A DNA stretch of 64,000 bases from Nautilus pompilius (lineage: Eukaryota > Mollusca > Cephalopoda > Nautilida > Nautilidae): NCBI GenBank assembly GCA_018389105.1, contig JACATO010002129.1, positions 1 to 64,000 on the forward strand. The letters run 5' to 3'. The notes under the pieces are model-generated. The model did no database searches. It saw only the letters and a program-made list of their open reading frames with translations, and had not been told where the DNA came from. Numbering within the stretch: the first letter of the stretch is position 1; every line of letters starts with the position of its first letter. A program made the position numbers and the translations under genes. This document shows, in pieces, positions 1 to 64,000 of this stretch.

Positions 1-3
1 GAC

Positions 4-36
<33 letters not shown>

Positions 37-87
37 GATGGAGAGAGAGAGAGAGAGAAGTATAGAGAGAGAGGAGAGAGAGAGAGG
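1..87. repeat. (GA)n microsatellite at window edge
   Basis: Nearly pure GA dinucleotides with a few GATG and TATA interruptions. The run is cut by the window start, so its true length is unknown. It ends in GGTCATGATGTTAC, which resembles a decayed copy of the GATGACGTCAGTA unit of the satellite family at 12.2, 48.5, 50.2, 52.4 and 54.1 kb, so it may be the edge of another such array. Confidence 0.9.
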
Positions 88-97
88 TCATGATGTT

Positions 98-3000
98 ACC
101 TACTACTGCCAGTCCTTTTTGATGCCCGAAATATTTACAAATTAAACAACAACGAATGGCTTACTTTTAGACGGCTGGTGGGGGACGATCCCACCGTGGC
201 AGGTGGTCTCCCCCCTCCGAGTTCGGTCCCCGCCAAACGTCGGCATGGTTTTGACAGACTTCCAGCAGCATGGCTTCTCCGCATTTCACTGAACCGGTTC
301 GCAGGCGTGGCCTTTCTCCGCTTGCGGAAAGCTAAATAGAGAAGTTCAAGTAGGGACTTTCCGCTTTCTATTGAAGGCGGAAGTGCAGGCAGGGCCCGCG
401 AGGAGCGGCACCGGTAGTCACGTGACGCTCTGTAACCTTATTTGGTATGACTACAACGTTACACGATGTTCATCGCGGCAAAAGAAGAAGAAGACAGATA
501 AAACTGTAACGATTTGAACGCTGAAGTTGTCATCCCAGATGACTTACGGAAACTCTTATCAATAACAAATTTTAAGGAATTCTTTCCGCTGAAACAGCAC
601 CGGCTGTAATTTCACATCAGATGTTGGCGACATTACAGCGGATTAACGAGAATTCCGAAGGGGAGTCTGTCTGAACCAGTGTAAGCTCAATGGCTTCATT
701 GTTCTGAACGGCGCACAGCACACAATTGTATACATGTTTTTTTTCTGAAGAAGCACCAGGCTTTGGGCTTCACATTAGAAAGCAAAGAGAAGAAAAGTAA
801 GGAGAATTAGTTTAAATGGCCTGTTGGCTCGAAGCAAGAAGACGAAGCCGTCGTTACCTTTTATAGAACCGTCACTTAACAGGCGGGCCTGGCGGGTGCT
901 GGATTTATCCGTCGATAAGGTTCCCGGAAAAATGCTTTCCCGGTAATCCCATTTTCTTCTCCATCACTGTTTAGAGACGCTTCACGTCAGAAATCTGTCG
1001 CTCAATAACTCATTTCGGTAGCCATGACTACGAAACGTTAACGAGTCTGCAGAAGCTGGACGACGAATCGACAAACAGACAGGAAAGGGAATCGGCGCAG
1101 AAGCTTAAAAACAGCGGTCTGACAATGGCTGCAGTTTTCACCTCGTTCTAGGAATAGAAAACTATATAAACGGACGGGGCGCGTTGTAGCGGAAACCAAA
1201 CAGCGCTTTCTAACGGATAAGTGCGACAATACGCTTCTTCAGTAGAGTTGTCTCCCTTGCAGAGCGGCTATCTCCACTGTGTACTGCCCGACACAGGAAT
1301 AGCAATTACCAAGTGGTATAATCCCTGATTATTTATTATTTATATCTAAATCTGTTGGCCTTTTTCTTTTAAAAGAATATATATATTTACAATTGGGAGA
1401 ACTATGCTGTAAACACGTTCTCAGTTTCTGACGCCCCTACGCTCATCCTAGCTATGCCGTATATCCGGACAGACCGGCAGGAACCTCTCAGGCTGATATC
1501 TGGACCAGTCATTCGACAGCGTTTTGGCCCGTGGCCATAAGCGAGCTCAGCTTCACTGCTGTCGGTCATTGCTCGCCTCTTTTAAATACGAACTGGGCTC
1601 GTCTTGTTACTGCAAACGTGGGGGATTTTAACGATGGTTCATCTTTAACTCGGTATTTGAACACGTGCAAACCCAAAACAACAACAACAACCAGCACCAT
1701 CTATCTTCGACAAAAGAAAACACGTTTGGCAATTTCATTCAGGCCCCTCTTGTTAATTCTCCTGAGTGCTCCTCCTCCTATCAACTCTGGCTCTGTCGAT
1801 GTTTCCATCTCCTTCATTTCAGAAATTTTCTATCTAAAGATCCTCATATTTTTGGACAGTTTCTCTTTGTCCTTAATGGATTCCCTTTTTTTTTGTTATG
1901 GCGGCATTGCCACAACTATTAGCGGGCGTCTCTTCTTCACCCCTGTTCCTTGGGCGTGTGACGTTGTCGTTTTCCACAGTGCTGTTTGTGGAGTATTACT
2001 CTCGCCAAGACGGCCTTGGCCCATCTTCCTTTATTGTATGCATCAGCGACTGTCTCGTCACATCCGCCATGTATTCCGCGTCTCTGATCGGTCAATTTTT
2101 CATTATCAATTTTTTAGTGCTGTTGTCGTCGTCAGAGAAAGGTAAATGAAGTAAACCCTGAGGTGACATCTGTATCATAAAAAAAAATAGGCCTTACCCC
2201 AATATCTACCGAGGCAGTACCCACGTTGTTTTTGAACAGAGCATGGATGCTGTAGGATATACTACCGCTTGAGATTCTTTGAGAGAAAGCAGATCTGTCT
2301 TGTTTAAAGTGCTTCTGAGCCCCTCAACATTCTGCGGCCCGTCGCTCTACATCTAGACTTTCAGATGGAAGAATCTCCTCCGGAAACGAGAGCTTTCCTT
2401 AAGAACTTACGATGTCGGTGTGGGCAATGGTGGTAATGACGTCACAGTTTTCAGCCGCTTGTGGCGTTTTTCCAGGTGTGCTTTTTTTTATTCCGAGAAA
2501 ACCGGCGAAAATGGTGGGTGTGAGGGGGTTAAAATAAAAACGACAGTTTATTACGCAGTGGTTTACTACCGTGGCCATCAGTAGAATAACAAAGAAAATG
2601 TTTATTGCTTTTGATTTCCACTTTTTAGATAAGCGACACTGTATTTCAAATAACTCGTTGTCGGCTTTTGCCCTGACCGTGTATTGGTGACTTCGGAAAT
2701 CGAAGCCAATAAGGAAGAACATTGAGAATGAGCGCGTGGCTCCGGGCAGCGGTGGAGCTCCGAGTCTTGAGACTTCCTTTAATCAAACGTTAATTTAGAA
2801 AGAACAGGTGATCGGAAGTATAAGTAGGAAGGATGAACAACGACATGCTACATCTAGAAGGCAAAAACACATTAACCCGGTGATTAGAGCTGTCTACGTG
2901 AAAACTGACTTTGACTTTTCGCAATGCTGAGGAAAATGAAAGTACCTTAAGTTTTTGAGGAATAATCAAATATCCTACCTGGTCGGAGCGTCAGAACTCC

Positions 3001-3200
3001 ATGGTACTGCTCGTTAATAGCCTACTTTTTTAAAAAATTAATACAAGGGACGCAAGACTGGACAGATTTCCTGGTCGACTGATGGACTTCTAAATCATCT
3101 GGAGCCACAGCTCCAGCGCTTTCTAATGCGCCGTTTTATTATCTAAAATTGTCAGTTATTCTATGGTGTTTCATTGTTGTTGTTTTTTTCCACTCTCCCG
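98..3200. other. Unique sequence, no supported gene
   Basis: No repeat family or splice-bounded coding segment stands out. The longest open frame (1531-2145, plus) starts at GTG, is rich in Leu, Ser and Phe, and is within the length expected by chance. A tRNA B-box-like AGTTCGGTCCC lies near 220, after a GGTGGTCTCCC also found near 63934. One perfect CRE palindrome lies at 2437-2444. Confidence 0.5.
2437..2444. promoter_or_regulatory. Isolated perfect CRE palindrome TGACGTCA
   Basis: An 8-base match to the CREB/ATF consensus in unique sequence, context GTAATGACGTCACAG. It is one of seven such sites outside the satellite arrays. Function is not shown. Confidence 0.3.
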
Positions 3201-3209
3201 GTAACACAG

Positions 3210-3352
3210 CTGAGGATATCCGCCACTGTAGTGCTGTGATTGACGTGAAGGAAATTGGACCATCGCAAGTTCTCGCCGAATGGAAAGTGTCCATCCGTCC
3301 GTACAGCGAAAAGGACGGGAGGAGAACCAATAATGGAGTGGAACAGAATCCA
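3210..3352 (+). CDS. Candidate internal exon of unknown gene
   Basis: A pyrimidine-rich tract (3176-3200) runs into CAG at 3207-3209, a good splice acceptor. The frame after it is open to TAG at 3353. In that frame the residues look protein-like: AEDIRHCSAVIDVKEIGPSQ, then VLAEWKVSIRPYSEKDG. The short VKEIGPSQVLAEWKV stretch is loosely reminiscent of a fibronectin type III strand pair, but that is too little to assign a domain. No consensus donor is seen before the stop, so the true 3' end is unknown, and GT at 3289 (GAAA then GTGTCC) is one option. If read as one unspliced frame it would begin with a hydrophobic stretch, but there is no ATG. It could equally be a chance open frame. Confidence 0.2.
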
Positions 3353-3359
3353 TAGGAAC

Positions 3360-4167
3360 CAGCAAACGGGGTTCTTGCCGTACGATGTCTCTCTGCGCAA
3401 TCTGAATTGTGGAAAGCCCCCCCCCATAACTGCCACATCGGAAATTCCTTTCTACCCTTCAATTTTTAGATGTAAGGGGAAAGAGGGGAACCGGATTATC
3501 CGGAGGGGATGATGGAGTAAAGAACTTACACCAAACCGTGTCGACAGTCTGTTAGGGATAACAGTCGAGGGTGTTTATACAAGACGTGTTCTATCCAAGC
3601 GTGACGATTAAACTAGTGGCCGTTAGTTTTTAGGCAAACCGAATAAATGCTCCATGTTCCAAATGTAATCATTTTATTCGCGCTATTGCTACCTATATAG
3701 TGGAATATGTGTACTGGTAAATATGTACATGATAAAACCTGTTACACTAAGTTTGTGCGAGGAGATTTATCGCCATCCTGAAAATATTCTCCTTAGTGGA
3801 TCGGCGTTTGTGACCCTTGAGTTATTGCCGCGGTTCGATTCTCGATGGGGTTTGGTAGGCAGCCAGAGGCAGGCTTCCGGTTCTCGCAGGTTTTCTCTGG
3901 GAACTCTGGTACCTTCCCAACCGCAATCGCAGGAGTTCTGGTCGATTTATTTCAGGGCGGCCGACATCGAGTTACATTAGGTACTTTCTTGGCTGCTAGT
4001 TTCCGGTGTGCCAGGCGACAGTCTTTCTCCGTCCGGACAGTAGTCTGGTCCGGTTTGAGAACTGAAACAATACAGTTGGGTATTCCCCACCCCACAAATG
4101 AGACAGCCGGCCAGCCATTGTAGTGGTGGCAACGACATCATCCACGGGCGGCAACTGAACGCTGTTT
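3360..4167. other. Unique sequence, no supported gene
   Basis: Overlapping short frames on both strands without splice support. GC content rises from about 3830 toward the 54-bp repeat at 4168, consistent with one promoter-like island ending near 4340. Confidence 0.4.
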
Positions 4168-4329
4168 TGTGCGGTATGACGTCGGCCGCTTGGCTTCCGT
4201 GGCGCATGCGCTTTTTTAGCCTGTGCGGTATGACGTCGGCCGCTTGGCTTCCGTGGCGCATGCGCTTTTTTAGCCTGTGCGGTATGACGTCGGCCGCTTG
4301 GCTTCCGTGGTGCATGCGCTTTTTTAGCC
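4168..4329. repeat. 54-bp tandem repeat, three copies, CRE plus NRF-1 motifs
   Basis: Three head-to-tail copies start at 4168, 4222 and 4276 with an exact 54-base period and almost no divergence; the only clear difference is GTGCATGCGC for GCGCATGCGC in copy 3. Each unit holds, in order, TATGACGTCG (CRE/ATF-like, at 4177, 4231, 4285), CTTCCG (ETS-like, read as CGGAAG on the other strand) and the NRF-1-type palindrome GCGCATGCGC (4202-4211, 4256-4265, variant 4310-4319), then a T run. Because 54 is a multiple of three, frames stay open on both strands and give repeated basic peptides. I treat those frames as artefacts and the array as possible promoter material. Confidence 0.95.
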
Positions 4330-5539
4330 GTTGGTTGGGAAAACAAGGTTACGCCCAGAAGAAATCTGGCGTCGCTACGATCATGAAACTAACAATATTA
4401 ACTGACAGCATCTAACCAAGGAGTTCGTTAGGATTTATCAGCTGAAAGACTTACATTCGTGAAGTACAAGATTTGACCAGTGTAACCGATGGGTGCCAAA
4501 CATCTTAAAAGATGAAGTGGACAACGTGAGGAAGTGAATGTAAAGTTAAACTAATTTTAGAATTAAAGCACACGTAGCTTATTGCAGACTCTCGGGGGAG
4601 GAGGGGCTGTTAGTGTAATATAGTTGAGGGAGCAGTTGGAATATCTACAAGATGACCAATGACTTCCTAAGACACGTTATCGTGTTAACAGCCAGCAGGA
4701 AGTGGTTATACTACCGACCTTTTTGGAAAACATTAGGGAGAATCCCACGTTTTTATCAGAATTGTTTGAAACATCGCCGGAGGCTGCCCACCTGATGATA
4801 ATCTCGAATATATATATATATTTTAAGTACACACCGCATTATTTGAACTTTGTTTGATTTAAATCCCGACGAGTACGCCCGTGGGCGCAAGGCGTATTAC
4901 CGGTCTCTTTGTTTAGCTGTGACAGAAAACGGTGAAAAGCTGACGGTTTCGAGATTGAATGGCGGTGCCAGATTTACTTTTCCGCATGACAGAAGCCCAG
5001 TCTATAGGTGCGCACTAAAGTTCGGGGAATTGTTTAGCAGAAACCGATCGCTCGAGTCAATCGAGCTGCGTTCTGAAATTTAAATCGTCTCCGATTGAGT
5101 TGGCAGCAGGTTCCGTACAACCAGCCATCTACGTTACTGGCAACGAATCGATACCCGGATCTCCTGCACACTTATTTGCATTTTTTTTTTTTTTTTTCGC
5201 GTCAGCGGGAGATTTTAAGGTGTACGATAAACATCGAAATAGAAGTGGGGAGTCGGATCAGCGGGAGGCATAAAATTGAAACCATAAAAATATCGGGTTG
5301 AGGCAGTTTGCTTTGTGATGTCATCCCTCCTGTCGTTCAGGGATAGGCGTTTGTTAAGTATTTGAAATTATTTTACAGCTCCCTTTTTTTTAAAATTGCC
5401 TTTTTTGACATTATAAATACCTTTGATCTTCTCGATATTCACTCCGGGCGAACACTAAACGAATTTATAAAATACCAAACTCTTCCGATTGATTGTTTTA
5501 GTTGCGTTTTTTTTTTTTTTTTTTGGTATTTGTATAATC
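4330..5539. other. Unique sequence, no supported gene
   Basis: Contains a short AT run (4809-4822). An open frame at 4850-5083 reads fairly protein-like (NPDEYARGRKAYY, FTFPHDRSP) but has no ATG and no splice acceptor in front, so it is not called as an exon. Confidence 0.4.
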
Positions 5540-5800
5540 GTCGTCGTCACCAGCCAGCGTAAGTCCGTTGTTGGACATAGGCCTTCCTCAGATTTCATGG
5601 GACAAACCTTGCCGCGCTGGCCCAGTGCGAGTTGGCAGGGGGGTAAGTGAATGCCAGCGTCCTGGGGGAGTGCTCTACAGCTGTTTCAAGCTTTTTGGCT
5701 CTCAGCAGCAGCAGCACGGCACCTCCGACCCCCCCACCGGGGATCGAACCCGCAACCCTCCGGATCACAAGCTAACTTGCCACGCCGCTGCTCTCTATCT
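5540..5800 (-). mobile_element. SINE-like element with tRNA-like promoter boxes
   Basis: On the minus strand a B-box GGTTCGATCCC (plus 5740-5750) follows an A-box-like TGGCAAGTTAG (plus 5774-5784) at a spacing shorter than in a real tRNA. The rest of the element carries TTGTTGGACATAGGCCTTCC (plus 5562-5581), close to a GGACATAGGCCT motif that I recall being widespread in invertebrate repeats. The pair of boxes plus a non-tRNA body suggests a tRNA-derived SINE. There is no acceptor-stem pairing, so it is not a functional tRNA. The family and exact ends are unknown. Confidence 0.5.
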
Positions 5801-8684
5801 GTATAATACATGTTATAAATTTATTTTTTCACTTTCATTTTTATAGGACCGATTTTAAAGTTCAAATCTAAAAAAAAAATATATTTTGTAAGAACCTACA
5901 AACGGCTGTTAACAAGGGAACAATTGGGGGGAAATGCTAAACGAAGCTCCCTGTCAACTAGAGACAATCCAAGCTGGAAGAGCTGCATCTGTAACCAGAA
6001 CGCCGACGAATATACCAAGTCTGGGTTTTGTGTTTGCTTTGTAACCGGATGTTCCATTAGTGAAAACCAGAAAGACAAAAAAGCACGCTTCTAACTAAGA
6101 AGGAATAAAGATGAGGACTCATTCAGTTTATTCACTGAAGACCGAACAAGGATTCCATAATCCTTAATTTGAGGTCATAACAGGACCTGGCCAGAATCCT
6201 GACATCATCCAAATAAAACTTGTCCTCCAGAAGCTGTGTAGAGGCGAGCGTCTCGACAATACATTGGATCGTTTTCTTCTTATGTTATACAAAACCACTA
6301 AAGTTCCGACATTTAACTTGATATACAAGGTGCGATTTGTCAGAAGAGTTACTTCGGTTTTTTGTTATGAAAACAAATTTTCAATTCTGAATGGAAGTCG
6401 TTTTCAATCAGACGGCGTTTTTATTCCGATTCCAAACTTTGCCTACCCATATACGGAATATTTTGGGGAACAGGGGGTGAGTTGCAGACGCTAGGTTGAA
6501 ACGCTTCACAAGAGACTCCTACGTACGCAGTTATTAAAAGGCCAATATTAAAAGTTTTTTTAACCCCATTCGTGGCCGCAGGTAGCGTGGGAGAAGCTAA
6601 TTTTAGGTGCCCTAAAACATCAAGACGGAAACAACGTTTTTATTAAACGAAAAGAACAGAAAGAGGGTCGGTCCATTTCGTTAGTTAACCCGACACTTCC
6701 AGAGCCGGTTTTACCTCCCATGTTGCACAGACAAATGGAAGTCTGCCACCGGTTTCCGTCCCTATAGCGAAACTGCTGACATCAGCGGGCTGTTTGTTTA
6801 ACTAATCAAACAAGTAAAATATCTGGTTAAGCAGTCAGTGGCGACCCCCCCTGGGAAGATTCTAACGAGAACACACGCTACGGATGATTCCATCGCTACG
6901 CTATCTAGCTGCGTTTTACCTTGAAAGAAGGCGTCAGCCTCTGGTTGCTAGTACTAATAACCATCTGAATACGTGTCCCGGTAATAATGGCGTAGTACCG
7001 TCGATGTGATAACAAAGCTCCCAAAGGCGAGCGTCCGCTGCATCTCAGGGGAACATCTGTAGACGGCGAAGAAGCTGCATAATCCTTTAGTTTTGAAAAA
7101 CGTTTTCGTTTGAACCTTTGGTATAAAATCAAGACTCGCTTTAATGCTATATTTTTTTTAAAAAAAAACTGAAATGAGTTTTAAAATCTGCGCGAGAAAT
7201 AGTGCCAATTATTTAAACAATAAACGTAGTAGCCATAGTTTCGTATACATTTTGGGAAAATTCAGCCGTTTGCACCATATAATCTGATATGCTGGTGGTG
7301 GTGGTGTTATGATCGCCATGACATAAAGAATAATTCACGTCAAAATACTGAGAGGGGAAGACATCGTGTCGCCGAAAAACGAGATGTCTCTTGTTGGAAG
7401 ACATTGACGAGTGGAGACGACATTCACGCTACGCTGCCTATCTTTATGGATTATGCCGAACCCCTTCCCCAAAGATCTTTTGAAGGACTTAATATTTCCT
7501 GACAATTAAAACAATCCCGTCTTTGGTGGTGTGCGTGTAAATATCGAGTAAAATCCGTCTTTATCGGAAAATGTCGCATAAAAAGCAGCTTTTGAGGCTG
7601 AGTCGCTTGTAGTTCAGTCACGTAAGCGGCCCCCCTGCTGAAGGTCGGCTCTGACACGGGACGAACCATGGGTGGGTGGGGGGTGGGAGAAACGCAGCTA
7701 CGCAACAGAAACAAAATGTCCGCGAAATCTATCTTTGTTACGTCGGTCCTCTCTGTGACTAATCGGGAGCTGGCTACACGCAAGCGACTCCTGCTTGGAA
7801 CCTGTCATTGACTTAGTGCGATAAAATGTGTAGCCATTGCATTCTTTTCTTGTAGCTGCAATTGCAACTATGACGTAGATTTCTGGGCAAAGGACGAAGC
7901 AGCAGGGACTTCATCGGATTAGGGCTCTCAGCGACCAGTCGGGTAGTGCGCGTCCCTGGTCAAGCACGATCGGCGTTTGGAACGGCTGACACGAGAATGT
8001 TCTACCAATCAGTGCCCGTCGATCTGGTCACGTGCTATGCTCATCCAATCGCAGCTCTGCTAACGTCTCGATTTCGTGGCGGCTCTCTCATCGCACGTGT
8101 CGGTCAAAGGGAAGCAGCTTTCTCCAAACGTCGAAGCCATTTTTATGCCATAGATAGTTCCATTGGTACAAGAGATGGAAACCACGAAAAAGTCGATCCT
8201 GACCAAGCCCCGTCATCGACTGAGATCTCCGGCTACATTAGAAATACATCTGTAAGCACCGACACATGACTAAACACGGGAAGGTATTTCACTAGACCAG
8301 CTGCTACACGCATTCATCGAAAATCAATCACGCAGTGGTGGTGTTTCTTCGCCCGTAACCCTAAAACACACAGTGCATGCCAGCGTTAACTAGGATAGCC
8401 CGGCCCTACCTTAGATTGTATAAAGTTACTCTTTAATCCGGCGGCGATCAATTTGATTTTGTTCAATTAGCAGTAAATATACGTTAGCCATTGTTGCTAT
8501 AGACATCGGTGAGCAGAGGAGATAAAATAAGATGCGTCCCCTTGCTAAATAAAACAAGCCTAACCTGCGAGATCAATGACGGACGAACTTATCCGCAATC
8601 ACAAGTTTCAGGTGTATTACTACACTGGTCGCCAAAATTATTTCACCACTTCACGCTTTTAATTAAAAAAAGCATTGAATAACG

Positions 8685-8688
<4 letters not shown>
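5801..8688. other. Unique sequence, no supported gene
   Basis: Only short frames without splice support. It includes the T8/A9 self-complementary tract at 7152-7168 and a G/C homopolymer patch near 7671-7685. Confidence 0.5.
7152..7168. repeat. T(n)A(n) self-complementary tract
   Basis: Eight T directly followed by nine A. One of nine such tracts in the window. Confidence 0.85.

Positions 8689-8724
<36 letters not shown>
8689..8724. repeat. (GT)18 microsatellite
   Basis: Uninterrupted GT dinucleotides, able in principle to form Z-DNA. Flanking sequence is unique. Confidence 0.97.
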
Positions 8725-8725
<1 letters not shown>

Positions 8726-9924
8726 ACATTGTAAAAAAAGCCTTTTTCGACAAATCAGACCCAGTCAGGCCTTCACTGCGCACCTGTACCAAAACCCTTA
8801 GATATCCGCGAAGATGAGAGTGCGGGCAACAAACAAACTAAACTTTAATCAGTCAACTTGTTTCGACTGAAAAACAAATGATAAAACAAAAACAAAACAA
8901 TTCTTTAAATGTTATATTTGCCATGGAACAGTAGCTCCTAAGTTACCCGCCGAAGCAGACATCTCTTCCAGTCCTGATCAAGTGACTGTAAAAGTAAAAT
9001 TGATCTATATCCCCTCATAATTTACCTCGCTGCCTCCCGGCAGAGGAGGCATGACCACTAAGAATTGCATTTCCACACTGGAATTATTTGGATTTTGCAA
9101 TAATTTCGGCTATTACTGTAAATTAATCACAGTTCCACATCGTTCAGTAATCAAAATGTAGTGTACCAGTAATTAATAGTAGTAATCAGAGAAAACCAAA
9201 TGCTGAAAGGGGGGGTAGCATGTGTACGAGGATCTGAGTGCGGTTTCCATAGAGATCTCGCTGTACCATGGTTCTTCCCTCTCAGTGGGTTTGCTCCCAC
9301 AGCTAAACAAAGGAGTTCCGGTCGGGAATTTTTTTCGGGTACGTGAAAGCTGTGTATTTAACCCTTGACTGACCGGCACTCTGCCCACCGCTCAAGAGAC
9401 CCCCAAATGTGTCAGGGGCAACTCGCTTTTCTTTTCTTCACCACGATTGATGCCCCTCGTCTACCCCCCTCCATCTAGCTCTGCTGCTTTGACAAATCCT
9501 TAGACCTGAAAGTCAAAACAGGGGTTCGCAAAGGGATAAGTGATGAAAAAAGTGTATTAGAAGTTGGTTTACAAAACAAAAACAACAGCAAAAAAATTAG
9601 ATCGCACTTCAGTTCTTCGCTACTGGCCGGCTGAAGTCGGGCTGTATCACGAGGCCGCGCAAAACGGAAAATAAATTCGCGCAGTTGAGCGGAATTCTTT
9701 ACGTTTGGTCAGCACGACCAGTTTCTTCCCACTTTGGCGTTAATAAAAGAGATTTCGCATCACGGTTTGGTCTAGCTCCCCCAATATCCACTTCTTTTAA
9801 TCCCATCACACTGACGGGAAGTGGACAGATCGGTGTCAGCTGACGACCCAGATGCCCCTTCAGCCGCTCAATCGAATTCTTAGAGCCTCTGGATACCTAC
9901 GAAGGAAGTTGAAAGGGTTAATCA
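8725..9924. other. Unique sequence, no supported gene
   Basis: AT-rich to 9180, then mixed. No frame with splice support and no repeat family recognised. Confidence 0.5.
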
Positions 9925-10030
9925 CCCTTTCAGATCGTGGTCAGCGGAGAGGCGTGGCATGGAGCCCCATCCTCCCCTAAAAGACCTGGGTACCAGTTCT
10001 CGGTGTGCCTTGTTGATACGATAAGTGATG
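9925..10030 (+). repeat. Dispersed repeat family R1, copy 1
   Basis: Matches 63172-63280 in the same orientation. Shared blocks include CAGATCGTGGTCA, AGGCGTGGC, TGGAGCCCC, CCCCTAAAAGAC and TTGTTGATAC. Weaker similarity seems to continue to about 10165 (CGCCATTCCTG against CGCCATTGCACCCCTG) after a poly-T and poly-C interruption. No coding motif or terminal repeat was seen, so its class is unknown. Confidence 0.75.
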
Positions 10031-11460
10031 ATTTTTTTTTTTTAATTGGTAACGTGTCCGCTGGAAAGAGACGTGTCTCGAAACATTGCCCACTTTGCCC
10101 TGTCCCCCCCCCCCACTTCAGGTTGTCGCCCGCACTGCGCCATTCCTGCCTCCACGCCCGACCATGGGCTAAAGAAGAATATGGTTGGCGGTTTTTCCAA
10201 ACCCATATGCGACCTTCAGGTGTGAATTCATGAAACCGGGACCCGCCAGAGAAGAGTAACGGCCGCCAGTTTTTTGGGGTCTTGCCAGACAAGTTCGCCT
10301 CCGTACGTTTCGAAGTAACTTATTCCTAGTGTACAGAAGGGTTTGTGTTTTTTTAAAAAAAAAAATCTTGACGGTGAATGCGGATTTGACGGGCAATGTC
10401 ACGTTCTTTCTCTGATGTCACGGTTGAGGGCCTCCCACACCGTGCCTCCTCCGCCCTCACGTTTTTTTTTTTGGAGCAGTGTCATGTGACACCGGCAGTC
10501 GGCACTCCAGGTTCTCGCTAGCCATCTCCATCCAAGTTCCTGCCAGAATTCGCCGGGACGAGCTTCGCCACAATTGTGGCCACAGATCCACGAAAAAATA
10601 TCGAGATGTCCATGATCGAATCAGACCAGAGTTCGAGCGGCGGGCCCATAACAGGGGAAATATTAAGGGGATCTTACGGGATCTGCCTGTTTTCGACACG
10701 ATCGAACCAGGTATCTGCTCACCTGGACTCCAATACATACCTCGACACAGCTAAAATACGCAAACTTTAATCAGATGCCTTTGTTTATGAGACGTCAGGT
10801 TAATATGACCGGACTCCATAAATTTTACCATAATTCCTATATTGTTAAAAGCACAGGAACATCATTATTAGACACAGAGCAAGAATTCCATTAATTCAAA
10901 GGGTGTAAAAAGTAAACCAAACAACGAAGTGACGTTTCAGTTCTGATGTAGATTTAGTCCTGTTGCGCTGCTGAATCATTTAATATTTTCATTGTAAGGA
11001 TATGAAGAAAATCACAGCAAGTAAAAATACGTCATAGTTAGAAACACAACCCTGATTTAGTAGAACTATAAGCATTTGGCAGAGATGTTCAGATGGTGCT
11101 GAAGCAATCTAACGGCATTGTCTACCTCGGGCGTCCTTTTAATACGATAGCCGTCTTAGATATATTCCTCATCTTCTGGTAGATTTGCGAAGCATTTTAA
11201 ATGAAAAGAAAATGGGCTTAAAGGAAATTTCTGAATTAAACATGTAGGTAAGCAGTTAATGGATTAGCTGCGTCTACGAAAGACTTAAGATGACACGAAA
11301 CACTAAAATGATCGCTCTTACTCCATTATCCAATAATACGAGGACGAGTTCCTCTAGCGTACGGCCATACCACGTGTTTGCCGTCAGGGGGTGATGACCT
11401 TTAAGTCGGACCTCTGGCGATCGGCCTAAGTGAATCAATCAAGGAGATGTAAGTCGACCC
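10031..11460. other. Unique sequence, possible continuation of repeat R1
   Basis: Holds poly-T (10031-10043), poly-C (10106-10115) and T7/A11 (10348-10365) tracts. The 10480-10760 part has overlapping open frames on both strands but no splice support. A GATCCACG block near 10585 may align with 63399 in the second R1 copy. Confidence 0.35.
10348..10365. repeat. T(n)A(n) self-complementary tract
   Basis: Seven T followed by eleven A, within the possible extension of repeat R1. Confidence 0.85.
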
Positions 11461-11579
11461 TCTCTAGGGAAAAGCACTTAATTCCTGCGACGTGCACTCG
11501 TGCATTAACGGTTTCACTTCCGCTTGGCTTCTGGAAATCGCCTTAAACTGGAAGTAATTGTCGCCTGGCGACGTCTCAC

Positions 11580-11649
11580 CTGCCATTTCCGTGTCTAGAA
11601 ACAATGAACTCAAACGACTCGCAGCGGCTTTGATACTTATCTCATCCAT
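11580..11649 (-). CDS. Candidate first coding exon of unknown gene
   Basis: The minus strand has ATG at 11649-11647, then a short protein-like frame, MDEISIKAAASRLSSLFLD followed by TEMA. It ends in GGCAG with a donor GTGAGA at 11579-11574. That matches the splice consensus well and would leave one base of a split codon. Without splicing, the frame runs on for 38 more codons to a stop at 11464. No domain is recognised and no partner exon was identified further down the minus strand. The ATG context (GCTGCATGG) is acceptable, with G at +4. An ATG plus donor of this quality can occur by chance in a window this size. Confidence 0.2.
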
Positions 11650-12043
11650 GCAGCTCGTTGTAGTCGTTAGGACCGTTTCTTGGTTCAGTCTGAGCCGCAG
11701 AAACAGATGAATGCAGTTAATTGTTCTTTTTTCTTGCTGCTTCTTCTTTTTTTTCTATCATTTGACTCAACGAACCACAAACGCATTTGTTATGAAAAAG
11801 ATTTAGTTAAACTCTCAGTCATCAATTCGGCGATAAATCAAATGAACGCAAGCACCAGAAAGGTGGGGGGCGGGCGGGAAGGCCGATGTGTCTTTGTAAA
11901 TTGGGTTTTTCTTCAAATTACGAAACTGGGGGAGGATACATCTATCTACGAATAAATTCCATGCTGGTTGTTGATTTGTTTCTAACGACGCACTTTGGTT
12001 CACGTACGCAAACCTCGTAGATCAGCAGTTCCATAGATTAAAG
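11650..12043. other. Unique sequence, no supported gene
   Basis: Contains a T-rich tract (11728-11757). No splice-supported frame. Confidence 0.5.
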
Positions 12044-12066
12044 TAAATAAATAAATAAATAAATAG
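12044..12066. repeat. (AAAT)n microsatellite
   Basis: About six TAAA units, lying just upstream of the first satellite array. Confidence 0.9.
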
Positions 12067-12178
12067 GAGGAAGATGATGACGACTTGGAAAGATTCCACC
12101 TAAACTGGCTTTAAAATGCGTTACTTTAGATTTGCTGCTGCTTCTCACAGGTGCACATTTGTTCTTGTCGCCACCCAT

Positions 12179-12179
<1 letters not shown>

Positions 12180-12210
<31 letters not shown>

Positions 12211-12300
12211 AACGTCATCTCTCTTTCTGTACTGCTCATCCCCCCCTCTCTCTCGTCTCTTACTAACGTCATCCCTTTTTGTACTGACGTCATCTCTCTC

Positions 12301-12345
<45 letters not shown>

Positions 12346-12889
12346 TCTACTAACGTCATCCTCTTTCTGTACGACGTCAAATCTCTCTCCTCTCATCCCT
12401 TTTCTGTACTGACGTCATCTCCCCCCCTCTCTCTCTCACTCTCTCTACTAACGTCATCCTCTCTGTACTGACTCACTTACTCTCTAGCTCTCTCTTCTAC
12501 TAACGTCATCCCTCTTTCTGTACTGACGTCATATCTCTCTCTCTCTCTCTCTCTATACAACGTCATCCCTCTTCTGTACTGACGTCATATCTCTCTCTCA
12601 CTCTCTAACGTCATCCTCTTTCTGTACTGACGTCATATCTCTCTCTCTCTCTCTCTACTAACGTCATCACCCTTTTTCTGTACTGACGTCATCTCTCTCT
12701 CTCTTCTCTCTCTATCTCTCTCTCTCTCTCTCACTCTCTACTAACGTCATCCCTCTTTCTGTACTGACGTCATATCTCTCACTCTCTCTACTAACGTCAT
12801 CCCTCTTTCTGTACTGACGTCATCTCCCCCCCTCTCTCTCTCACTCTCTCTACTAACGTCATCCCTCTTTCTGTACTGACGGACATCTC

Positions 12890-12943
<54 letters not shown>

Positions 12944-12972
12944 ACGTCATCCCTCTTTCTGTACTGACGTCA

Positions 12973-13039
<67 letters not shown>
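12180..13039 (+). repeat. CRE satellite family, array 1
   Basis: A CT-rich array of irregular units. Two alternating cores recur: CTACTAACGTCATCCCTC and TTTCTGTACTGACGTCATCT, separated by CT dinucleotide runs of variable length. The second core contains the full TGACGTCA palindrome about eight times here; the first has TAACGTCA. The array closes with a long CT run (12966-13039). Basic Arg-Glu or Ser-Leu frames that run through it are by-products of the dinucleotide repeat, not genes. Related arrays lie at 48.46, 50.16, 52.39 and 54.05 kb. Confidence 0.95.
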
Positions 13040-13042
<3 letters not shown>

Positions 13043-16000
13043 CGACAGCTGATGAAGGTAAACTCTAACTAATCTGCTTGCTGTTGTTCTCAAGCAGGAT
13101 AAGACAATATACCGCTGGCGTGTGGTTTCACCAGAACCGGGAGATCGATGATTGGTGAACAAAATCCTCTAAAAGAAAAGTTACAAAACGCGAAATCAAC
13201 AATTTCTACAAATAAAATTAAAAAAATTCTTTCTTTTAATTCCACGTAAAATCTAGTAAAAAAACAACAAATCTGAAAATTAGTTTCCCCTTTTAAATAC
13301 TAAGTTACTTTATCCCTTTACAGCAGACAATGACTATTCGCCATTATTTAATAACAAATAACTGAATCTCTACATTTTTTCGAGTGTCAAATAAAGAAAA
13401 TCGTCTCGTTTTTTTTACTGGCTTTCATAACGAAGTGAGAATCCCTCGCTTACGTGCATCCAGTTAAAAGTGAAAGTTAACTCAGTTTAGCGTATGACAA
13501 ATACCAGGCGGAACCCACGAGGATATTGCACTAATCTTGTCATGTTCCCTCGAGCAGCTAACAGTCTAGTCAAGTACCATCTCACTAAGCTAAACGTCAA
13601 ACGAGTGCAGATCATCAGTACCCTTATCCCACCTCCCGTTAACAAAGTAGGGTTTTTCCCCCACAAATGTAGCAGAGTGTACAGCCAGCCAGTTTGGTCA
13701 CGCCCCTGCCCTAAACTAAAGCTAGCGACAAAGAATGCTTTTTGGGGATTTAACCCGCGCGCTATTTACCTGACACGGTATAGAGTTGGTGGATTTCCAC
13801 ACCTGACTACGGTAGAGAATAGCTTCGTGGTAAGGAACAGGTGAACGGCCTTTAAACGGTTCCACGACTGAGAGATTTTTTTTAAAATTAGTCACTTAAG
13901 GTAATAAGGACCGACAAAAGTGATCGTTACAGCGACATACCCTTCCTAAACAATCTGCCATTGGACCATTAACTCGCAGCAGCGATGCGGTTTCCTTAGG
14001 GGGTCTGACCTTTCATCTAATGGTATAAAGAGACTCAGTGCATCTTTTTAAAGCGTAATGACATCGAAACCAGTCGTTTCGACTTCGATCTGTTCTTGGT
14101 GAGCTTCTAAAATCTGGTTTTCCTTCATTTTTAAATTATCTGGACGAACGTGTTTTTGAATTTTTACGCAAAGCACCTCAAATCTCGGAACAGTCGAGAA
14201 TTGGAAACAGAATCGGAAGGCGGTTGAGCAGTTCGGTGAAGCGAAAGCGAAGGGCCTAGAATGGTAATAGCGACAGATGGCCGAGTCCCTTAGAGAATAG
14301 TCTGGCAAGATAACGGAGGCGCGACAAGAACGATCGTCTTTGTTCAGAGCCGAAGTCGAGGCCTTGGCCTCAGTAGTCAGCAGGAACAAATTTGTGGTCT
14401 TAAAAGAAACTCACTAAACCTGGTAAGCAGAAGTGAGGGTAGGATGGGGCGAGGTCAAAAGAGGTGTGGTGACTGAGGTTGTAAAATCCCGAGGGGGGGG
14501 CGCGCACTGGCATAATGTACAACGAGAGAGGGCAGTTTAGCTATCGGGCAGTGCGCAGTCGGTTAGTCTGTTGGAATGCGTTGATTGAGGGCGCGAGAGA
14601 GATAAATTCCCGGTCGGGACTGGCCGCACTTTCCTGGCAAAGTTTCTTCACCAGCCGGTCGCGTGAGGATTTTCCGGGTTCTCCGCTTTCCTCTCAGATC
14701 TACAAAATAGGTGCGGCTAACCTCCACTGGTTTAGGAAACTGAAACCGGAAGCAGGGTAGGGAACGGATGTGGCTGATAATGAATTACACCCTCTGTCAG
14801 TCTCCCCAGGAAGTCACTTCCGTTCAGGCTTAGTCGATCGAGGGTCGAGAGCGCTCCATAGCCCTAACCCCGACTCAGCTCTTCTAAGTGCCATAAATTT
14901 TTCTTATATTTGGTCTTGTACAATTTGATGTTTGGTTTGCTAATTTTCTACATCAGGTAATACTCGAAGTCTCAGCAACAAAGAGCATCAGTAAATACTA
15001 ACTGGACTCAAAAACAACTTTGAAGCGATTATTGGGTAAAACTCCTGTGTAGAGTCCACAACTGATTCTTAAATCTCTTAATCACTTTAACGTTGTCTTC
15101 CGCTACAGTTGATGCAACTTCAGTTATAAGTAGGTCTTCAAGCCTTCCACAAAGGGGGTTGGGCCCGGAAATTAAGGTTTAGAGGTAGAATTAGTTGATA
15201 AAAAAAGCATGCCAAAGTCTTTCTCGATCAAGTGCAGATCAGTGGTTTACTGAAAAGTTAAGAGTCAGCTTCGTCGCACAGAAATGATTCCCTTATTGAA
15301 AGGAAGGAAGATCTTCAACGTCCATTCTTTGAACAGACCCATCGTGAGTTTATTTAATTAACGTCATGGCGTCGGTGACTACACCTTCCCGCTATCAACC
15401 ATAGTGTGGCTGCAGCAAAACCCATCATCAATAACTACCTTTCAGATTTATTAAATAATAATAGGGCGCGGTTTAATTTTTAATTTTCACCACATCTTCT
15501 CGTACCCTAAAATGAGTCCCCAGCCCCCCTTCCTTTCTTTTATAGGTTTACCAATTATGGTTCCTGACTTTCTCTTAAAAAGCAATTTATGTTTCTTCAC
15601 CGATTGATTAAATTCCTTTGGCGATCGAAGACGCACTTAAGACCGCGTAGCTGAAAGAACGAAAGTATAAAATAGTTTAAAGGAAAAGATATTTTCTGGT
15701 TCTGGTCCCTAGGCTATCGGTGTAGTCCAGCCGCCAGCCGGTCGTTACACGACGATCCACGGTTAGTGTATAAATACCGTTTCTAGCGATTTGTTAAACA
15801 ATAAGTCGGATTGATTTTCTAAAACCTCAGTAAAATAATTAAAAAAAAAAAAATTGCAGCGGTAAGGAAGGAACAAAGGGGACACGAGCCAGCGGAGATC
15901 TTGTGGGTTATCTGGCTGCAAGCACGGGGTGTCAACAACGGCGAGACGTAGATTAGCCCGAAGTGTTCTCACCGGCGGTGTAACTGTCCGAGAATCCGAG

Positions 16001-16119
16001 ACAACCAAACGGCGAGGTTCAGCGGGAGTAAAACGGTGGAATGGTAAAACGCGAAAGAGGGCGCTCTTTACGGACAAGTCCAACAACAGCGGGCGCGTAG
16101 CGGTCAATACACAACAGAT
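13040..16119. other. Unique sequence, no supported gene
   Basis: Mixed composition. Around 14430-14760 it is GC-richer, with a G run at 14492-14499. A good pyrimidine acceptor there (TCCGCTTTCCTCTCAG, ending 14698) is followed by a short frame ending IGAANLHWFRKLKPEAG and a stop, which could be a terminal exon, but nothing supports it further. Other frames (13494-13844 plus, 14048-14389 minus) show no motif. Confidence 0.4.
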
Positions 16120-16600
16120 ACAGTGAACCGTTGGGGCGGATCAGTGGAGACGTGAGGCTGCATATCAGCCAAGGGTATTGGAGATTTCGCATAAAATCGA
16201 AGAATCGTCGAGTGCCGAAAGATACAGGCAGGTTCTCGTCCACGATGTCATTCTCTCAGAAAGGCATCTCATTGGGCTGAGATTTATCACCCCAGGCATG
16301 CAGCCAATGTGGTGAGGACTATCTGTAAGGTAGAGGCTGGTGGAACATTGCACAGAGATACCGCGACCTGTACAAAGCCCTGATGTGAACACAGTTGAGG
16401 CTATACAAGGTTATATGGCTACGAAAACGTCATACGGTAAATGAGCACTTTATTGAATTGTGGAATGCACTACACTATATATGGAACAGGATTCCACAGT
16501 CTTACACTGATAACCTGCGTGGAAACACGAAAACAAGGTGTCATCCTCTACATAAAGCGAAGAACTCACACCAAATACTAAGGCACCGTAAAACTTATTC
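16120..16600 (+). mobile_element. Tc1/mariner-type transposase relic, lineage C
   Basis: Fragments of a Tc1-like DD34E transposase can be read in order on the plus strand with several frameshifts. They are ISGDVRLHISQG (near 16140), RYRQVLVHDVI (near 16218), HAANVVRTICK (near 16299), PVQSPDVNTVEAI (near 16372, the SPDxN motif before the third catalytic residue), and ELWNALHYIWNRIPQ with the C-terminal TRCHPLHKAKN (16460-16560). In intact relatives the last part ends in a basic RCxxxIxAxGxHT-type tail. Frameshifts and stops make it non-functional. The C-terminal sequence differs clearly from the two relics at 23.2 and 46.9 kb, so it is a separate lineage. Terminal inverted repeats were not found. 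Confidence 0.75.
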
Positions 16601-17559
16601 AGTTTTTGTATATTTTATGTAGGAAAATATCATTTATTCATCGTATGTGCATATCCTGTGCGTGTTTTCTTCCATGACTGTCTTCAGTACGGTGATGTTT
16701 CTGATCCGGCTTCGATGCTAATATTCTCCAATCAGACTCATATTTTTTTTTTTAATAATCAAATCTTCCATCGATACAATACACTGGTGGCCGTCATCTT
16801 ATCCTTTTGATTAGTGACGTCAGAACCTTTGTGAGCGGGCGCGGGGCACAATGACCCGCACGATCGCGTTTGTCCCCTTCTTCACAGGAGAGCTCTGCCA
16901 ACCACACACGCGTGTTTGACGTTTAAATCTAGTGCAATTTTCTTGATGAGTTCGAATTATACCAGTGATGTCGAATGTTGTTGTCCCCCCCCTCTCTCTC
17001 TCTCTCTCCTGCCCTACAGAATGATACTGCAACCGGGTTGGTTTTATTGCCAATTTTGTATACTTCATCACAGCAAACACAAAAAATATTATGATCTAAT
17101 CCGGCTGACAACAAGAGAATAATTCTCGCCTCAAGACTTAGCAATAAGCCGTTTCAAGACGTACATCCCTCCCCTCAGGTGATACTAGAGGTTTTATGCA
17201 TTTGTAAAAAGAAGAAAAGTAGGCGTTTTAGCAATTTTATATCATCATAAAATTAAAGTAATTGGTACGTCGTTCGCTAGAAAATAAATAAAAATAAAAA
17301 TGTGCTTCGGGGTTAGGTAAAGATACGTAAACTAGATTTATAATTAGTTAAATGAAAAATGCAGTAAAACTGAAGCTCCAAAACAAGAATTTCAATTCGC
17401 TGCGTTTTCATAATGGTCTCTGTCCTGGCGTGCCAGCTGTTTACTAATAGTGATAATTAATAACGAAATATTTCATTCCCACCACCCACCCTCTATTGTT
17501 TACTGAAGGAAATCGTTTAGAGAAACATCTCAAACCGGACTCGGCCTATCAGCGAACGC
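16601..17559. other. Unique sequence, no supported gene
   Basis: AT-rich, with a poly-T (16744-16754), a short CT run (16992-17009) and one perfect CRE palindrome at 16815-16822. No supported coding segment. Confidence 0.5.
16815..16822. promoter_or_regulatory. Isolated perfect CRE palindrome TGACGTCA
   Basis: Context TTAGTGACGTCAGAAC, in unique AT-rich sequence just downstream of the Tc1 relic. Confidence 0.3.
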
Positions 17560-18264
17560 GTTTCACGTATGAAACGTCACGTGCGCAGCCTTCCAATCGT
17601 AATGCCTAACGCGTTTCTTCTCCGGCGCCGGGCAGATTTTGACAGGAATCGATGCAGAACCTGAGCACCGGTCGGTCGTGAGGTCCGGGTAATGTAAGCG
17701 TTTAAAATCCCTGGAACGGGCCTCGGGTAATGGGGATGGGGGTGTGTGCGCAGAGGTCTGTAATTCTACGATGATACGTAATCGGGTGTTCGACTGGGAC
17801 GCTCCGGTCAGCGCCAACAACGAGCACGCGAAGTGTTTTCCGGTCGCCGCCGCCGGAAGTCGGTTGGACGCGCGCGCTTCGGCGGGCGCCAATAGACCGT
17901 GACGTTAAACGACCGTATCACGCAGGGGCTGGAAACGCTCCACCCTTCGTTTGTTGGCGGCACGCGCTTTGCTGAATTTCCCGCAACGTTTCCTACCTCC
18001 ATGAGGGTTCTTCGTGGTAACTGTTCCTATTTCCAGGCGAACCCGTGTGACTCGCGAGGACCGGCGTAGACGACTATGGCGTCGCTCCGTCGTTTTTGGC
18101 GTGGATGACCGACAGAGAATCTATGCCGGCTGAACCACGCTGCTGCTACACCTTCGTCCGTCCGCTCGTTGGTTGAAGCGAACTTTGGCCCGACTTGCAA
18201 CACCAGAGAGCTTATTAAGGGGGGGCCTGATGACGGACACGCACCTGCCGAGAGCCGGAGAGAG
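17560..18264 (+). promoter_or_regulatory. CpG-rich promoter-like block with 5' exon
   Basis: This is one of two marked CpG-rich blocks in an otherwise AT-leaning window. It ends in GAG followed by GTAAGT, a near-perfect splice donor with GT at 18265. Several short upstream frames precede the last ATG: 18001-18069, 18076-18108 and 18105-18176, the last two overlapping. Together this looks like a TATA-less CpG promoter and a 5' untranslated first exon transcribed on the plus strand. The transcription start cannot be placed from sequence alone. Confidence 0.4.
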
Positions 18265-19085
18265 GTAAGTATATATTCAAATTAATACTTAGTAATATGC
18301 TTCCCTGGGTATATTTCCTCAATTTTTCGTTGCTACAAAAAGATGGATAGTTTCCAATCTTTTGTAAATGTAACATTTTGAATTCCCTAATATTTGCTGT
18401 TGAAAAAAAAAAGGGGGGAGGGAATTATGTTGAATTTTATTGATTATCTTTCCTCTTTCATCCCTTATTATTTACTTGATTATCCTTATATAATTACCTC
18501 CCTTGTTTTGTCGGGAAAATACATACCATGAAGTAAAGTAAACATTCGGGGCTGGATGTTATCTATGTATAAAGACTTTATATAAGAAATTTTTCCATAT
18601 AAATTGAAGAGTAAAGTATGAACTCATTTTCAGTAGTCAAATTCTTAATATAACCTTTAATAATGCTTAGGTAAATGTTTTCTTGAGACAACAACCTGCC
18701 CACAACAGGGGCTGATTCTCTTAGGGGGGGGGAGTTGGAGCTGATTGTCCTCTTCCCCACCTAAATCGCGAGTGAGTCCGTTCCAGAGTAACAGTTAGGT
18801 GATGTGTATATATATAGAAAGCCTATGGTTACAAACACCTGGCTGTTAATCAGCATATGGCTTTACTATCTTACCAAATTCACTACCAGTCACGCTACTG
18901 CCACTAAACTATTCCCCAGATTTCCCTGAAACAATAAACAAAATACAAAATTCTACTTACTACGTGAAAGGATTTCTAAAATCGCTTCTTTCTTTTTAAC
19001 TAGGACCCTGACCACATCGCACCTGTCACGGCGGCAACAACTTCCCCTACAGGTTCGCGACGAATACTTGACACCGGTGCGATAA
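18230..19085 (+). CDS. Candidate spliced small frame, exons 18230-18264 and 19004-19085
   Basis: ATG at 18230 opens a frame (MTDTHLPRAGE) that reaches the donor GAG/GTAAGT at 18264/18265 after 35 bases. A pyrimidine-rich acceptor (CTTCTTTCTTTTTAACTAG) ends at 19003. Joining the two keeps the frame open through TLTTSHLSRRQQLPLQV to TAA at 19083-19085, 38 residues in all. The implied intron is 739 bases and contains a copy of dispersed repeat R2. No homology is recognised. The frame may be a real short protein, the start of a longer one if exon 2 ends earlier (for example at CTACAG/GTTCGC), or only another upstream frame in a spliced 5' UTR. Splice signals are the stronger part of the case; the protein call is weak. 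Confidence 0.25.
18547..18750 (+). repeat. Dispersed repeat family R2, copy 1
   Basis: About 204 bases, clearly alike to 34791-34990 in the same orientation. Shared blocks include GTATAAAGACTTT, ATAAATTGAAGAGTAAAGTA, GTCAAATTCTTAATA, TTGAGACAAC and CAGGGGCTGATT. Differences are mostly single substitutions and short indels. It has no coding potential and no obvious inverted ends, and it sits inside the proposed intron. A short non-autonomous element is likely. Confidence 0.85.
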
Positions 19086-22000
19086 ACATGATGCACTTCT
19101 GAAATTTTTTTAGTAATGAGACGACCAGCCGCGACCGTCTCTACAATTAATATTTCAATTCATTTCGGCACAAGCTTATCATAGTCATTTTTTAAAAATT
19201 ATTATTTGATTTGATATGTAGTTAAGTATTCTGACGTAATTAGAGATTAGAATATTTATATTTTTAAAAGTTTTATCGCTTGTAATTGGTGTTGTCTTTT
19301 TAAGCCTAGAGAAATAGGTCAGCTCGACTCAAACCAAACAGATTATTTCTCTCCTTACAGCTGGAGATTGCATAAGTGATTTCAACGGAAGTAGCTTGGC
19401 CCCTAATTGGCTTAGAGGGTGATGAAGGGATTGGCCAGAAAGTGAGAGGGGTGGAGGAGAAAGGAAAGAGACCCTTATGATGGTGAAGATTGGCCGACCT
19501 CGCTGTCGGGAAGACGAAGATCTATGGGCCATGCAAACGAGCGATAGCAGCCCAGATGGCTTTATCCTAAAACTGTAGACCCCGCTGATTAAGGGGTTGG
19601 TTAGGGTTAGAAATAAACCCCAATTTTACCAAACAAACGTTTTCATTTTCACAAAGGAAGCCACCATAAATCGGTTCGTATCCGACGAAGACCCGGCGTC
19701 TCCCAAAACCCGACCCCTGCTTTCTGTCAATACTCACTCAGAGACTATCCTACAGTGATTCAGGCGAAATTCTTAGTGAATTTGAACCTCTGCGTGTGAG
19801 CTTTACATCTAGTTCCTTTTGTTGTAGTAGTTTTCTCCCCTTCCAACTCTTCATGCAATATGCAATGAAGAAACGTTTTACATATTTATGCTGAACACAT
19901 CTGCAGCAATCTACCCGATTTCCTCCCAGTCATATTCAATAACGAGAATTCTTGCCATAATTGTAAGTTCGTGGTTTTCATTTTCGTATTTTACAGAGTA
20001 AATATTAATTTTTTCAGTCAAAGTTCCCGTTTCTTTTACCCTTTAAAATTCCTAAATTTTAAGTGCCATACGTACTGCTCCTTTCTTTATGTTGCTAAAT
20101 TATAATCTTTCTTTATAAACTCGGTGAAGGAGCTTAATTATATAATTAATATATATATATATTTATTAAGCTCAGATGTGAAATAACATGACCGAGGAAA
20201 TCATATTTTACTTTTAAAATATTTTTTAAAAAACGTTGTTACTTTTCCAACTATTGTTAATGATCCATTCTTATTCATCCCTACAAAAACACTTTATTTT
20301 TAAGATGTGGGATGGAAATAACTATATACTACAGCAGTATTAGTCGTGTTACACTGTCCACATTTTTTCTTTAAAGGTTTGCTGAAGCCCAATTGTATTT
20401 TCAGATAATGTCAAATTTTAATTTCCTGCATCAATGATATTAAAAAATAGAGTAGAGTCTTTTCATCTGTATCTGAAAAAACAAACAACTGATTTTAAAG
20501 CTCGTCAAGGGAGATTATTACAAGTTCTTCGGTCAATGAAATAAATCTGCACGGATATGACATCAAATTACGTCATCGGCTCGTCAACATACGGTAAATC
20601 ACGTGTTTTAGTCACAACCGTCTTGATTTAAAACAAAAAAAAACAGAAACATATTGACCAGTAGGTTTTTCTATAACGGAACATATCCGTATAATTTGAG
20701 TTTGCCAAGTTTTCTGAATGATTACCATTGAATCGAAACCTGGCCAGTGATATTTACAGCTTTTGTATTTCAATTTTTTAAAAAAGTATAAATTAATACT
20801 TTTTTGACTAAGATATAAAATAATTGCGTTATTTCTATCCCCCCTTTTTTAAATTAAGAATCATCCAACCTATAAATAAGCTTCGGCATGTTTGATTAAC
20901 AGACACCTTCTGCATTTCCTGATTGCTGTCGTAATGAACCTCTTCGATCAGCATTTCTCTCCGGAATAATAGCAATAAAGAGCAGAGCCTTAATAATTGG
21001 TATTATTTAAAGAATGCAAAATCGCATGATACTTCTGATCTCTCTATGCCTAGACATTTACATGTTGCAGATCATTACCCTTTAAGGCCAGTGGAGGCTA
21101 ATGCAAGAATGTAACGATAAATAACTGGCTAGTTAACCACCCCATACACTAGATTATCGTGGGGAATGAGATTTATTTCAGGCTAAAATCTTTAAAGGAA
21201 AAGTCGGTGATATGGGAAAATCGAAACTATAAATTCTACATTAAATAGCAGTTAGGAATTATTGCTCATGACCGCTGTGCTTCAGTCTCTTCTTTCTGTT
21301 CATGGTCTTTTTGTTGTCGTTAATATCATTTAATTACTTCTCTGGTAATGCTGAAAAATTCTAATAATGTAGTTTTCTTGAACGGACACGCTCTGACTGT
21401 TTGTTGTTTTATTTCGCACGTAATCATTGGACGGAACCCGGAGAAAAATTTCTCGTTGTTGCTGCTGGTGGTCTGAAGTAACCGTAGTGAAAACAGCGAG
21501 CCTGTTGAGAGTTATCGGCCCCTTAACAATACAACCGGAAAGAGCAGCATCACATACACGAGAGCTCTGTGAGACCCTAGTCAGTCGGACTATAGCAGAA
21601 AGGGTTTATAAGTCGAAGTTGGTCCGGGTTCTTTCCAGAACCTTTTTATTTTCGTAATTGTGGAAGACGTAAGATGTCGAACTTTAAGGAAAAATAACAT
21701 GGCAAATAAATATATTTTTCTAAAAGAACTATTTAAATGAGAAAAATTGCGCACCATTGTCTGGAGTCTCGGGCGAGACTCATCCAAAACAATACGTAAC
21801 TAAATAGAAATTGGTATATAATTGAGAAGTCTATGAATAACTTAGCAGAGCAGTAACCGTACATAGAATCTCTGCGAAACTAGATCTCACATAAAAAGGA
21901 ATATGTGAACGAGCTTCAACCGTTTAGGGACATTCGGAAGCCCATTTACGTGGCAGAATATTATCTCGTCGTTTACTCAGAGTTACTGCGGCAGAGTTCA

Positions 22001-23219
22001 GTCGCGAAGTCGGATATGGGTTCGGTCAGGTGCTCCGCCGATCTAGCGGCATGAACGCAAACGTTGTTCTGGAAGTTTTACGAAGCCATAGGCTTGAGAT
22101 CTGAAAATTCCCCGAAAGCAAGCCGGACTACGGACCTTCGAATAATAATTAATTTGTTGCCGCTAAAAGGGGGGGGTCTAATATTTTACATGACAGGAAT
22201 ATTTCAAATCTAAAACTCAGATTTCATTGCGCTTGGAAAGCAAATAGAGCCTTGCCATGTTAATTTGAACGCTCTAAAATTAAATGTAGAGGACCACAAT
22301 TTGTAAATACGTGTACGGGATCCAGTGTTCAGTTCCACGTGGTCGAAAAGTTCCTTCACCTATTATTCACAGGTGTGTTGTTTGGTTGGGATCGTTGGAT
22401 ATTTTCTTTGGAATGTGAGACGGGAAAACCAAAAACAACTGCGCTTTCCAAGTTGTCTCACAGTCACTTCATTGCAGTAATTGAGACTTTCTTTAAAATT
22501 GTTTCAAACATCCACTATATAAAGTTTGCTTAAATTCATTGCGAGCAAAATACAAGATTAAACTTCTTTGGAAACGGAGTAAAAATAGCATAAGTGTTAA
22601 GTTTAATAGGACATATATTTAATTGGGTATAAGTATTTTAAGGTTTAAATTAGTTACGTTAACTTGGAATTTAAGAAGCTTCATTTCAATTCATAAAACC
22701 ACGAAAATTCTAAATTCACGCTACGTAATCTTTTGCTTGCATAAATGAAAAGCGAATCGTTGTGCGAGCTTACAGTGAAGATCAAGTGTGAAGAACGAAG
22801 ATAAATGGACAGGTAAAATATGTAAAGGTACACGTTCCAGCCACGGCCATTGCACTGTAGAAAAGCAATTTCTGGTTCCTTCCACTGACATAAACACCAA
22901 CGGGTCGGTTGTACGTACCGTACACGCGCTCGATCTTCTTAGATTCCAATAGAAAACAATAAACTAAGACACAGCTTCCTTGGCATCCTACAATAGATGC
23001 AAAAGGGTCAGTTTAAATCTGACGAAACGCTCTCGGATCGTGGAGTTGCGCAAGGCGAAGCTCTTATATCCGCAGACAGCTGATCCGGTCGATTGCGTGC
23101 AGTCAACAGCTCGTCTGCAGCCTGGAAGACGGTCCGACCAAAACCGGCGGCTGCACTGAACGCCATAGAAGTGTCAGATACATCCCCCCCCAAGAGAACC
23201 TGCTGCTGGGACCCATCAG
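19086..23219. other. AT-rich sequence, no supported gene
   Basis: Long AT-rich stretch (TA run at 20140-20160, many poly-T tracts) without splice-supported frames. From about 21420 the composition is more mixed. The stretch 23000-23219 may hold a very degraded 5' part of the Tc1 relic that follows. Confidence 0.5.
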
Positions 23220-24080
23220 AAAACCAAGCCTCTGTCCGAAGAGGACCGGCACAAGACGTCCGCTGACTTAAGGGATTTAGGGAAATACCGATTCTCGCAA
23301 GAACTATCCAGAGACGGCCGTGTAATTTCGAACTAATCGGACGCGATGCCAGGAAAAGATACTTTGTTTTCTCAAAGAATCGAAGAGTCTGACTTCAGTT
23401 TGTCAGGTAGCATTTCCATTGAACCCCCAGAGATGTGGGTCAGTGTCTTCTGGTCTTATAAATCATGGTTCCAGAGGTTTGGATGTTGGTTGGACTTATG
23501 TGCGGCAAATATTCGGTGAAGCATTCTGTCCGAAGTGTACCAAACCGACGATCAAAGGTGGAGATAGGTCCTTCATGGTACGGGGCAGTTTCCTCCGTAA
23601 GAGGACAGGGCCTATTTCTCGTATCCAGAGAATAATGGATACGGTTTTTTTTTAATCTTGACGAGTAACTGAGAATTGCCTCCCTCTCAAGTACATTTTC
23701 CAACATGATAACGATCCAAAACATTCAGCCGCCATCGTCAAGCAGCATCTCACAGACCAGAAAGTTCCAGTTTTTAAGTAGTCTGCCCGGAGCCCTGATT
23801 TGAATCCAAAAGAGAAGCCAATGGAACGATGCGGACAAAGCTATTCAGACGAGAAAGCCCCCAAATTTAGATAAGTTGTTCCAAATGATTCAGTCGACTT
23901 GGGGCCGATAATTGCTTAGACCGGTGTATTCGTCTTGTGGACCCCATGGATGAGCGCTGTCCAGGCTGTAATTGATGGTTATGGTTCTGCGGCCGAATTC
24001 TAATACTTCCGAGATCTATTTTATCGTACATCTTTAAAAATCGTGTTGTTTTCTTTTTCGTGACAAAATTTCGAGCGTCA
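23220..24080 (+). mobile_element. Tc1/mariner transposase relic, copy A
   Basis: Tc1-type motifs read in order: a helix-turn-helix segment (LSEEDRHKTSADLRDLG from 23232, then QELSRDGRVISN); ESDFSL at 23387, the first catalytic acidic region; RxFGEAFCPKCTKPTIKGG and FMVRGSF (23508-23594); RIQRIMD; FQHDNDPKHSA (23698, second catalytic Asp); SPDLNPKE (23791, third catalytic Glu); RLVDPMDERC and the C-terminal AVIDGYGSAAEF ending in TAA at 24001-24003. The catalytic core is broken by frameshifts, a poly-T insertion (23645-23653) and an in-frame TAG at 23779. About 50 residues normally between the helix-turn-helix part and the first catalytic region are missing. Non-functional. The 3' end matches copy B again beyond the stop codon. 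Confidence 0.88.
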
Positions 24081-24840
24081 TTGAAACTTTAAACGCTACT
24101 GTATGTCTACGAGTCGCAACTTTGTTAGACGGCTAATGAATATATCCGTAGAGCATGAGTGAGAGGCTTGTCACTTTAACATGACGGCTCCGAGGAAACT
24201 ATGCCCACGCATATGATCACGGCCGATATTCCAATAGAAGCGTTCGGTAAGCGTTCTTCACATGCGGCAACTAATCAGAATAAAATTCGCAATTTAGGTA
24301 CTAGTATTTTCTCTTTAATCATCCATATTTTGTATAGGTTCCTTTCTAGGAACTCGGACGCAAATGCTATTAAAACTCGACTCTATGAAAGAAGCAGCCT
24401 TTCTCCTGAGTAATTATTCTGAGATGAGCAGCTGGTCTCGTTCTGACCGCCAGGTGATTAATTGTGTTCTTAGACGGGTCATCGCCCACTGCAACAAATT
24501 ATTCGTCAACCCCACCATTCCCGATCGGCCTCCGGGGGTCTTACCCTTCATTTTCGTGTTGTTGGCTCCCCCCCCAATAATCGCAGTTTTCGGAGTCTTC
24601 CTTCATCGCCGCCCTTCGGTAGAGGCTTTTGTCCTCTTAAACCGCTGAGGCCGGGTCTTCGAAACGCCGGAATCTCTCACCGGCCCCGACGGTCGTCGGG
24701 AAGACTGACGAAGGTTCTTACAAATACTCTCCATTCAAAAGGTGGAAGAAAACCTGTGTACCCGGAAATACTCCCTCCCCCCCCCCTCGCGACTGGCTGT
24801 AGAAGGGCGAGATGAAACCAAAGGTACCCCAAACCAAGCC
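24081..24840. other. Unique sequence, no supported gene
   Basis: No splice-supported frames. A C run lies at 24569-24575 and another at 24777-24786, which may belong to the tRNA-derived element that follows. Confidence 0.4.
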
Positions 24841-24905
24841 GTACCCGACGGGATTCGAACCTCGCGGCCGAGTGAGCTAACCACTGAGCTATTGCGTGCA
24901 TATGG
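24720..24905 (-). mobile_element. tRNA-derived SINE-like element
   Basis: The minus strand carries a near-perfect A-box TAGCTCAGTGG (plus 24881-24891) and B-box GGTTCGAATCC (plus 24851-24861) only 19 bases apart. A working tRNA needs more room for its anticodon arm, which is missing here. The 5' GCACGCA has no matching 3' acceptor strand. Downstream on the minus strand the sequence continues into a non-tRNA body with a G run and an ill-defined end near 24720. It is best read as a SINE head or a truncated tRNA pseudogene. Confidence 0.65.
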
Positions 24906-24995
24906 TTTTTAAAATCTTTATTTGACTTCAGGGTCCACCGGAGAAAGCCTCGGTTCCTTGCCATGAATGTAAAATTTTCTTCCCTTTAGATTTCC

Positions 24996-25034
24996 TTTTT
25001 TTTAAAAAAAAAAAAATAAATAAATAAATAAATG
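24996..25034. repeat. T(n)A(n) tract followed by (AAAT)n
   Basis: Eight T, thirteen A, then about five TAAA units. Confidence 0.9.
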
Positions 25035-25965
25035 CATTCAGAGCTATTAAATGTACAGTATAAAGTGAGAAACGCTTCATTGGTGAGTAAATAGTTATGG
25101 CCGTCGCTGTATCGATAGATTTCGTCTTAACGTTACGATAGTCGATATCAGCGAACACAATCGATATCCGTCTCTAACGATATTAAACAGCGCAGAAACG
25201 TAATTCGGTGATCGTCGTTCTTAGTTCAGCTAGATGAGAGACATCATGAAGAATGAAATACTCGAAATCATACGTAACCAAACTGCCTTCTGAAAATCAG
25301 TTCGGAAGTTTGTTAAACCAGTCACAAAATAGCGGGAGGAAAGTCCGAGACACGAATACGCCGCCTCCATGACAGAGCGCCATCATTCCCGTTCTGAGAT
25401 CGCCAGTCACAGCCATTGTTAGTTTACGTTCTACGCCTTATACTGGGGAAAGTAAGTTTAATGTATAAAACGCACCTGCGCGCGCATTAGCGAGTATCTG
25501 CGAATTATGCCGCGTGTTAGTGTTAATTTATTACAGTGGAACATTAATGTCTGCCTTCTTTTAAAATGTTAAATCACCGAAGTTTAATAATACGAACGTT
25601 CACTCTTTTCGTATAATCTGCTTCTCCTGAACAATGCCAGGTTTATTAATATTTAATTTAAACTATAACCATTTTGCTTGTACATAAACTCGTGCGCGTG
25701 TAGGTGGTTCCCACAGCAGAAAATCGCAATAAAACAAGGACCTACCTTGATCCCGTCGCCATCTCGAAGTGGCTTAGTGACAAAAAAAATCTCAAGTTGA
25801 CTCGCAATATTTGGTTTCCAAGCAACCAACGAAGGTCGGCCCAGTTTAGCAGATAGTTGTAAAACAAACCGAGGGCAGGAAATCTATAACAGTGGAACGT
25901 GTACTGTGACCAACAAAATTATCCTTCTGTTGTTCTCTTTACGTCTCCGACTGGCTTATGTACAC

Positions 25966-25983
25966 GTTGTTGTTGTTGTTGTT
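25966..25983. repeat. (GTT)6 microsatellite
   Basis: Six uninterrupted GTT triplets. Confidence 0.9.
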
Positions 25984-26067
25984 CAAGAGCCGCTTCGGAA
26001 TTTTACTCTCTAAATCGCTATTGTGGTTCTATTATTTATTTTTTCTAGAGCATCGTTTGTAATTATC

Positions 26068-26148
26068 TTTTTTTTTAGATTAGAATTTGACCCCTGACTC
26101 GCCAAAAGGGTGCGATTTTAAAGTAGACGCATTACCGACGGGCGCACC
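26068..26148 (-). mobile_element. tRNA-Arg-like SINE remnant with A tail
   Basis: The minus strand reads GGTGCGCCCGTCGGTAATGC, then GTCTACTTTAAAATCGCACC, a degenerate B-box GGGGTCAAATTCTAA and a short A-rich tail (plus 26068-26076). The left part resembles an arginine tRNA (GTAATGCGTCT, TTTAAAATC). Neither acceptor nor T stem pairs, so it is not an active tRNA. An A tail directly after the tRNA-like part suggests retroposition. Confidence 0.45.
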
Positions 26149-28032
26149 TACTTATTATACGGATAATAGCGGATATGGTCCAATGCGGAATGATATAAGG
26201 TAACAGGAACTGTTTATTGATTGGTCGGCAAATATCTTACTGTGTCGTTTCATTTTTGGGTCAAAGAACACACCGGGGTCGTTTCCAGGCTGGCGACCAA
26301 TAACCCGCCACGCAAGTGAGTTACAATATTAGTACATTAAAATGCTGGAAATCGCGGCTAAAACCTCAGCGAAAGGGTTAATCAGACGAGGTTGTGTTTT
26401 TTTTTTTTTATTTATGAAACGTGTGCACATCTATCTGCAGAATGCGCACCCTGTTCTCCGCTAGGCGGAATTAAAGCTCAAATGGTTCGGCCAGGTTAGG
26501 GATGTTTCGATTAGGCGTCGACACCGAGAAGGATATGTGACTGTTCAGCAGCTTAGTTCTTCTGACCTGGGCGAGCCAAACAAAGACCGGATATTTCATA
26601 ACGCTGAATAAATTCAATTGAAGGTATAGTACAAAGAAGGCAATAGTCTCGATAGAATATACCAGCCCCTGCTACATCGCGGTGACAATTCAGTGCAAAT
26701 AAACTTATATAAAAGTGATCCTTATATTATCTTTAAATATATATATATTGATGTCAATGATGCGGCAGTTGTAATCTCTTTACAGTAAGGAGCGAGTTTA
26801 TTATATGGTGTTCTTGCCTTCAGCCTTTATGCAATTAAATGCCACCCACTTCCAAAAACTGTATGCACTCGATACTTCATCATGATTGTCCATAAACGAA
26901 AACTCCTACTTAACCAGAGACTCTTGGTTTTACTTCGCCCGGTTACGAGACTTACACGTCGCAACAGGGTTATCTCCCCTGCGCTGCTGCTTCAATTTGC
27001 AAAACTTTACGTCTTCTCTATGGAATCAACAACGAAAACATTAGCGTTTTACTGCCAAAAGAAGCATCTTTGTGGAAATAGGTGCTGCTGACTGATCATC
27101 AGCCTCGTAATGCTACGGTAAAGAATAGAGTAGCAGCATAGAGGTTTTCGGATGTTTCGTGGAAAATCAGTTTGGCTTTGTGCACAGTTAATACGACGCC
27201 GAACAAAAGAAATACCACGATATTTTACATTGACGAACAATACCATCGTGCACCCGAATTATTACTGAAGGGTTTCCGTCTCAAACAGAATAAAGCATTT
27301 ATCTAAGTTGTACAGATACCACCCATGCGGAATGCAAAGAATAAGCGGCTGTTGTAAGCATCGTTTGACCAGCGGAGTTCCCAGATGTCGCTTGACTTCT
27401 GTGGGGAGAAATTGGCAGTAAGGGGAGACAAAAATGATGGCACATGATGCAAAACAGCATATACCAGTACACCGGACTCAGTTGCACAAGTCTGCTTTAA
27501 TAAACCAATTTTTAGAATGTTTAGACTTTCCAAACCGGTTACAATGGCCACTACGATTAAATAAATAAACTAGATATTGTTTAATTTCCTTTTAGTTTTT
27601 ATTTGAGTACCGCTAATACATATGTACAATTTAATAATATAAAAATCGCATGCATAATTTACATTTTTTTCCCTACAAAAAATCTGTTCGCTTCTAGACT
27701 TTTGGCTGCTAGTGTACACATAAATGAACTACTTAAACCTCATCAGAACAACCAGGGCCTTTGTATCTATCTATCCGCTGTGTTATTAATGCAAATAACC
27801 AGCATCACCTGATAGATGCGTGAACTGACCAGGCAGATGACTAGCGGACAGTATTAAAGCGAGAGTAACCTTCTATAACTTGTGTTACTCGATGGGATGT
27901 CTCAGCTGTACGTATTAGTGCAGACTGTGGCCAGAACAAAGTGCGCTGGTCCAGAAAAGACCTCCATTACTCATGCAGCACGAAAAGACATTAAAAGTAA
28001 ATTAAATCTGAGAATTTCCCACGTGTACCACC
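26149..28032. other. Unique sequence, no supported gene
   Basis: Poly-T at 26397-26409, AT run near 26739-26749, and a TTATCTCCCC motif near 26970. No frame with splice support. Confidence 0.5.
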
Positions 28033-28103
<71 letters not shown>

Positions 28104-28111
28104 TGATGATG

Positions 28112-28190
<79 letters not shown>

Positions 28191-28239
28191 TGATGATGAT
28201 GATAATAATAATAATAATAATAATAATAATATAATAATA

Positions 28240-28280
<41 letters not shown>
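28033..28280. repeat. Long (AAT)n array with GAT interruptions
   Basis: About 245 bases of AAT triplets with two GATGATGATGAT islands (near 28102 and 28188) and a few AT slips near 28231. The minus-strand frames of Tyr or Ile runs through it are artefacts. The two near-identical interruptions suggest growth by unequal exchange of a shorter interrupted array. Confidence 0.97.
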
Positions 28281-28281
<1 letters not shown>

Positions 28282-28615
28282 TAAAGAATATAAAGTGTCC
28301 ATCAAAGGCAAATTGACAGAATATCATTTAATCAAGGAAAGACTACTGAAACATTTTTGTACGGCTCCAATTAGAAGGCTATGTTAAAACTTATAATTTC
28401 TGTAATATTAAATAAAGGTTTTTACTGTGCAAAATAATTAGTTTTGATAATTCATGTAAAACGACAAAATTTTATATGCTTCATTATGTGCAAGAAAATT
28501 ACCGAAACAAGGTTATAAATAATCATCAGTAAATGATGCTTACACCAGTCCATGAAGAGCCTTCTTTTATTACCAATAGTACGCTATTATGCTAACTTAG
28601 CGTTTAAAAAACGAG

Positions 28616-28634
28616 TTTTTTTTTTTAAAAAAAA
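28616..28634. repeat. T(n)A(n) self-complementary tract
   Basis: Eleven T and eight A, followed by GCAACAACAAAG. Confidence 0.85.
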
Positions 28635-29038
28635 GCAACAACAAAGAATCACAAAAACTTGTTGCTCGCTGTCGTCTCGCGATGTAGATATCGGACGTGG
28701 CGCAGATTCGCGAGACACTCCAACTGATCAACAGATGAAACCGGGATAAAATATTGGCGGAAAGGTTAATTTATGGCTGGTGATGTAGACGTAGCGTACG
28801 TGGAAAACTGTTCCAATCAGTGCAGCAACACCTGGTCAGCTAATCTTTAAGCATGCGCCTGCTTTCGGCCTTGGCTGATCCCTCATCACTTACGGTCTTG
28901 CCCAATCTATCACAGCTGTCTGTCATGCTGATAATCAAGACCAACCCGAACGTCTAATGTAGCCATACGTGACGCCAGGCTATGATGTTTAGAGTATACG
29001 CACCGCCCCATATCCGATACCACTTCTGGTCTTTAATA

Positions 29039-29053
29039 TTTTTTAAAAAAAAA
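29039..29053. repeat. T(n)A(n) self-complementary tract
   Basis: Six T and nine A, followed by CAACAGCAAC. Confidence 0.8.
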
Positions 29054-29675
29054 CAACAGCAACATCGCTGTTCTTTGTAAGCGCAGTATATGACCAGTTC
29101 ATCAATAACATCGCTGCTAGAACATTATTTTGTGCATTTCCTTCCTGTATTTGTGCCGCTACACTTATAGCAATTCATTCAATGCATCAAAGTGCCTATT
29201 GTCTTCGGTGAAAGTCGTTGATAGATTGCCCCCCCCCCCATTTAAGCGAAGTTTCACACGCAGGAAAAAAAATGCATCTTTTCTTAGTATGGCTTCGAAA
29301 CGGTCGGCAGACGTCGATAGTGAATCATAAAACACATTAAACACTAATGCATAATGAGATTCGAGCACGTGTCAGCAGGTACGCGGCACTTCCGCGTGCT
29401 GCCACGAAATCGACTTTTTTTTGTTGTTTTATATTAATTAATGATGCGGAACAGACGCGTAATCTTACACCGAAAACAAGAACCCAGCCCAGGCCATGTT
29501 TACGTGGCATTTACACGAGATTTACCATCTTGTATATTTAATGCCACGTAAAGATGGTCTTATGGCCCTTTTTTGTTAGTCATTAAAGATAATGTAAACA
29601 TGTCGTTTCTTCCACTAAAGTTTTTAAGTTAAAAATAGGAATAGCAGATGTAAATTCGATACATTTTCCCGCTAT

Positions 29676-29710
29676 TTCTTCTTCTTCTTCTTCATCTTCT
29701 TCTTCATCTT

Positions 29711-29783
<73 letters not shown>
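29676..29783. repeat. Compound (CTT)n(ATT)n microsatellite
   Basis: CTT triplets with two CAT interruptions, changing at about 29739 to pure ATT. Compound triplet arrays of this type also occur at 48211-48291. Confidence 0.96.
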
Positions 29784-29784
<1 letters not shown>

Positions 29785-29796
29785 GTTAGCGCAATT

Positions 29797-30012
29797 TTAC
29801 ACGGTAAAGGACTTTTTGTCTTGCGAGTCGATTATCCCTAAAAAGAAGACAAGATCCGACGCTGGCAGCAAATCCATCATTTCCTTTATCAATAAAGAAA
29901 AGACAGTAAATTGCCTGTCATCGGTGCTTTCTCCTCTCGACAGCCGAAGTAAATTGTCAGCGCTAAAAGTTCTTGAAGTGACATTGGACATGTGAAAGCC
30001 GATATTGTTCAC
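29797..30012 (-). CDS. Candidate internal or terminal exon, unknown gene
   Basis: On the minus strand a modest acceptor (TGCCTTTTGACAG, AG at 30014-30013) leads into an open frame with balanced, protein-like composition: NNIGFHMSNVTSRTFSADN, LLRLSRGESTDDRQFTVFSL, LIKEMMDLLPASDLVFFLG. It ends at TAA (29799-29797) or at a weak donor just before it (ACC/GTGTAA). There is no initiating Met. No family is recognised. The residues alternate hydrophobic and polar in a way suggesting helices, but an open frame of 71 codons is not significant by length alone. Confidence 0.22.
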   Translation of the reverse strand: MNNIGFHMSNVTSRTFSADNLLRLSRGESTDDRQFTVFSLLIKEMMDLLPASDLVFFLGIIDSQDKKSFTV

Positions 30013-30981
30013 CTGTCAAAAGGCATGTCAGGGTTGTCGGTGGGCAGGTCTTGATAACGAAAGCTGTGGTGGGCAAGTGGGCACCGAACCACTAGCGGCA
30101 TCTAACTTCGCTCCATCCCTGTTCTTGTTATATTTTCTATGGCTCTCGGTTTCACATCATCGGTGAAAGCGCTATATTGCTGTAAAGATGGAGATAAACT
30201 GCGCATTCACCTGTACTTTCTCTCAATTCGTTTTACAAGACTAAAACATCGATCATTCATCCATATATTCTGCCCCCCCCCGTCTTTTTTTTTCGCGTTT
30301 CTTATAAAATATACTCCACACAAGTCCGCGTTGCGGTTCCGTCTACAAAAGCCACCGGTCAAACCGAACATTTTTACCTGTTTCGGATAAAAATAAGAAG
30401 AGAAAAAGCTTCCTATAACATAATCTTTTGGATCTCTGGTTTGCTTTTCTCTCCCAGTTTATGCAAATTCACTCCTTTTCTGCTCAAACACGAGGATTTC
30501 CTTTTGGCGGCCAGAAAAGAGTATTTAGGGGCTGGCAGAAGGAAAAAGAGGGGGGGGATCGAAGCGAAATCTATATTTATACGGCTAATAATTAATCAGC
30601 CACGCGTACATCGGCGTCGCTGGGCTCGTTTTCTTTGATGGATAATGCCGTAAACATATTATCTTGGCGGTTCCAAAGTTCTGTAACTACTGCTGAGATG
30701 AGGACCGAAGACATGCCCCAGTTTCTTCTCCTCATTTTGTTGTTGTTTTCGTCGTGATGCCACTTCGTTCTTTGGTTGATTTCTAAGATAAATCAAACTG
30801 TCGGTGTTCGTAGAAAAGTGCGCGATCGGCCGTGGTGACTGTTTGCCTGTGAGGTGATAAATGAGCTCAAATATAGGGGTTAAGGCGGGCCGACTTCCTC
30901 CACGTGAGATTTACCAAAGGGATTTCTTCGGAGCTCTGATTTTAAAGAAAAGCAAGCAAGATCTGTGCACACGCTATTATA

Positions 30982-31001
30982 TTTTTTTAAAAAAAAAAAA
31001 A
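30982..31001. repeat. T(n)A(n) self-complementary tract
   Basis: Seven T and thirteen A. Confidence 0.85.
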
Positions 31002-33621
31002 TAATCTTTATCTTTCTCAGCTCAGTTTTCCTTTTGAAATAAGCACCAAAACCGCTGCCTTTCGGATTGCGAAACTTCTCTGGGTTGTTGCAGTTCCGTC
31101 GCTCGCCAATCGGGGGGGCTCCACCAACAACATCACTTCAGAAACAGTCAAAACCTCTCGGAGCCGACGTTACTCGAACGAGAAAGTGAGGACCGGTCAT
31201 AATAAACTATCGGTGACACTTTTACAAAAACGTCTAAATTTGCAGCCAATTTTTGGGAAAGAAATATATGAAACAAATCCACGTGTGCGCGATAACATGG
31301 CGCCCAGGGAGAAATAAACTTATTAAATTCTCCTCTTCGCCAAAAAAATATGAGACTAAAACAGTCATTTTCTTATCATCGCATAACCACGGCCGTATTC
31401 TTTTAACTTTTTTCCCTGGAATTATCAGGAAAAAATTCAAATTTTTATTTGCCTAAATTTTTCTTTAAAATAAAAAAAAGAAACGCGGCATCCTGAAAAT
31501 AGAAACTTAAATTAATTCTGTTTTTCGTACATCAAACTTTAAATTGCACATTCTGCGACTTTTTAAAGGGGGCGACCAAAGCTGGTTGTTACAACGCCCG
31601 TAATTCGTAGTTAAATGTATAAACGAGGCTATAATGGACGTCGTATGGTTGGACCTTTTGACGTCGATCATAGTTGAATTATGAGTTTGATTATGAATTA
31701 CTGGTGTTATAGAAACTTGCTCCTGTAACAAGCAACCCCCGGTCTGTCTCCCCCATACCCGTAGAGACTTCACAGCTGTTGAGGAACAGTTATTTGAATA
31801 GAAATAAAAAGCGAATTAGTTTACATTCACTGAGATATGGACCAAATAATTCGATCGTTATCAATAATAATAATAATAATTTTTAGCTTGCTTATTAAAA
31901 AAAACACAAAAACCATGTCCCCCTTAGGTGTCATCGGAGAACACCGGCAAAGTTGTATTTAAATCTGTCAGGGACTTACATTTAATCTTTTATTTTCCGT
32001 TTGGTTTTTGTTTTTATCGTACACTAGCGCCTATAAGGGAGGCAACCCTGGTTTAAAAAAAAGGTAGCGTAGTGCTGCGAATGCCCGCCAGGAAACTATG
32101 CCTATTCCTGGCGCTTTCCGACTTCGGCAAGATCCCCCCTTAATGGCATGATGGATCCTCGTTCGGATAGAAATTGGAAGTTCGATAGCTAACGGCGGGC
32201 GGGGGAGCAGAACTTGTGAGCGCCAGGCCCATTAGTAAAAGACGGGAAAAGCTGTTTAAAATCAATACTACATACATAAACAGCATAAAATAAATAAATA
32301 AATACGGATTTTCAATTCCGTGTGTCTTTAAAAAAGGTTTAATCGCATTAATCAAAGACATTTTTCTCATCAAAGGAATATTCAAAGTTTTTAACTTTAT
32401 TTTCATATTACGGGCATTGTTCTCTCTTGAATCATCCAAAACTAATTGAGTGATTTCATATTAATAAAATATCAATTAGGGTGGTCAATAATGGCTAAAA
32501 CGTGCATTCACATGTCGCTTTTCTATAATTTATTGTTCCCCGTCTCCAAAAGCTAATAAATCTTTTGCCGATCTTTTCTTTTTTGTATTTATTAATTTTA
32601 CTGATGTAAAGCGGCCGCTACATCTGAAGAATACACTATAAATTAAATTCAAAAAAACCAGCTAATAATGTATTAAAATATTACTTTATTAACTATAGGA
32701 TTATTGCACTTATAACAATGTTTTGAAATTAGATATCTATCTTTTCATTTGATATTTATTTTAGAGTGAATTATACCGCTAAACAGGTGACCTCTTCGAA
32801 TCAAAGCCGTTTTCTTGTGAGCCTCCACTAAGTTACGAACACAGGATTTGCACCCAACTGCCCTTCAGATCTGAATCATTCAATACATGTAGAACCATAG
32901 AGGCTGTGGAGCACAGTACGCTCCTTATAAATATAATCCCTTATAACGAAAATTCTCCGACCCTACGAGTTTTGCATTACGAGGTGTGGTGAGTAAATAT
33001 ACAGCCAGTTCAATACAAATACTGACTGCTGCTGCTAGACGCGCCTCGCTTTCGATTTGAAAAGGAGTTCAGTACAATCTCTTTTACACCCGCTATCATA
33101 AAACTTACCAAATCTGATCCTTCGCTGTTGTTATCAAAGAAATTGGTCCCCCCCTCAAACTTTGATCAAGCTTCCACAAGTAAAACCAAATATTTAAGTT
33201 AGTTCTTTTAATTATCTTTATATGGATTCCTGTCTCCTTAAGGCAACTGGTATAAACGAAAGTAAAGTAATTAGTAACGAACAATAAAGGCTTCAGAAAA
33301 AGAATTCTTTTAGTGTTCAGATAGGTTGAACAATTCCAACGAAAATAAGCGAAACGCAGGAGTTCAGTTCCGCGTAGAAATTGTAGCTTCGCTCCATCCG
33401 TTGGGATTCGTTCGGTTAACAGAGAGACATAGTTTAGTCTTTGAAAATGAGAAGAAGTTTTTCATTTTTTTTGTAATAAACCTTAAGTCTGAGATTAACT
33501 TCAAGGGACTTCAATGACACTTTTAAAACATGTTTGAACGACATCATAGCTTTATTGTAAAAAACAACAGTTTTGGGCGTTACAGCTGGGCAAGATAATG
33601 TGCTGAATGGATGCACAATTC

Positions 33622-33629
33622 TGACGTCA
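33622..33629. promoter_or_regulatory. Isolated perfect CRE palindrome TGACGTCA
   Basis: Context ATTCTGACGTCACTAC, in AT-rich unique sequence. Confidence 0.3.
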
Positions 33630-34410
33630 CTACTTTTATACTCTCACTTTAAGAGCGCAAAAAAAGTAATGGATTCTTTCCGTGGCGTCGATATAAATTA
33701 AAAAAAATGATTTCAATTTATTTTTAATGTGGATACTTTTTCCAGAGAACTTTGCCAAAGTTTTCGCATTGCAACCGCCCTCTACTTTCATAATTAGTAT
33801 ATATATTAAAATTTGGATACCCTGGCGAGCAAAGATCTCATTCTTCGGTTTCACAAATAAAAACAAGAGAAGGCAACTGAGAAGAAGAGGTATCCGTTAA
33901 AGTGAAAGTATGAATAGTTTTGGTACTCTACAATAAAAGATGGCATTTAGAACTAAGACAAATCGAATTCCATTCATTGTAAATTGTCCAGACGTTTATA
34001 TATCGCGAGGCCATAACACCGAAAATCCGGACCTACAAGGCCTGGCGCTGCCGCTTGTTATTGACCTTGAAAATGGCACTCCGAATATCGAAAGCACAAG
34101 ACTTAGCTGAACGGTTTAGTTTTAGCTTCAGTCTGACCCGCCATCATCGTTGTCCCCTTGCTCACCGAATCATAAGGCCTCACCTATATAGCTTAGCGTT
34201 CCGTGGATGACGATGGTGATAATGGTGATATCTTCTTGCGAGTGCTTCGAGCATTGATTTTAGTCAGCAAATTCGCATTTTAAAAGTTTTGCTGAGCTCT
34301 ATATGTAGAATAAACCAAAACACGGTACAGTGTTTAAAAAAATTCTTTCATCTGAGCAATGGCGTAACGGTAGGTATCGACGCGACTAAGGAGGCTGACC
34401 GGACCGGATG

Positions 34411-34418
34411 TGACGTCA
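34411..34418. promoter_or_regulatory. Isolated perfect CRE palindrome TGACGTCA
   Basis: Context GGATGTGACGTCAACC, within a locally GC-richer 100 bases. Confidence 0.3.
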
Positions 34419-34790
34419 ACCTCATCGTTCGCTTCGTCACTCCAGGGGGGTGTGAGAGATTCATCTACGACTACACGTGACTGAGTTGTGTTATGCATTT
34501 CCCGAGTTTAATTCAAAACAGTAATCAGTTTTAAAACAAGGAACATCTCTTCGTTCGTTATTAGTCTCCACATATGCTGCTGCATGCATCTTTAACTAAA
34601 ACATTAAATCGTTCATGCGAGAAAGGGGGGAGGAGGAATACTTACAGTGTGTTGGATGATTGCACCATACCAGAAAACGATGTGATTTGACGGTACACAC
34701 CCGTAACTGTCCCCAACGGCCCTTTATGAAACTTGAGGAACTACGATGTACAAATCGGAGCCATAGGAGCGGTGACGCAGTAGGAGAGAC

Positions 34791-34990
34791 CGGGGCTGGC
34801 TGTTGTCTCTGTATAAAGACTTTCTATAAGAAATTCTTCCAGATAAATTGAAGAGTAAAGTATAGATTCATTTCCAATGGTCAAATTCTTAATACAGCTT
34901 TTAATAATGCCTAGACAAATTTGTTTTCTTGAGACAACGACCTGCCCACACCAGGGGCTGATTGTCTCGGAGGGGCGGAGCTGTTTGTCC
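34791..34990 (+). repeat. Dispersed repeat family R2, copy 2
   Basis: Same family and orientation as 18547-18750. Both copies start in CGGGGCTGG and end in a G-rich stretch followed by GGAGCTG and TTGTCC. The shared ends help define the element as about 200 bases. No target-site duplication was recognised. Confidence 0.85.
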
Positions 34991-35415
34991 AATTTTAAAT
35001 GCAACATAATTTAGATTTGCTTTATTTGTAATAAAAAGTTGTCCCTTTTTTTTAGAAATTAATAAGAAGTTAAAAATTAATTAGTTTCAAACATTTATGC
35101 ATATACTGAAACCTTAACTGTGTTGCTGGATATAGACTATAAACTATATTTAAAGCCGACTTCCCCCCAAACCGAACATGAACTCGAGGATGGCTGTCAC
35201 AATTTCAGAACATCACGTGACAACCGTCCGAATTCGAGACTTACAAAGAAAAAGGGCGTACGGCTATAAACTGCGTAATCGAATAATGTACGACTACTGT
35301 GTATCAGTCACCTACATTTGTTTATCTAATTCTAATGTATAACCTACTTGAAGTAGAAGCAAGTAAAACTGCATCAATGAAATTTTAAAATTAACTACCA
35401 TCCGCGAGCTGTCAT
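34991..35415. other. AT-rich unique sequence
   Basis: Nothing recognised apart from a poly-T tract near 35048. Confidence 0.5.
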
Positions 35416-35628
35416 GGCGGCGGACTTCTTGCGACTGGTCGATACTGCACGTTAAACATGATGATCTCCTAACAAGCTTTAATCAGTGTGACAGCCAGTG
35501 TCGGTCCTCTATGCTATACCTGGTACAGGTAGGCGGCGGATGCTCGATACTGCACGCTAAATTTGACGTTCTTTTAACAAGCTTTAATCAGTGTGACAGC
35601 CAGTGTCGGTCCTCCATACTATATCTGG
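35416..35628 (+). repeat. Tandem duplication of about 105 bases
   Basis: Two imperfect direct copies, 35416-35523 and 35532-35628. The CGATACTGCACG and AAGCTTTAATCAGTGTGACA blocks recur exactly 105 bases apart, while the GGCGGCGGA block at the left recurs 116 apart because of an indel. The blocks CAGCCAGTGTCGGTCCT are also shared. Function is unknown. Confidence 0.9.
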
Positions 35629-36918
35629 ATCTTGCGAAAACAAAAATATAGATCAGCGGAATAACGTGCCAGCATCCGTTATTAGAAGTAAATGTTGGAG
35701 AGGCTGGAATCACATCGATAACAGCTGATCGAAGTGTTTTTTACGTCCGCTACGCAGTTTCCTAAAACATCAGTCTCTACCAGATCTGCATAAAATACGT
35801 ATCTTCCACAAACCTCCCAAGCGTTACTTAACTTTAGTATTTGAAGTTGTTGATTATCACGCAAACCTCTGCCGTTATCGTATCTACTTTTGTGGTTAAG
35901 GAAATATCCAAGCGATGGCTTTATCTTGCGGAAGAGCAGATGTCTATGACAGTTCACTAGGCAAGAAAGCGAATCGACAAAGACATCGTGCAATTTGTTC
36001 CTCATCGGAAAGCATGCGCCCAATAACAGAACAATAACATGTGAAGATCGTTTCGTATTAAAATGTATCCATTTACTTTCTCTTTTACTTCCCCGACGTT
36101 AAGAACAGGCATAATCTTAAATAAGAGTTACAAACAAGGGAGATAAGCTAGGTTGTTTGTAGCGATGCCAGTTTTCTTCAATATACGTCTTACCCAATAA
36201 ATGTGTCAAACCTCGCATTACGGAAATTACATATGGCTTTTGAAATTGTTAATTGTAAAAAGTTATTTATTGATTTCTCTTTTATTATTTCACCAAATAC
36301 AAAAAAAAAAGAGAGAAAGAAATCAAAATAGATGTAGATGTCCTTGTTGTTTCACAGTAACTGCGACGAAACGTATTTCTGAAATACTGATCGAATTTTG
36401 TAAATTAAGTTTGTCACTAACTTTTTTGTACTTGTCAGTAAGACTATTAGTACATACAAGAAAACGGGAAAAGTCTACTCAGAATCAAGCACCGTAATAT
36501 CTCTCTTGGGGATGGAGTGGGAGGGGCGAAAACCCATGTTTACAAGGTAAACAACACTGGTAATAAAGCTGTCCGCTGGGAAGCGTCATGATAGTCCGGG
36601 CACTTCCAGCTTTGGCAGGGTCGTTCTAAACAGGGGTCGCCATTTTCAAGTGTGGGACGGGGAGACGAGCGAGAAGTAACCGTGTCGGGGAGATTCGCCA
36701 GACCAAACCGTTTCCACGGTAAGCGAACTCGGGCCATCGATCATAGTAGAAAGGTAGTTTGGTAAATGGACGACTGCGCCCATACACCGGCGGTGTACTG
36801 CATAAATGTCTCTCCATCGCTCCTCGGTCAGTCTAAACACGGAACTGGCGGAATATATCGCCACGAAACAGGCAAACAGCGGAGGTGGAGCCCAGGCCCA
36901 ACCGTGAGGGATCCTTAC
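35629..36918. other. Unique sequence, no supported gene
   Basis: Holds an ACAAGGGAGATAAGC motif near 36131. The 36520-36918 part is GC-richer and lies downstream, on the minus strand, of the donor described in the next entry. Confidence 0.4.
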
Positions 36919-37033
36919 CTTTCTCAACAAAGTCACCGACAAGATCCGTGACGAGGCTGGAAGTTTGGAAACCAATTTTAATAGTAAACGGCCAAAGCAG
37001 CAACGCCGCCGTGCCTCTTATCCAAGATTTTAA
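36919..37033 (-). CDS. Candidate exon ending in a consensus donor
   Basis: On the minus strand the sequence GTTGAGAAAG is followed by GTAAGGATC (GT at 36918-36917), a strong donor match. One frame in front of it is open for about 37 codons and reads IGFQTSSLVTDLVGDFVEK near the donor. The 5' limit is uncertain: the nearest AG in frame follows a poor pyrimidine tract near 37034. No homology is recognised. The call rests mainly on the donor and is tentative. Confidence 0.15.
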
Positions 37034-37465
37034 CTAATCTGTAATCCTATTATTATCTTGTTAAAGAAAGAAAAGCTTTCGAGATGTCACTTATTACTCT
37101 GACCGAAAAACTGTTCTACGACTACGCAGAAAACTTCGAAAACAACCCATTTTTGCAGTATTCGTTGGTATTTTTGCCCCAATAAATTTTATTGGGCCGG
37201 GGTGTAACACAGATGTACATTAAAGAACCAGACTTCATTTCCGTCACCAAGTAAAATTAAATGTCTTCGTACAACAAACAGTCACGATCCTGATGTACCA
37301 ATATCTTCAGTATCCTGGCTAATAGTAGTAGTGTTATCTATACCAAAATCTTTCGAATCCTACTTTCTAAATTAACCCGTTACTGTCGATCACCTCTCCA
37401 GATGCGGTCGACAGTACTCCTTTACTAGCAGTTTTCACCAAATCCGTCAAGAGGAGACAGAGAAA
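37034..37465. other. Unique sequence, no supported gene
   Basis: Nothing recognised. Confidence 0.5.
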
Positions 37466-37531
37466 GGAACGGTAGCGCAATGCGAGCATGCTTCCCGGTG
37501 TCGAACCTCCAAACAAAAAAAAAAAAAAAAA
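37466..37531 (+). mobile_element. Possible short tRNA-like retroposon with poly-A
   Basis: GGTAGCGCAATGCGAG is A-box-like, and GGTGTCGAACCTCC is B-box-like with one extra G. The next bases are AAAC and a 17-base A run (37515-37531). The order, tRNA-like head then poly-A, fits a SINE, but the body is missing and both boxes are imperfect. A similar GGTGTCGAACTCC occurs near 63966. Confidence 0.35.
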
Positions 37532-39824
37532 CACTAAGTTTAAACGACTGGAAATCGGAAGTAATCAGAAATCTGAGTTTTAAAGTTAATTTCCACAGCC
37601 ACCACGGGTGACGGATTCTTGTAGATCGAAGTTAACTTCGACAAGAGCGTGAACAAGAGCTCTTTTTGTTTGCTTTTTTTTTTGCAGTTCAGTATGTATC
37701 AAACATTTCTTTGTATTTAATTTAAGATAGTTTTACAATTCAAACCGTGCCCCTCTCAATCGGAAAGCTAGAGAGCTTATTTTAAACCTCAGTTACTTAG
37801 AATTATACTGTGAAACACACACACACACACGTGTTGTTGTTGCTTTTTGACTTGTTATCGGAACGGTAGGTAATCGAGACAAACACAAACAAATCTACCT
37901 GCACCAGTTTTTCATTCGAAGTATTAACACAGCCATTTGGAAAAGAAAAAAAAGATGGTTTAGAAAGATGGTCAAGCGTTGCTTGCTGACAATCCGTGAT
38001 TGTCGACTCGTCAATGATATATGTCAAATTTCGCACATGAATCAAATTATTAGTGTATTTACATCTTTCTTTTCTCCACAAACCGAAGTTGGCACATAAG
38101 GCATCCTCCGGAGGAGAACAGAGGCAGAAGCTAGCCACAAGGTTACAACAAAATCCTATTAGAACCCTTCGTTTTTTTCGTTTATTTAAATGGATGCAAA
38201 AACAGGGGGTTGGAAAATCAATGCGTGAAAAAGTTGATTTAAAATTTTTGTCACTCAAAGACTTTTCCTTTTCGAATTATCCGTTCTGCATGCCTTTATG
38301 CAAAACTATTAGAAAGTTCTCTGGAAGTCACAGATACAGGCGAATGATGTCAGAAAGTTTCAGTCGTTTTATCAGTAGGTTGATGGATCAGAAGCCCCAT
38401 TTCCAATCTCATTGTGTTCAACCTCTTTTAATAAAGACTTCAGTCTGCAAAGGATTTATGCGAGAAATACGAATTTTCTCTTTGATATAACGCATTTATT
38501 TTTTGTCACCCTTTTAAAAAATACGGCTTAATTTTCTGTGTACTTGTAATGTTCTCGCCATCCAATGTCATTCGCGACCCGGGGTCGAAAGTCCTACTAC
38601 TGCCAGATGTGAGAGGAAATCCACGTGCCCTGCCGGTAAAGAAGAGACAAAGTCTCCCGCGAGAATCGAACTCCAGCCATCGACCTGAACGATCCAGTAT
38701 ATGGTACGACAGTTAATTTTCTTCCCTAAAATGATTTACTTTCGGCATAATGAACTATTAACAACAAAAAATAATTCAGAATAAATAAGAAAAAATTAGA
38801 TTTTGGAGCCGTGATGATATCATAACATATACTGCTTTAAATTAAGCAAGATTTTCCTTTTTTATAGACAGATTCTTTTCGTGTAGCCATCATAATTCTT
38901 TCAATTCCTAAACTGGCAGCGCAAAAAAATTAGACCACTATGGAGTGAAGAAGCCATATTTAAAATTCTTTATTCATTCTTTAAGTCACCTATAACATTT
39001 ATGCGGAAGACACGTCTCAATTTTATAGTGACACAGTGGAATTAATTATAGAAACACCACGAACTCAATAAGTTTGCTTTTGGTTTATATATGATATTTA
39101 AATATCTTTGTTATTATAATTCTGTCTCCCTAACTAAATGAGGAAATGCATATATATACTGTAAAAATACATTAATAAAATATTTCGATAATAAAGTAAC
39201 CAAAGTGCTTTGGCTTCTATAAGCGTATTTATTGCATGCCTTCGGCTGCGTAAAAAAAATCTTTTGAAATCTCAGGAAAAAAACTTGCGATATAAATAAT
39301 GAGAAATCCTTGAAATGTTGAGAAAATGTACTTGAAGGGGTTTAAAGAACAGTACAAAGAGAAAAATAGGGAAAGAATTTGCTAATGAACTACGTCAGAA
39401 TCTAGAGTGCCCGGTTGGTTTCGTTAGATGCTCACGGACGTTGATTTCGTGATGTAGTTGCTAAGAAACCGTTTTCATGTAAAAGAACAACAAACCCGTC
39501 CAGCGTATTCATAGCCATCTTAGCGGAATCTGTTTCCCCTCCACGTTAAAATTTTTATTATTTTTACCGTTTTCTCGGGGGAGAAATTTCCAAATTCGAG
39601 CGATTCCTCGTGACACAAATAAACCATGACAACTTGAACGAATAAAGGAATGACTTCGAATTCGCGGCTTGTATCTGTTGATTCTTCATAAATAAATTTA
39701 AGTTTCTTCCCCCCGTCTGTCTAGAATCTTTCACGCTCCAACAACAGCAATCGGTCTATGCGATAATCTCATAAGTTCTTGAGACTTCCTGGAACTTGTA
39801 CTGGTATCATATCTTAGCCGGCAT
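37532..39824. other. Mostly AT-rich sequence, no supported gene
   Basis: Contains an AC run (37815-37830). Overlapping frames of about 150 codons at 37803-38490 on opposite strands show low-complexity tails and no motif. A weak minus-strand B-box-like GAGTTCGATTCTCG lies near 38670. The stretch 38700-39400 is very AT-rich and empty. Confidence 0.45.
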
Positions 39825-40056
39825 AGACTTGTATTGCAACGATCTAGGTAATCCGAAAGTTTGGCTTAGAAAAACTATCTGTAGACTTGTACTGCAACGA
39901 TCTAGGTAATCCGAAAGTTTGGCTTAGAAAAACTATCTGTAGACTTGTATTGCAACGATCTAGGTAATCCGAAAGTTTGGCTAAGAAAAACTATCTGTAG
40001 ACTTGTATTGCAACGATCTAGGTAATCCGAAAGTTTGGCTTAGAAAAACTATCTGC
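39825..40056 (+). repeat. 58-bp tandem repeat, four copies
   Basis: Exact 58-base period with copies starting at 39825, 39883, 39941 and 39999. Units run from AGACTTGTATTGCAACGATC through TAGGTAATCCGAAAGTTTGG to CTATCTG. Copies differ at only a few positions (GTAC for GTAT in copy 2, CTAAG for CTTAG in copy 3), so the expansion is recent. No reading frame or known satellite is recognised. Confidence 0.97.
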
Positions 40057-40603
40057 ATTCAAGTTTTAAAAAAAAATTACTTCGTGATCAAAAGCGTATT
40101 GTCAACGAGAGAAGGTGTGGTTTGTTTAAGCAGCACAAATATATTCTTCTAAGAATTCTTGCGTAGTCTAAAAGACAAGGAAACAAGGTTTAGAGGAACG
40201 TTCTACTGAAGCCCGAAATATGCTGATTCGCTCCATGGGAGATTTTTTTTATAAAAAACACACAAAGTCACTGGATTTTACGAAGAACTGCTATCCTTGT
40301 TTACCCACAGACAGAGTTCTTCTCGACTAGCAGTTAAACTAAAGTGAAGTAGTGAAGTCACCAATAAAGACAAAAAAATGAGTAGAAACGAATAAATGTG
40401 CCTTCTAATAGTATTGTTTAAAGTACTGAAGAAGTATATTTAATTTGTAACCTTAGTAAAGATATGAGAGCGCCATTAATCGAAAAGAATCACACAGGCA
40501 GTAAAACGACCACGTGATGAAATAATAGTGCGAGGACCCTCATTTAGGGCAGTCTTGTCTATAGATGTTTAATAGTATCTAATGAATACCCTTTAACTTT
40601 CTG
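40057..40603. other. AT-rich unique sequence
   Basis: Nothing recognised. Confidence 0.5.
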
Positions 40604-40843
40604 TTACACGACTGTCTTGACATTTGCTGGTCCAGAATTTGGCAGACTTCCGGTCGCCAAGTGCTGATTGAGGCAATCTGAGAGAAACATTGCGTGCGAA
40701 AGTACGCCATTTTCTGCTCGAAAACTACACTTCATACTACTTATATATTGTTTTTCTTCTTCTTCTTGTGTGTGGCTATTTACACAGAAGCACAGAAACA
40801 ATAGCAACACTGATGTCATCAGAATTTTTTTTAAAAAAGACAT
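40604..40843 (-). CDS. Candidate small secreted protein frame, 79 residues
   Basis: The frame has a true ATG (40843-40841) and a textbook signal-peptide layout. It has a basic start (MSFLKK), a hydrophobic core (VLLLFLCFCV) and a polar boundary (NSHT) before an acidic EEEE stretch. The predicted mature part has two cysteines (KCSFR, SDCLNQ). It ends at TAA. A length of 79 codons is easily reached by chance, and hydrophobic N-termini are common in T-rich DNA, so the call is tentative. No cysteine framework of a known peptide family is matched. No promoter or splice signal was found. Confidence 0.2.
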   Translation of the reverse strand: MSFLKKILMTSVLLLFLCFCVNSHTQEEEEKQYISSMKCSFRAENGVLSHAMFLSDCLNQHLATGSLPNSGPANVKTVV

Positions 40844-42003
40844 TAAGCAAACAATGTTTATTCAATGAATATTTGAAAGATAATTGCCGCAGTTTACCAA
40901 AGAAAATATTGATCCTTGGGCCAAACTTGACGTAAAACATTACATCAAGTGGACTGTTAAGCACCAGTCACACGGGCCGATAACGGACAAATGCTACCTG
41001 CTGGCGAAAACCATTACAATTAGCGACGACTCGTCGTTATGATGCCGGCCAGGCAGGATAATGACCAATGGTGCCGTCGGAATGTCTACTTCCTTGTTAT
41101 CTCCAAAGATCGGCAGGCGACCTAGCCGCGCTGCTACAATGGTAATTGGGCACGTAGTGTTCGAATATCAAAAGCGGAAGCGTGGTAAGAGAAAGCAGAT
41201 CTAACTACATTGCTGTTACCAAACCTGACGTTTAAACTATCGACATTCTGCTGCCTGCATATTTCGCTGTAATGTTTCGGCGTGAGAGAGAGGTGACCAT
41301 CACGTGACTAAGGGGTGCCCGCGTAACAGAGCCGGCTTATTATCAAACTAGCGCTACCGATGTACACCAGTTCAACTATCGGTTGCCGCTTGCATAGTTG
41401 GCAGAAATACAGTTAGATCAACCAAGTACACTAGCCGACTAATCTTTTCGGGTCTGGTTTCGTGTTATGTAGCGGCTGCAGTTTATGGCTATGCAAACGC
41501 AGCATACGCTCGTATAACATCTGCAGAGGTTTATCAGCCGTCTGACAGCAGCCGCCGTATCATCTGACTGCGCCTCGAGTTCCTGACTGGTCGACCAATG
41601 GTGTAAGTACTGCTGAGAATTAATGGCATTTTCTCTGCGTAACCAGGAATGCGCAACAAACGTAGATAAAGCACTTTCGTTTTCTAATCATAAAATTTGC
41701 CATCAATTACAGTAGGTGAGAAACCCTGCCTCACACAGCCGAGATTAATGGCAACGAGACTCCACAGCCAGGCACATGTTGCTATTATATATCCAGCCCT
41801 ATTGGCTCTCGCGAAAACCGCTTATAGCGACCTCGTTCTCGGGAGGAGGCTGTTTGTTTGTGTTTTAGCTTAAGATCTGATCAGATCTGCTTCATCCCCC
41901 GACTATTTATTATTATTTTTTTTTTTTTTTGTTACTTCCACAGTTCTGGAATGAGGCTGAAACAGGCGCGCTGCAGTCTGTCCACGAGGCGCCACACACG
42001 TCG
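40844..42003. other. Unique sequence, possible 5' exon near 41602
   Basis: The 41000-41602 part is GC-richer and ends in CAATGGT followed by GTAAGTACT (GT at 41603), a good donor body but with a poor exon end. It could be a noncoding first exon on the plus strand. There is no other support. Confidence 0.3.
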
Positions 42004-42011
42004 TGACGTCA
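42004..42011. promoter_or_regulatory. Isolated perfect CRE palindrome TGACGTCA
   Basis: Context CGTCGTGACGTCATCTTGG, in a GC-richer stretch. The ATC that follows the site matches the satellite core, so it could be a stray unit. Confidence 0.35.
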
Positions 42012-42149
42012 TCTTGGCCAGAGGAAGGCGGAAAGCCATCAGTCGAAAGACAGATGCCATCTCAGTGTTAAGATGGTGTTTTAGACCGCTCCGGCTTGAT
42101 TTTCAGCTTCCTTACAGATTTTATAAATTTGCAGGACCACATGGACGTA

Positions 42150-42179
42150 GATATATATATATATATATTGTGTGTGTGT
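42150..42179. repeat. Compound (AT)n(GT)n microsatellite
   Basis: About ten AT units followed by five GT units. The same AT-next-to-GT junction occurs beside satellite array 4. Confidence 0.93.
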
Positions 42180-42748
42180 CCCTCGCGTCCGCCGTTTTTG
42201 ATGCATGCAGCTAAACCATCAACTTAGAGCTACCCGGATAATAAGGTAAGAACTAGTGGACCCCGAGACTGCCACGCCCCCCCCACCACTACTGCTGCTG
42301 AAGTTTTACACTCCTTCGGCCTTTCTTTATCGAGTATTGAGGATGCGTGTTCTGCTTAGACTGCACTGTGAATGACGGGAAATCGATACCCTCATTACCA
42401 AACTGACCCAGCAGACGCCTGTACATTATTAACGCGGTTGGCATTCTATAAATTAATGAGATCCGTGGCTCACAAAAACGTACAAGCCCAAGACAAATGC
42501 CGAGTAGTAGTTAACTCGCAGAAACGTCTTTTCATGCTTAGAAAAAAAGGAATAAATAAATGAAATAAAACTGACAGATGGAAAGTAAAAAATAATTAAA
42601 TGCTCAAAAAATGACAAAGGGTTAAGTGCATTTACAATATATGAAGAACCAGGAGGGGGGGTCAAACGCAATATATCACTGATGGGAAGTCGTCTATACT
42701 TCATCTTTAATTACCGACGTAGAGAAACGAAAAGGTGACCTCTACATT

Positions 42749-42750
<2 letters not shown>
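42180..42750. other. Unique sequence, no supported gene
   Basis: A consensus donor-like AAG/GTAAGA lies at 42245, without a supported exon in front. Confidence 0.4.

Positions 42751-42810
<60 letters not shown>
42751..42810. repeat. (GT)30 microsatellite
   Basis: Sixty bases of uninterrupted GT, the longest pure dinucleotide run in the window outside the CT arrays. Confidence 0.98.
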
Positions 42811-42812
<2 letters not shown>

Positions 42813-45800
42813 CGTATTAAAGATTAAATAATGATGGACTTTCGTCCGATGCTACTTTTATTTTCTAGCCAACAAATATTAAAAGGTGATAAAAACTATA
42901 AAGTAAATGGTTTTCCTGCTGTCCGCCGACTTTCCTTGTCAAGCGTTAGAGTGAACGCGGATTAGTCTTCGTCCAGCCGCAGGAGATTACCGGATAAGAC
43001 GTTATTAACGACGTGCGCGTCCGGGCCGATAGTGTTTTGCGTGAGGAACCACCGCACAGAACTGCCACTTTCCTTTCAGGAAAGACGACGCCTGTTTCGT
43101 GAGCATTTACCTGTGGAACCTAATATGCTACGGCGCCGTGGCTGCGCGTCGCAATGCAGGAAAATGGATTAGCGTCGAGTCGAGACTTGTTGGCCACTTC
43201 ACGGGTGGCCCTTCATAGAGCCCCTTACGTTCGCATCCATCGATGACACGACAAAAACTAACGAGAAACGCGGTTTCGTGGACTTTTCTCAACAAAAACT
43301 CAGCCCGCCTTAACATGGAGATAGATAGCCCGTTAAGCCTTGCCGAACCTCTCCGGTCGAAACCTTTGGAATTTCTCGCTAGAACATAGGGATTATCGCT
43401 CTTTAAATATCGGATCCCGGACTTTTCTTTTGTCTTATTCCCTTTCTTTGGACTTGTTGTGGGTTTTTTTATGAAAAGAAAAGAGAAATCAAAAAAAAAA
43501 TGGTACAAGTTCTTAGAACTTTCGAGGTTGGCAATTCTAATGTTGCCAACTTTGTGTTTGGTGGCCAATAGAGGAGTCCAGTTAGTGTTTCCTTAAGGTT
43601 CCTTCAGTCAGAGTTCGACGTCGTGTTGTCGTGAGCGGTGAGATCTCGTAGCGTCTAAATGCAACAGAATTAAATATTCGCGCTAAAAAAACAAAACAAA
43701 CTACACGAATAATTTAGAATGTCTGCTGGGAACCGAGAGTCCCGTCGTGTGGTGGCAGTGCCTCAGAAGAGAGAACTCACACCGTTTTAGTCTTCGTGGT
43801 TTTGCTTGCGGCTGTGAACGATTTCCACGATTCTTTATTCTTGACAAATTTAAACCTCATTTTCACTTCAAAGTCGTCTCCCCAACCCCTCACCCCCTAA
43901 AGGAATTGTAAATAGACTACGAGGCGGGGCGAGTCTGTCTGGCTTGGTGAACAGCCTGCCAGGAGTCGCCAAGTGTTTACTTCAGCGTGTCTTTCTATAA
44001 AAACGTGTGTTGGTTGCGAAGTGGGTTGCTATGCGAAGGAATGGTGCTTATTGACATGGCTACTCTTTCTTTGTCGATAAATCTTTCAGCTAGGGATTGA
44101 ATAAGTTTCAAAGTGTTGCGTTATTTCACTATAACATAATAAAAGTGCAGTTTCGTTCCAACGACTTCACTAATATATTTCTGATAAAACCGTTCATCCT
44201 ACAGTTTACGACAGAGACTTAAGAGTAAACAAGAAAGAAAAAGACTTTTAATGCATTCATCCACTATTATCAGGGGTTTGAGATCGGGCGGTATAGGGTG
44301 TACCTGGTTTTACAAAAAGAATAATCTTGGCTGAACAGGTATCTTCACGTATGCCGACAGTTTTGTGCCAAACATCGCAGATCTTTGATCAACGATGTTT
44401 CCTAAGGGCGGAGTCTATGTCAGACAGCATCGCAGGTTTGGCGTCAGGCGAGATGCGTTTTGCCGGAACACCGATTTTCCCCACACACTACGTATTATGG
44501 CAGGTTTAGTTGTGTCGATGACACACAGACAAGAGAGATAGATGGTGGACAGCGGCCCGTCCGTCCAGCACCTGCAGTGACGAGGTGTCCTATACAAACC
44601 GGTTATCTCTGCGCACAACACCCAAGCACCAAAAAATTCTAATGGCGACAATCGTAACTCGGGAAATAATAAGTAGGCCACCACAATCTTTTGGCAAGAG
44701 CACATTCCAGCAGAAGCAGCCTGTCCACCTCGGAGACCCACTTCCGGCGGAAGAGTTGTCGCCCCCTTCTCTATTTTTTTTTTTTTGAAAAATAAATTGT
44801 TTTAAATTGTGAAACTGGATTGGCGGTGCATTACAGGCCTGGACAAAACACGGTCCGAGCAGACTCACCTGTGGCACAACTGGACTAAAAGATACACCAC
44901 GCAAACACGAAGGTAATTAAAGGCAATTTAAATGTGTTAATTACAAGATGTTAAAATATAAACCTACAATTATTTCCAAAAAAAAATGTAAACACACACA
45001 CATGGTATTTCAGCTGTGTGTCGGGGGGAGAGGTTCTATGTCCTCAGTCATAATCAGAATAGCGTTATTGCAACCTATGGAGTCCAAATTCAGGTGACAA
45101 CACAGGTAATCCAAGTAAGATGACTTCTTAGAAGAAATATAGCTAAACTAAATGATAGAACGCGAAAGGAAGCTGATCCGAAACACTGTTAGCGGGCCGG
45201 TAAATAATCCGCTGTACTGACTCTGGACCGGGGCGAGATACGAGTGAATCCCAAGAAAGAGAAACACACACCTGGCAGCAGATTCGCCGCCAAAGGTGGG
45301 CGACCCACAGTTATGGTATCTGTGTAACGAACCGATTTACATCGACTCGTGCTGGCGCAAGCATACGCAGGAGGAAGAAGAAAAAAAGATCCCTCCTCCG
45401 TCACGAAGGAAACGCAACTGGGGTCGGGAGGTTTTGGCATCGGAACTTCTTCGTGGCTGTGACAGAATCAGCCGTGAGGGATCAGCACGAGACCCGGACT
45501 CTCTTCGAACGGCGATCTTCCGGCCCTTACGTACTACTTACGAGCGCGTGGAGAGAGAGAGAGGGGGGGCATTACGTAATTTAAAAACTAACCAATGACG
45601 TTACAAAACTCCCGCAAGAGGCGCAGCAACACCGACCGCACAACTCAAAGAACGCTACAGCGTGAAAAAATAATCCGAAGGAACTCTTAAGTGGGCGTTG
45701 AAGTTACCAGAAAATAAATATGGGGGGGGGGGTCTAATTAAAAAAAAACAAAAAAAAAAAACAATTTTTTTTTCTGAAAGGAGACGACATTAAAACAAAA

Positions 45801-46864
45801 TCGGTAAAAGAAATATTTGGGTTGCGTGCATATTTAATGGCGAGAGAGAACGAAAATCCTCCGCTTATGACGTAACGAATCACGACTTTAAATTAGTAAA
45901 TTCTCGAGAACTAACAGATTCTAGAATAACGATGGCGGAAGTATTAGTATAGTAAGTGCCGTCTGGTTTATCTACGCCATCTGGGGAGCAGTCTGCGCGA
46001 ACCAGTTCACAGCGAACGCTAGGATAACGTTTACTGAATGGCGGCGATAGCCATGGCATGGCAGATCCCGTCCTCGATGGCGTTTTATTCCTAGACAAAG
46101 GGCGACTGCCGACATTGTTGTTCTCTATTTACCCGTTGGGTGTCTCCTTCGTTGCTTTCCTTAAAAAATATCTTTCACAAAACAAATTTCTGAGAGGAAC
46201 TTTAACAAAAGTCCTGACATTTCTTAGATTCTTGCCAGTTTTAAGTTTCGAGATTGTATGCGTGTCTATGTTGGTTTTTATTATGTATATATGTGGCCTA
46301 TCTAGAAACGGGTACCCATAAGGCGATGCTATTTTAGCCGAGTTCCATTCGAACGTCTCTGGTATGTGTATGTGTACACACACACATTTTAAAGATGTGG
46401 TCAAAATTCTGAGACATTATTTGATTTGTTTTCTATTTTTTAAACTTTAAAAAAAAATTTTTTTTCCAAGTTGTCTCGGAAACATGCGCCGCTCTTATTT
46501 ACAAGCATGTGAGACAAGTAAAAGAAATTGCAATTTAATTTTAAAAATTCTTTTTTTTGAAAGAAATTTGAAATCACTTTGAAAGATGGCTGGTAAACCA
46601 AACCAGTGACAAGCTGATTGAGCTTTGGCGAGTCCGGATCTTGTCTTAGATGGAAAACCTGGATAACGCCATACAAATGGCAGCCTGGTCTTTAATGGCA
46701 AAAGTTGAAATCCCTGACAAAGTCTGCGATCGAGTCTCTGTGTTCTGAAAGAAGTCGACAAGACTTCCATACCAAAGATACAAATAAACGTAAACCATTC
46801 TGGACTGAGAAAGTGGTGTTACCAGGCAACTGAAAAGTGGACAAAATTGCCAAAGATGCCACTT
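42811..46864. other. Unique sequence, no supported gene
   Basis: Several frames of 80-146 codons without motif or ATG. Minus-strand donor matches (CACAG/GTGAGT at 44869-44868, CACAG/GTAAAT near 43106) have no open exon in front. Homopolymer tracts lie at 45722-45732 (G) and 45764-45773 (T). The 46640-46864 part may hold an unreadable 5' end of the Tc1 relic that follows. Confidence 0.4.
46449..46465. repeat. A(n)T(n) self-complementary tract
   Basis: Nine A followed by eight T, the only one of the nine tracts in A-then-T order. Confidence 0.85.
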
Positions 46865-47630
46865 GATTATCTCAGAAATAAGCTGGTATTCACTAACAAA
46901 GATGTCGTCCGAAAAAAAATTATCATTTAGGAAACTGCCGATCTCCACGAGAATTGTCTGAAGATGGTTTTGATTTCAACTTGATGACGGGTTTTGCAAA
47001 GAAAAAAACTCTTTGTATTTTCAAATAATCGAAGAGTCTGACTTCAGTTTGTTAAGGACCATTTCCATTGGACCCAAGAAGTGTGAATCAGTGTCTTCTG
47101 GTCTTATAAATCATGGTTCCAGAGGTTTGGATGTTGGTTGGACTTATGTGCGGCAAAGATTCGGTGAAGCATTCTGTCCGAAGTGTACCAAACCGACGAT
47201 CAAAGGTGGAGATAGGTCCTTCATGGTACGGGGCAGTTTCCTCCGTGAGAGGACAGGCCCTATTTCTCGTATCCAGAGAATAATGGATACGGTTTTTTTT
47301 TTAAAATCTTGACGAGAAACTGAGAATTGCCTCCCTCTCAAGTACATTTTCCAACATGATAACGATCCAAAACATTCAGCCGCCATCGTCAAGCAGCATC
47401 TCACAGACCAGAAAGTTCCAGTTTTTAAGTAGTCTGCCCGGAGCCCTGATTTGAATCCAAAAGAGAAGCCAATGGAACGATGCGGACAAAGCTATTCAGA
47501 CGAGAAAGCCCCAAAATTTAGATAAGTTGTTCCAAATTATTCAGTCGTCTTGGGAACTCAACACGTGACCGTTAATTCCTGTTTGTCTTATGTCATCTTT
47601 AAAGATTGTTTCTTTGTGACAAAATTCCGA
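46865..47630 (+). mobile_element. Tc1/mariner transposase relic, copy B
   Basis: Sister of the relic at 23220-24080. A degraded helix-turn-helix part (LGNCRSPRELSEDGFDFN near 46910) is followed by ESDFSL (47035), RRFGEAFCPKCTKP, TGPISRIQRIMD (47253-47288), FQHDNDPKHSA (about 47349) and SPDLNPKEKP (47442). It shares with copy A the missing linker between helix-turn-helix and first catalytic region, a roughly 20-residue insertion before the FGEAF motif, and the in-frame TAG in front of SPDLN (47430-47432). The C-terminal tail present in copy A is deleted here, after which the shared non-coding sequence CATCTTTAAA and GTGACAAAATTC resumes (47593-47627). Non-functional. Confidence 0.88.
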
Positions 47631-48209
47631 ATATTCTGGATTCGTTCACTGACCTTTTTCGCCATGAAATTCCTTCTTGATGTAAGAAAAGTGAGCGCAT
47701 GCAAAATATTTACTACCGATCATGTTGATGTATATGTCGACCAAAGGAACAAGGAATTTGCTTTTCTATCGGTGTAATGTCCGTGGCTGGAACGGTTCAT
47801 TCTACATATTTTAAATGTCCGTTTATTCTGCCGTCGCTAATTAAAATTTGGTCCAAATCTCAGCACAACACTTGCCCCGATTTGAAGAACAGGGCGACTT
47901 ACGCGAGATCCACAGCAGCTCTCGGGTATCTCGTTCACAGGTTAGGCGTGGCCACTCCATAGAAATGTCCGAATTGTAGCGTGGCTGAAACTTTTGGGAA
48001 CCGTCAGAGATATGTCCAAAATACACCCCCCCCCAAGGGAGACAAATCTGCTGGGGGTTGGAAGGGGGGGGCAGCCATGTTCCTGGCACCTGCTGAGACG
48101 GCTTCTAGAAACACTAAACACCGTACAGTCAGATTACAAGGCTGATTCGCCGTCTCTTGGCAGGACCCTGAGACTAATACTCTGAAACGTCCAGGAACCA
48201 CTAAGCAAG

Positions 48210-48210
<1 letters not shown>
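47631..48210. other. Unique sequence, no supported gene
   Basis: Poly-C (48026-48033) and poly-G (48064-48070) tracts. No splice-supported frame. Confidence 0.5.

Positions 48211-48291
<81 letters not shown>
48211..48291. repeat. Compound (ATT)15(AGT)12 microsatellite
   Basis: Pure ATT triplets switching once to AGT near 48256. Runs of Asn and Thr in minus-strand frames here are artefacts. Confidence 0.97.
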
Positions 48292-48292
<1 letters not shown>

Positions 48293-48440
48293 CAACTAAT
48301 TTGTAAAACAGCTACTCCTTTACGATAACTACACCAAAGTAGAATCCAACCGTTACAAACTGCCAACTAACATTTCTCATTCATTTTGATCAATATATCG
48401 TCTTCCTTTCTTCCAAAAAGAGCAGAGCATTGTTACAAAC

Positions 48441-48463
48441 TCATATATATATATATATATATA
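48441..48463. repeat. (AT)11 microsatellite beside array 2
   Basis: Directly abuts the first CTGACGTCATC unit of the satellite array. Confidence 0.93.
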
Positions 48464-48743
48464 CTGACGTCATCTCTCTCTCTCTCTCTCTTCTCTCTCT
48501 CATCTCTCTCATCTCTCCCTCCCTCTGTACTGACGTCATCTCTCTCTCTCTCTCTCTCCTCTCATCTCTCTCTCCCTCTGTACTGACGTCATCTCTCTCT
48601 CTCTCTCTTCACTCTCATCTCTCCCTCCCTCTGTACTGACGTCATCTCTCTCTCTCTCTTCACTCTCATCTCTCCCTCCCTCTGTACTGACGTCATCTCT
48701 CTCTCTCTCTCTCTCTCTCATCTCTCTCTCCCTCTGTACTGAC

Positions 48744-48794
<51 letters not shown>

Positions 48795-48799
48795 CTCTC

Positions 48800-48886
<87 letters not shown>

Positions 48887-48889
48887 TGT
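48464..48889 (+). repeat. CRE satellite family, array 2
   Basis: Six ACTGACGTCATC cores separated by CT runs and CCCTCTGT linkers, with a rough period of 50-65 bases. After about 48755 the array degenerates into pure CT and then a TG run (48869-48888). Here the core is always TGACGTCATC; the TAACGTCA half-unit of array 1 is absent. Confidence 0.95.
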
Positions 48890-50162
48890 CAGACATCTAT
48901 TCCTTTCCAGCACTAAGTACACATCACGTCTACATCTCTCAGGTAAAAAGAACAAGAGGTCAGTATTCCGTCAGGCTTACTGGTGACACCATTATGCCGC
49001 TTGATGACTAGGTTTGGATCATTTATTAGCGAAAATAGTTGCACTCCTTATGTCTACCGAACGACGAAGTTACACAGATCGAGTCCTGTCGACTTCTTGG
49101 TCCTTTAATTAATTCGCCGCGGTCAGTCCTCACACACAAGCAATCATACCATGAGAAGATTGACGCTATGTTTCTGCATAATTTCTTACGGCCTCTTTCA
49201 GGACTGCTGGAATTATTTGGGTCCACTACAGCGATTCATCTCGCCTTTAATAGCAATAATCGATCTAGCTTCGCGCGTACATTCCTCGAGTGATGCTGAA
49301 AATTGGTCGTCGAAACCTCTGCACAACAGCTGCGTGATGTGATTCGCTCATCCAGATCGCCGCATCCGAGCCTTTGCTCGACGAACGAAGCGCAGCGAAC
49401 CGTCACTTCTGCGTCTTATACGAAGATACTCTCCCACCAGGTGTCGACAAGGTTGCAGGTGCTCGCCTCGTAAAATGTCGCTTCCGCGCTGAGGTTTGTC
49501 CAGTGACGGTCGCCTCGCAACCGTCGCGGCTACTGTGGCAACTCCCAGAAGGAACCTGCCCAACCCTTTGCACACATCTTTTGCCAACTTTATTGGCGAA
49601 TTTTCAAGTTGTCCGCTGGTAAAACTGAAATGGCTGAAAACGAACAGCCGTTATATCTCTTTACTCGTGGGGGCTGTCGGTTTCCACCCAGTCCGTCAGG
49701 TATGGACTCTGCCAAACGTCTGTACCCCTCCCCCGCCATCCGCCCCAGTAAGATGCATCTAAGCCGTGGAAGGTCTGCCGTCTAGCGACTCCTTCCAGGT
49801 GACGCTCAACTGACCGGCATTAACAGATGAATCATCATCAGCAGTCACACTTAATAAAGACAGGTAACAAACGGAAAATACAGAAGTCTTATAACAAATA
49901 TGGAACTTTGAGTTTACCTGGGTCGATCCAAAACAAAAATATTAAAGTTGGATTTGTATTTTGATCCTTAAGTAACAACAGCAGCAACAAAACTAGCGAA
50001 ATAAGGATTGATCAGGTGTTGATTCTTCCTCTTTCTAATCCATTTAGTGGTCGTCGTAAAAGTTTCTGTAACATACCAGACAGCGTAGCAGACTCGTTAC
50101 ATATACGATACATAAACTGTTAACTACAGAACGGATATTTATTAATTTACTTGCCCATCCCC
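48890..50162. other. Unique sequence, no supported gene
   Basis: GC-richer at 49330-49760, with overlapping frames on three frames and no splice support. Nothing else recognised. Confidence 0.45.
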
Positions 50163-50208
50163 TCCCTCTCTCTCTCTCTCTCATCTCTCTCTCTCCCTCT
50201 GTACTGAC

Positions 50209-50243
<35 letters not shown>

Positions 50244-50264
50244 TCTCTCTCCCTCTGTACTGAC

Positions 50265-50309
<45 letters not shown>

Positions 50310-50366
50310 TCTCTCTCCCTCCCTCTGTACTGACGCCATCTCTCTCTCTCTCTCTCTCTCTCTCAT
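50163..50366 (+). repeat. CRE satellite family, array 3 (TGACGCCATC variant)
   Basis: Three units with core ACTGACGCCATC and CCCTCTGT linkers. All three carry C for T inside the palindrome, so the CRE site is lost in the whole array in the same way. Confidence 0.95.
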
Positions 50367-50502
50367 CTACTAATATCTGTGTTTTCCCATTTTCCTCTTA
50401 ACACGATGTCTTCCAACGCCCGGTGACCTAAGGACCCTGTGTCCACTATGTGTATGTCACTATATCGACTCATGTTTTCGACAGCAAGTTCAGAACACCC
50501 GC

Positions 50503-50548
50503 ACGCACACGCACACGCACACGCACGCACATGCACATGCACGCGCGC
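50503..50548. repeat. (CACGCA)n-type imperfect repeat
   Basis: Alternating CACACG and CACGCA units, an AC-rich tract with regular CG steps, hence Z-DNA-prone. Confidence 0.85.
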
Positions 50549-50597
50549 ATTCTCCACGGAAAACGTTAACAGTAATAAAAGAATAAAAACCACTCAC

Positions 50598-51250
50598 CTA
50601 CGACTGTTTAGAAGCCCGCCACGTCTCTGTCGCCATGGATACTGGGAAGTAATTACCGGCTCGGTGCTCGAGGAGGAGGAGGAGGAGAGCCGGTGATGAT
50701 GGCAGCGACGCCGACCGACAGCTGGTATTTCCAGGACCAGGATCTGGACGGGTTCCCGCGCGCGCTCGGCCCGGGACCCGTCGCGAAACAGACATAAGGG
50801 CCGCTCTTGTTGATGTTTATTTGTTTGTTTGCCCTCTCGTTATCATGTGATTAGGCGGAAACTAACAACTGTCACGAACGGGACAAACGGGCCGCCGACT
50901 TCGGACCGGCCGTGAAACATCCGTAATGGAACATAAATCAATATCGTCACCGCGACGCGGCGCGAAAGGGACCGACGGTTATTTGCACAGGGGGGCAAGT
51001 TGTGTACAATGTCTTGTTATTATTAACAGTCTATGTTCCTTCGTCTCTGGTAGACGCGATCACCTTGTTTGCCGTAGTTCCCTTTAAATCCAGCCGACAG
51101 GGGCGACCAACGAGACCTTCCCGTGCGTCTGTTTCGTTTGTCCAGGACCGACTTTGCGCGCGAGGCGAGACCCCCCCCCCTCTCTCCCCGGTCCAGTTTC
51201 TCCAGCTGAGCGCACCCTGATATTTGTTGGAAATTAACAAATGTGACCGC
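50598..51250 (-). promoter_or_regulatory. CpG-rich promoter-like block with minus-strand 5' exon
   Basis: This is the second strongly CpG-rich block of the window. On the minus strand it ends at GTCGTAG followed by GTGAGT (GT at 50597-50596), a close donor match, as expected for a first exon. The strand is inferred from that donor alone. Inside, a minus-strand ATG with strong context (ATCCATGGCG, plus 50633-50635) opens a frame of 12 codons whose stop TAG overlaps the donor. The alternative donor GTC/GTAGGT two codons earlier would keep the frame open. A plus-strand frame of 33 codons (50696-50797) also exists. Satellite arrays flank the block on both sides within 1.5 kb. Confidence 0.35.
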
Positions 51251-52388
51251 CCCCAAAAGATCCACCTGCGGAGGAGGACATTTTCGACCAGTTATGTCTT
51301 CAGAGGATACACTTAAGGCAGATCAAACTAACGCAAAAGGAAAACGAGAGGAGTGGGTGGACGGACTCTTTATATTTATTGACCCTTAAACCTTTTGAGC
51401 TGACAGATCCCGGCCGGCTCAGCCCCTGTTCGATTATATTAAATTTTACTGCGGGTTAAAAATCGAGCCTATTTTGACCCCCAGCCGTTTTAATGGGAAG
51501 AGGGTCACCTTTAAGTGATATTTTAAAAAAAAAAAGGTTGGGGGGGGGGGCATAGATACCAAGTAAAAGTGGCCCTTTCTGTTTCTTTAATGCAGTCATT
51601 AAAGATGAAGTACAGAATTTTTAATACACCTTTCGAGCTGGGATGTTCGAAAAAGTAGTCGAAAGGATGCACGTGCACTAAAGATGTTTGCGGGATGAGG
51701 TGAGAAAAATTCTTCCGTCTTCCAGCCACCGCAGATCTGATGCTCCGCATTCACCGGGAATCTACTCATCCTCGACTCTGTTAACCGAAGCGCCGACGGA
51801 GATCGGTGCACTTAAAGAAATTTACCTATGTAGTTCTGTCCGGGTGTTAACAGGCTCCCATCCGTGAAACGGCTGGCAAGCACCTTGCAAAATTTCGGAT
51901 TTACAGCGAATTTAACGTTCAGAAAATTAATTTAATAACTTTTTCGATAATTTTGAAGTCATCTTGAAATAACGTGAACAGTAAAGCCTCAGATTTTTTA
52001 AAAAAAAAAAAAAAACTCGCAAATTTCATACAGTTTGCAAAAATATTTTTCTGATTAATCAATAGCGGCAGTTATTTCTGAGCATCTCAGATCTTCGTAT
52101 TGATCAACACAACACAATTTCGAATTAAAGAAATAGTAGGCCAAGTTACTACCGTAAACTGACCTTTAGTGTCTTTTATGGTGAATATGTCTCTTTTTTA
52201 TGTTCAAGAGAGAGAGAGAGAGAGAGAAATACTTATGCATACGCATATATGTAGACACAGATGGTGATAAATAAACAAAGGACGGACATATAGACAGAGA
52301 TACACACTCACATATGCATCTTTCTCTTGTTTATCTGTGTGTGTGTGTGTGTGTGTTTATATATATATATATACATCACTTTTTATAC
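51251..52388. other. Unique sequence with small microsatellites
   Basis: A11 next to G10 (51524-51550), T6/A16 (51994-52015), GA run (52207-52227), GT run (52337-52357) and AT run (52358-52372). No supported gene. Confidence 0.5.
51994..52015. repeat. T(n)A(n) self-complementary tract
   Basis: Six T and sixteen A. Confidence 0.85.
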
Positions 52389-52938
52389 AGACAAAGAGAG
52401 AGATGACGTCAGTAGAGGGAGATGACGTCAGTACAGAGAGAGATAACGTTAGTAGAGGGAGATGATGTCAGTACACAGAGAGATAACGTTAGTAGAGGGA
52501 GATGACTTCAGTACAGAGAGAGATAACATCCGTAGAGGGAGATGACTTCAGTACAGAGAGAGATGACGTCAGTAGAGGGAGATGACGTCAGTACAGAGAG
52601 AGATAACGTTAGTAGAGGGAGATGATGTCAGTACACAGAGAGATAACGTTAGTAGAGGGAGATGGCTTCAGTACAGAGAGAGATAACGTTAGTAGAGGGA
52701 GATGACTTCAGTACAGAGAGAGATAACATCCGTAGAGGGAGATGACTTCAGTACAGAGAGAGATGACGTCAGTACACAGAGAGATAACGTTAGTAGAGGG
52801 AGATGACTTCAGTACAGAGAGAGATGACGTCAGTACAGAGAGAGATAACGTTAGTAGAGGGAGATGACTTCAGTACAGAGAGAGATGACGTTAGTAGAGA
52901 GAGAGAGAGAGAGAGACACACACACACACACACACACA
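52389..52938 (-). repeat. CRE satellite family, array 4 (inverted, 40-bp period)
   Basis: The most regular array, in opposite orientation to the other four. A 40-base period is made of two 20-base half-units, GAGGGAGATGACGTCAGTA or GATGACTTCAGTA and GAGAGATAACGTTAGTA. Both half-units centre on 8-base palindromes (TGACGTCA and TAACGTTA). Variants ATGATGTCA and ATAACATCC also occur. The array is bounded by GT/AT runs on the left (52337-52372) and GA/CA runs on the right (52898-52938). Confidence 0.96.
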
Positions 52939-54050
52939 GGTGAAAATTTCAAATAAATCCCGGCTGGAATAGCGTCACCGCAATAATATCCGGCCGGCTT
53001 TCATTAGAATCTCTGGTTTCTCTAGTATACACAGACACGTGACATAATTAAAACAGAACTTGTTCGTGGGGAATCAGTGATTAATAGCTCAAATACCTCA
53101 AGACTTTCGGCATAGCTATTTTGGGTGAGCAGCATTTTCCTTCATTACTCAGCAGAGAATTGTCAACCTTGAAGCTTACTCGGGGAATTTTTAGATGCAG
53201 GTCTTTGACACCCGTTTACTTATTGGCCTGCCGGGGAAATGATATTTCGTAAAACGCAACTATAACTATGATAACCTTATGTTCGACAGGAGAAAATGGA
53301 TGCAGACTTTGATAAATACAATAAAATGTCTCGATTCTAAGTTAACAGGGGGAAAAAGTAACCTAAAGTTGTTTCCTTTTTAGACTAATAATGCCATTAA
53401 TTACTTTTAAGACTTTGATTTTAACCCTAACCCAACTAGCATACGCCCACTTTTATTTCTTCTAGACACTTATATGACTGGGGTTTTTTCAGAAATATTG
53501 TTGTCGTTTGCCTTTTTAGGATAAAACGGAGTTTGCCATCCATACATAGAACCAAAAAAATCAGAAATATATGTGGAGCTGGAATAAAACATTAAGTTTA
53601 CCGACATCGAAATTATTCTAAAAGTACTCGGGTAAAAGAAGTTTTTAAAAAAAATTCAGTTTCTTAAATAATTTACTAGCTGCAGGTGGACAGAAGATAT
53701 TGACATATACAAGCGATTATTAGCAAAGGAGAAGGGTCAATAACACGAGGCTTAGACTGATCAACAGCATCAGCTACACTCGTCGGTCATCCATTCCACT
53801 CATTAACTATTCTATTAACAGAAAATTATTTACTGATACCTAACAATGCTTGAATTTTTTAAAGTTATTCGTAATTGTGACTCATAGTATTAGTAACTGT
53901 AGATAGCTATAAAAAATATGTTCCTCTCTGCATATTCAAATCCCTAATTATTTGAAAAATCTTTATTAGGTCTCCTTTTAGCTGTCTAAATTTAAACATA
54001 GTAAATCTAGTACAGTCAGTTCATCAAACTTCTGTCTCTTTGCATTGAGG
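52939..54050. other. AT-rich unique sequence
   Basis: Nothing recognised between two satellite arrays. Confidence 0.5.
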
Positions 54051-54191
54051 TCATTTCTCTCTCTCTCTCTCTCTCTCTCCTCTCTCTCTATCTCTCTCTC
54101 CTCTCTCTCCATCTCTCTCCTCCTCCCACTCTCTGTACTGATGTCATCTCTCTCTCTCTCTCTCTCTCCTCCTCCCACTCTCTGTACTGAT

Positions 54192-54238
<47 letters not shown>

Positions 54239-54300
54239 CTCTCTCTCTCTTCTCCATCTCTCTCCTCCTCCCACTCTCTGTACTGATGTCATCTCTCTCT

Positions 54301-54356
<56 letters not shown>

Positions 54357-54377
54357 CCTCCCACTCTCTGTACTGAT

Positions 54378-54413
<36 letters not shown>

Positions 54414-54471
54414 TCTCTCCTCCTCCCACTCTCTGTACTGATGTCATCTCTCTCTCTCTCCTCTCTCTCTC
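54051..54471 (+). repeat. CRE satellite family, array 5 (TGATGTCATC variant)
   Basis: Five units with core GTACTGATGTCATC and CTCCTCCCACTCT linkers, separated by CT runs. Every core has TGATGTCA instead of TGACGTCA, which is what deamination of the central CpG followed by spread through the array would give. Confidence 0.95.
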
Positions 54472-54738
54472 AACCAAGAGCCTGTGTTCTATCACTGTTA
54501 TCTTTTTTTTTTTGAATGCCTATGTTGATATTCAGACTCTATTACTGATAGTGAAATAGGGAGTTAGAATCTCTCTCTACTAATAAAGTCATTAGAAAGA
54601 AAATGATTTTTCTGTCTTCGGAAAATCCTGCAGTAACATTTCCGATTGCTTCGTTTACGCTGTTACTGGAAAAAAATAATATTGCACAGTATCGAAATCA
54701 GAAGGAAAAAATGCATGAAACAATCTCTATTACTTTGC

Positions 54739-54746
54739 TGACGTCA
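54739..54746. promoter_or_regulatory. Isolated perfect CRE palindrome TGACGTCA
   Basis: Context TTTGCTGACGTCACAG, 270 bases downstream of satellite array 5 but outside it. Confidence 0.3.
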
Positions 54747-57440
54747 CAGTCAAGAATTGCCAGCAGCTACATTATTTTGGTATGGAACCATGAAAATGCG
54801 AGTTGTTCCCAGAATGAGCAATGCTAAGACTTTATCTTAAAAACCGTTTCGGGGCCGAAATTCAAAGAATAGGGGTACAGACGAAATATGGTTTTCTTAC
54901 AGGATGAAGAGTTCTGTCCTAGTTGGTTGGGTGCTGCCGTATAGGATGGCGATTCTGAAACATTATGGTGGCACCTAGGCTTGAGGCCACGGCCGCCCCT
55001 ACAGAGCGAGCGCATGGTGTCCACGTATTTCCATAAGCTGGTTTGATGTCTCTCTTCCATACGTTCTCGACTACATCAAGTTCGTTCAGGATCGGATGGA
55101 CTAACAACAGCCCGCGATTGTGCGTCTTATCTCGCATATATTTCGCACTATCAGCATTCATTACTCTCGGTGAACAGCCGAAAAAACAGCATTGTTATTA
55201 TGTGAAATTAAAATGTTAAAATTTTTTAAGCATAGCAACCGAATGAAACTAACTTTAGTATTTCTACGGTCCGAGTTCGACTCCCAGTAGAGACCAGCTC
55301 GGTTTATCGTATCTCCTCCCTTGTATATTCTCCTGCGGCGTGGGTTCCCCCCACATCTAAAAACGAAGAGATCTAGTGAAGACTCGTGCTACATCACCCA
55401 TTCTGTGAAACCACATGAGTGCTGCAATAGGACTCAGCATCCTAAACGGGCAGGCACAAGCTCCAGTGTGCTATCCTGACGTCTATCACTGCCGTTATAC
55501 CCTTCATGTTTAACGTCAAGTTAATATTAATACCACGCAGTCAGAATAGCATGACATTTTGTCCAGTATATCTACTTACTTTTGGCAAATTCATATCCAC
55601 TACTGAGACCATCAACAGTGGAATCATCTCATGTGTTATTAGTAAAGATGAATATCAGAATTTTATTGCCAGAGGTTTGTCTAAAGAGGAGATCTATTTC
55701 AGTAAGTTCGTGTTGGAATTTCGATCGCAGTTTATGGTGCTAATTAAATATTTTAGGCAAATTTCCATTCCTCACACGTGTATAGTGGATGGTTGGTATT
55801 ACATCTACAATAGCCACTGGTAGCTTCAAGAAGATCAACCGGTAAGAATCGACGCTGAACTTTTTGTTTCGTCGCTTTAAGAAAATTCGCTTTTGTATCA
55901 AATAAAAGATTTTCGCTTTTACTTCTAAACTAATTCCTCGCTTTATTTTTTTTTAAGATTTAAACCCCCCATTTGCGGCCATTAAGTATGCCGGAGAGAC
56001 AGCACTAACGTAATTTTTGCTGTAGTCGCTGCTAGAATTCCATCCGAACAATGGATAATAAGAAAATGTTATTTCTATCGAAGTTTCTTCCCTGACGTTC
56101 GACCGGATCGATACTTCATAGTTCACAATTTCAGAAGATCTCGCTTGCAGAAATTCCGAAACATGGCGTGCATCTCGAAACAGAAAGAGTAGTGAGAATA
56201 TCGCTCGAGGGGAGTGGGCTCCAGACATTCTGAGGCTGATGAATTTATCGAACCGAGTCTCGCGGTAAATAAACATGTGACGTGAGCGGCCGCGCCCCAG
56301 TGGCATTAGATGAGATGGGCTGGCGGGGGCCGTAAGAAAACCACAACAGTATAACAAACGTAGGGTTCGCGTGATGAAGGTGGCCACTTGGTCAGCTGGG
56401 TGTCCGGAAGTGAGTGGTTTCCGTAGCTGACGATTACCAGATCCGGTAAACGACATCTATGACATTAGTTTTGCGTTGTACACTGCTTCGTGTAAAAGCA
56501 GAGGGGGGGTGGGGGAAGGGTTAAAGTTGTTAGTCTTGGATTCTACGTAGTCCTCATTTCTTTTGTGCTTTGTGTCATGGTTTACAGCTCGGGTCGCTCA
56601 CGGATTAAATCAGCCAACAGCGGGCGCCCGCATTAAGCAAACATCCAGACAGCGGTGTCGCTGTGTTGTAGACGCCGATATCGGGAGGCTTTTTTAATTG
56701 GATGTTCCGAGAATAAAGCCACTTGAGGAGACATGACCCCCTGACCTGGCCCTGCGGACTGCGTGTCATTGAAATCAACTCGTGGTAAGAAGACGTTAGA
56801 TTTCCGGAAGTTGGTGATTAATTCTGAACAACAACAACAACAAAAGAGAGAGAGAGAGAAAAGGAAAACGAACGTGGATTCAGTTCGAATAGGTCGACCT
56901 GAGTCAGGTTAATACAGTTTATTTTCTAGACGTGTGTAGTTCTTCACGTTCGTCGTCGGCCCCACTCTTCTCTCCAGCTGAGACGGGAGCGGTGGTGTTG
57001 GCCGATCCTCGCTTTGGTTACGAGATGATGTATGGTGGGCTTGCATACGATGGGATTGAAAGTCTCTACTGAAACTAAAGAAACTGAATTTCTAACAAAC
57101 TAAAATGCTTTGTGGGAAAAAAAGGGAGCAAGTAGATTTGTGTATGACGCTTTAGAACGAGGCTCATAAATTTAGAAAACCAGGTAGTGGATTTTCTAAG
57201 CTATACAACTGAAGATGAAGAGTGTTGAAGAAGTTGAAGCTTATACGATCTTTTCGCCATCCATTACTACTTTAATAAAACTTGGTCTCTACATCGAGGT
57301 TCGTAATGCGGAGCTTCCGCCGCATGGTTCGAACTCCTGCATTAGGTATCTTGACGATTTTCTTTGAATTGAATACGGTTATCTCCCCTTAAGTGTCAGC
57401 CATTGCTCGTATTTAACAATTCAGTAGCTTCTAGCTCTAA

Positions 57441-57448
57441 TGACGTCA
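57441..57448. promoter_or_regulatory. Isolated perfect CRE palindrome TGACGTCA
   Basis: Context CTAATGACGTCACCTG, in unique sequence. Confidence 0.3.
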
Positions 57449-58579
57449 CCTGTAGTTTCTCGTCATCTCCAGTTGTTTTGGTTAGAAAATTCACTGCCTC
57501 GTTTACTGAATTTACCAGCCTCGTTCTGAAGCGTCATACACAAATTCGCTTACCTCCCCCTTTTCACGAGACATTCTTGTTTGTTGGAAATTCAGTTTCT
57601 TTTTCACCAATTCGTATTAACCTCTGTATAAACATGGAGACCGCAGAAATTATTGTAAATAGATTCCTTGTTTCTAATGTTCTTTTATTTTTTTGTTAAA
57701 ACTGAAATATTCTTTTTAATTGCGTTAGGGAGCCGAAAGCATAATTTTAAAAAAACGTGATTGTGTGGAAAATTAAAATTCGTATTCCAAAAGCATGTCG
57801 GTATATTCTAGGCAAATAATGTATAGAATATAGTATATAAATTTTAATTTAAAAGATTAACAAATAGGGCAAAAAATGAGCAGTGTATGCTTGAAACATA
57901 TTCATAGATATCAGAAAATTGCAAAATGTTTGATTCTCGTTTTGTTTCCTGAAGAAAAATTCCGAAGCCGATTCTTTCTTTTTCAGTCGTATTACTATTA
58001 TAATTCTGTATTATTACTGAGTTAATTTATTGAAAACGTTTTCTCAGAACTCATATTAAAAAATAAAACATATGAACAGAAAATTTCCTTTTTTAAATAA
58101 CCACCATTGTGTGTGTGTGGGAGTCTGATCCTATACTCTTTGTATATTCCTTGGAGCGCTGAGGAAAGGAAATGGTTTATTTTAAGTACAGAAGAAGAGT
58201 CTGGTGTAGTTTGGAAATCCGAGAAAACCATAGCGTTTGTCAATTTTAAACAAAGAAAGAGCTCGAACAGCTGATGGGATCCTTCGCTTCAGAGACTACG
58301 AACAACAAATAGAAACGGATGTCTGGCACGAGAATTGACGACATTGCGCTTGATATTTAGCAGAATATATCTGTATGTATTGATCCGGCTCTAATCCGGA
58401 TACTAGATGCATTGGGAAGCTTCTAAAAACCATTATCTCTCTCTGCGGAATCCCGTGGGAAACTTACGGTTCATAAGTATATTCCAGTGCTTGAACAAAT
58501 CAATATGGATTGCATTTCCAGTGGTTTTTAACAAATTGCTCGAGCATGCCCCTTGTATAAGAAGAGATTATAGCTTGTG

Positions 58580-58597
58580 TTTTTTTTTAAAAAAAAA
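58580..58597. repeat. T(n)A(n) self-complementary tract
   Basis: Nine T and nine A, followed by CAACAACACGG as at 28616 and 29039. Confidence 0.85.
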
Positions 58598-60038
58598 CAA
58601 CAACACGGTTTGACGTTCTTCCGACGGAAATTCTCTGAATTAATCAAACTAACGGTGTCACAAACTTTCAAGCGTATCAAGTCTTCTCTGAGACTCTACC
58701 ATATTATCTGCTCTAAAAGACTACACCGATTCACCCAACTTAGAGCCAGATCCACAGCTGTGCTCTGAGAGAATTAAATGGCCACTTTGATTTAACAGGG
58801 AAAGTTAAGCGTAAGTTGTGTGACGTAAAAATATGATATTACATCTTGTTAGCCCCCCCCCCATCCCTGCCATTACCCCAGATCAGTTTTCATAGCAAAT
58901 GGGTCCTATTTCTGGGTCTTTAGCAGTTTCAGCCCCCGAGAAAATTACTGTATATTTTTGCGTTCGTTGCCTACTTTCTTCATGTTTCTTTTGTTGTTCT
59001 GTATCCTTCGATTACGTTAGAAAATCGAAAGAATAATATTTAAAAAAAAAAAGTGAATGTGTGGAAAATTAAAAATTTGTATTCAAGAAGTAAGACGTGT
59101 TGTTTCAACAGCTGTAAATATATATATATTTCTTTTTTTCCAACCTTTACAATTCTCCAAAATTAGGATAAAATCCATTTAATGCGAAGTCGCTCGCCAC
59201 CCAGCTTCGATGGGCTGTCAACGATTATTTTTTTGTTTGTCTTTAGCTCTAATACCGCCTCGTGGAATATCTGTTGTTGTAGCTCCGGTGTCACAGATTT
59301 AATAGTTCCTACTTAGATAAGTCCGTGCCTCCGGTTCACTGCCGCATCTAAAGAGAACCCAATGTATGGAAATATTGCTGTTTGACGTTTATCGTCTGTT
59401 TATTCATATTTTCTTGTGAAGAAAGGCGATCAATGCATCCAAGCCTGGCGCTGTAAATGCAGTCAAGGTTTGGTTTTTTTTGTCATAGACAAAAATTAGC
59501 ATTGTGTACACGGCTTAATCTAATTTTGTTGATGCGAATCCGGCTTGTCAATGGAACCCATCAATACAAAACGTTTCTGGCAATAACTATCAGATTTCTC
59601 TTTAAAAGACTTATAAAACATTAACGCTGGATAAATCACTGTTATCATTCAAATGATGGATGCCAATAGAACCACTCTTGCGCTGTAGGAATTTAATTCT
59701 ATTATTCAGCGAGCAGTGATCTCAGAACCGTTTTCAAAGCTAACATCCAGAGAGAGAGAAATGTGCTGTTTTTTTTTCGTATCTGCGAGCGAGGAAGCGA
59801 AGCGTTTGGCGCTCCGTGATCTATGAGAAAATGTCATCGCCTTGTAGATTTTAGTCAGATAGCAGACCGCTGTATTCATCGTTCTTTTCCCCTCTATTAG
59901 AGCGGATATATTAACGCATAATTGGAGAACCAGGAAGGAGGTTGGCAATGTCCAAGCTTTCTCGAATTTAAGGTTAAATTGGGCGGCTTGCGCCCAGAAC
60001 GACTACCAGGCGTCACGAATTACCGTCTTTCTTTACAG

Positions 60039-60102
60039 TCCACAATAATCGAAACGTTCGTGTTCCTGGGCTCTCTCCCGTTAACTGATGAACTGTTGCT
60101 CG
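60039..60102 (+). other. Candidate 64-base internal or 5' UTR exon
   Basis: The acceptor ACCGTCTTTCTTTACAG ends at 60038. The donor CTCG/GTGAGT has GT at 60103. Both are good matches, and 64 bases is a plausible exon size. One frame is open throughout (IIETFVFLGSLPLTDELLL). It may be a 5' UTR exon of the gene proposed just downstream, or coding in an unrelated transcript. Confidence 0.25.
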
Positions 60103-60711
60103 GTGAGTGATTTGGACTTCGTGACCTTCAACGACTGCAGTTGCGAGACGCGTTTCCTTCGTTTTATCATTTGCCGACATCGCGATGTTGATCATTTCCA
60201 GTAAAGCAAATTTGCGAAGTAGTACCCACAGACTACAAGGAACTGGTGGAACAGTCTTCAGAAGTTTGTCTCCACTATTTAATTTAGTACTCCTTCCTCC
60301 ATCCAAAACAGAAGCTCAACTCCGCGAGCTCGCAGTCATTTGGTGTGTTAGCCGAACTCGCACCAACACAGCGCTGACTTCCTCAGTAAATGCATTATGT
60401 ATATTTTCCCAAACCATCTGTAACACAGCTACAAAAGTAATTAATTACCGGAAAGCGGATTAATTTTGATCATATACTTAAAATGCTGCAAATTTTTTTG
60501 TTGTTGTTGCACTGTGTACGGAGAAATTTCTCTATCGAATGATCGCTTTGTTGTTGAGTTTTAATGAATCCCTTCTATGTTCAGCAATTAAGAAAAACAT
60601 GAAAGAGTGCCAGCCCGACTTTTAGAGAACTACTACTCATTTCGCCAAGCGGTTCGTCGATAACGGGTGCGAGTACTTCATTGTTATCGATGTTTTAATG
60701 GGTCTTTCTTT

Positions 60712-61057
60712 ATGGCAAAACCCGTTGGGCTTGATTTTCACTCGCCAGCTTCTAATGGAATCTATGCGAACGTCGAAAACAAGCAAACAACCGGTTGTCA
60801 GCTTGTGATAACGCAAAGACGGTTCGCTTCCCCGCAGCCTCCGGTCTCCATTTTGCCGAAAGTAAACCCAGGTCATCAGGGAGGAAGTGACACGGGACCG
60901 GAGAGCTACTGCATTAGTGAGGATGACATTTTGCCGAGTGAGGAATCGGCAGCCGAGAAGCTTCGGTATTTAGCAACAGACGAAAACGGAAATATCGTGA
61001 ACCCAGCTTTATTTGTTGCGAAAATACGAAAATGGCGACCACCGACAGTAGTTTTTG
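60712..61057 (+). CDS. Candidate first coding exon of unrecognised gene
   Basis: ATG at 60712 follows an in-frame TAA at 60661. The frame stays open to TGA at 61297-61299, the longest protein-like frame in the window. The first hundred or so residues have the balanced, low-complexity-free composition of real protein: MAKPVGLDFHSPASNGIYAN, CISEDDILPSEESAAEKL, RYLATDENGNIVNPALF. After about residue 115 it becomes Gly, Cys and Arg rich and is probably intron. The donor is not clear. Phase-1 options that would fit the next segment are GTGAGG after 60916 or 60937, or GTCGGC after 61057 (taken as the nominal end). A possible 5' UTR acceptor lies at 60584 (TATGTTCAG). I recognise no domain. The acidic SEDD/SEES region suggests a soluble, perhaps regulatory protein, which is only a guess. 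Confidence 0.4.
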
Positions 61058-61369
61058 GTCGGCATTGTCCTGTGGGCGGCAGAGCCCTTGCTTTTTCCCT
61101 CGGGCAAGCCTGTCAACAAAGGGGCGGAAAGGGGGTCGGGCTGTTTTTGATTCGGTTCTGTTGCGAGTGCGATGTCTGCTGGACGCCCACTTCTCAGACC
61201 GAGTTGGGGCACTTCCTGCTCGTCGGCTCTGCGCCATTCTTGGTCGGGGGGGGGGGACTCGATCCGGATACCGGAATGGCTGCGAGAATTACCCTGTGAA
61301 TAGCGATCGATAGCTCGCTAGCGTATCTACTGGAATGGTAAAGTCTGTTTTTTCTTTTTTTTTTCCTAG

Positions 61370-61518
61370 AAAGTGCAGCAGATCCATTTGAGACACAGGC
61401 TGCGCATTATTACACATCGACCAGCTTATCACCCGTATCTCTAAACGATGGCTCTGGCTGCCACAAAAGAAGCGACCTTGCACGGGTAGCTATTAAAGCG
61501 AGACAAGCCTCGTTGTGA
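61370..61518 (+). CDS. Candidate second coding exon, same gene
   Basis: The best acceptor in the window is a 22-base tract of almost pure T/C ending in CCTAG at 61369. After two bases completing a split codon, the frame reads SAADPFETQAAHYYTSTS, LSPVSLNDGSGCHKRSDLAR, then VAIKARQASL and TGA at 61516-61518. Read this way it needs an upstream exon ending in phase 1, which the candidate donors at 60916, 60937 and 61057 provide. It can be the terminal exon, or it may be spliced onward; GTAGCT at 61486 is a possible donor but in the wrong phase for the next segment. Another frame (KVQQIHLRHRLRI) is open for 24 codons and would need phase 0. Confidence 0.35.
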
Positions 61519-62209
61519 CATAAAATTTTGTCTAAGACAAATGCTTATATTTTTCTCAGATGAATTCCTTACGTATAAACAGTTTGGTATAAATGACCTT
61601 TTTCCTCATTAATTCATTAGCCGCTGCTACTTAAGCTTTAGTCGGTTAATCGCAGACAATACGTTCTTTCTTTGAGTATTTATAGTTGATTCTGAAGTGG
61701 TGACTAACTAATAACAGTGCTGCTATATAATCTCTGTGGTCATCTCCTGCGCAAATCCAAAGCAAAATTAGTCCTCCTGGTATATTACCAAATACCAAGC
61801 AAGAACAAGGTGTCTCCGTCAAATCTTACCAGCGAACTCATGACGAAAATATGCAGTCTCAGTCACTTTGTTAATATTTAAATGTATGTGTTGGTCACCG
61901 GTGACGGGAGAACAGTCCCATCTTGTGTTTGTTCGAACATCGACTCTACATCATTTATTACATCCGTTGCTAGTAACCGAAGGCGCTTATTCTACCAGAC
62001 TCCTTCCTCGTCAGGCAGAAACCAGGATTAATCATTGCACCCTGAGTCCAAAACATATAAAACAATTTTAAAAAAATACAGACCTACTCGCAAACAATAA
62101 ACTACTTCTTATTTTCTTTCCTTTTAAAAGTTCTCGTTTTCGATTTTAGTCGAATTTGTAAACTTCAATTAATCAGAATGATGTTTGGGGATCTTACGTT
62201 TGGTTACAG

Positions 62210-62343
62210 TTGTAGAAAACTTGGAAACACACGACCCAATGATGCTATCGAATTTGAGAATGGAGTTAGCTCGTCGCCTGGCTGATGATGTCGTCCAGGA
62301 AGAAGCCGAATCGAATAAATTGAAACAGCAGCAAAGAAGCTAA
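62210..62343 (+). CDS. Candidate terminal coding exon, same or neighbouring gene
   Basis: The acceptor TTACGTTTGGTTACAG ends at 62209. The frame then reads VENLETHDPMMLSNLRMELA, RRLADDVVQEEAESNKLKQQ, QRS and TAA at 62341-62343. The second half is a charged, helix-forming sequence typical of a coiled-coil or amphipathic C-terminus. It needs one base of a split codon from the exon before. A second frame (TRPNDAIEFENGVSSSPG) is also open and would need a phase-2 exon. No family is recognised. The phase with the segment at 61370 does not join simply, so either an exon is missing or the two are alternative ends. Confidence 0.35.
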
Positions 62344-63171
62344 ATTAAATTGGTTCGGATTACAGTGTAGTTAGTGGACTTCGGTCAAAGTAGACACTTG
62401 TAAGGAAACTGATTCAATTTAGTTTATTTCCCTATTTTCTTTTGACTCCCGGGTTACAACAAAACTCTGAGGCTGAGGGGGATTTCGTGGAATTGCCGAA
62501 CTTGTTCTGCTACTCTCCCACGTGATTCACAGCCGAAGAATGGTAAATAAAACCACTTCAGCCGCCCTGATCAACAGAAATATCTTTTAAAGGCGACACA
62601 AACCATCAATGGCTATACTCCAGTTTGTCCAGTGTCTCGGTGTAAAACGTTTATACCAATACGAGCCGCGGCATCCCGAAGACTTTCAGAAAATATCAAA
62701 GTTTGCTTCCTGTTACGGCTTTTATCTTTAGAGTACATAATGGATGTTTGCTTGACTCGCTAACTACACCAGAGAGTTATTCAAACGAACCCAATGGTGG
62801 TGGGAGGGCGGATACTGTTACAAATGTTCTATTTTAGCCTGGTTCCACTTGAACAACGTCTCTTTGTATATCTCTTGGAAAAGGTGCGCACTATCAACGG
62901 GTAAAGCTTGCTTCGGGTCGTACAGTGATCTGCCGCAATAATTTGGACAGCTGTTATTCTAATGCGAGATTATTAAGGCAAACAGCCAATACAGTTACGT
63001 CCACCCTGTCTGGCGATGAATTAACGAGCTTCTTCTCACGGTCGGGTTCAGGTTTCTCCTTGACTGTGTACGAACTTCCTTTATTTCTGCGGACGACGAC
63101 GACCGCGCTGTCAGCCAGCCGATGATCCGGATGCTTCCGGCGCTCTAGCGGATATTCGGGTGGCTCAAATC
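62344..63171. other. Unique sequence, possible 3' flank of candidate gene
   Basis: No canonical AATAAA was noticed shortly after the TAA at 62341; AATAAA does occur at 62547. No other feature recognised. Confidence 0.4.
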
Positions 63172-63280
63172 CTTTTCCAGATCGTGGTCACGTGGGAGGC
63201 GTGGCGTGGAGCCCCAGTTCCCCTAAAAGACGTAGGCATCAGTTTTCAAAATGTTTTGTTGATACAATGATAAGAGATGT
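63172..63280 (+). repeat. Dispersed repeat family R1, copy 2
   Basis: Matches 9925-10030 in the same orientation over CCAGATCGTGGTCA, GGCGTGGC, GGAGCCCC, CCCCTAAAAGAC, TTGTTGATAC and ATAAG. Lacks the poly-T block that follows in copy 1, after which weaker similarity may resume to about 63340. Confidence 0.75.
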
Positions 63281-64000
63281 ATCTTTAAGCCGATCCTTCA
63301 TCCGCCATTGCACCCCTGACTCCATACTCGACTTCTGGGCTCAATAGAGAAAAGTACACGTCGCCAAAACTTCTCAGCCGCCGCAGCGCTGACCACGGAT
63401 CCACGATCAGTGTCGAGCTCACCAGCTCTGGCCGCGCCCTGAACGGCCTATAATACGAGAAACGTGCCCGTTTTCGGCATGAGAACAGCGCATGCTGGTT
63501 ATCCGCTCACATAGACAGACACCTATCTGGTATATACATAACCACACCTGAAATACCCACATTTTGGTCAGTTTCTAAAATGCATACTACGTTAGGTTTG
63601 TTAAATTTGAATAATAGGACAAAATTTAAATGGCGGGTCTGCTGCGAGAATTCCCACAGATAGGTGGACGCTCTGGCTCCTGACCGGGGCTTGGGCTTCG
63701 CTCGATCGGCATTACCGGCCCGGCTGGACCGACCATCTAGTCTAGTTACGTGTGGTCTTTTAACTCGGGAGCAACCATTGTCATAGCCCTCGACTTCGGA
63801 TTGTTGGGGGTGGCCGCATTGCATTAGTTACGGCAACACATGGGTCATTTCCCCAAAAATGCACGTCCCAGGAGGAGCTGTGGTCCAGATGACGTCGGGT
63901 TTGTTACCTTCTTTACAAGGGTACAGGCGGAAGCTGGTGGTCTCCCGGGGGGGGGGCGATACGATGGTGTCGAACTCCGACCGGAAACGATTAGCAAAGT
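63281..64000. other. Unique sequence with a possible tRNA-like fragment at the edge
   Basis: An A-box match TGGTCCAGATG (63881-63891) and a B-box-like GGTGTCGAACTCC (63966-63978) lie in the same orientation 74 bases apart, with a G run (63949-63957) between them. This could be a degenerate SINE head. Nothing else recognised. Confidence 0.3.

Follow-up and report, generated by a model that had tools for sequence, protein, structure and literature searches.

A minisatellite family with CRE octamers dispersed through CT tracts of the Nautilus pompilius genome

Five CT-rich arrays in a 64-kb window

The window, a stretch of 64,000 nucleotides of Nautilus pompilius DNA (contig JACATO010002129.1, positions 1 to 64,000), contains five arrays of short repeats that share a core motif and, in part, the CRE octamer TGACGTCA:

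12178..13040, plus strand: array 1, dimeric and CT-rich; CTACTAACGTCATC(C) alternates with CTGTACTGACGTCAT cores
48461..48889, plus strand: array 2, units of about 53 bp; TGACGTCA in 6 of 6 cores
50160..50366, plus strand: array 3, three units of 56/70 bp, all with the octamer TGACGCCA in place of a perfect CRE
52394..52938, minus strand: array 4, 40-bp dimers of two cores, with core-to-core distances of about 19 and 21 bp
54051..54471, plus strand: array 5, five cores within a CT tract, all with the octamer TGATGTCA in place of a perfect CRE

Across the whole window, the core GTACTGACGTCATC was matched 49 times with up to two mismatches, compared to 0.37 expected matches and a maximum of 2 in 100 shuffles. 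The arrays, confirmed here at their predicted positions, hold 48 of these matches (18, 6, 3, 16 and 5 in arrays 1 to 5), and the sole match outside lies at position 42000. According to the original prediction, all five arrays share this core and are built on the CRE. The shared core stands if two mismatches are allowed, but two of the five arrays lack the exact 14-mer (14 copies in the other three). Perfect CRE copies occur in arrays 1, 2 and 4, whereas arrays 3 and 5 lack any. Perfect octamers number 28 in the window (0.64 expected), with 9, 6, 0, 6 and 0 in arrays 1 to 5, i.e. 21 within arrays; the 7 isolated copies beyond them also exceed the expectation of 0.61. The heptamer ATGACGT, which forms part of the reverse-complemented core, occurs 48 times in the window instead of the expected 6.6.

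Copies are arranged head-to-tail with units above the range of about 6-10 bp, as in a minisatellite, although Tandem Repeats Finder reports array 5 as a TC dinucleotide array only. The same program gave unit lengths of 53, 56/70 and 40 bp for arrays 2 to 4, respectively. For array 1, it returned a 104-bp consensus with sub-units of 22-62 bp; the octamers comprise nine perfect TGACGTCA, nine TAACGTCA and two others after TACT, and some units carry indels. Array 2 starts right behind an (AT)n run and terminates in (CT)n(GT)n, and a GC- and CpG-rich stretch lies a few hundred bp or less from array 3. Array 4, in opposite orientation to the other four, has a mixture of octamers (TAACGTTA 7, TGACGTCA 6, TGAAGTCA 6, TGACATCA 2, TAACGTCA 1, TGAAGCCA 1) and, judged by eye, a repeated 160-bp block. 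A second core type, CTACTAACGTCATC / CTACTAACGTTATC, is also present in arrays 1 and 4. Homogenisation is array-specific in the five window arrays: the distance between units anchored at TACTGA was 2.85 within and 4.40 between arrays (0/2000 permutations), while the octamer taken alone gave 62/2000 permutations in the same kind of test.

Besides the arrays, a Pfam scan of 150 stop-free frames (the longest of 487 with at least 50 aa and not of low complexity) yielded four families with one member each, the best E-value among the 150 scans being 0.00059 (PRC2_EED_ins); the ten frames taken first had no Pfam match. Neither an Rfam match at gathering level nor a tRNA was found in the window, and a Tc1-like stretch within it had no match in a plasmid collection.

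Genome-wide dispersal and array borders

Searching the 727.6-Mb assembly for the exact core, part of the check proposed together with the original prediction, returned 17,620 copies compared to 20 for a reversed-pattern control. The predicted dispersed satellite family on TGACGTCA is therefore supported by a genome-wide distribution that is far larger than the window suggested and is not confined to it. Cores occur on many contigs and in both orientations; their loci are unlinked, and the flanks compared (see below) are unrelated. The core reads CTGTACTGACGTCATC, and sister cores carry CTCC, CTAC, GTAT or TTAG ahead of TGACGTCAT, which is all that the different subunit types have in common. 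For further analysis, 49 arrays were sampled, 35 of them located via the exact core and 6 via TGACGTCA; intact octamers are therefore over-represented in this sample.

Such a distribution could also have arisen if local mutation and amplification had given rise to similar cores in CT tracts again and again, with no movement between loci. The different subunit types, together with a TTACGTCACTAG array, are in line with this idea, but so many identical 14-mers are not plausible as independent events, and some arrays on separate contigs are highly similar (up to a cosine of 0.96). Independent origins are contradicted for the GTAC-type core and extremely unlikely as a general explanation; they could still hold for outlying subfamilies. 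In favour of the CT-borne spread proposed below, CT tracts occur in plain form: 8 of 12 CT/GA clusters in random stretches had no octamer within 60 bp (6/8 inspected). At 8 loci of the hemocyanin pair (C557/C1362) we found no CT tract of at least 12 bp and only scattered octamers, one mismatch being allowed.

Spacing and similarity of the arrays were analyzed in the same sample. Between consecutive octamers (one mismatch allowed, distances up to 120 bp), odd spacings (453) outnumbered even ones (123), i.e. 2-bp steps are favoured, and the commonest core spacings were 21, 17, 23, 39, 25 and 19. The k-mer cosine of array pairs was 0.508 within 60 kb on one contig (80 pairs) and 0.435 between contigs (851 pairs), a bias equalled in 5/2000 permutations. 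For 22 of 48 arrays the closest relative lay on the same contig, compared to 11.7 under the null (equalled in 1/1000). This local bias is modest: for pairs sharing a contig but separated by more than 60 kb it was not significant (347/2000), and the most similar pairs, with cosines of 0.92-0.96, sit on different contigs.

At their borders, the arrays pass into dissimilar unique DNA. An all-against-all comparison of 87 of the 98 flanks (the 11 below 60 bp were excluded) revealed no shared sequence except for two pairs at E <=1e-3, with matches of 17 and 20 bp. A signal of target-site duplication was absent as well: in 43 arrays, the flank-repeat statistic was 2.79, compared to 2.69 under the null (sd 0.13). 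These results bear on the possibility that a transposable element, e.g. Helitron-like or a MITE, carries the arrays as its tandem-repeat interior, with termini so short or decayed that they go unnoticed. Such an element would fit with arrays being scattered over many contigs in either orientation, and section 6 of the N. pompilius genome paper gives DNA transposons as the main class in this species (PMC8257504). Nevertheless, with neither common termini nor duplicated target sites in these flanks, borders in unlike DNA and similarity that is biased locally, we consider an element interior improbable. The same section describes transposons only, and the main text of the paper contains no word beginning with 'satellite' (PMC8257504). 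In the literature covered by our searches, which included a minority of subscription journals, the 13-mer TACTGACGTCATC did not occur and no report on this repeat was apparent from the search results. Neither the core in its CT context nor the two-core pattern had a match in viral and prokaryotic contig collections, which says little on other animals because of the organisms covered.

Conservation of the CRE octamer

The suggestion that the arrays sequester or recruit CREB/ATF factors, or serve as an enhancer reservoir, implies CREB/ATF-binding sinks, hubs or enhancers whose function would maintain TGACGTCA. Several numbers speak for it: the assembly contains 93,914 copies of TGACGTCA, counting array and non-array sites together, TGACGTCAT is common to otherwise different subunit types, and across units of every type the octamer has a conservation of 0.938 compared to 0.882 for GTAC (CI of the difference 0.022-0.091). 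However, this last difference arises because the subunit types share only TGACGTCAT. Within GTAC-type subunits alone, the octamer (0.939) and the adjacent bases (0.929) are equally conserved, with a CI of the difference from -0.014 to 0.037, and only 175 of 317 GTAC-anchored units contain a perfect octamer. Furthermore, some arrays are dominated by the CRE-breaking octamers TGACGCCA, TGATGTCA or TGACATCA/TGACACCA. A perfect CRE was found in 46 of the 49 sampled arrays, a sample biased to intact sites, but is missing in two of the five window arrays and, outside the window, in L067 (51 units) and L068 (20 units).

Variants of the octamer CpG point in the same direction. Genome-wide, its single-base variants number 2,750 and 2,033 and thereby equal or outnumber one C-to-T variant of the flank (1,995). 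In the sampled arrays, including the diverged L010b and L032, the two CpG transitions make up 22 of 41 array-level transitions, compared to an expected 25 % (p 8e-5). An excess of CpG transitions is the change expected under CpG methylation. As the decay is strong in the array sample but weak in the whole-genome counts, we regard it as no more than a hint that the arrays may be methylated. In the window alone, the octamer had appeared to be the most variable part of the core, an estimate anchored partly on TACTGA, whose bases were invariant by construction; this was rejected since the wider sample disagreed and gave equality without the CTCC- and TTAG-type units.

Judged from these sequences, the CRE looks largely like a passenger, because its conservation within one subunit type does not exceed that of the adjacent bases and whole arrays do without it. 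Maintenance by CREB/ATF binding therefore seems unlikely, and the suggested functions are unsupported by the sequence. As a decoy effect needs no selection, equal conservation leaves a CREB/ATF function unsupported, no more than that.

A proposed CT-borne spread and comparable systems

We favour, at a probability of roughly 60 %, a dispersed minisatellite housed in CT microsatellites, in which the CRE is mainly a passenger of the founding sequence. A short core inside CT tracts has been amplified to short arrays with array-specific variants; slippage of the CT tract would alter the core spacing, and unequal exchange or gene conversion would alter copy number and homogeneity. New loci could arise by recombination between a CT tract that carries a core and a second CT tract, either through ectopic conversion or through reinsertion of an excised circle. 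Since seeding of this kind needs only CT homology, it would explain CT at both borders, a feature that is partly a product of the criteria by which array ends were set. Among the analyzed arrays, we found neither a donor-recipient pair nor an empty site. If the arrays attract CREB/ATF factors at all, this would be incidental. The excess of isolated TGACGTCA outside arrays is unexplained by CT-borne spread.

By analogy with Atf1-Pcr1 at the M26 site of fission yeast, ATGACGTCA itself might be the engine: binding of bZIP proteins in the germ line would open the chromatin at CT tracts and raise the number of breaks, and arrays would grow and seed their neighbours by repair. In that case, the satellite would act as a recombination element that promotes itself through a transcription-factor site, with CRE-free arrays as its dead ends. 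That the subunit types share only TGACGTCAT and that arrays are locally similar would fit; the 51 CRE-free units of L067 and the equally conserved neighbours within one subunit type count against it, and we think that the idea is very unlikely to be correct.

Under the favoured reading of a CT-borne minisatellite, the nautilus genome would be a natural experiment in which binding sites were multiplied for reasons unrelated to regulation. This raises the questions of whether factors are titrated, whether the arrays are methylated and whether some have turned into enhancers. The CT/CRE arrays may be an undescribed part of the Nautilus repeat content, and short arrays with a perfect CRE number, by estimate, in the thousands. 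In their pattern, they resemble self-spreading repeat DNA more than a working switch, and they offer a tractable case for the spread of tandem repeats without a visible transposase.

The 1.688 satellite of Drosophila is a dispersed euchromatic satellite with short, locally similar arrays in unique DNA, units of several hundred bp and a spread without a known transposase. The nautilus arrays are likewise short, scattered in unique DNA and locally similar, but their unit is tiny, lies inside a dinucleotide microsatellite, is centred on a transcription-factor palindrome and belongs to a mollusc. Short units, slippage-like spacing and array-specific variants are shared with minisatellites and compound microsatellites; to our knowledge, however, ordinary minisatellite loci do not have one core in common across thousands of loci, as is the case in nautilus. 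In the mouse, satellite DNA sequesters the bZIP factor C/EBP. Many bZIP-type sites in repeat DNA are a common feature of both systems, the nautilus sites being predicted from sequence, and the nautilus arrays differ in being short and dispersed. Finally, the nautilus core, read as its reverse complement, has the heptamer ATGACGT in common with the fission yeast ade6-M26 recombination hotspot. According to a review, not every CRE sequence acts as a hotspot (PMC9775316). In contrast to the nautilus arrays, ade6-M26 is one site in one gene.

Arrays of the window

The original prediction described five arrays built on a 14-nucleotide core, which holds the CREB/ATF (CRE) octamer TGACGTCA and is set in CT runs. 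These arrays are real and far above chance: allowing up to two mismatches, the core occurs at 49 places in the window compared to 0.37 expected, and 48 of them lie within the five arrays, the copies there being tandem relatives and hence not independent sites. The octamer itself was found 28 times (0.64 expected), 21 of these inside arrays. The further claim of a CRE core in all five arrays holds for arrays 1, 2 and 4, whereas arrays 3 and 5 lack an exact TGACGTCA.

Octamers of the five arrays (window positions)
12178..13040, plus strand: array 1; TGACGTCA nine times, TAACGTCA nine times, two others
48461..48889, plus strand: array 2; TGACGTCA in six of six
50160..50366, plus strand: array 3; TGACGCCA in three of three
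52394..52938, minus strand: array 4; a mixture (n = 23)
54051..54471, plus strand: array 5; TGATGTCA in five of five

In array 4, a dimer of 40 bp is repeated, with an ungapped identity of 86% at a lag of 40 and 74-77% at lags of 80-200. By eye, a 160-bp block is repeated, and self-matches reached 86% at an offset of 160 bp and 91% at 200 bp. Unit-to-unit differences number 2.85 inside one array compared to 4.40 across arrays (0 of 2000 permutations); the same test on the octamer alone gave 62 of 2000.

Outside the arrays, seven isolated TGACGTCA sites were found (window 2437, 16815, 33622, 34411, 42004, 54739 and 57441) compared to 0.61 expected from trinucleotides. Multiplying the Poisson probability of 3.9e-6 by the 256 palindromes gives about 0.001, and by all 32,896 octamers about 0.13. 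Across 199.6 kb, 12 isolated sites with unlike flanks were observed. Both old array remnants and real regulatory sites are possible sources of the excess. CACGTGAC is likewise in excess (10 vs 1.05).

Two regions rich in GC and CpG (50400-51250 and 17500-18300) may be promoter regions; a putative 5' exon and its splice donor, seen by eye on the minus strand near 50600, would place array 3 in a first intron. Two unrelated minisatellites lie at 39824-40055 (4 x 58 bp) and 4168-4329 (3 x 54 bp, unit including ATGACGTC). A dispersed repeat has copies at 23351-23903 and 47000-47554 (95% identical over 556 aligned bp), with a frame that by eye resembles a degenerate Tc1/mariner transposase; a Pfam scan of this frame and a search of a plasmid collection found no match.

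Genome-wide extent and anatomy

The assembly searched comprises 727,640,739 bases in 2558 contigs, and the window is bases 1-64000 of its contig C2027; for Nautilus pompilius, an assembly of 730.58 Mb with a contig N50 of 1.1 Mb is published (PMC8257504). Exact copies of the core number 17,620, compared to 20 for its letters in reversed order, so this search, proposed with the original prediction, places the dispersed family well beyond the window. The observation is true, and its genome-wide scale is invisible from the window alone. For TGACGTCA, 93,914 places compare to 19,528 for the reversed ACTGCAGT, an imperfect control because it lacks the CpG. The first 100 core places listed form 35 loci by our own grouping. 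By extrapolation, the genome may hold about 6,000 arrays with an exact core, the first-listed contigs being perhaps atypical (37 and 38 cores per Mb in contigs C1 and C2, 24 in C5 and 24 genome-wide).

Fourteen random stretches (135,615 bp in total), located at preset positions of contigs spread across the assembly, contained three many-core arrays, two in stretch L010 and one in L021. The second array of L010 (L010b; L010:2894-5826) is an outlying subfamily: it spans 2.9 kb, adjoins an TGACGTCA array and carries GA/GACA repeats and, replacing the CRE, the core TTACGTCACTAG, which we take to be a PAR-bZIP-like site. Stretch L017 has one core-like site next to a CT tract; its octamer cluster at 1680-2000 is a different, non-CT minisatellite with a unit including TGATGTCAT.

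The sample of 49 arrays comprises these three from the random stretches, the five window arrays, 35 found via the exact core and six via TGACGTCA. Median length was 406 bp (range 107-2933; 47 arrays that retain flanking sequence on each side), a few lengths being lower bounds where the stretch end cuts the array. A typical array reads CTCTCTGTAC-TGACGTCAT-ATCTCTCC-TGACGTCAT-CTCTCT. The 4-mer upstream of TGACGTCAT, which defines the subunit type, is GTAC (218), CTCC (37), GTAT (24), CTAC (17), ATAC (4), TTAG (4) or a rarer one, and 175 of 317 GTAC-anchored units have a perfect octamer. The commonest octamer spacings are 21, 17, 23, 39, 25 and 19; odd spacings outnumber even ones by 453 to 123, as expected if linker length changes in full CT dinucleotide steps. 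CT runs lie on the plus strand in 25 arrays and on the minus strand in 24. Borders are mostly CT runs, sometimes GT or AT, against unlike unique DNA; CT at borders arises partly by construction, since CT content delimited the arrays, and is also plain in the raw sequence.

In the same assembly, the mollusc hemocyanin domain PF14830 has 14 matches, compared to none in 14 control genomes. Seven lie at C557:780-792 kb and the other seven at C1362:511-522 kb; these are either two hemocyanin genes or two haplotypes, about 89-96% identical over the compared stretches. The best single-stretch PDB matches of one unit were 4yd9_C (613.6 bits) and 1js8_A (593.3), presumably squid and octopus hemocyanins; longer chains total more over several stretches.

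Proposed spread between loci

Eighty-seven of the 98 flanks reached 60 bp, and comparison of these gave only two matching pairs (17 and 20 bp). No target-site duplication signal was detected in 43 arrays (statistic 2.79 vs null 2.69, sd 0.13). With L010b left out, arrays within 60 kb are more similar than those on different contigs (0.508 vs 0.435; 5 of 2000 permutations), and for 22 of 48 the nearest relative lies on the same contig (null 11.7). Pairs on one contig but more than 60 kb apart show no significant excess (347 of 2000), and the most similar pairs (0.92-0.96) lie on different contigs. Spread is thus locally biased, but not strictly local. Core-free CT tracts are common: eight of 12 CT/GA clusters in the random stretches have no octamer, allowing one mismatch, within 60 bp; of the remaining four clusters, three belong to L010. 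Of six core-free clusters read, the CT run of stretch L022 has GTACTGACA about 40 bp outside, perhaps a remnant.

Most simply, the core would move from CT tract to CT tract by CT homology, possibly through conversion and circle reinsertion. We read the family as a genome-wide, CT-borne dispersed minisatellite carrying a CRE octamer, with a probability of roughly 60%. This value was slightly lowered since the closest resemblances are between arrays that are not neighbours, and the two main rival readings gained marginally.

Octamer conservation and CpG change

Selection on the octamer, with arrays as regulatory elements, is a possible reading that we do not favour. Octamer sites match the core better than GTAC sites (0.938 vs 0.882; CI of difference 0.022-0.091; 697 units, 49 arrays), and TGACGTCAT is the sole part common to different subunit types. 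However, the difference disappears after removal of CTCC/TTAG-type units (0.939 vs 0.929; CI -0.014 to 0.037), which also drops units with C at the third base and leaves 554, and the equality is stable at thresholds of three and five mismatches. Moreover, CRE-free arrays exist. Exact TGACGTCA is absent from three of the 49 (window arrays 3 and 5, L010b) and from two arrays selected for TGACATCA, namely L067, with 51 units anchored on GTAC, and L068, with 20, whereas L069, from the same selection, has 13; this selection does not give their frequency. Genome-wide, the single variants TGACATCA (2,750) and TGATGTCA (2,033) compare to 1,995 for one flank base (GTAT), indicating no visible protection of the octamer at its CpG.

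Among the 41 array-level transitions of the array sample, 22 are one or other of the two CpG changes (25% expected, p = 8e-5); for transversions, the CpG share is 10 of 30 (p = 0.20), and array flanks have a CpG o/e of 1.01. These values hint at CpG methylation of the arrays, to which the genome-wide variant counts lend slight support. CREB binding is reduced by CpG methylation, and array methylation, if real, would argue against open CREB hubs.
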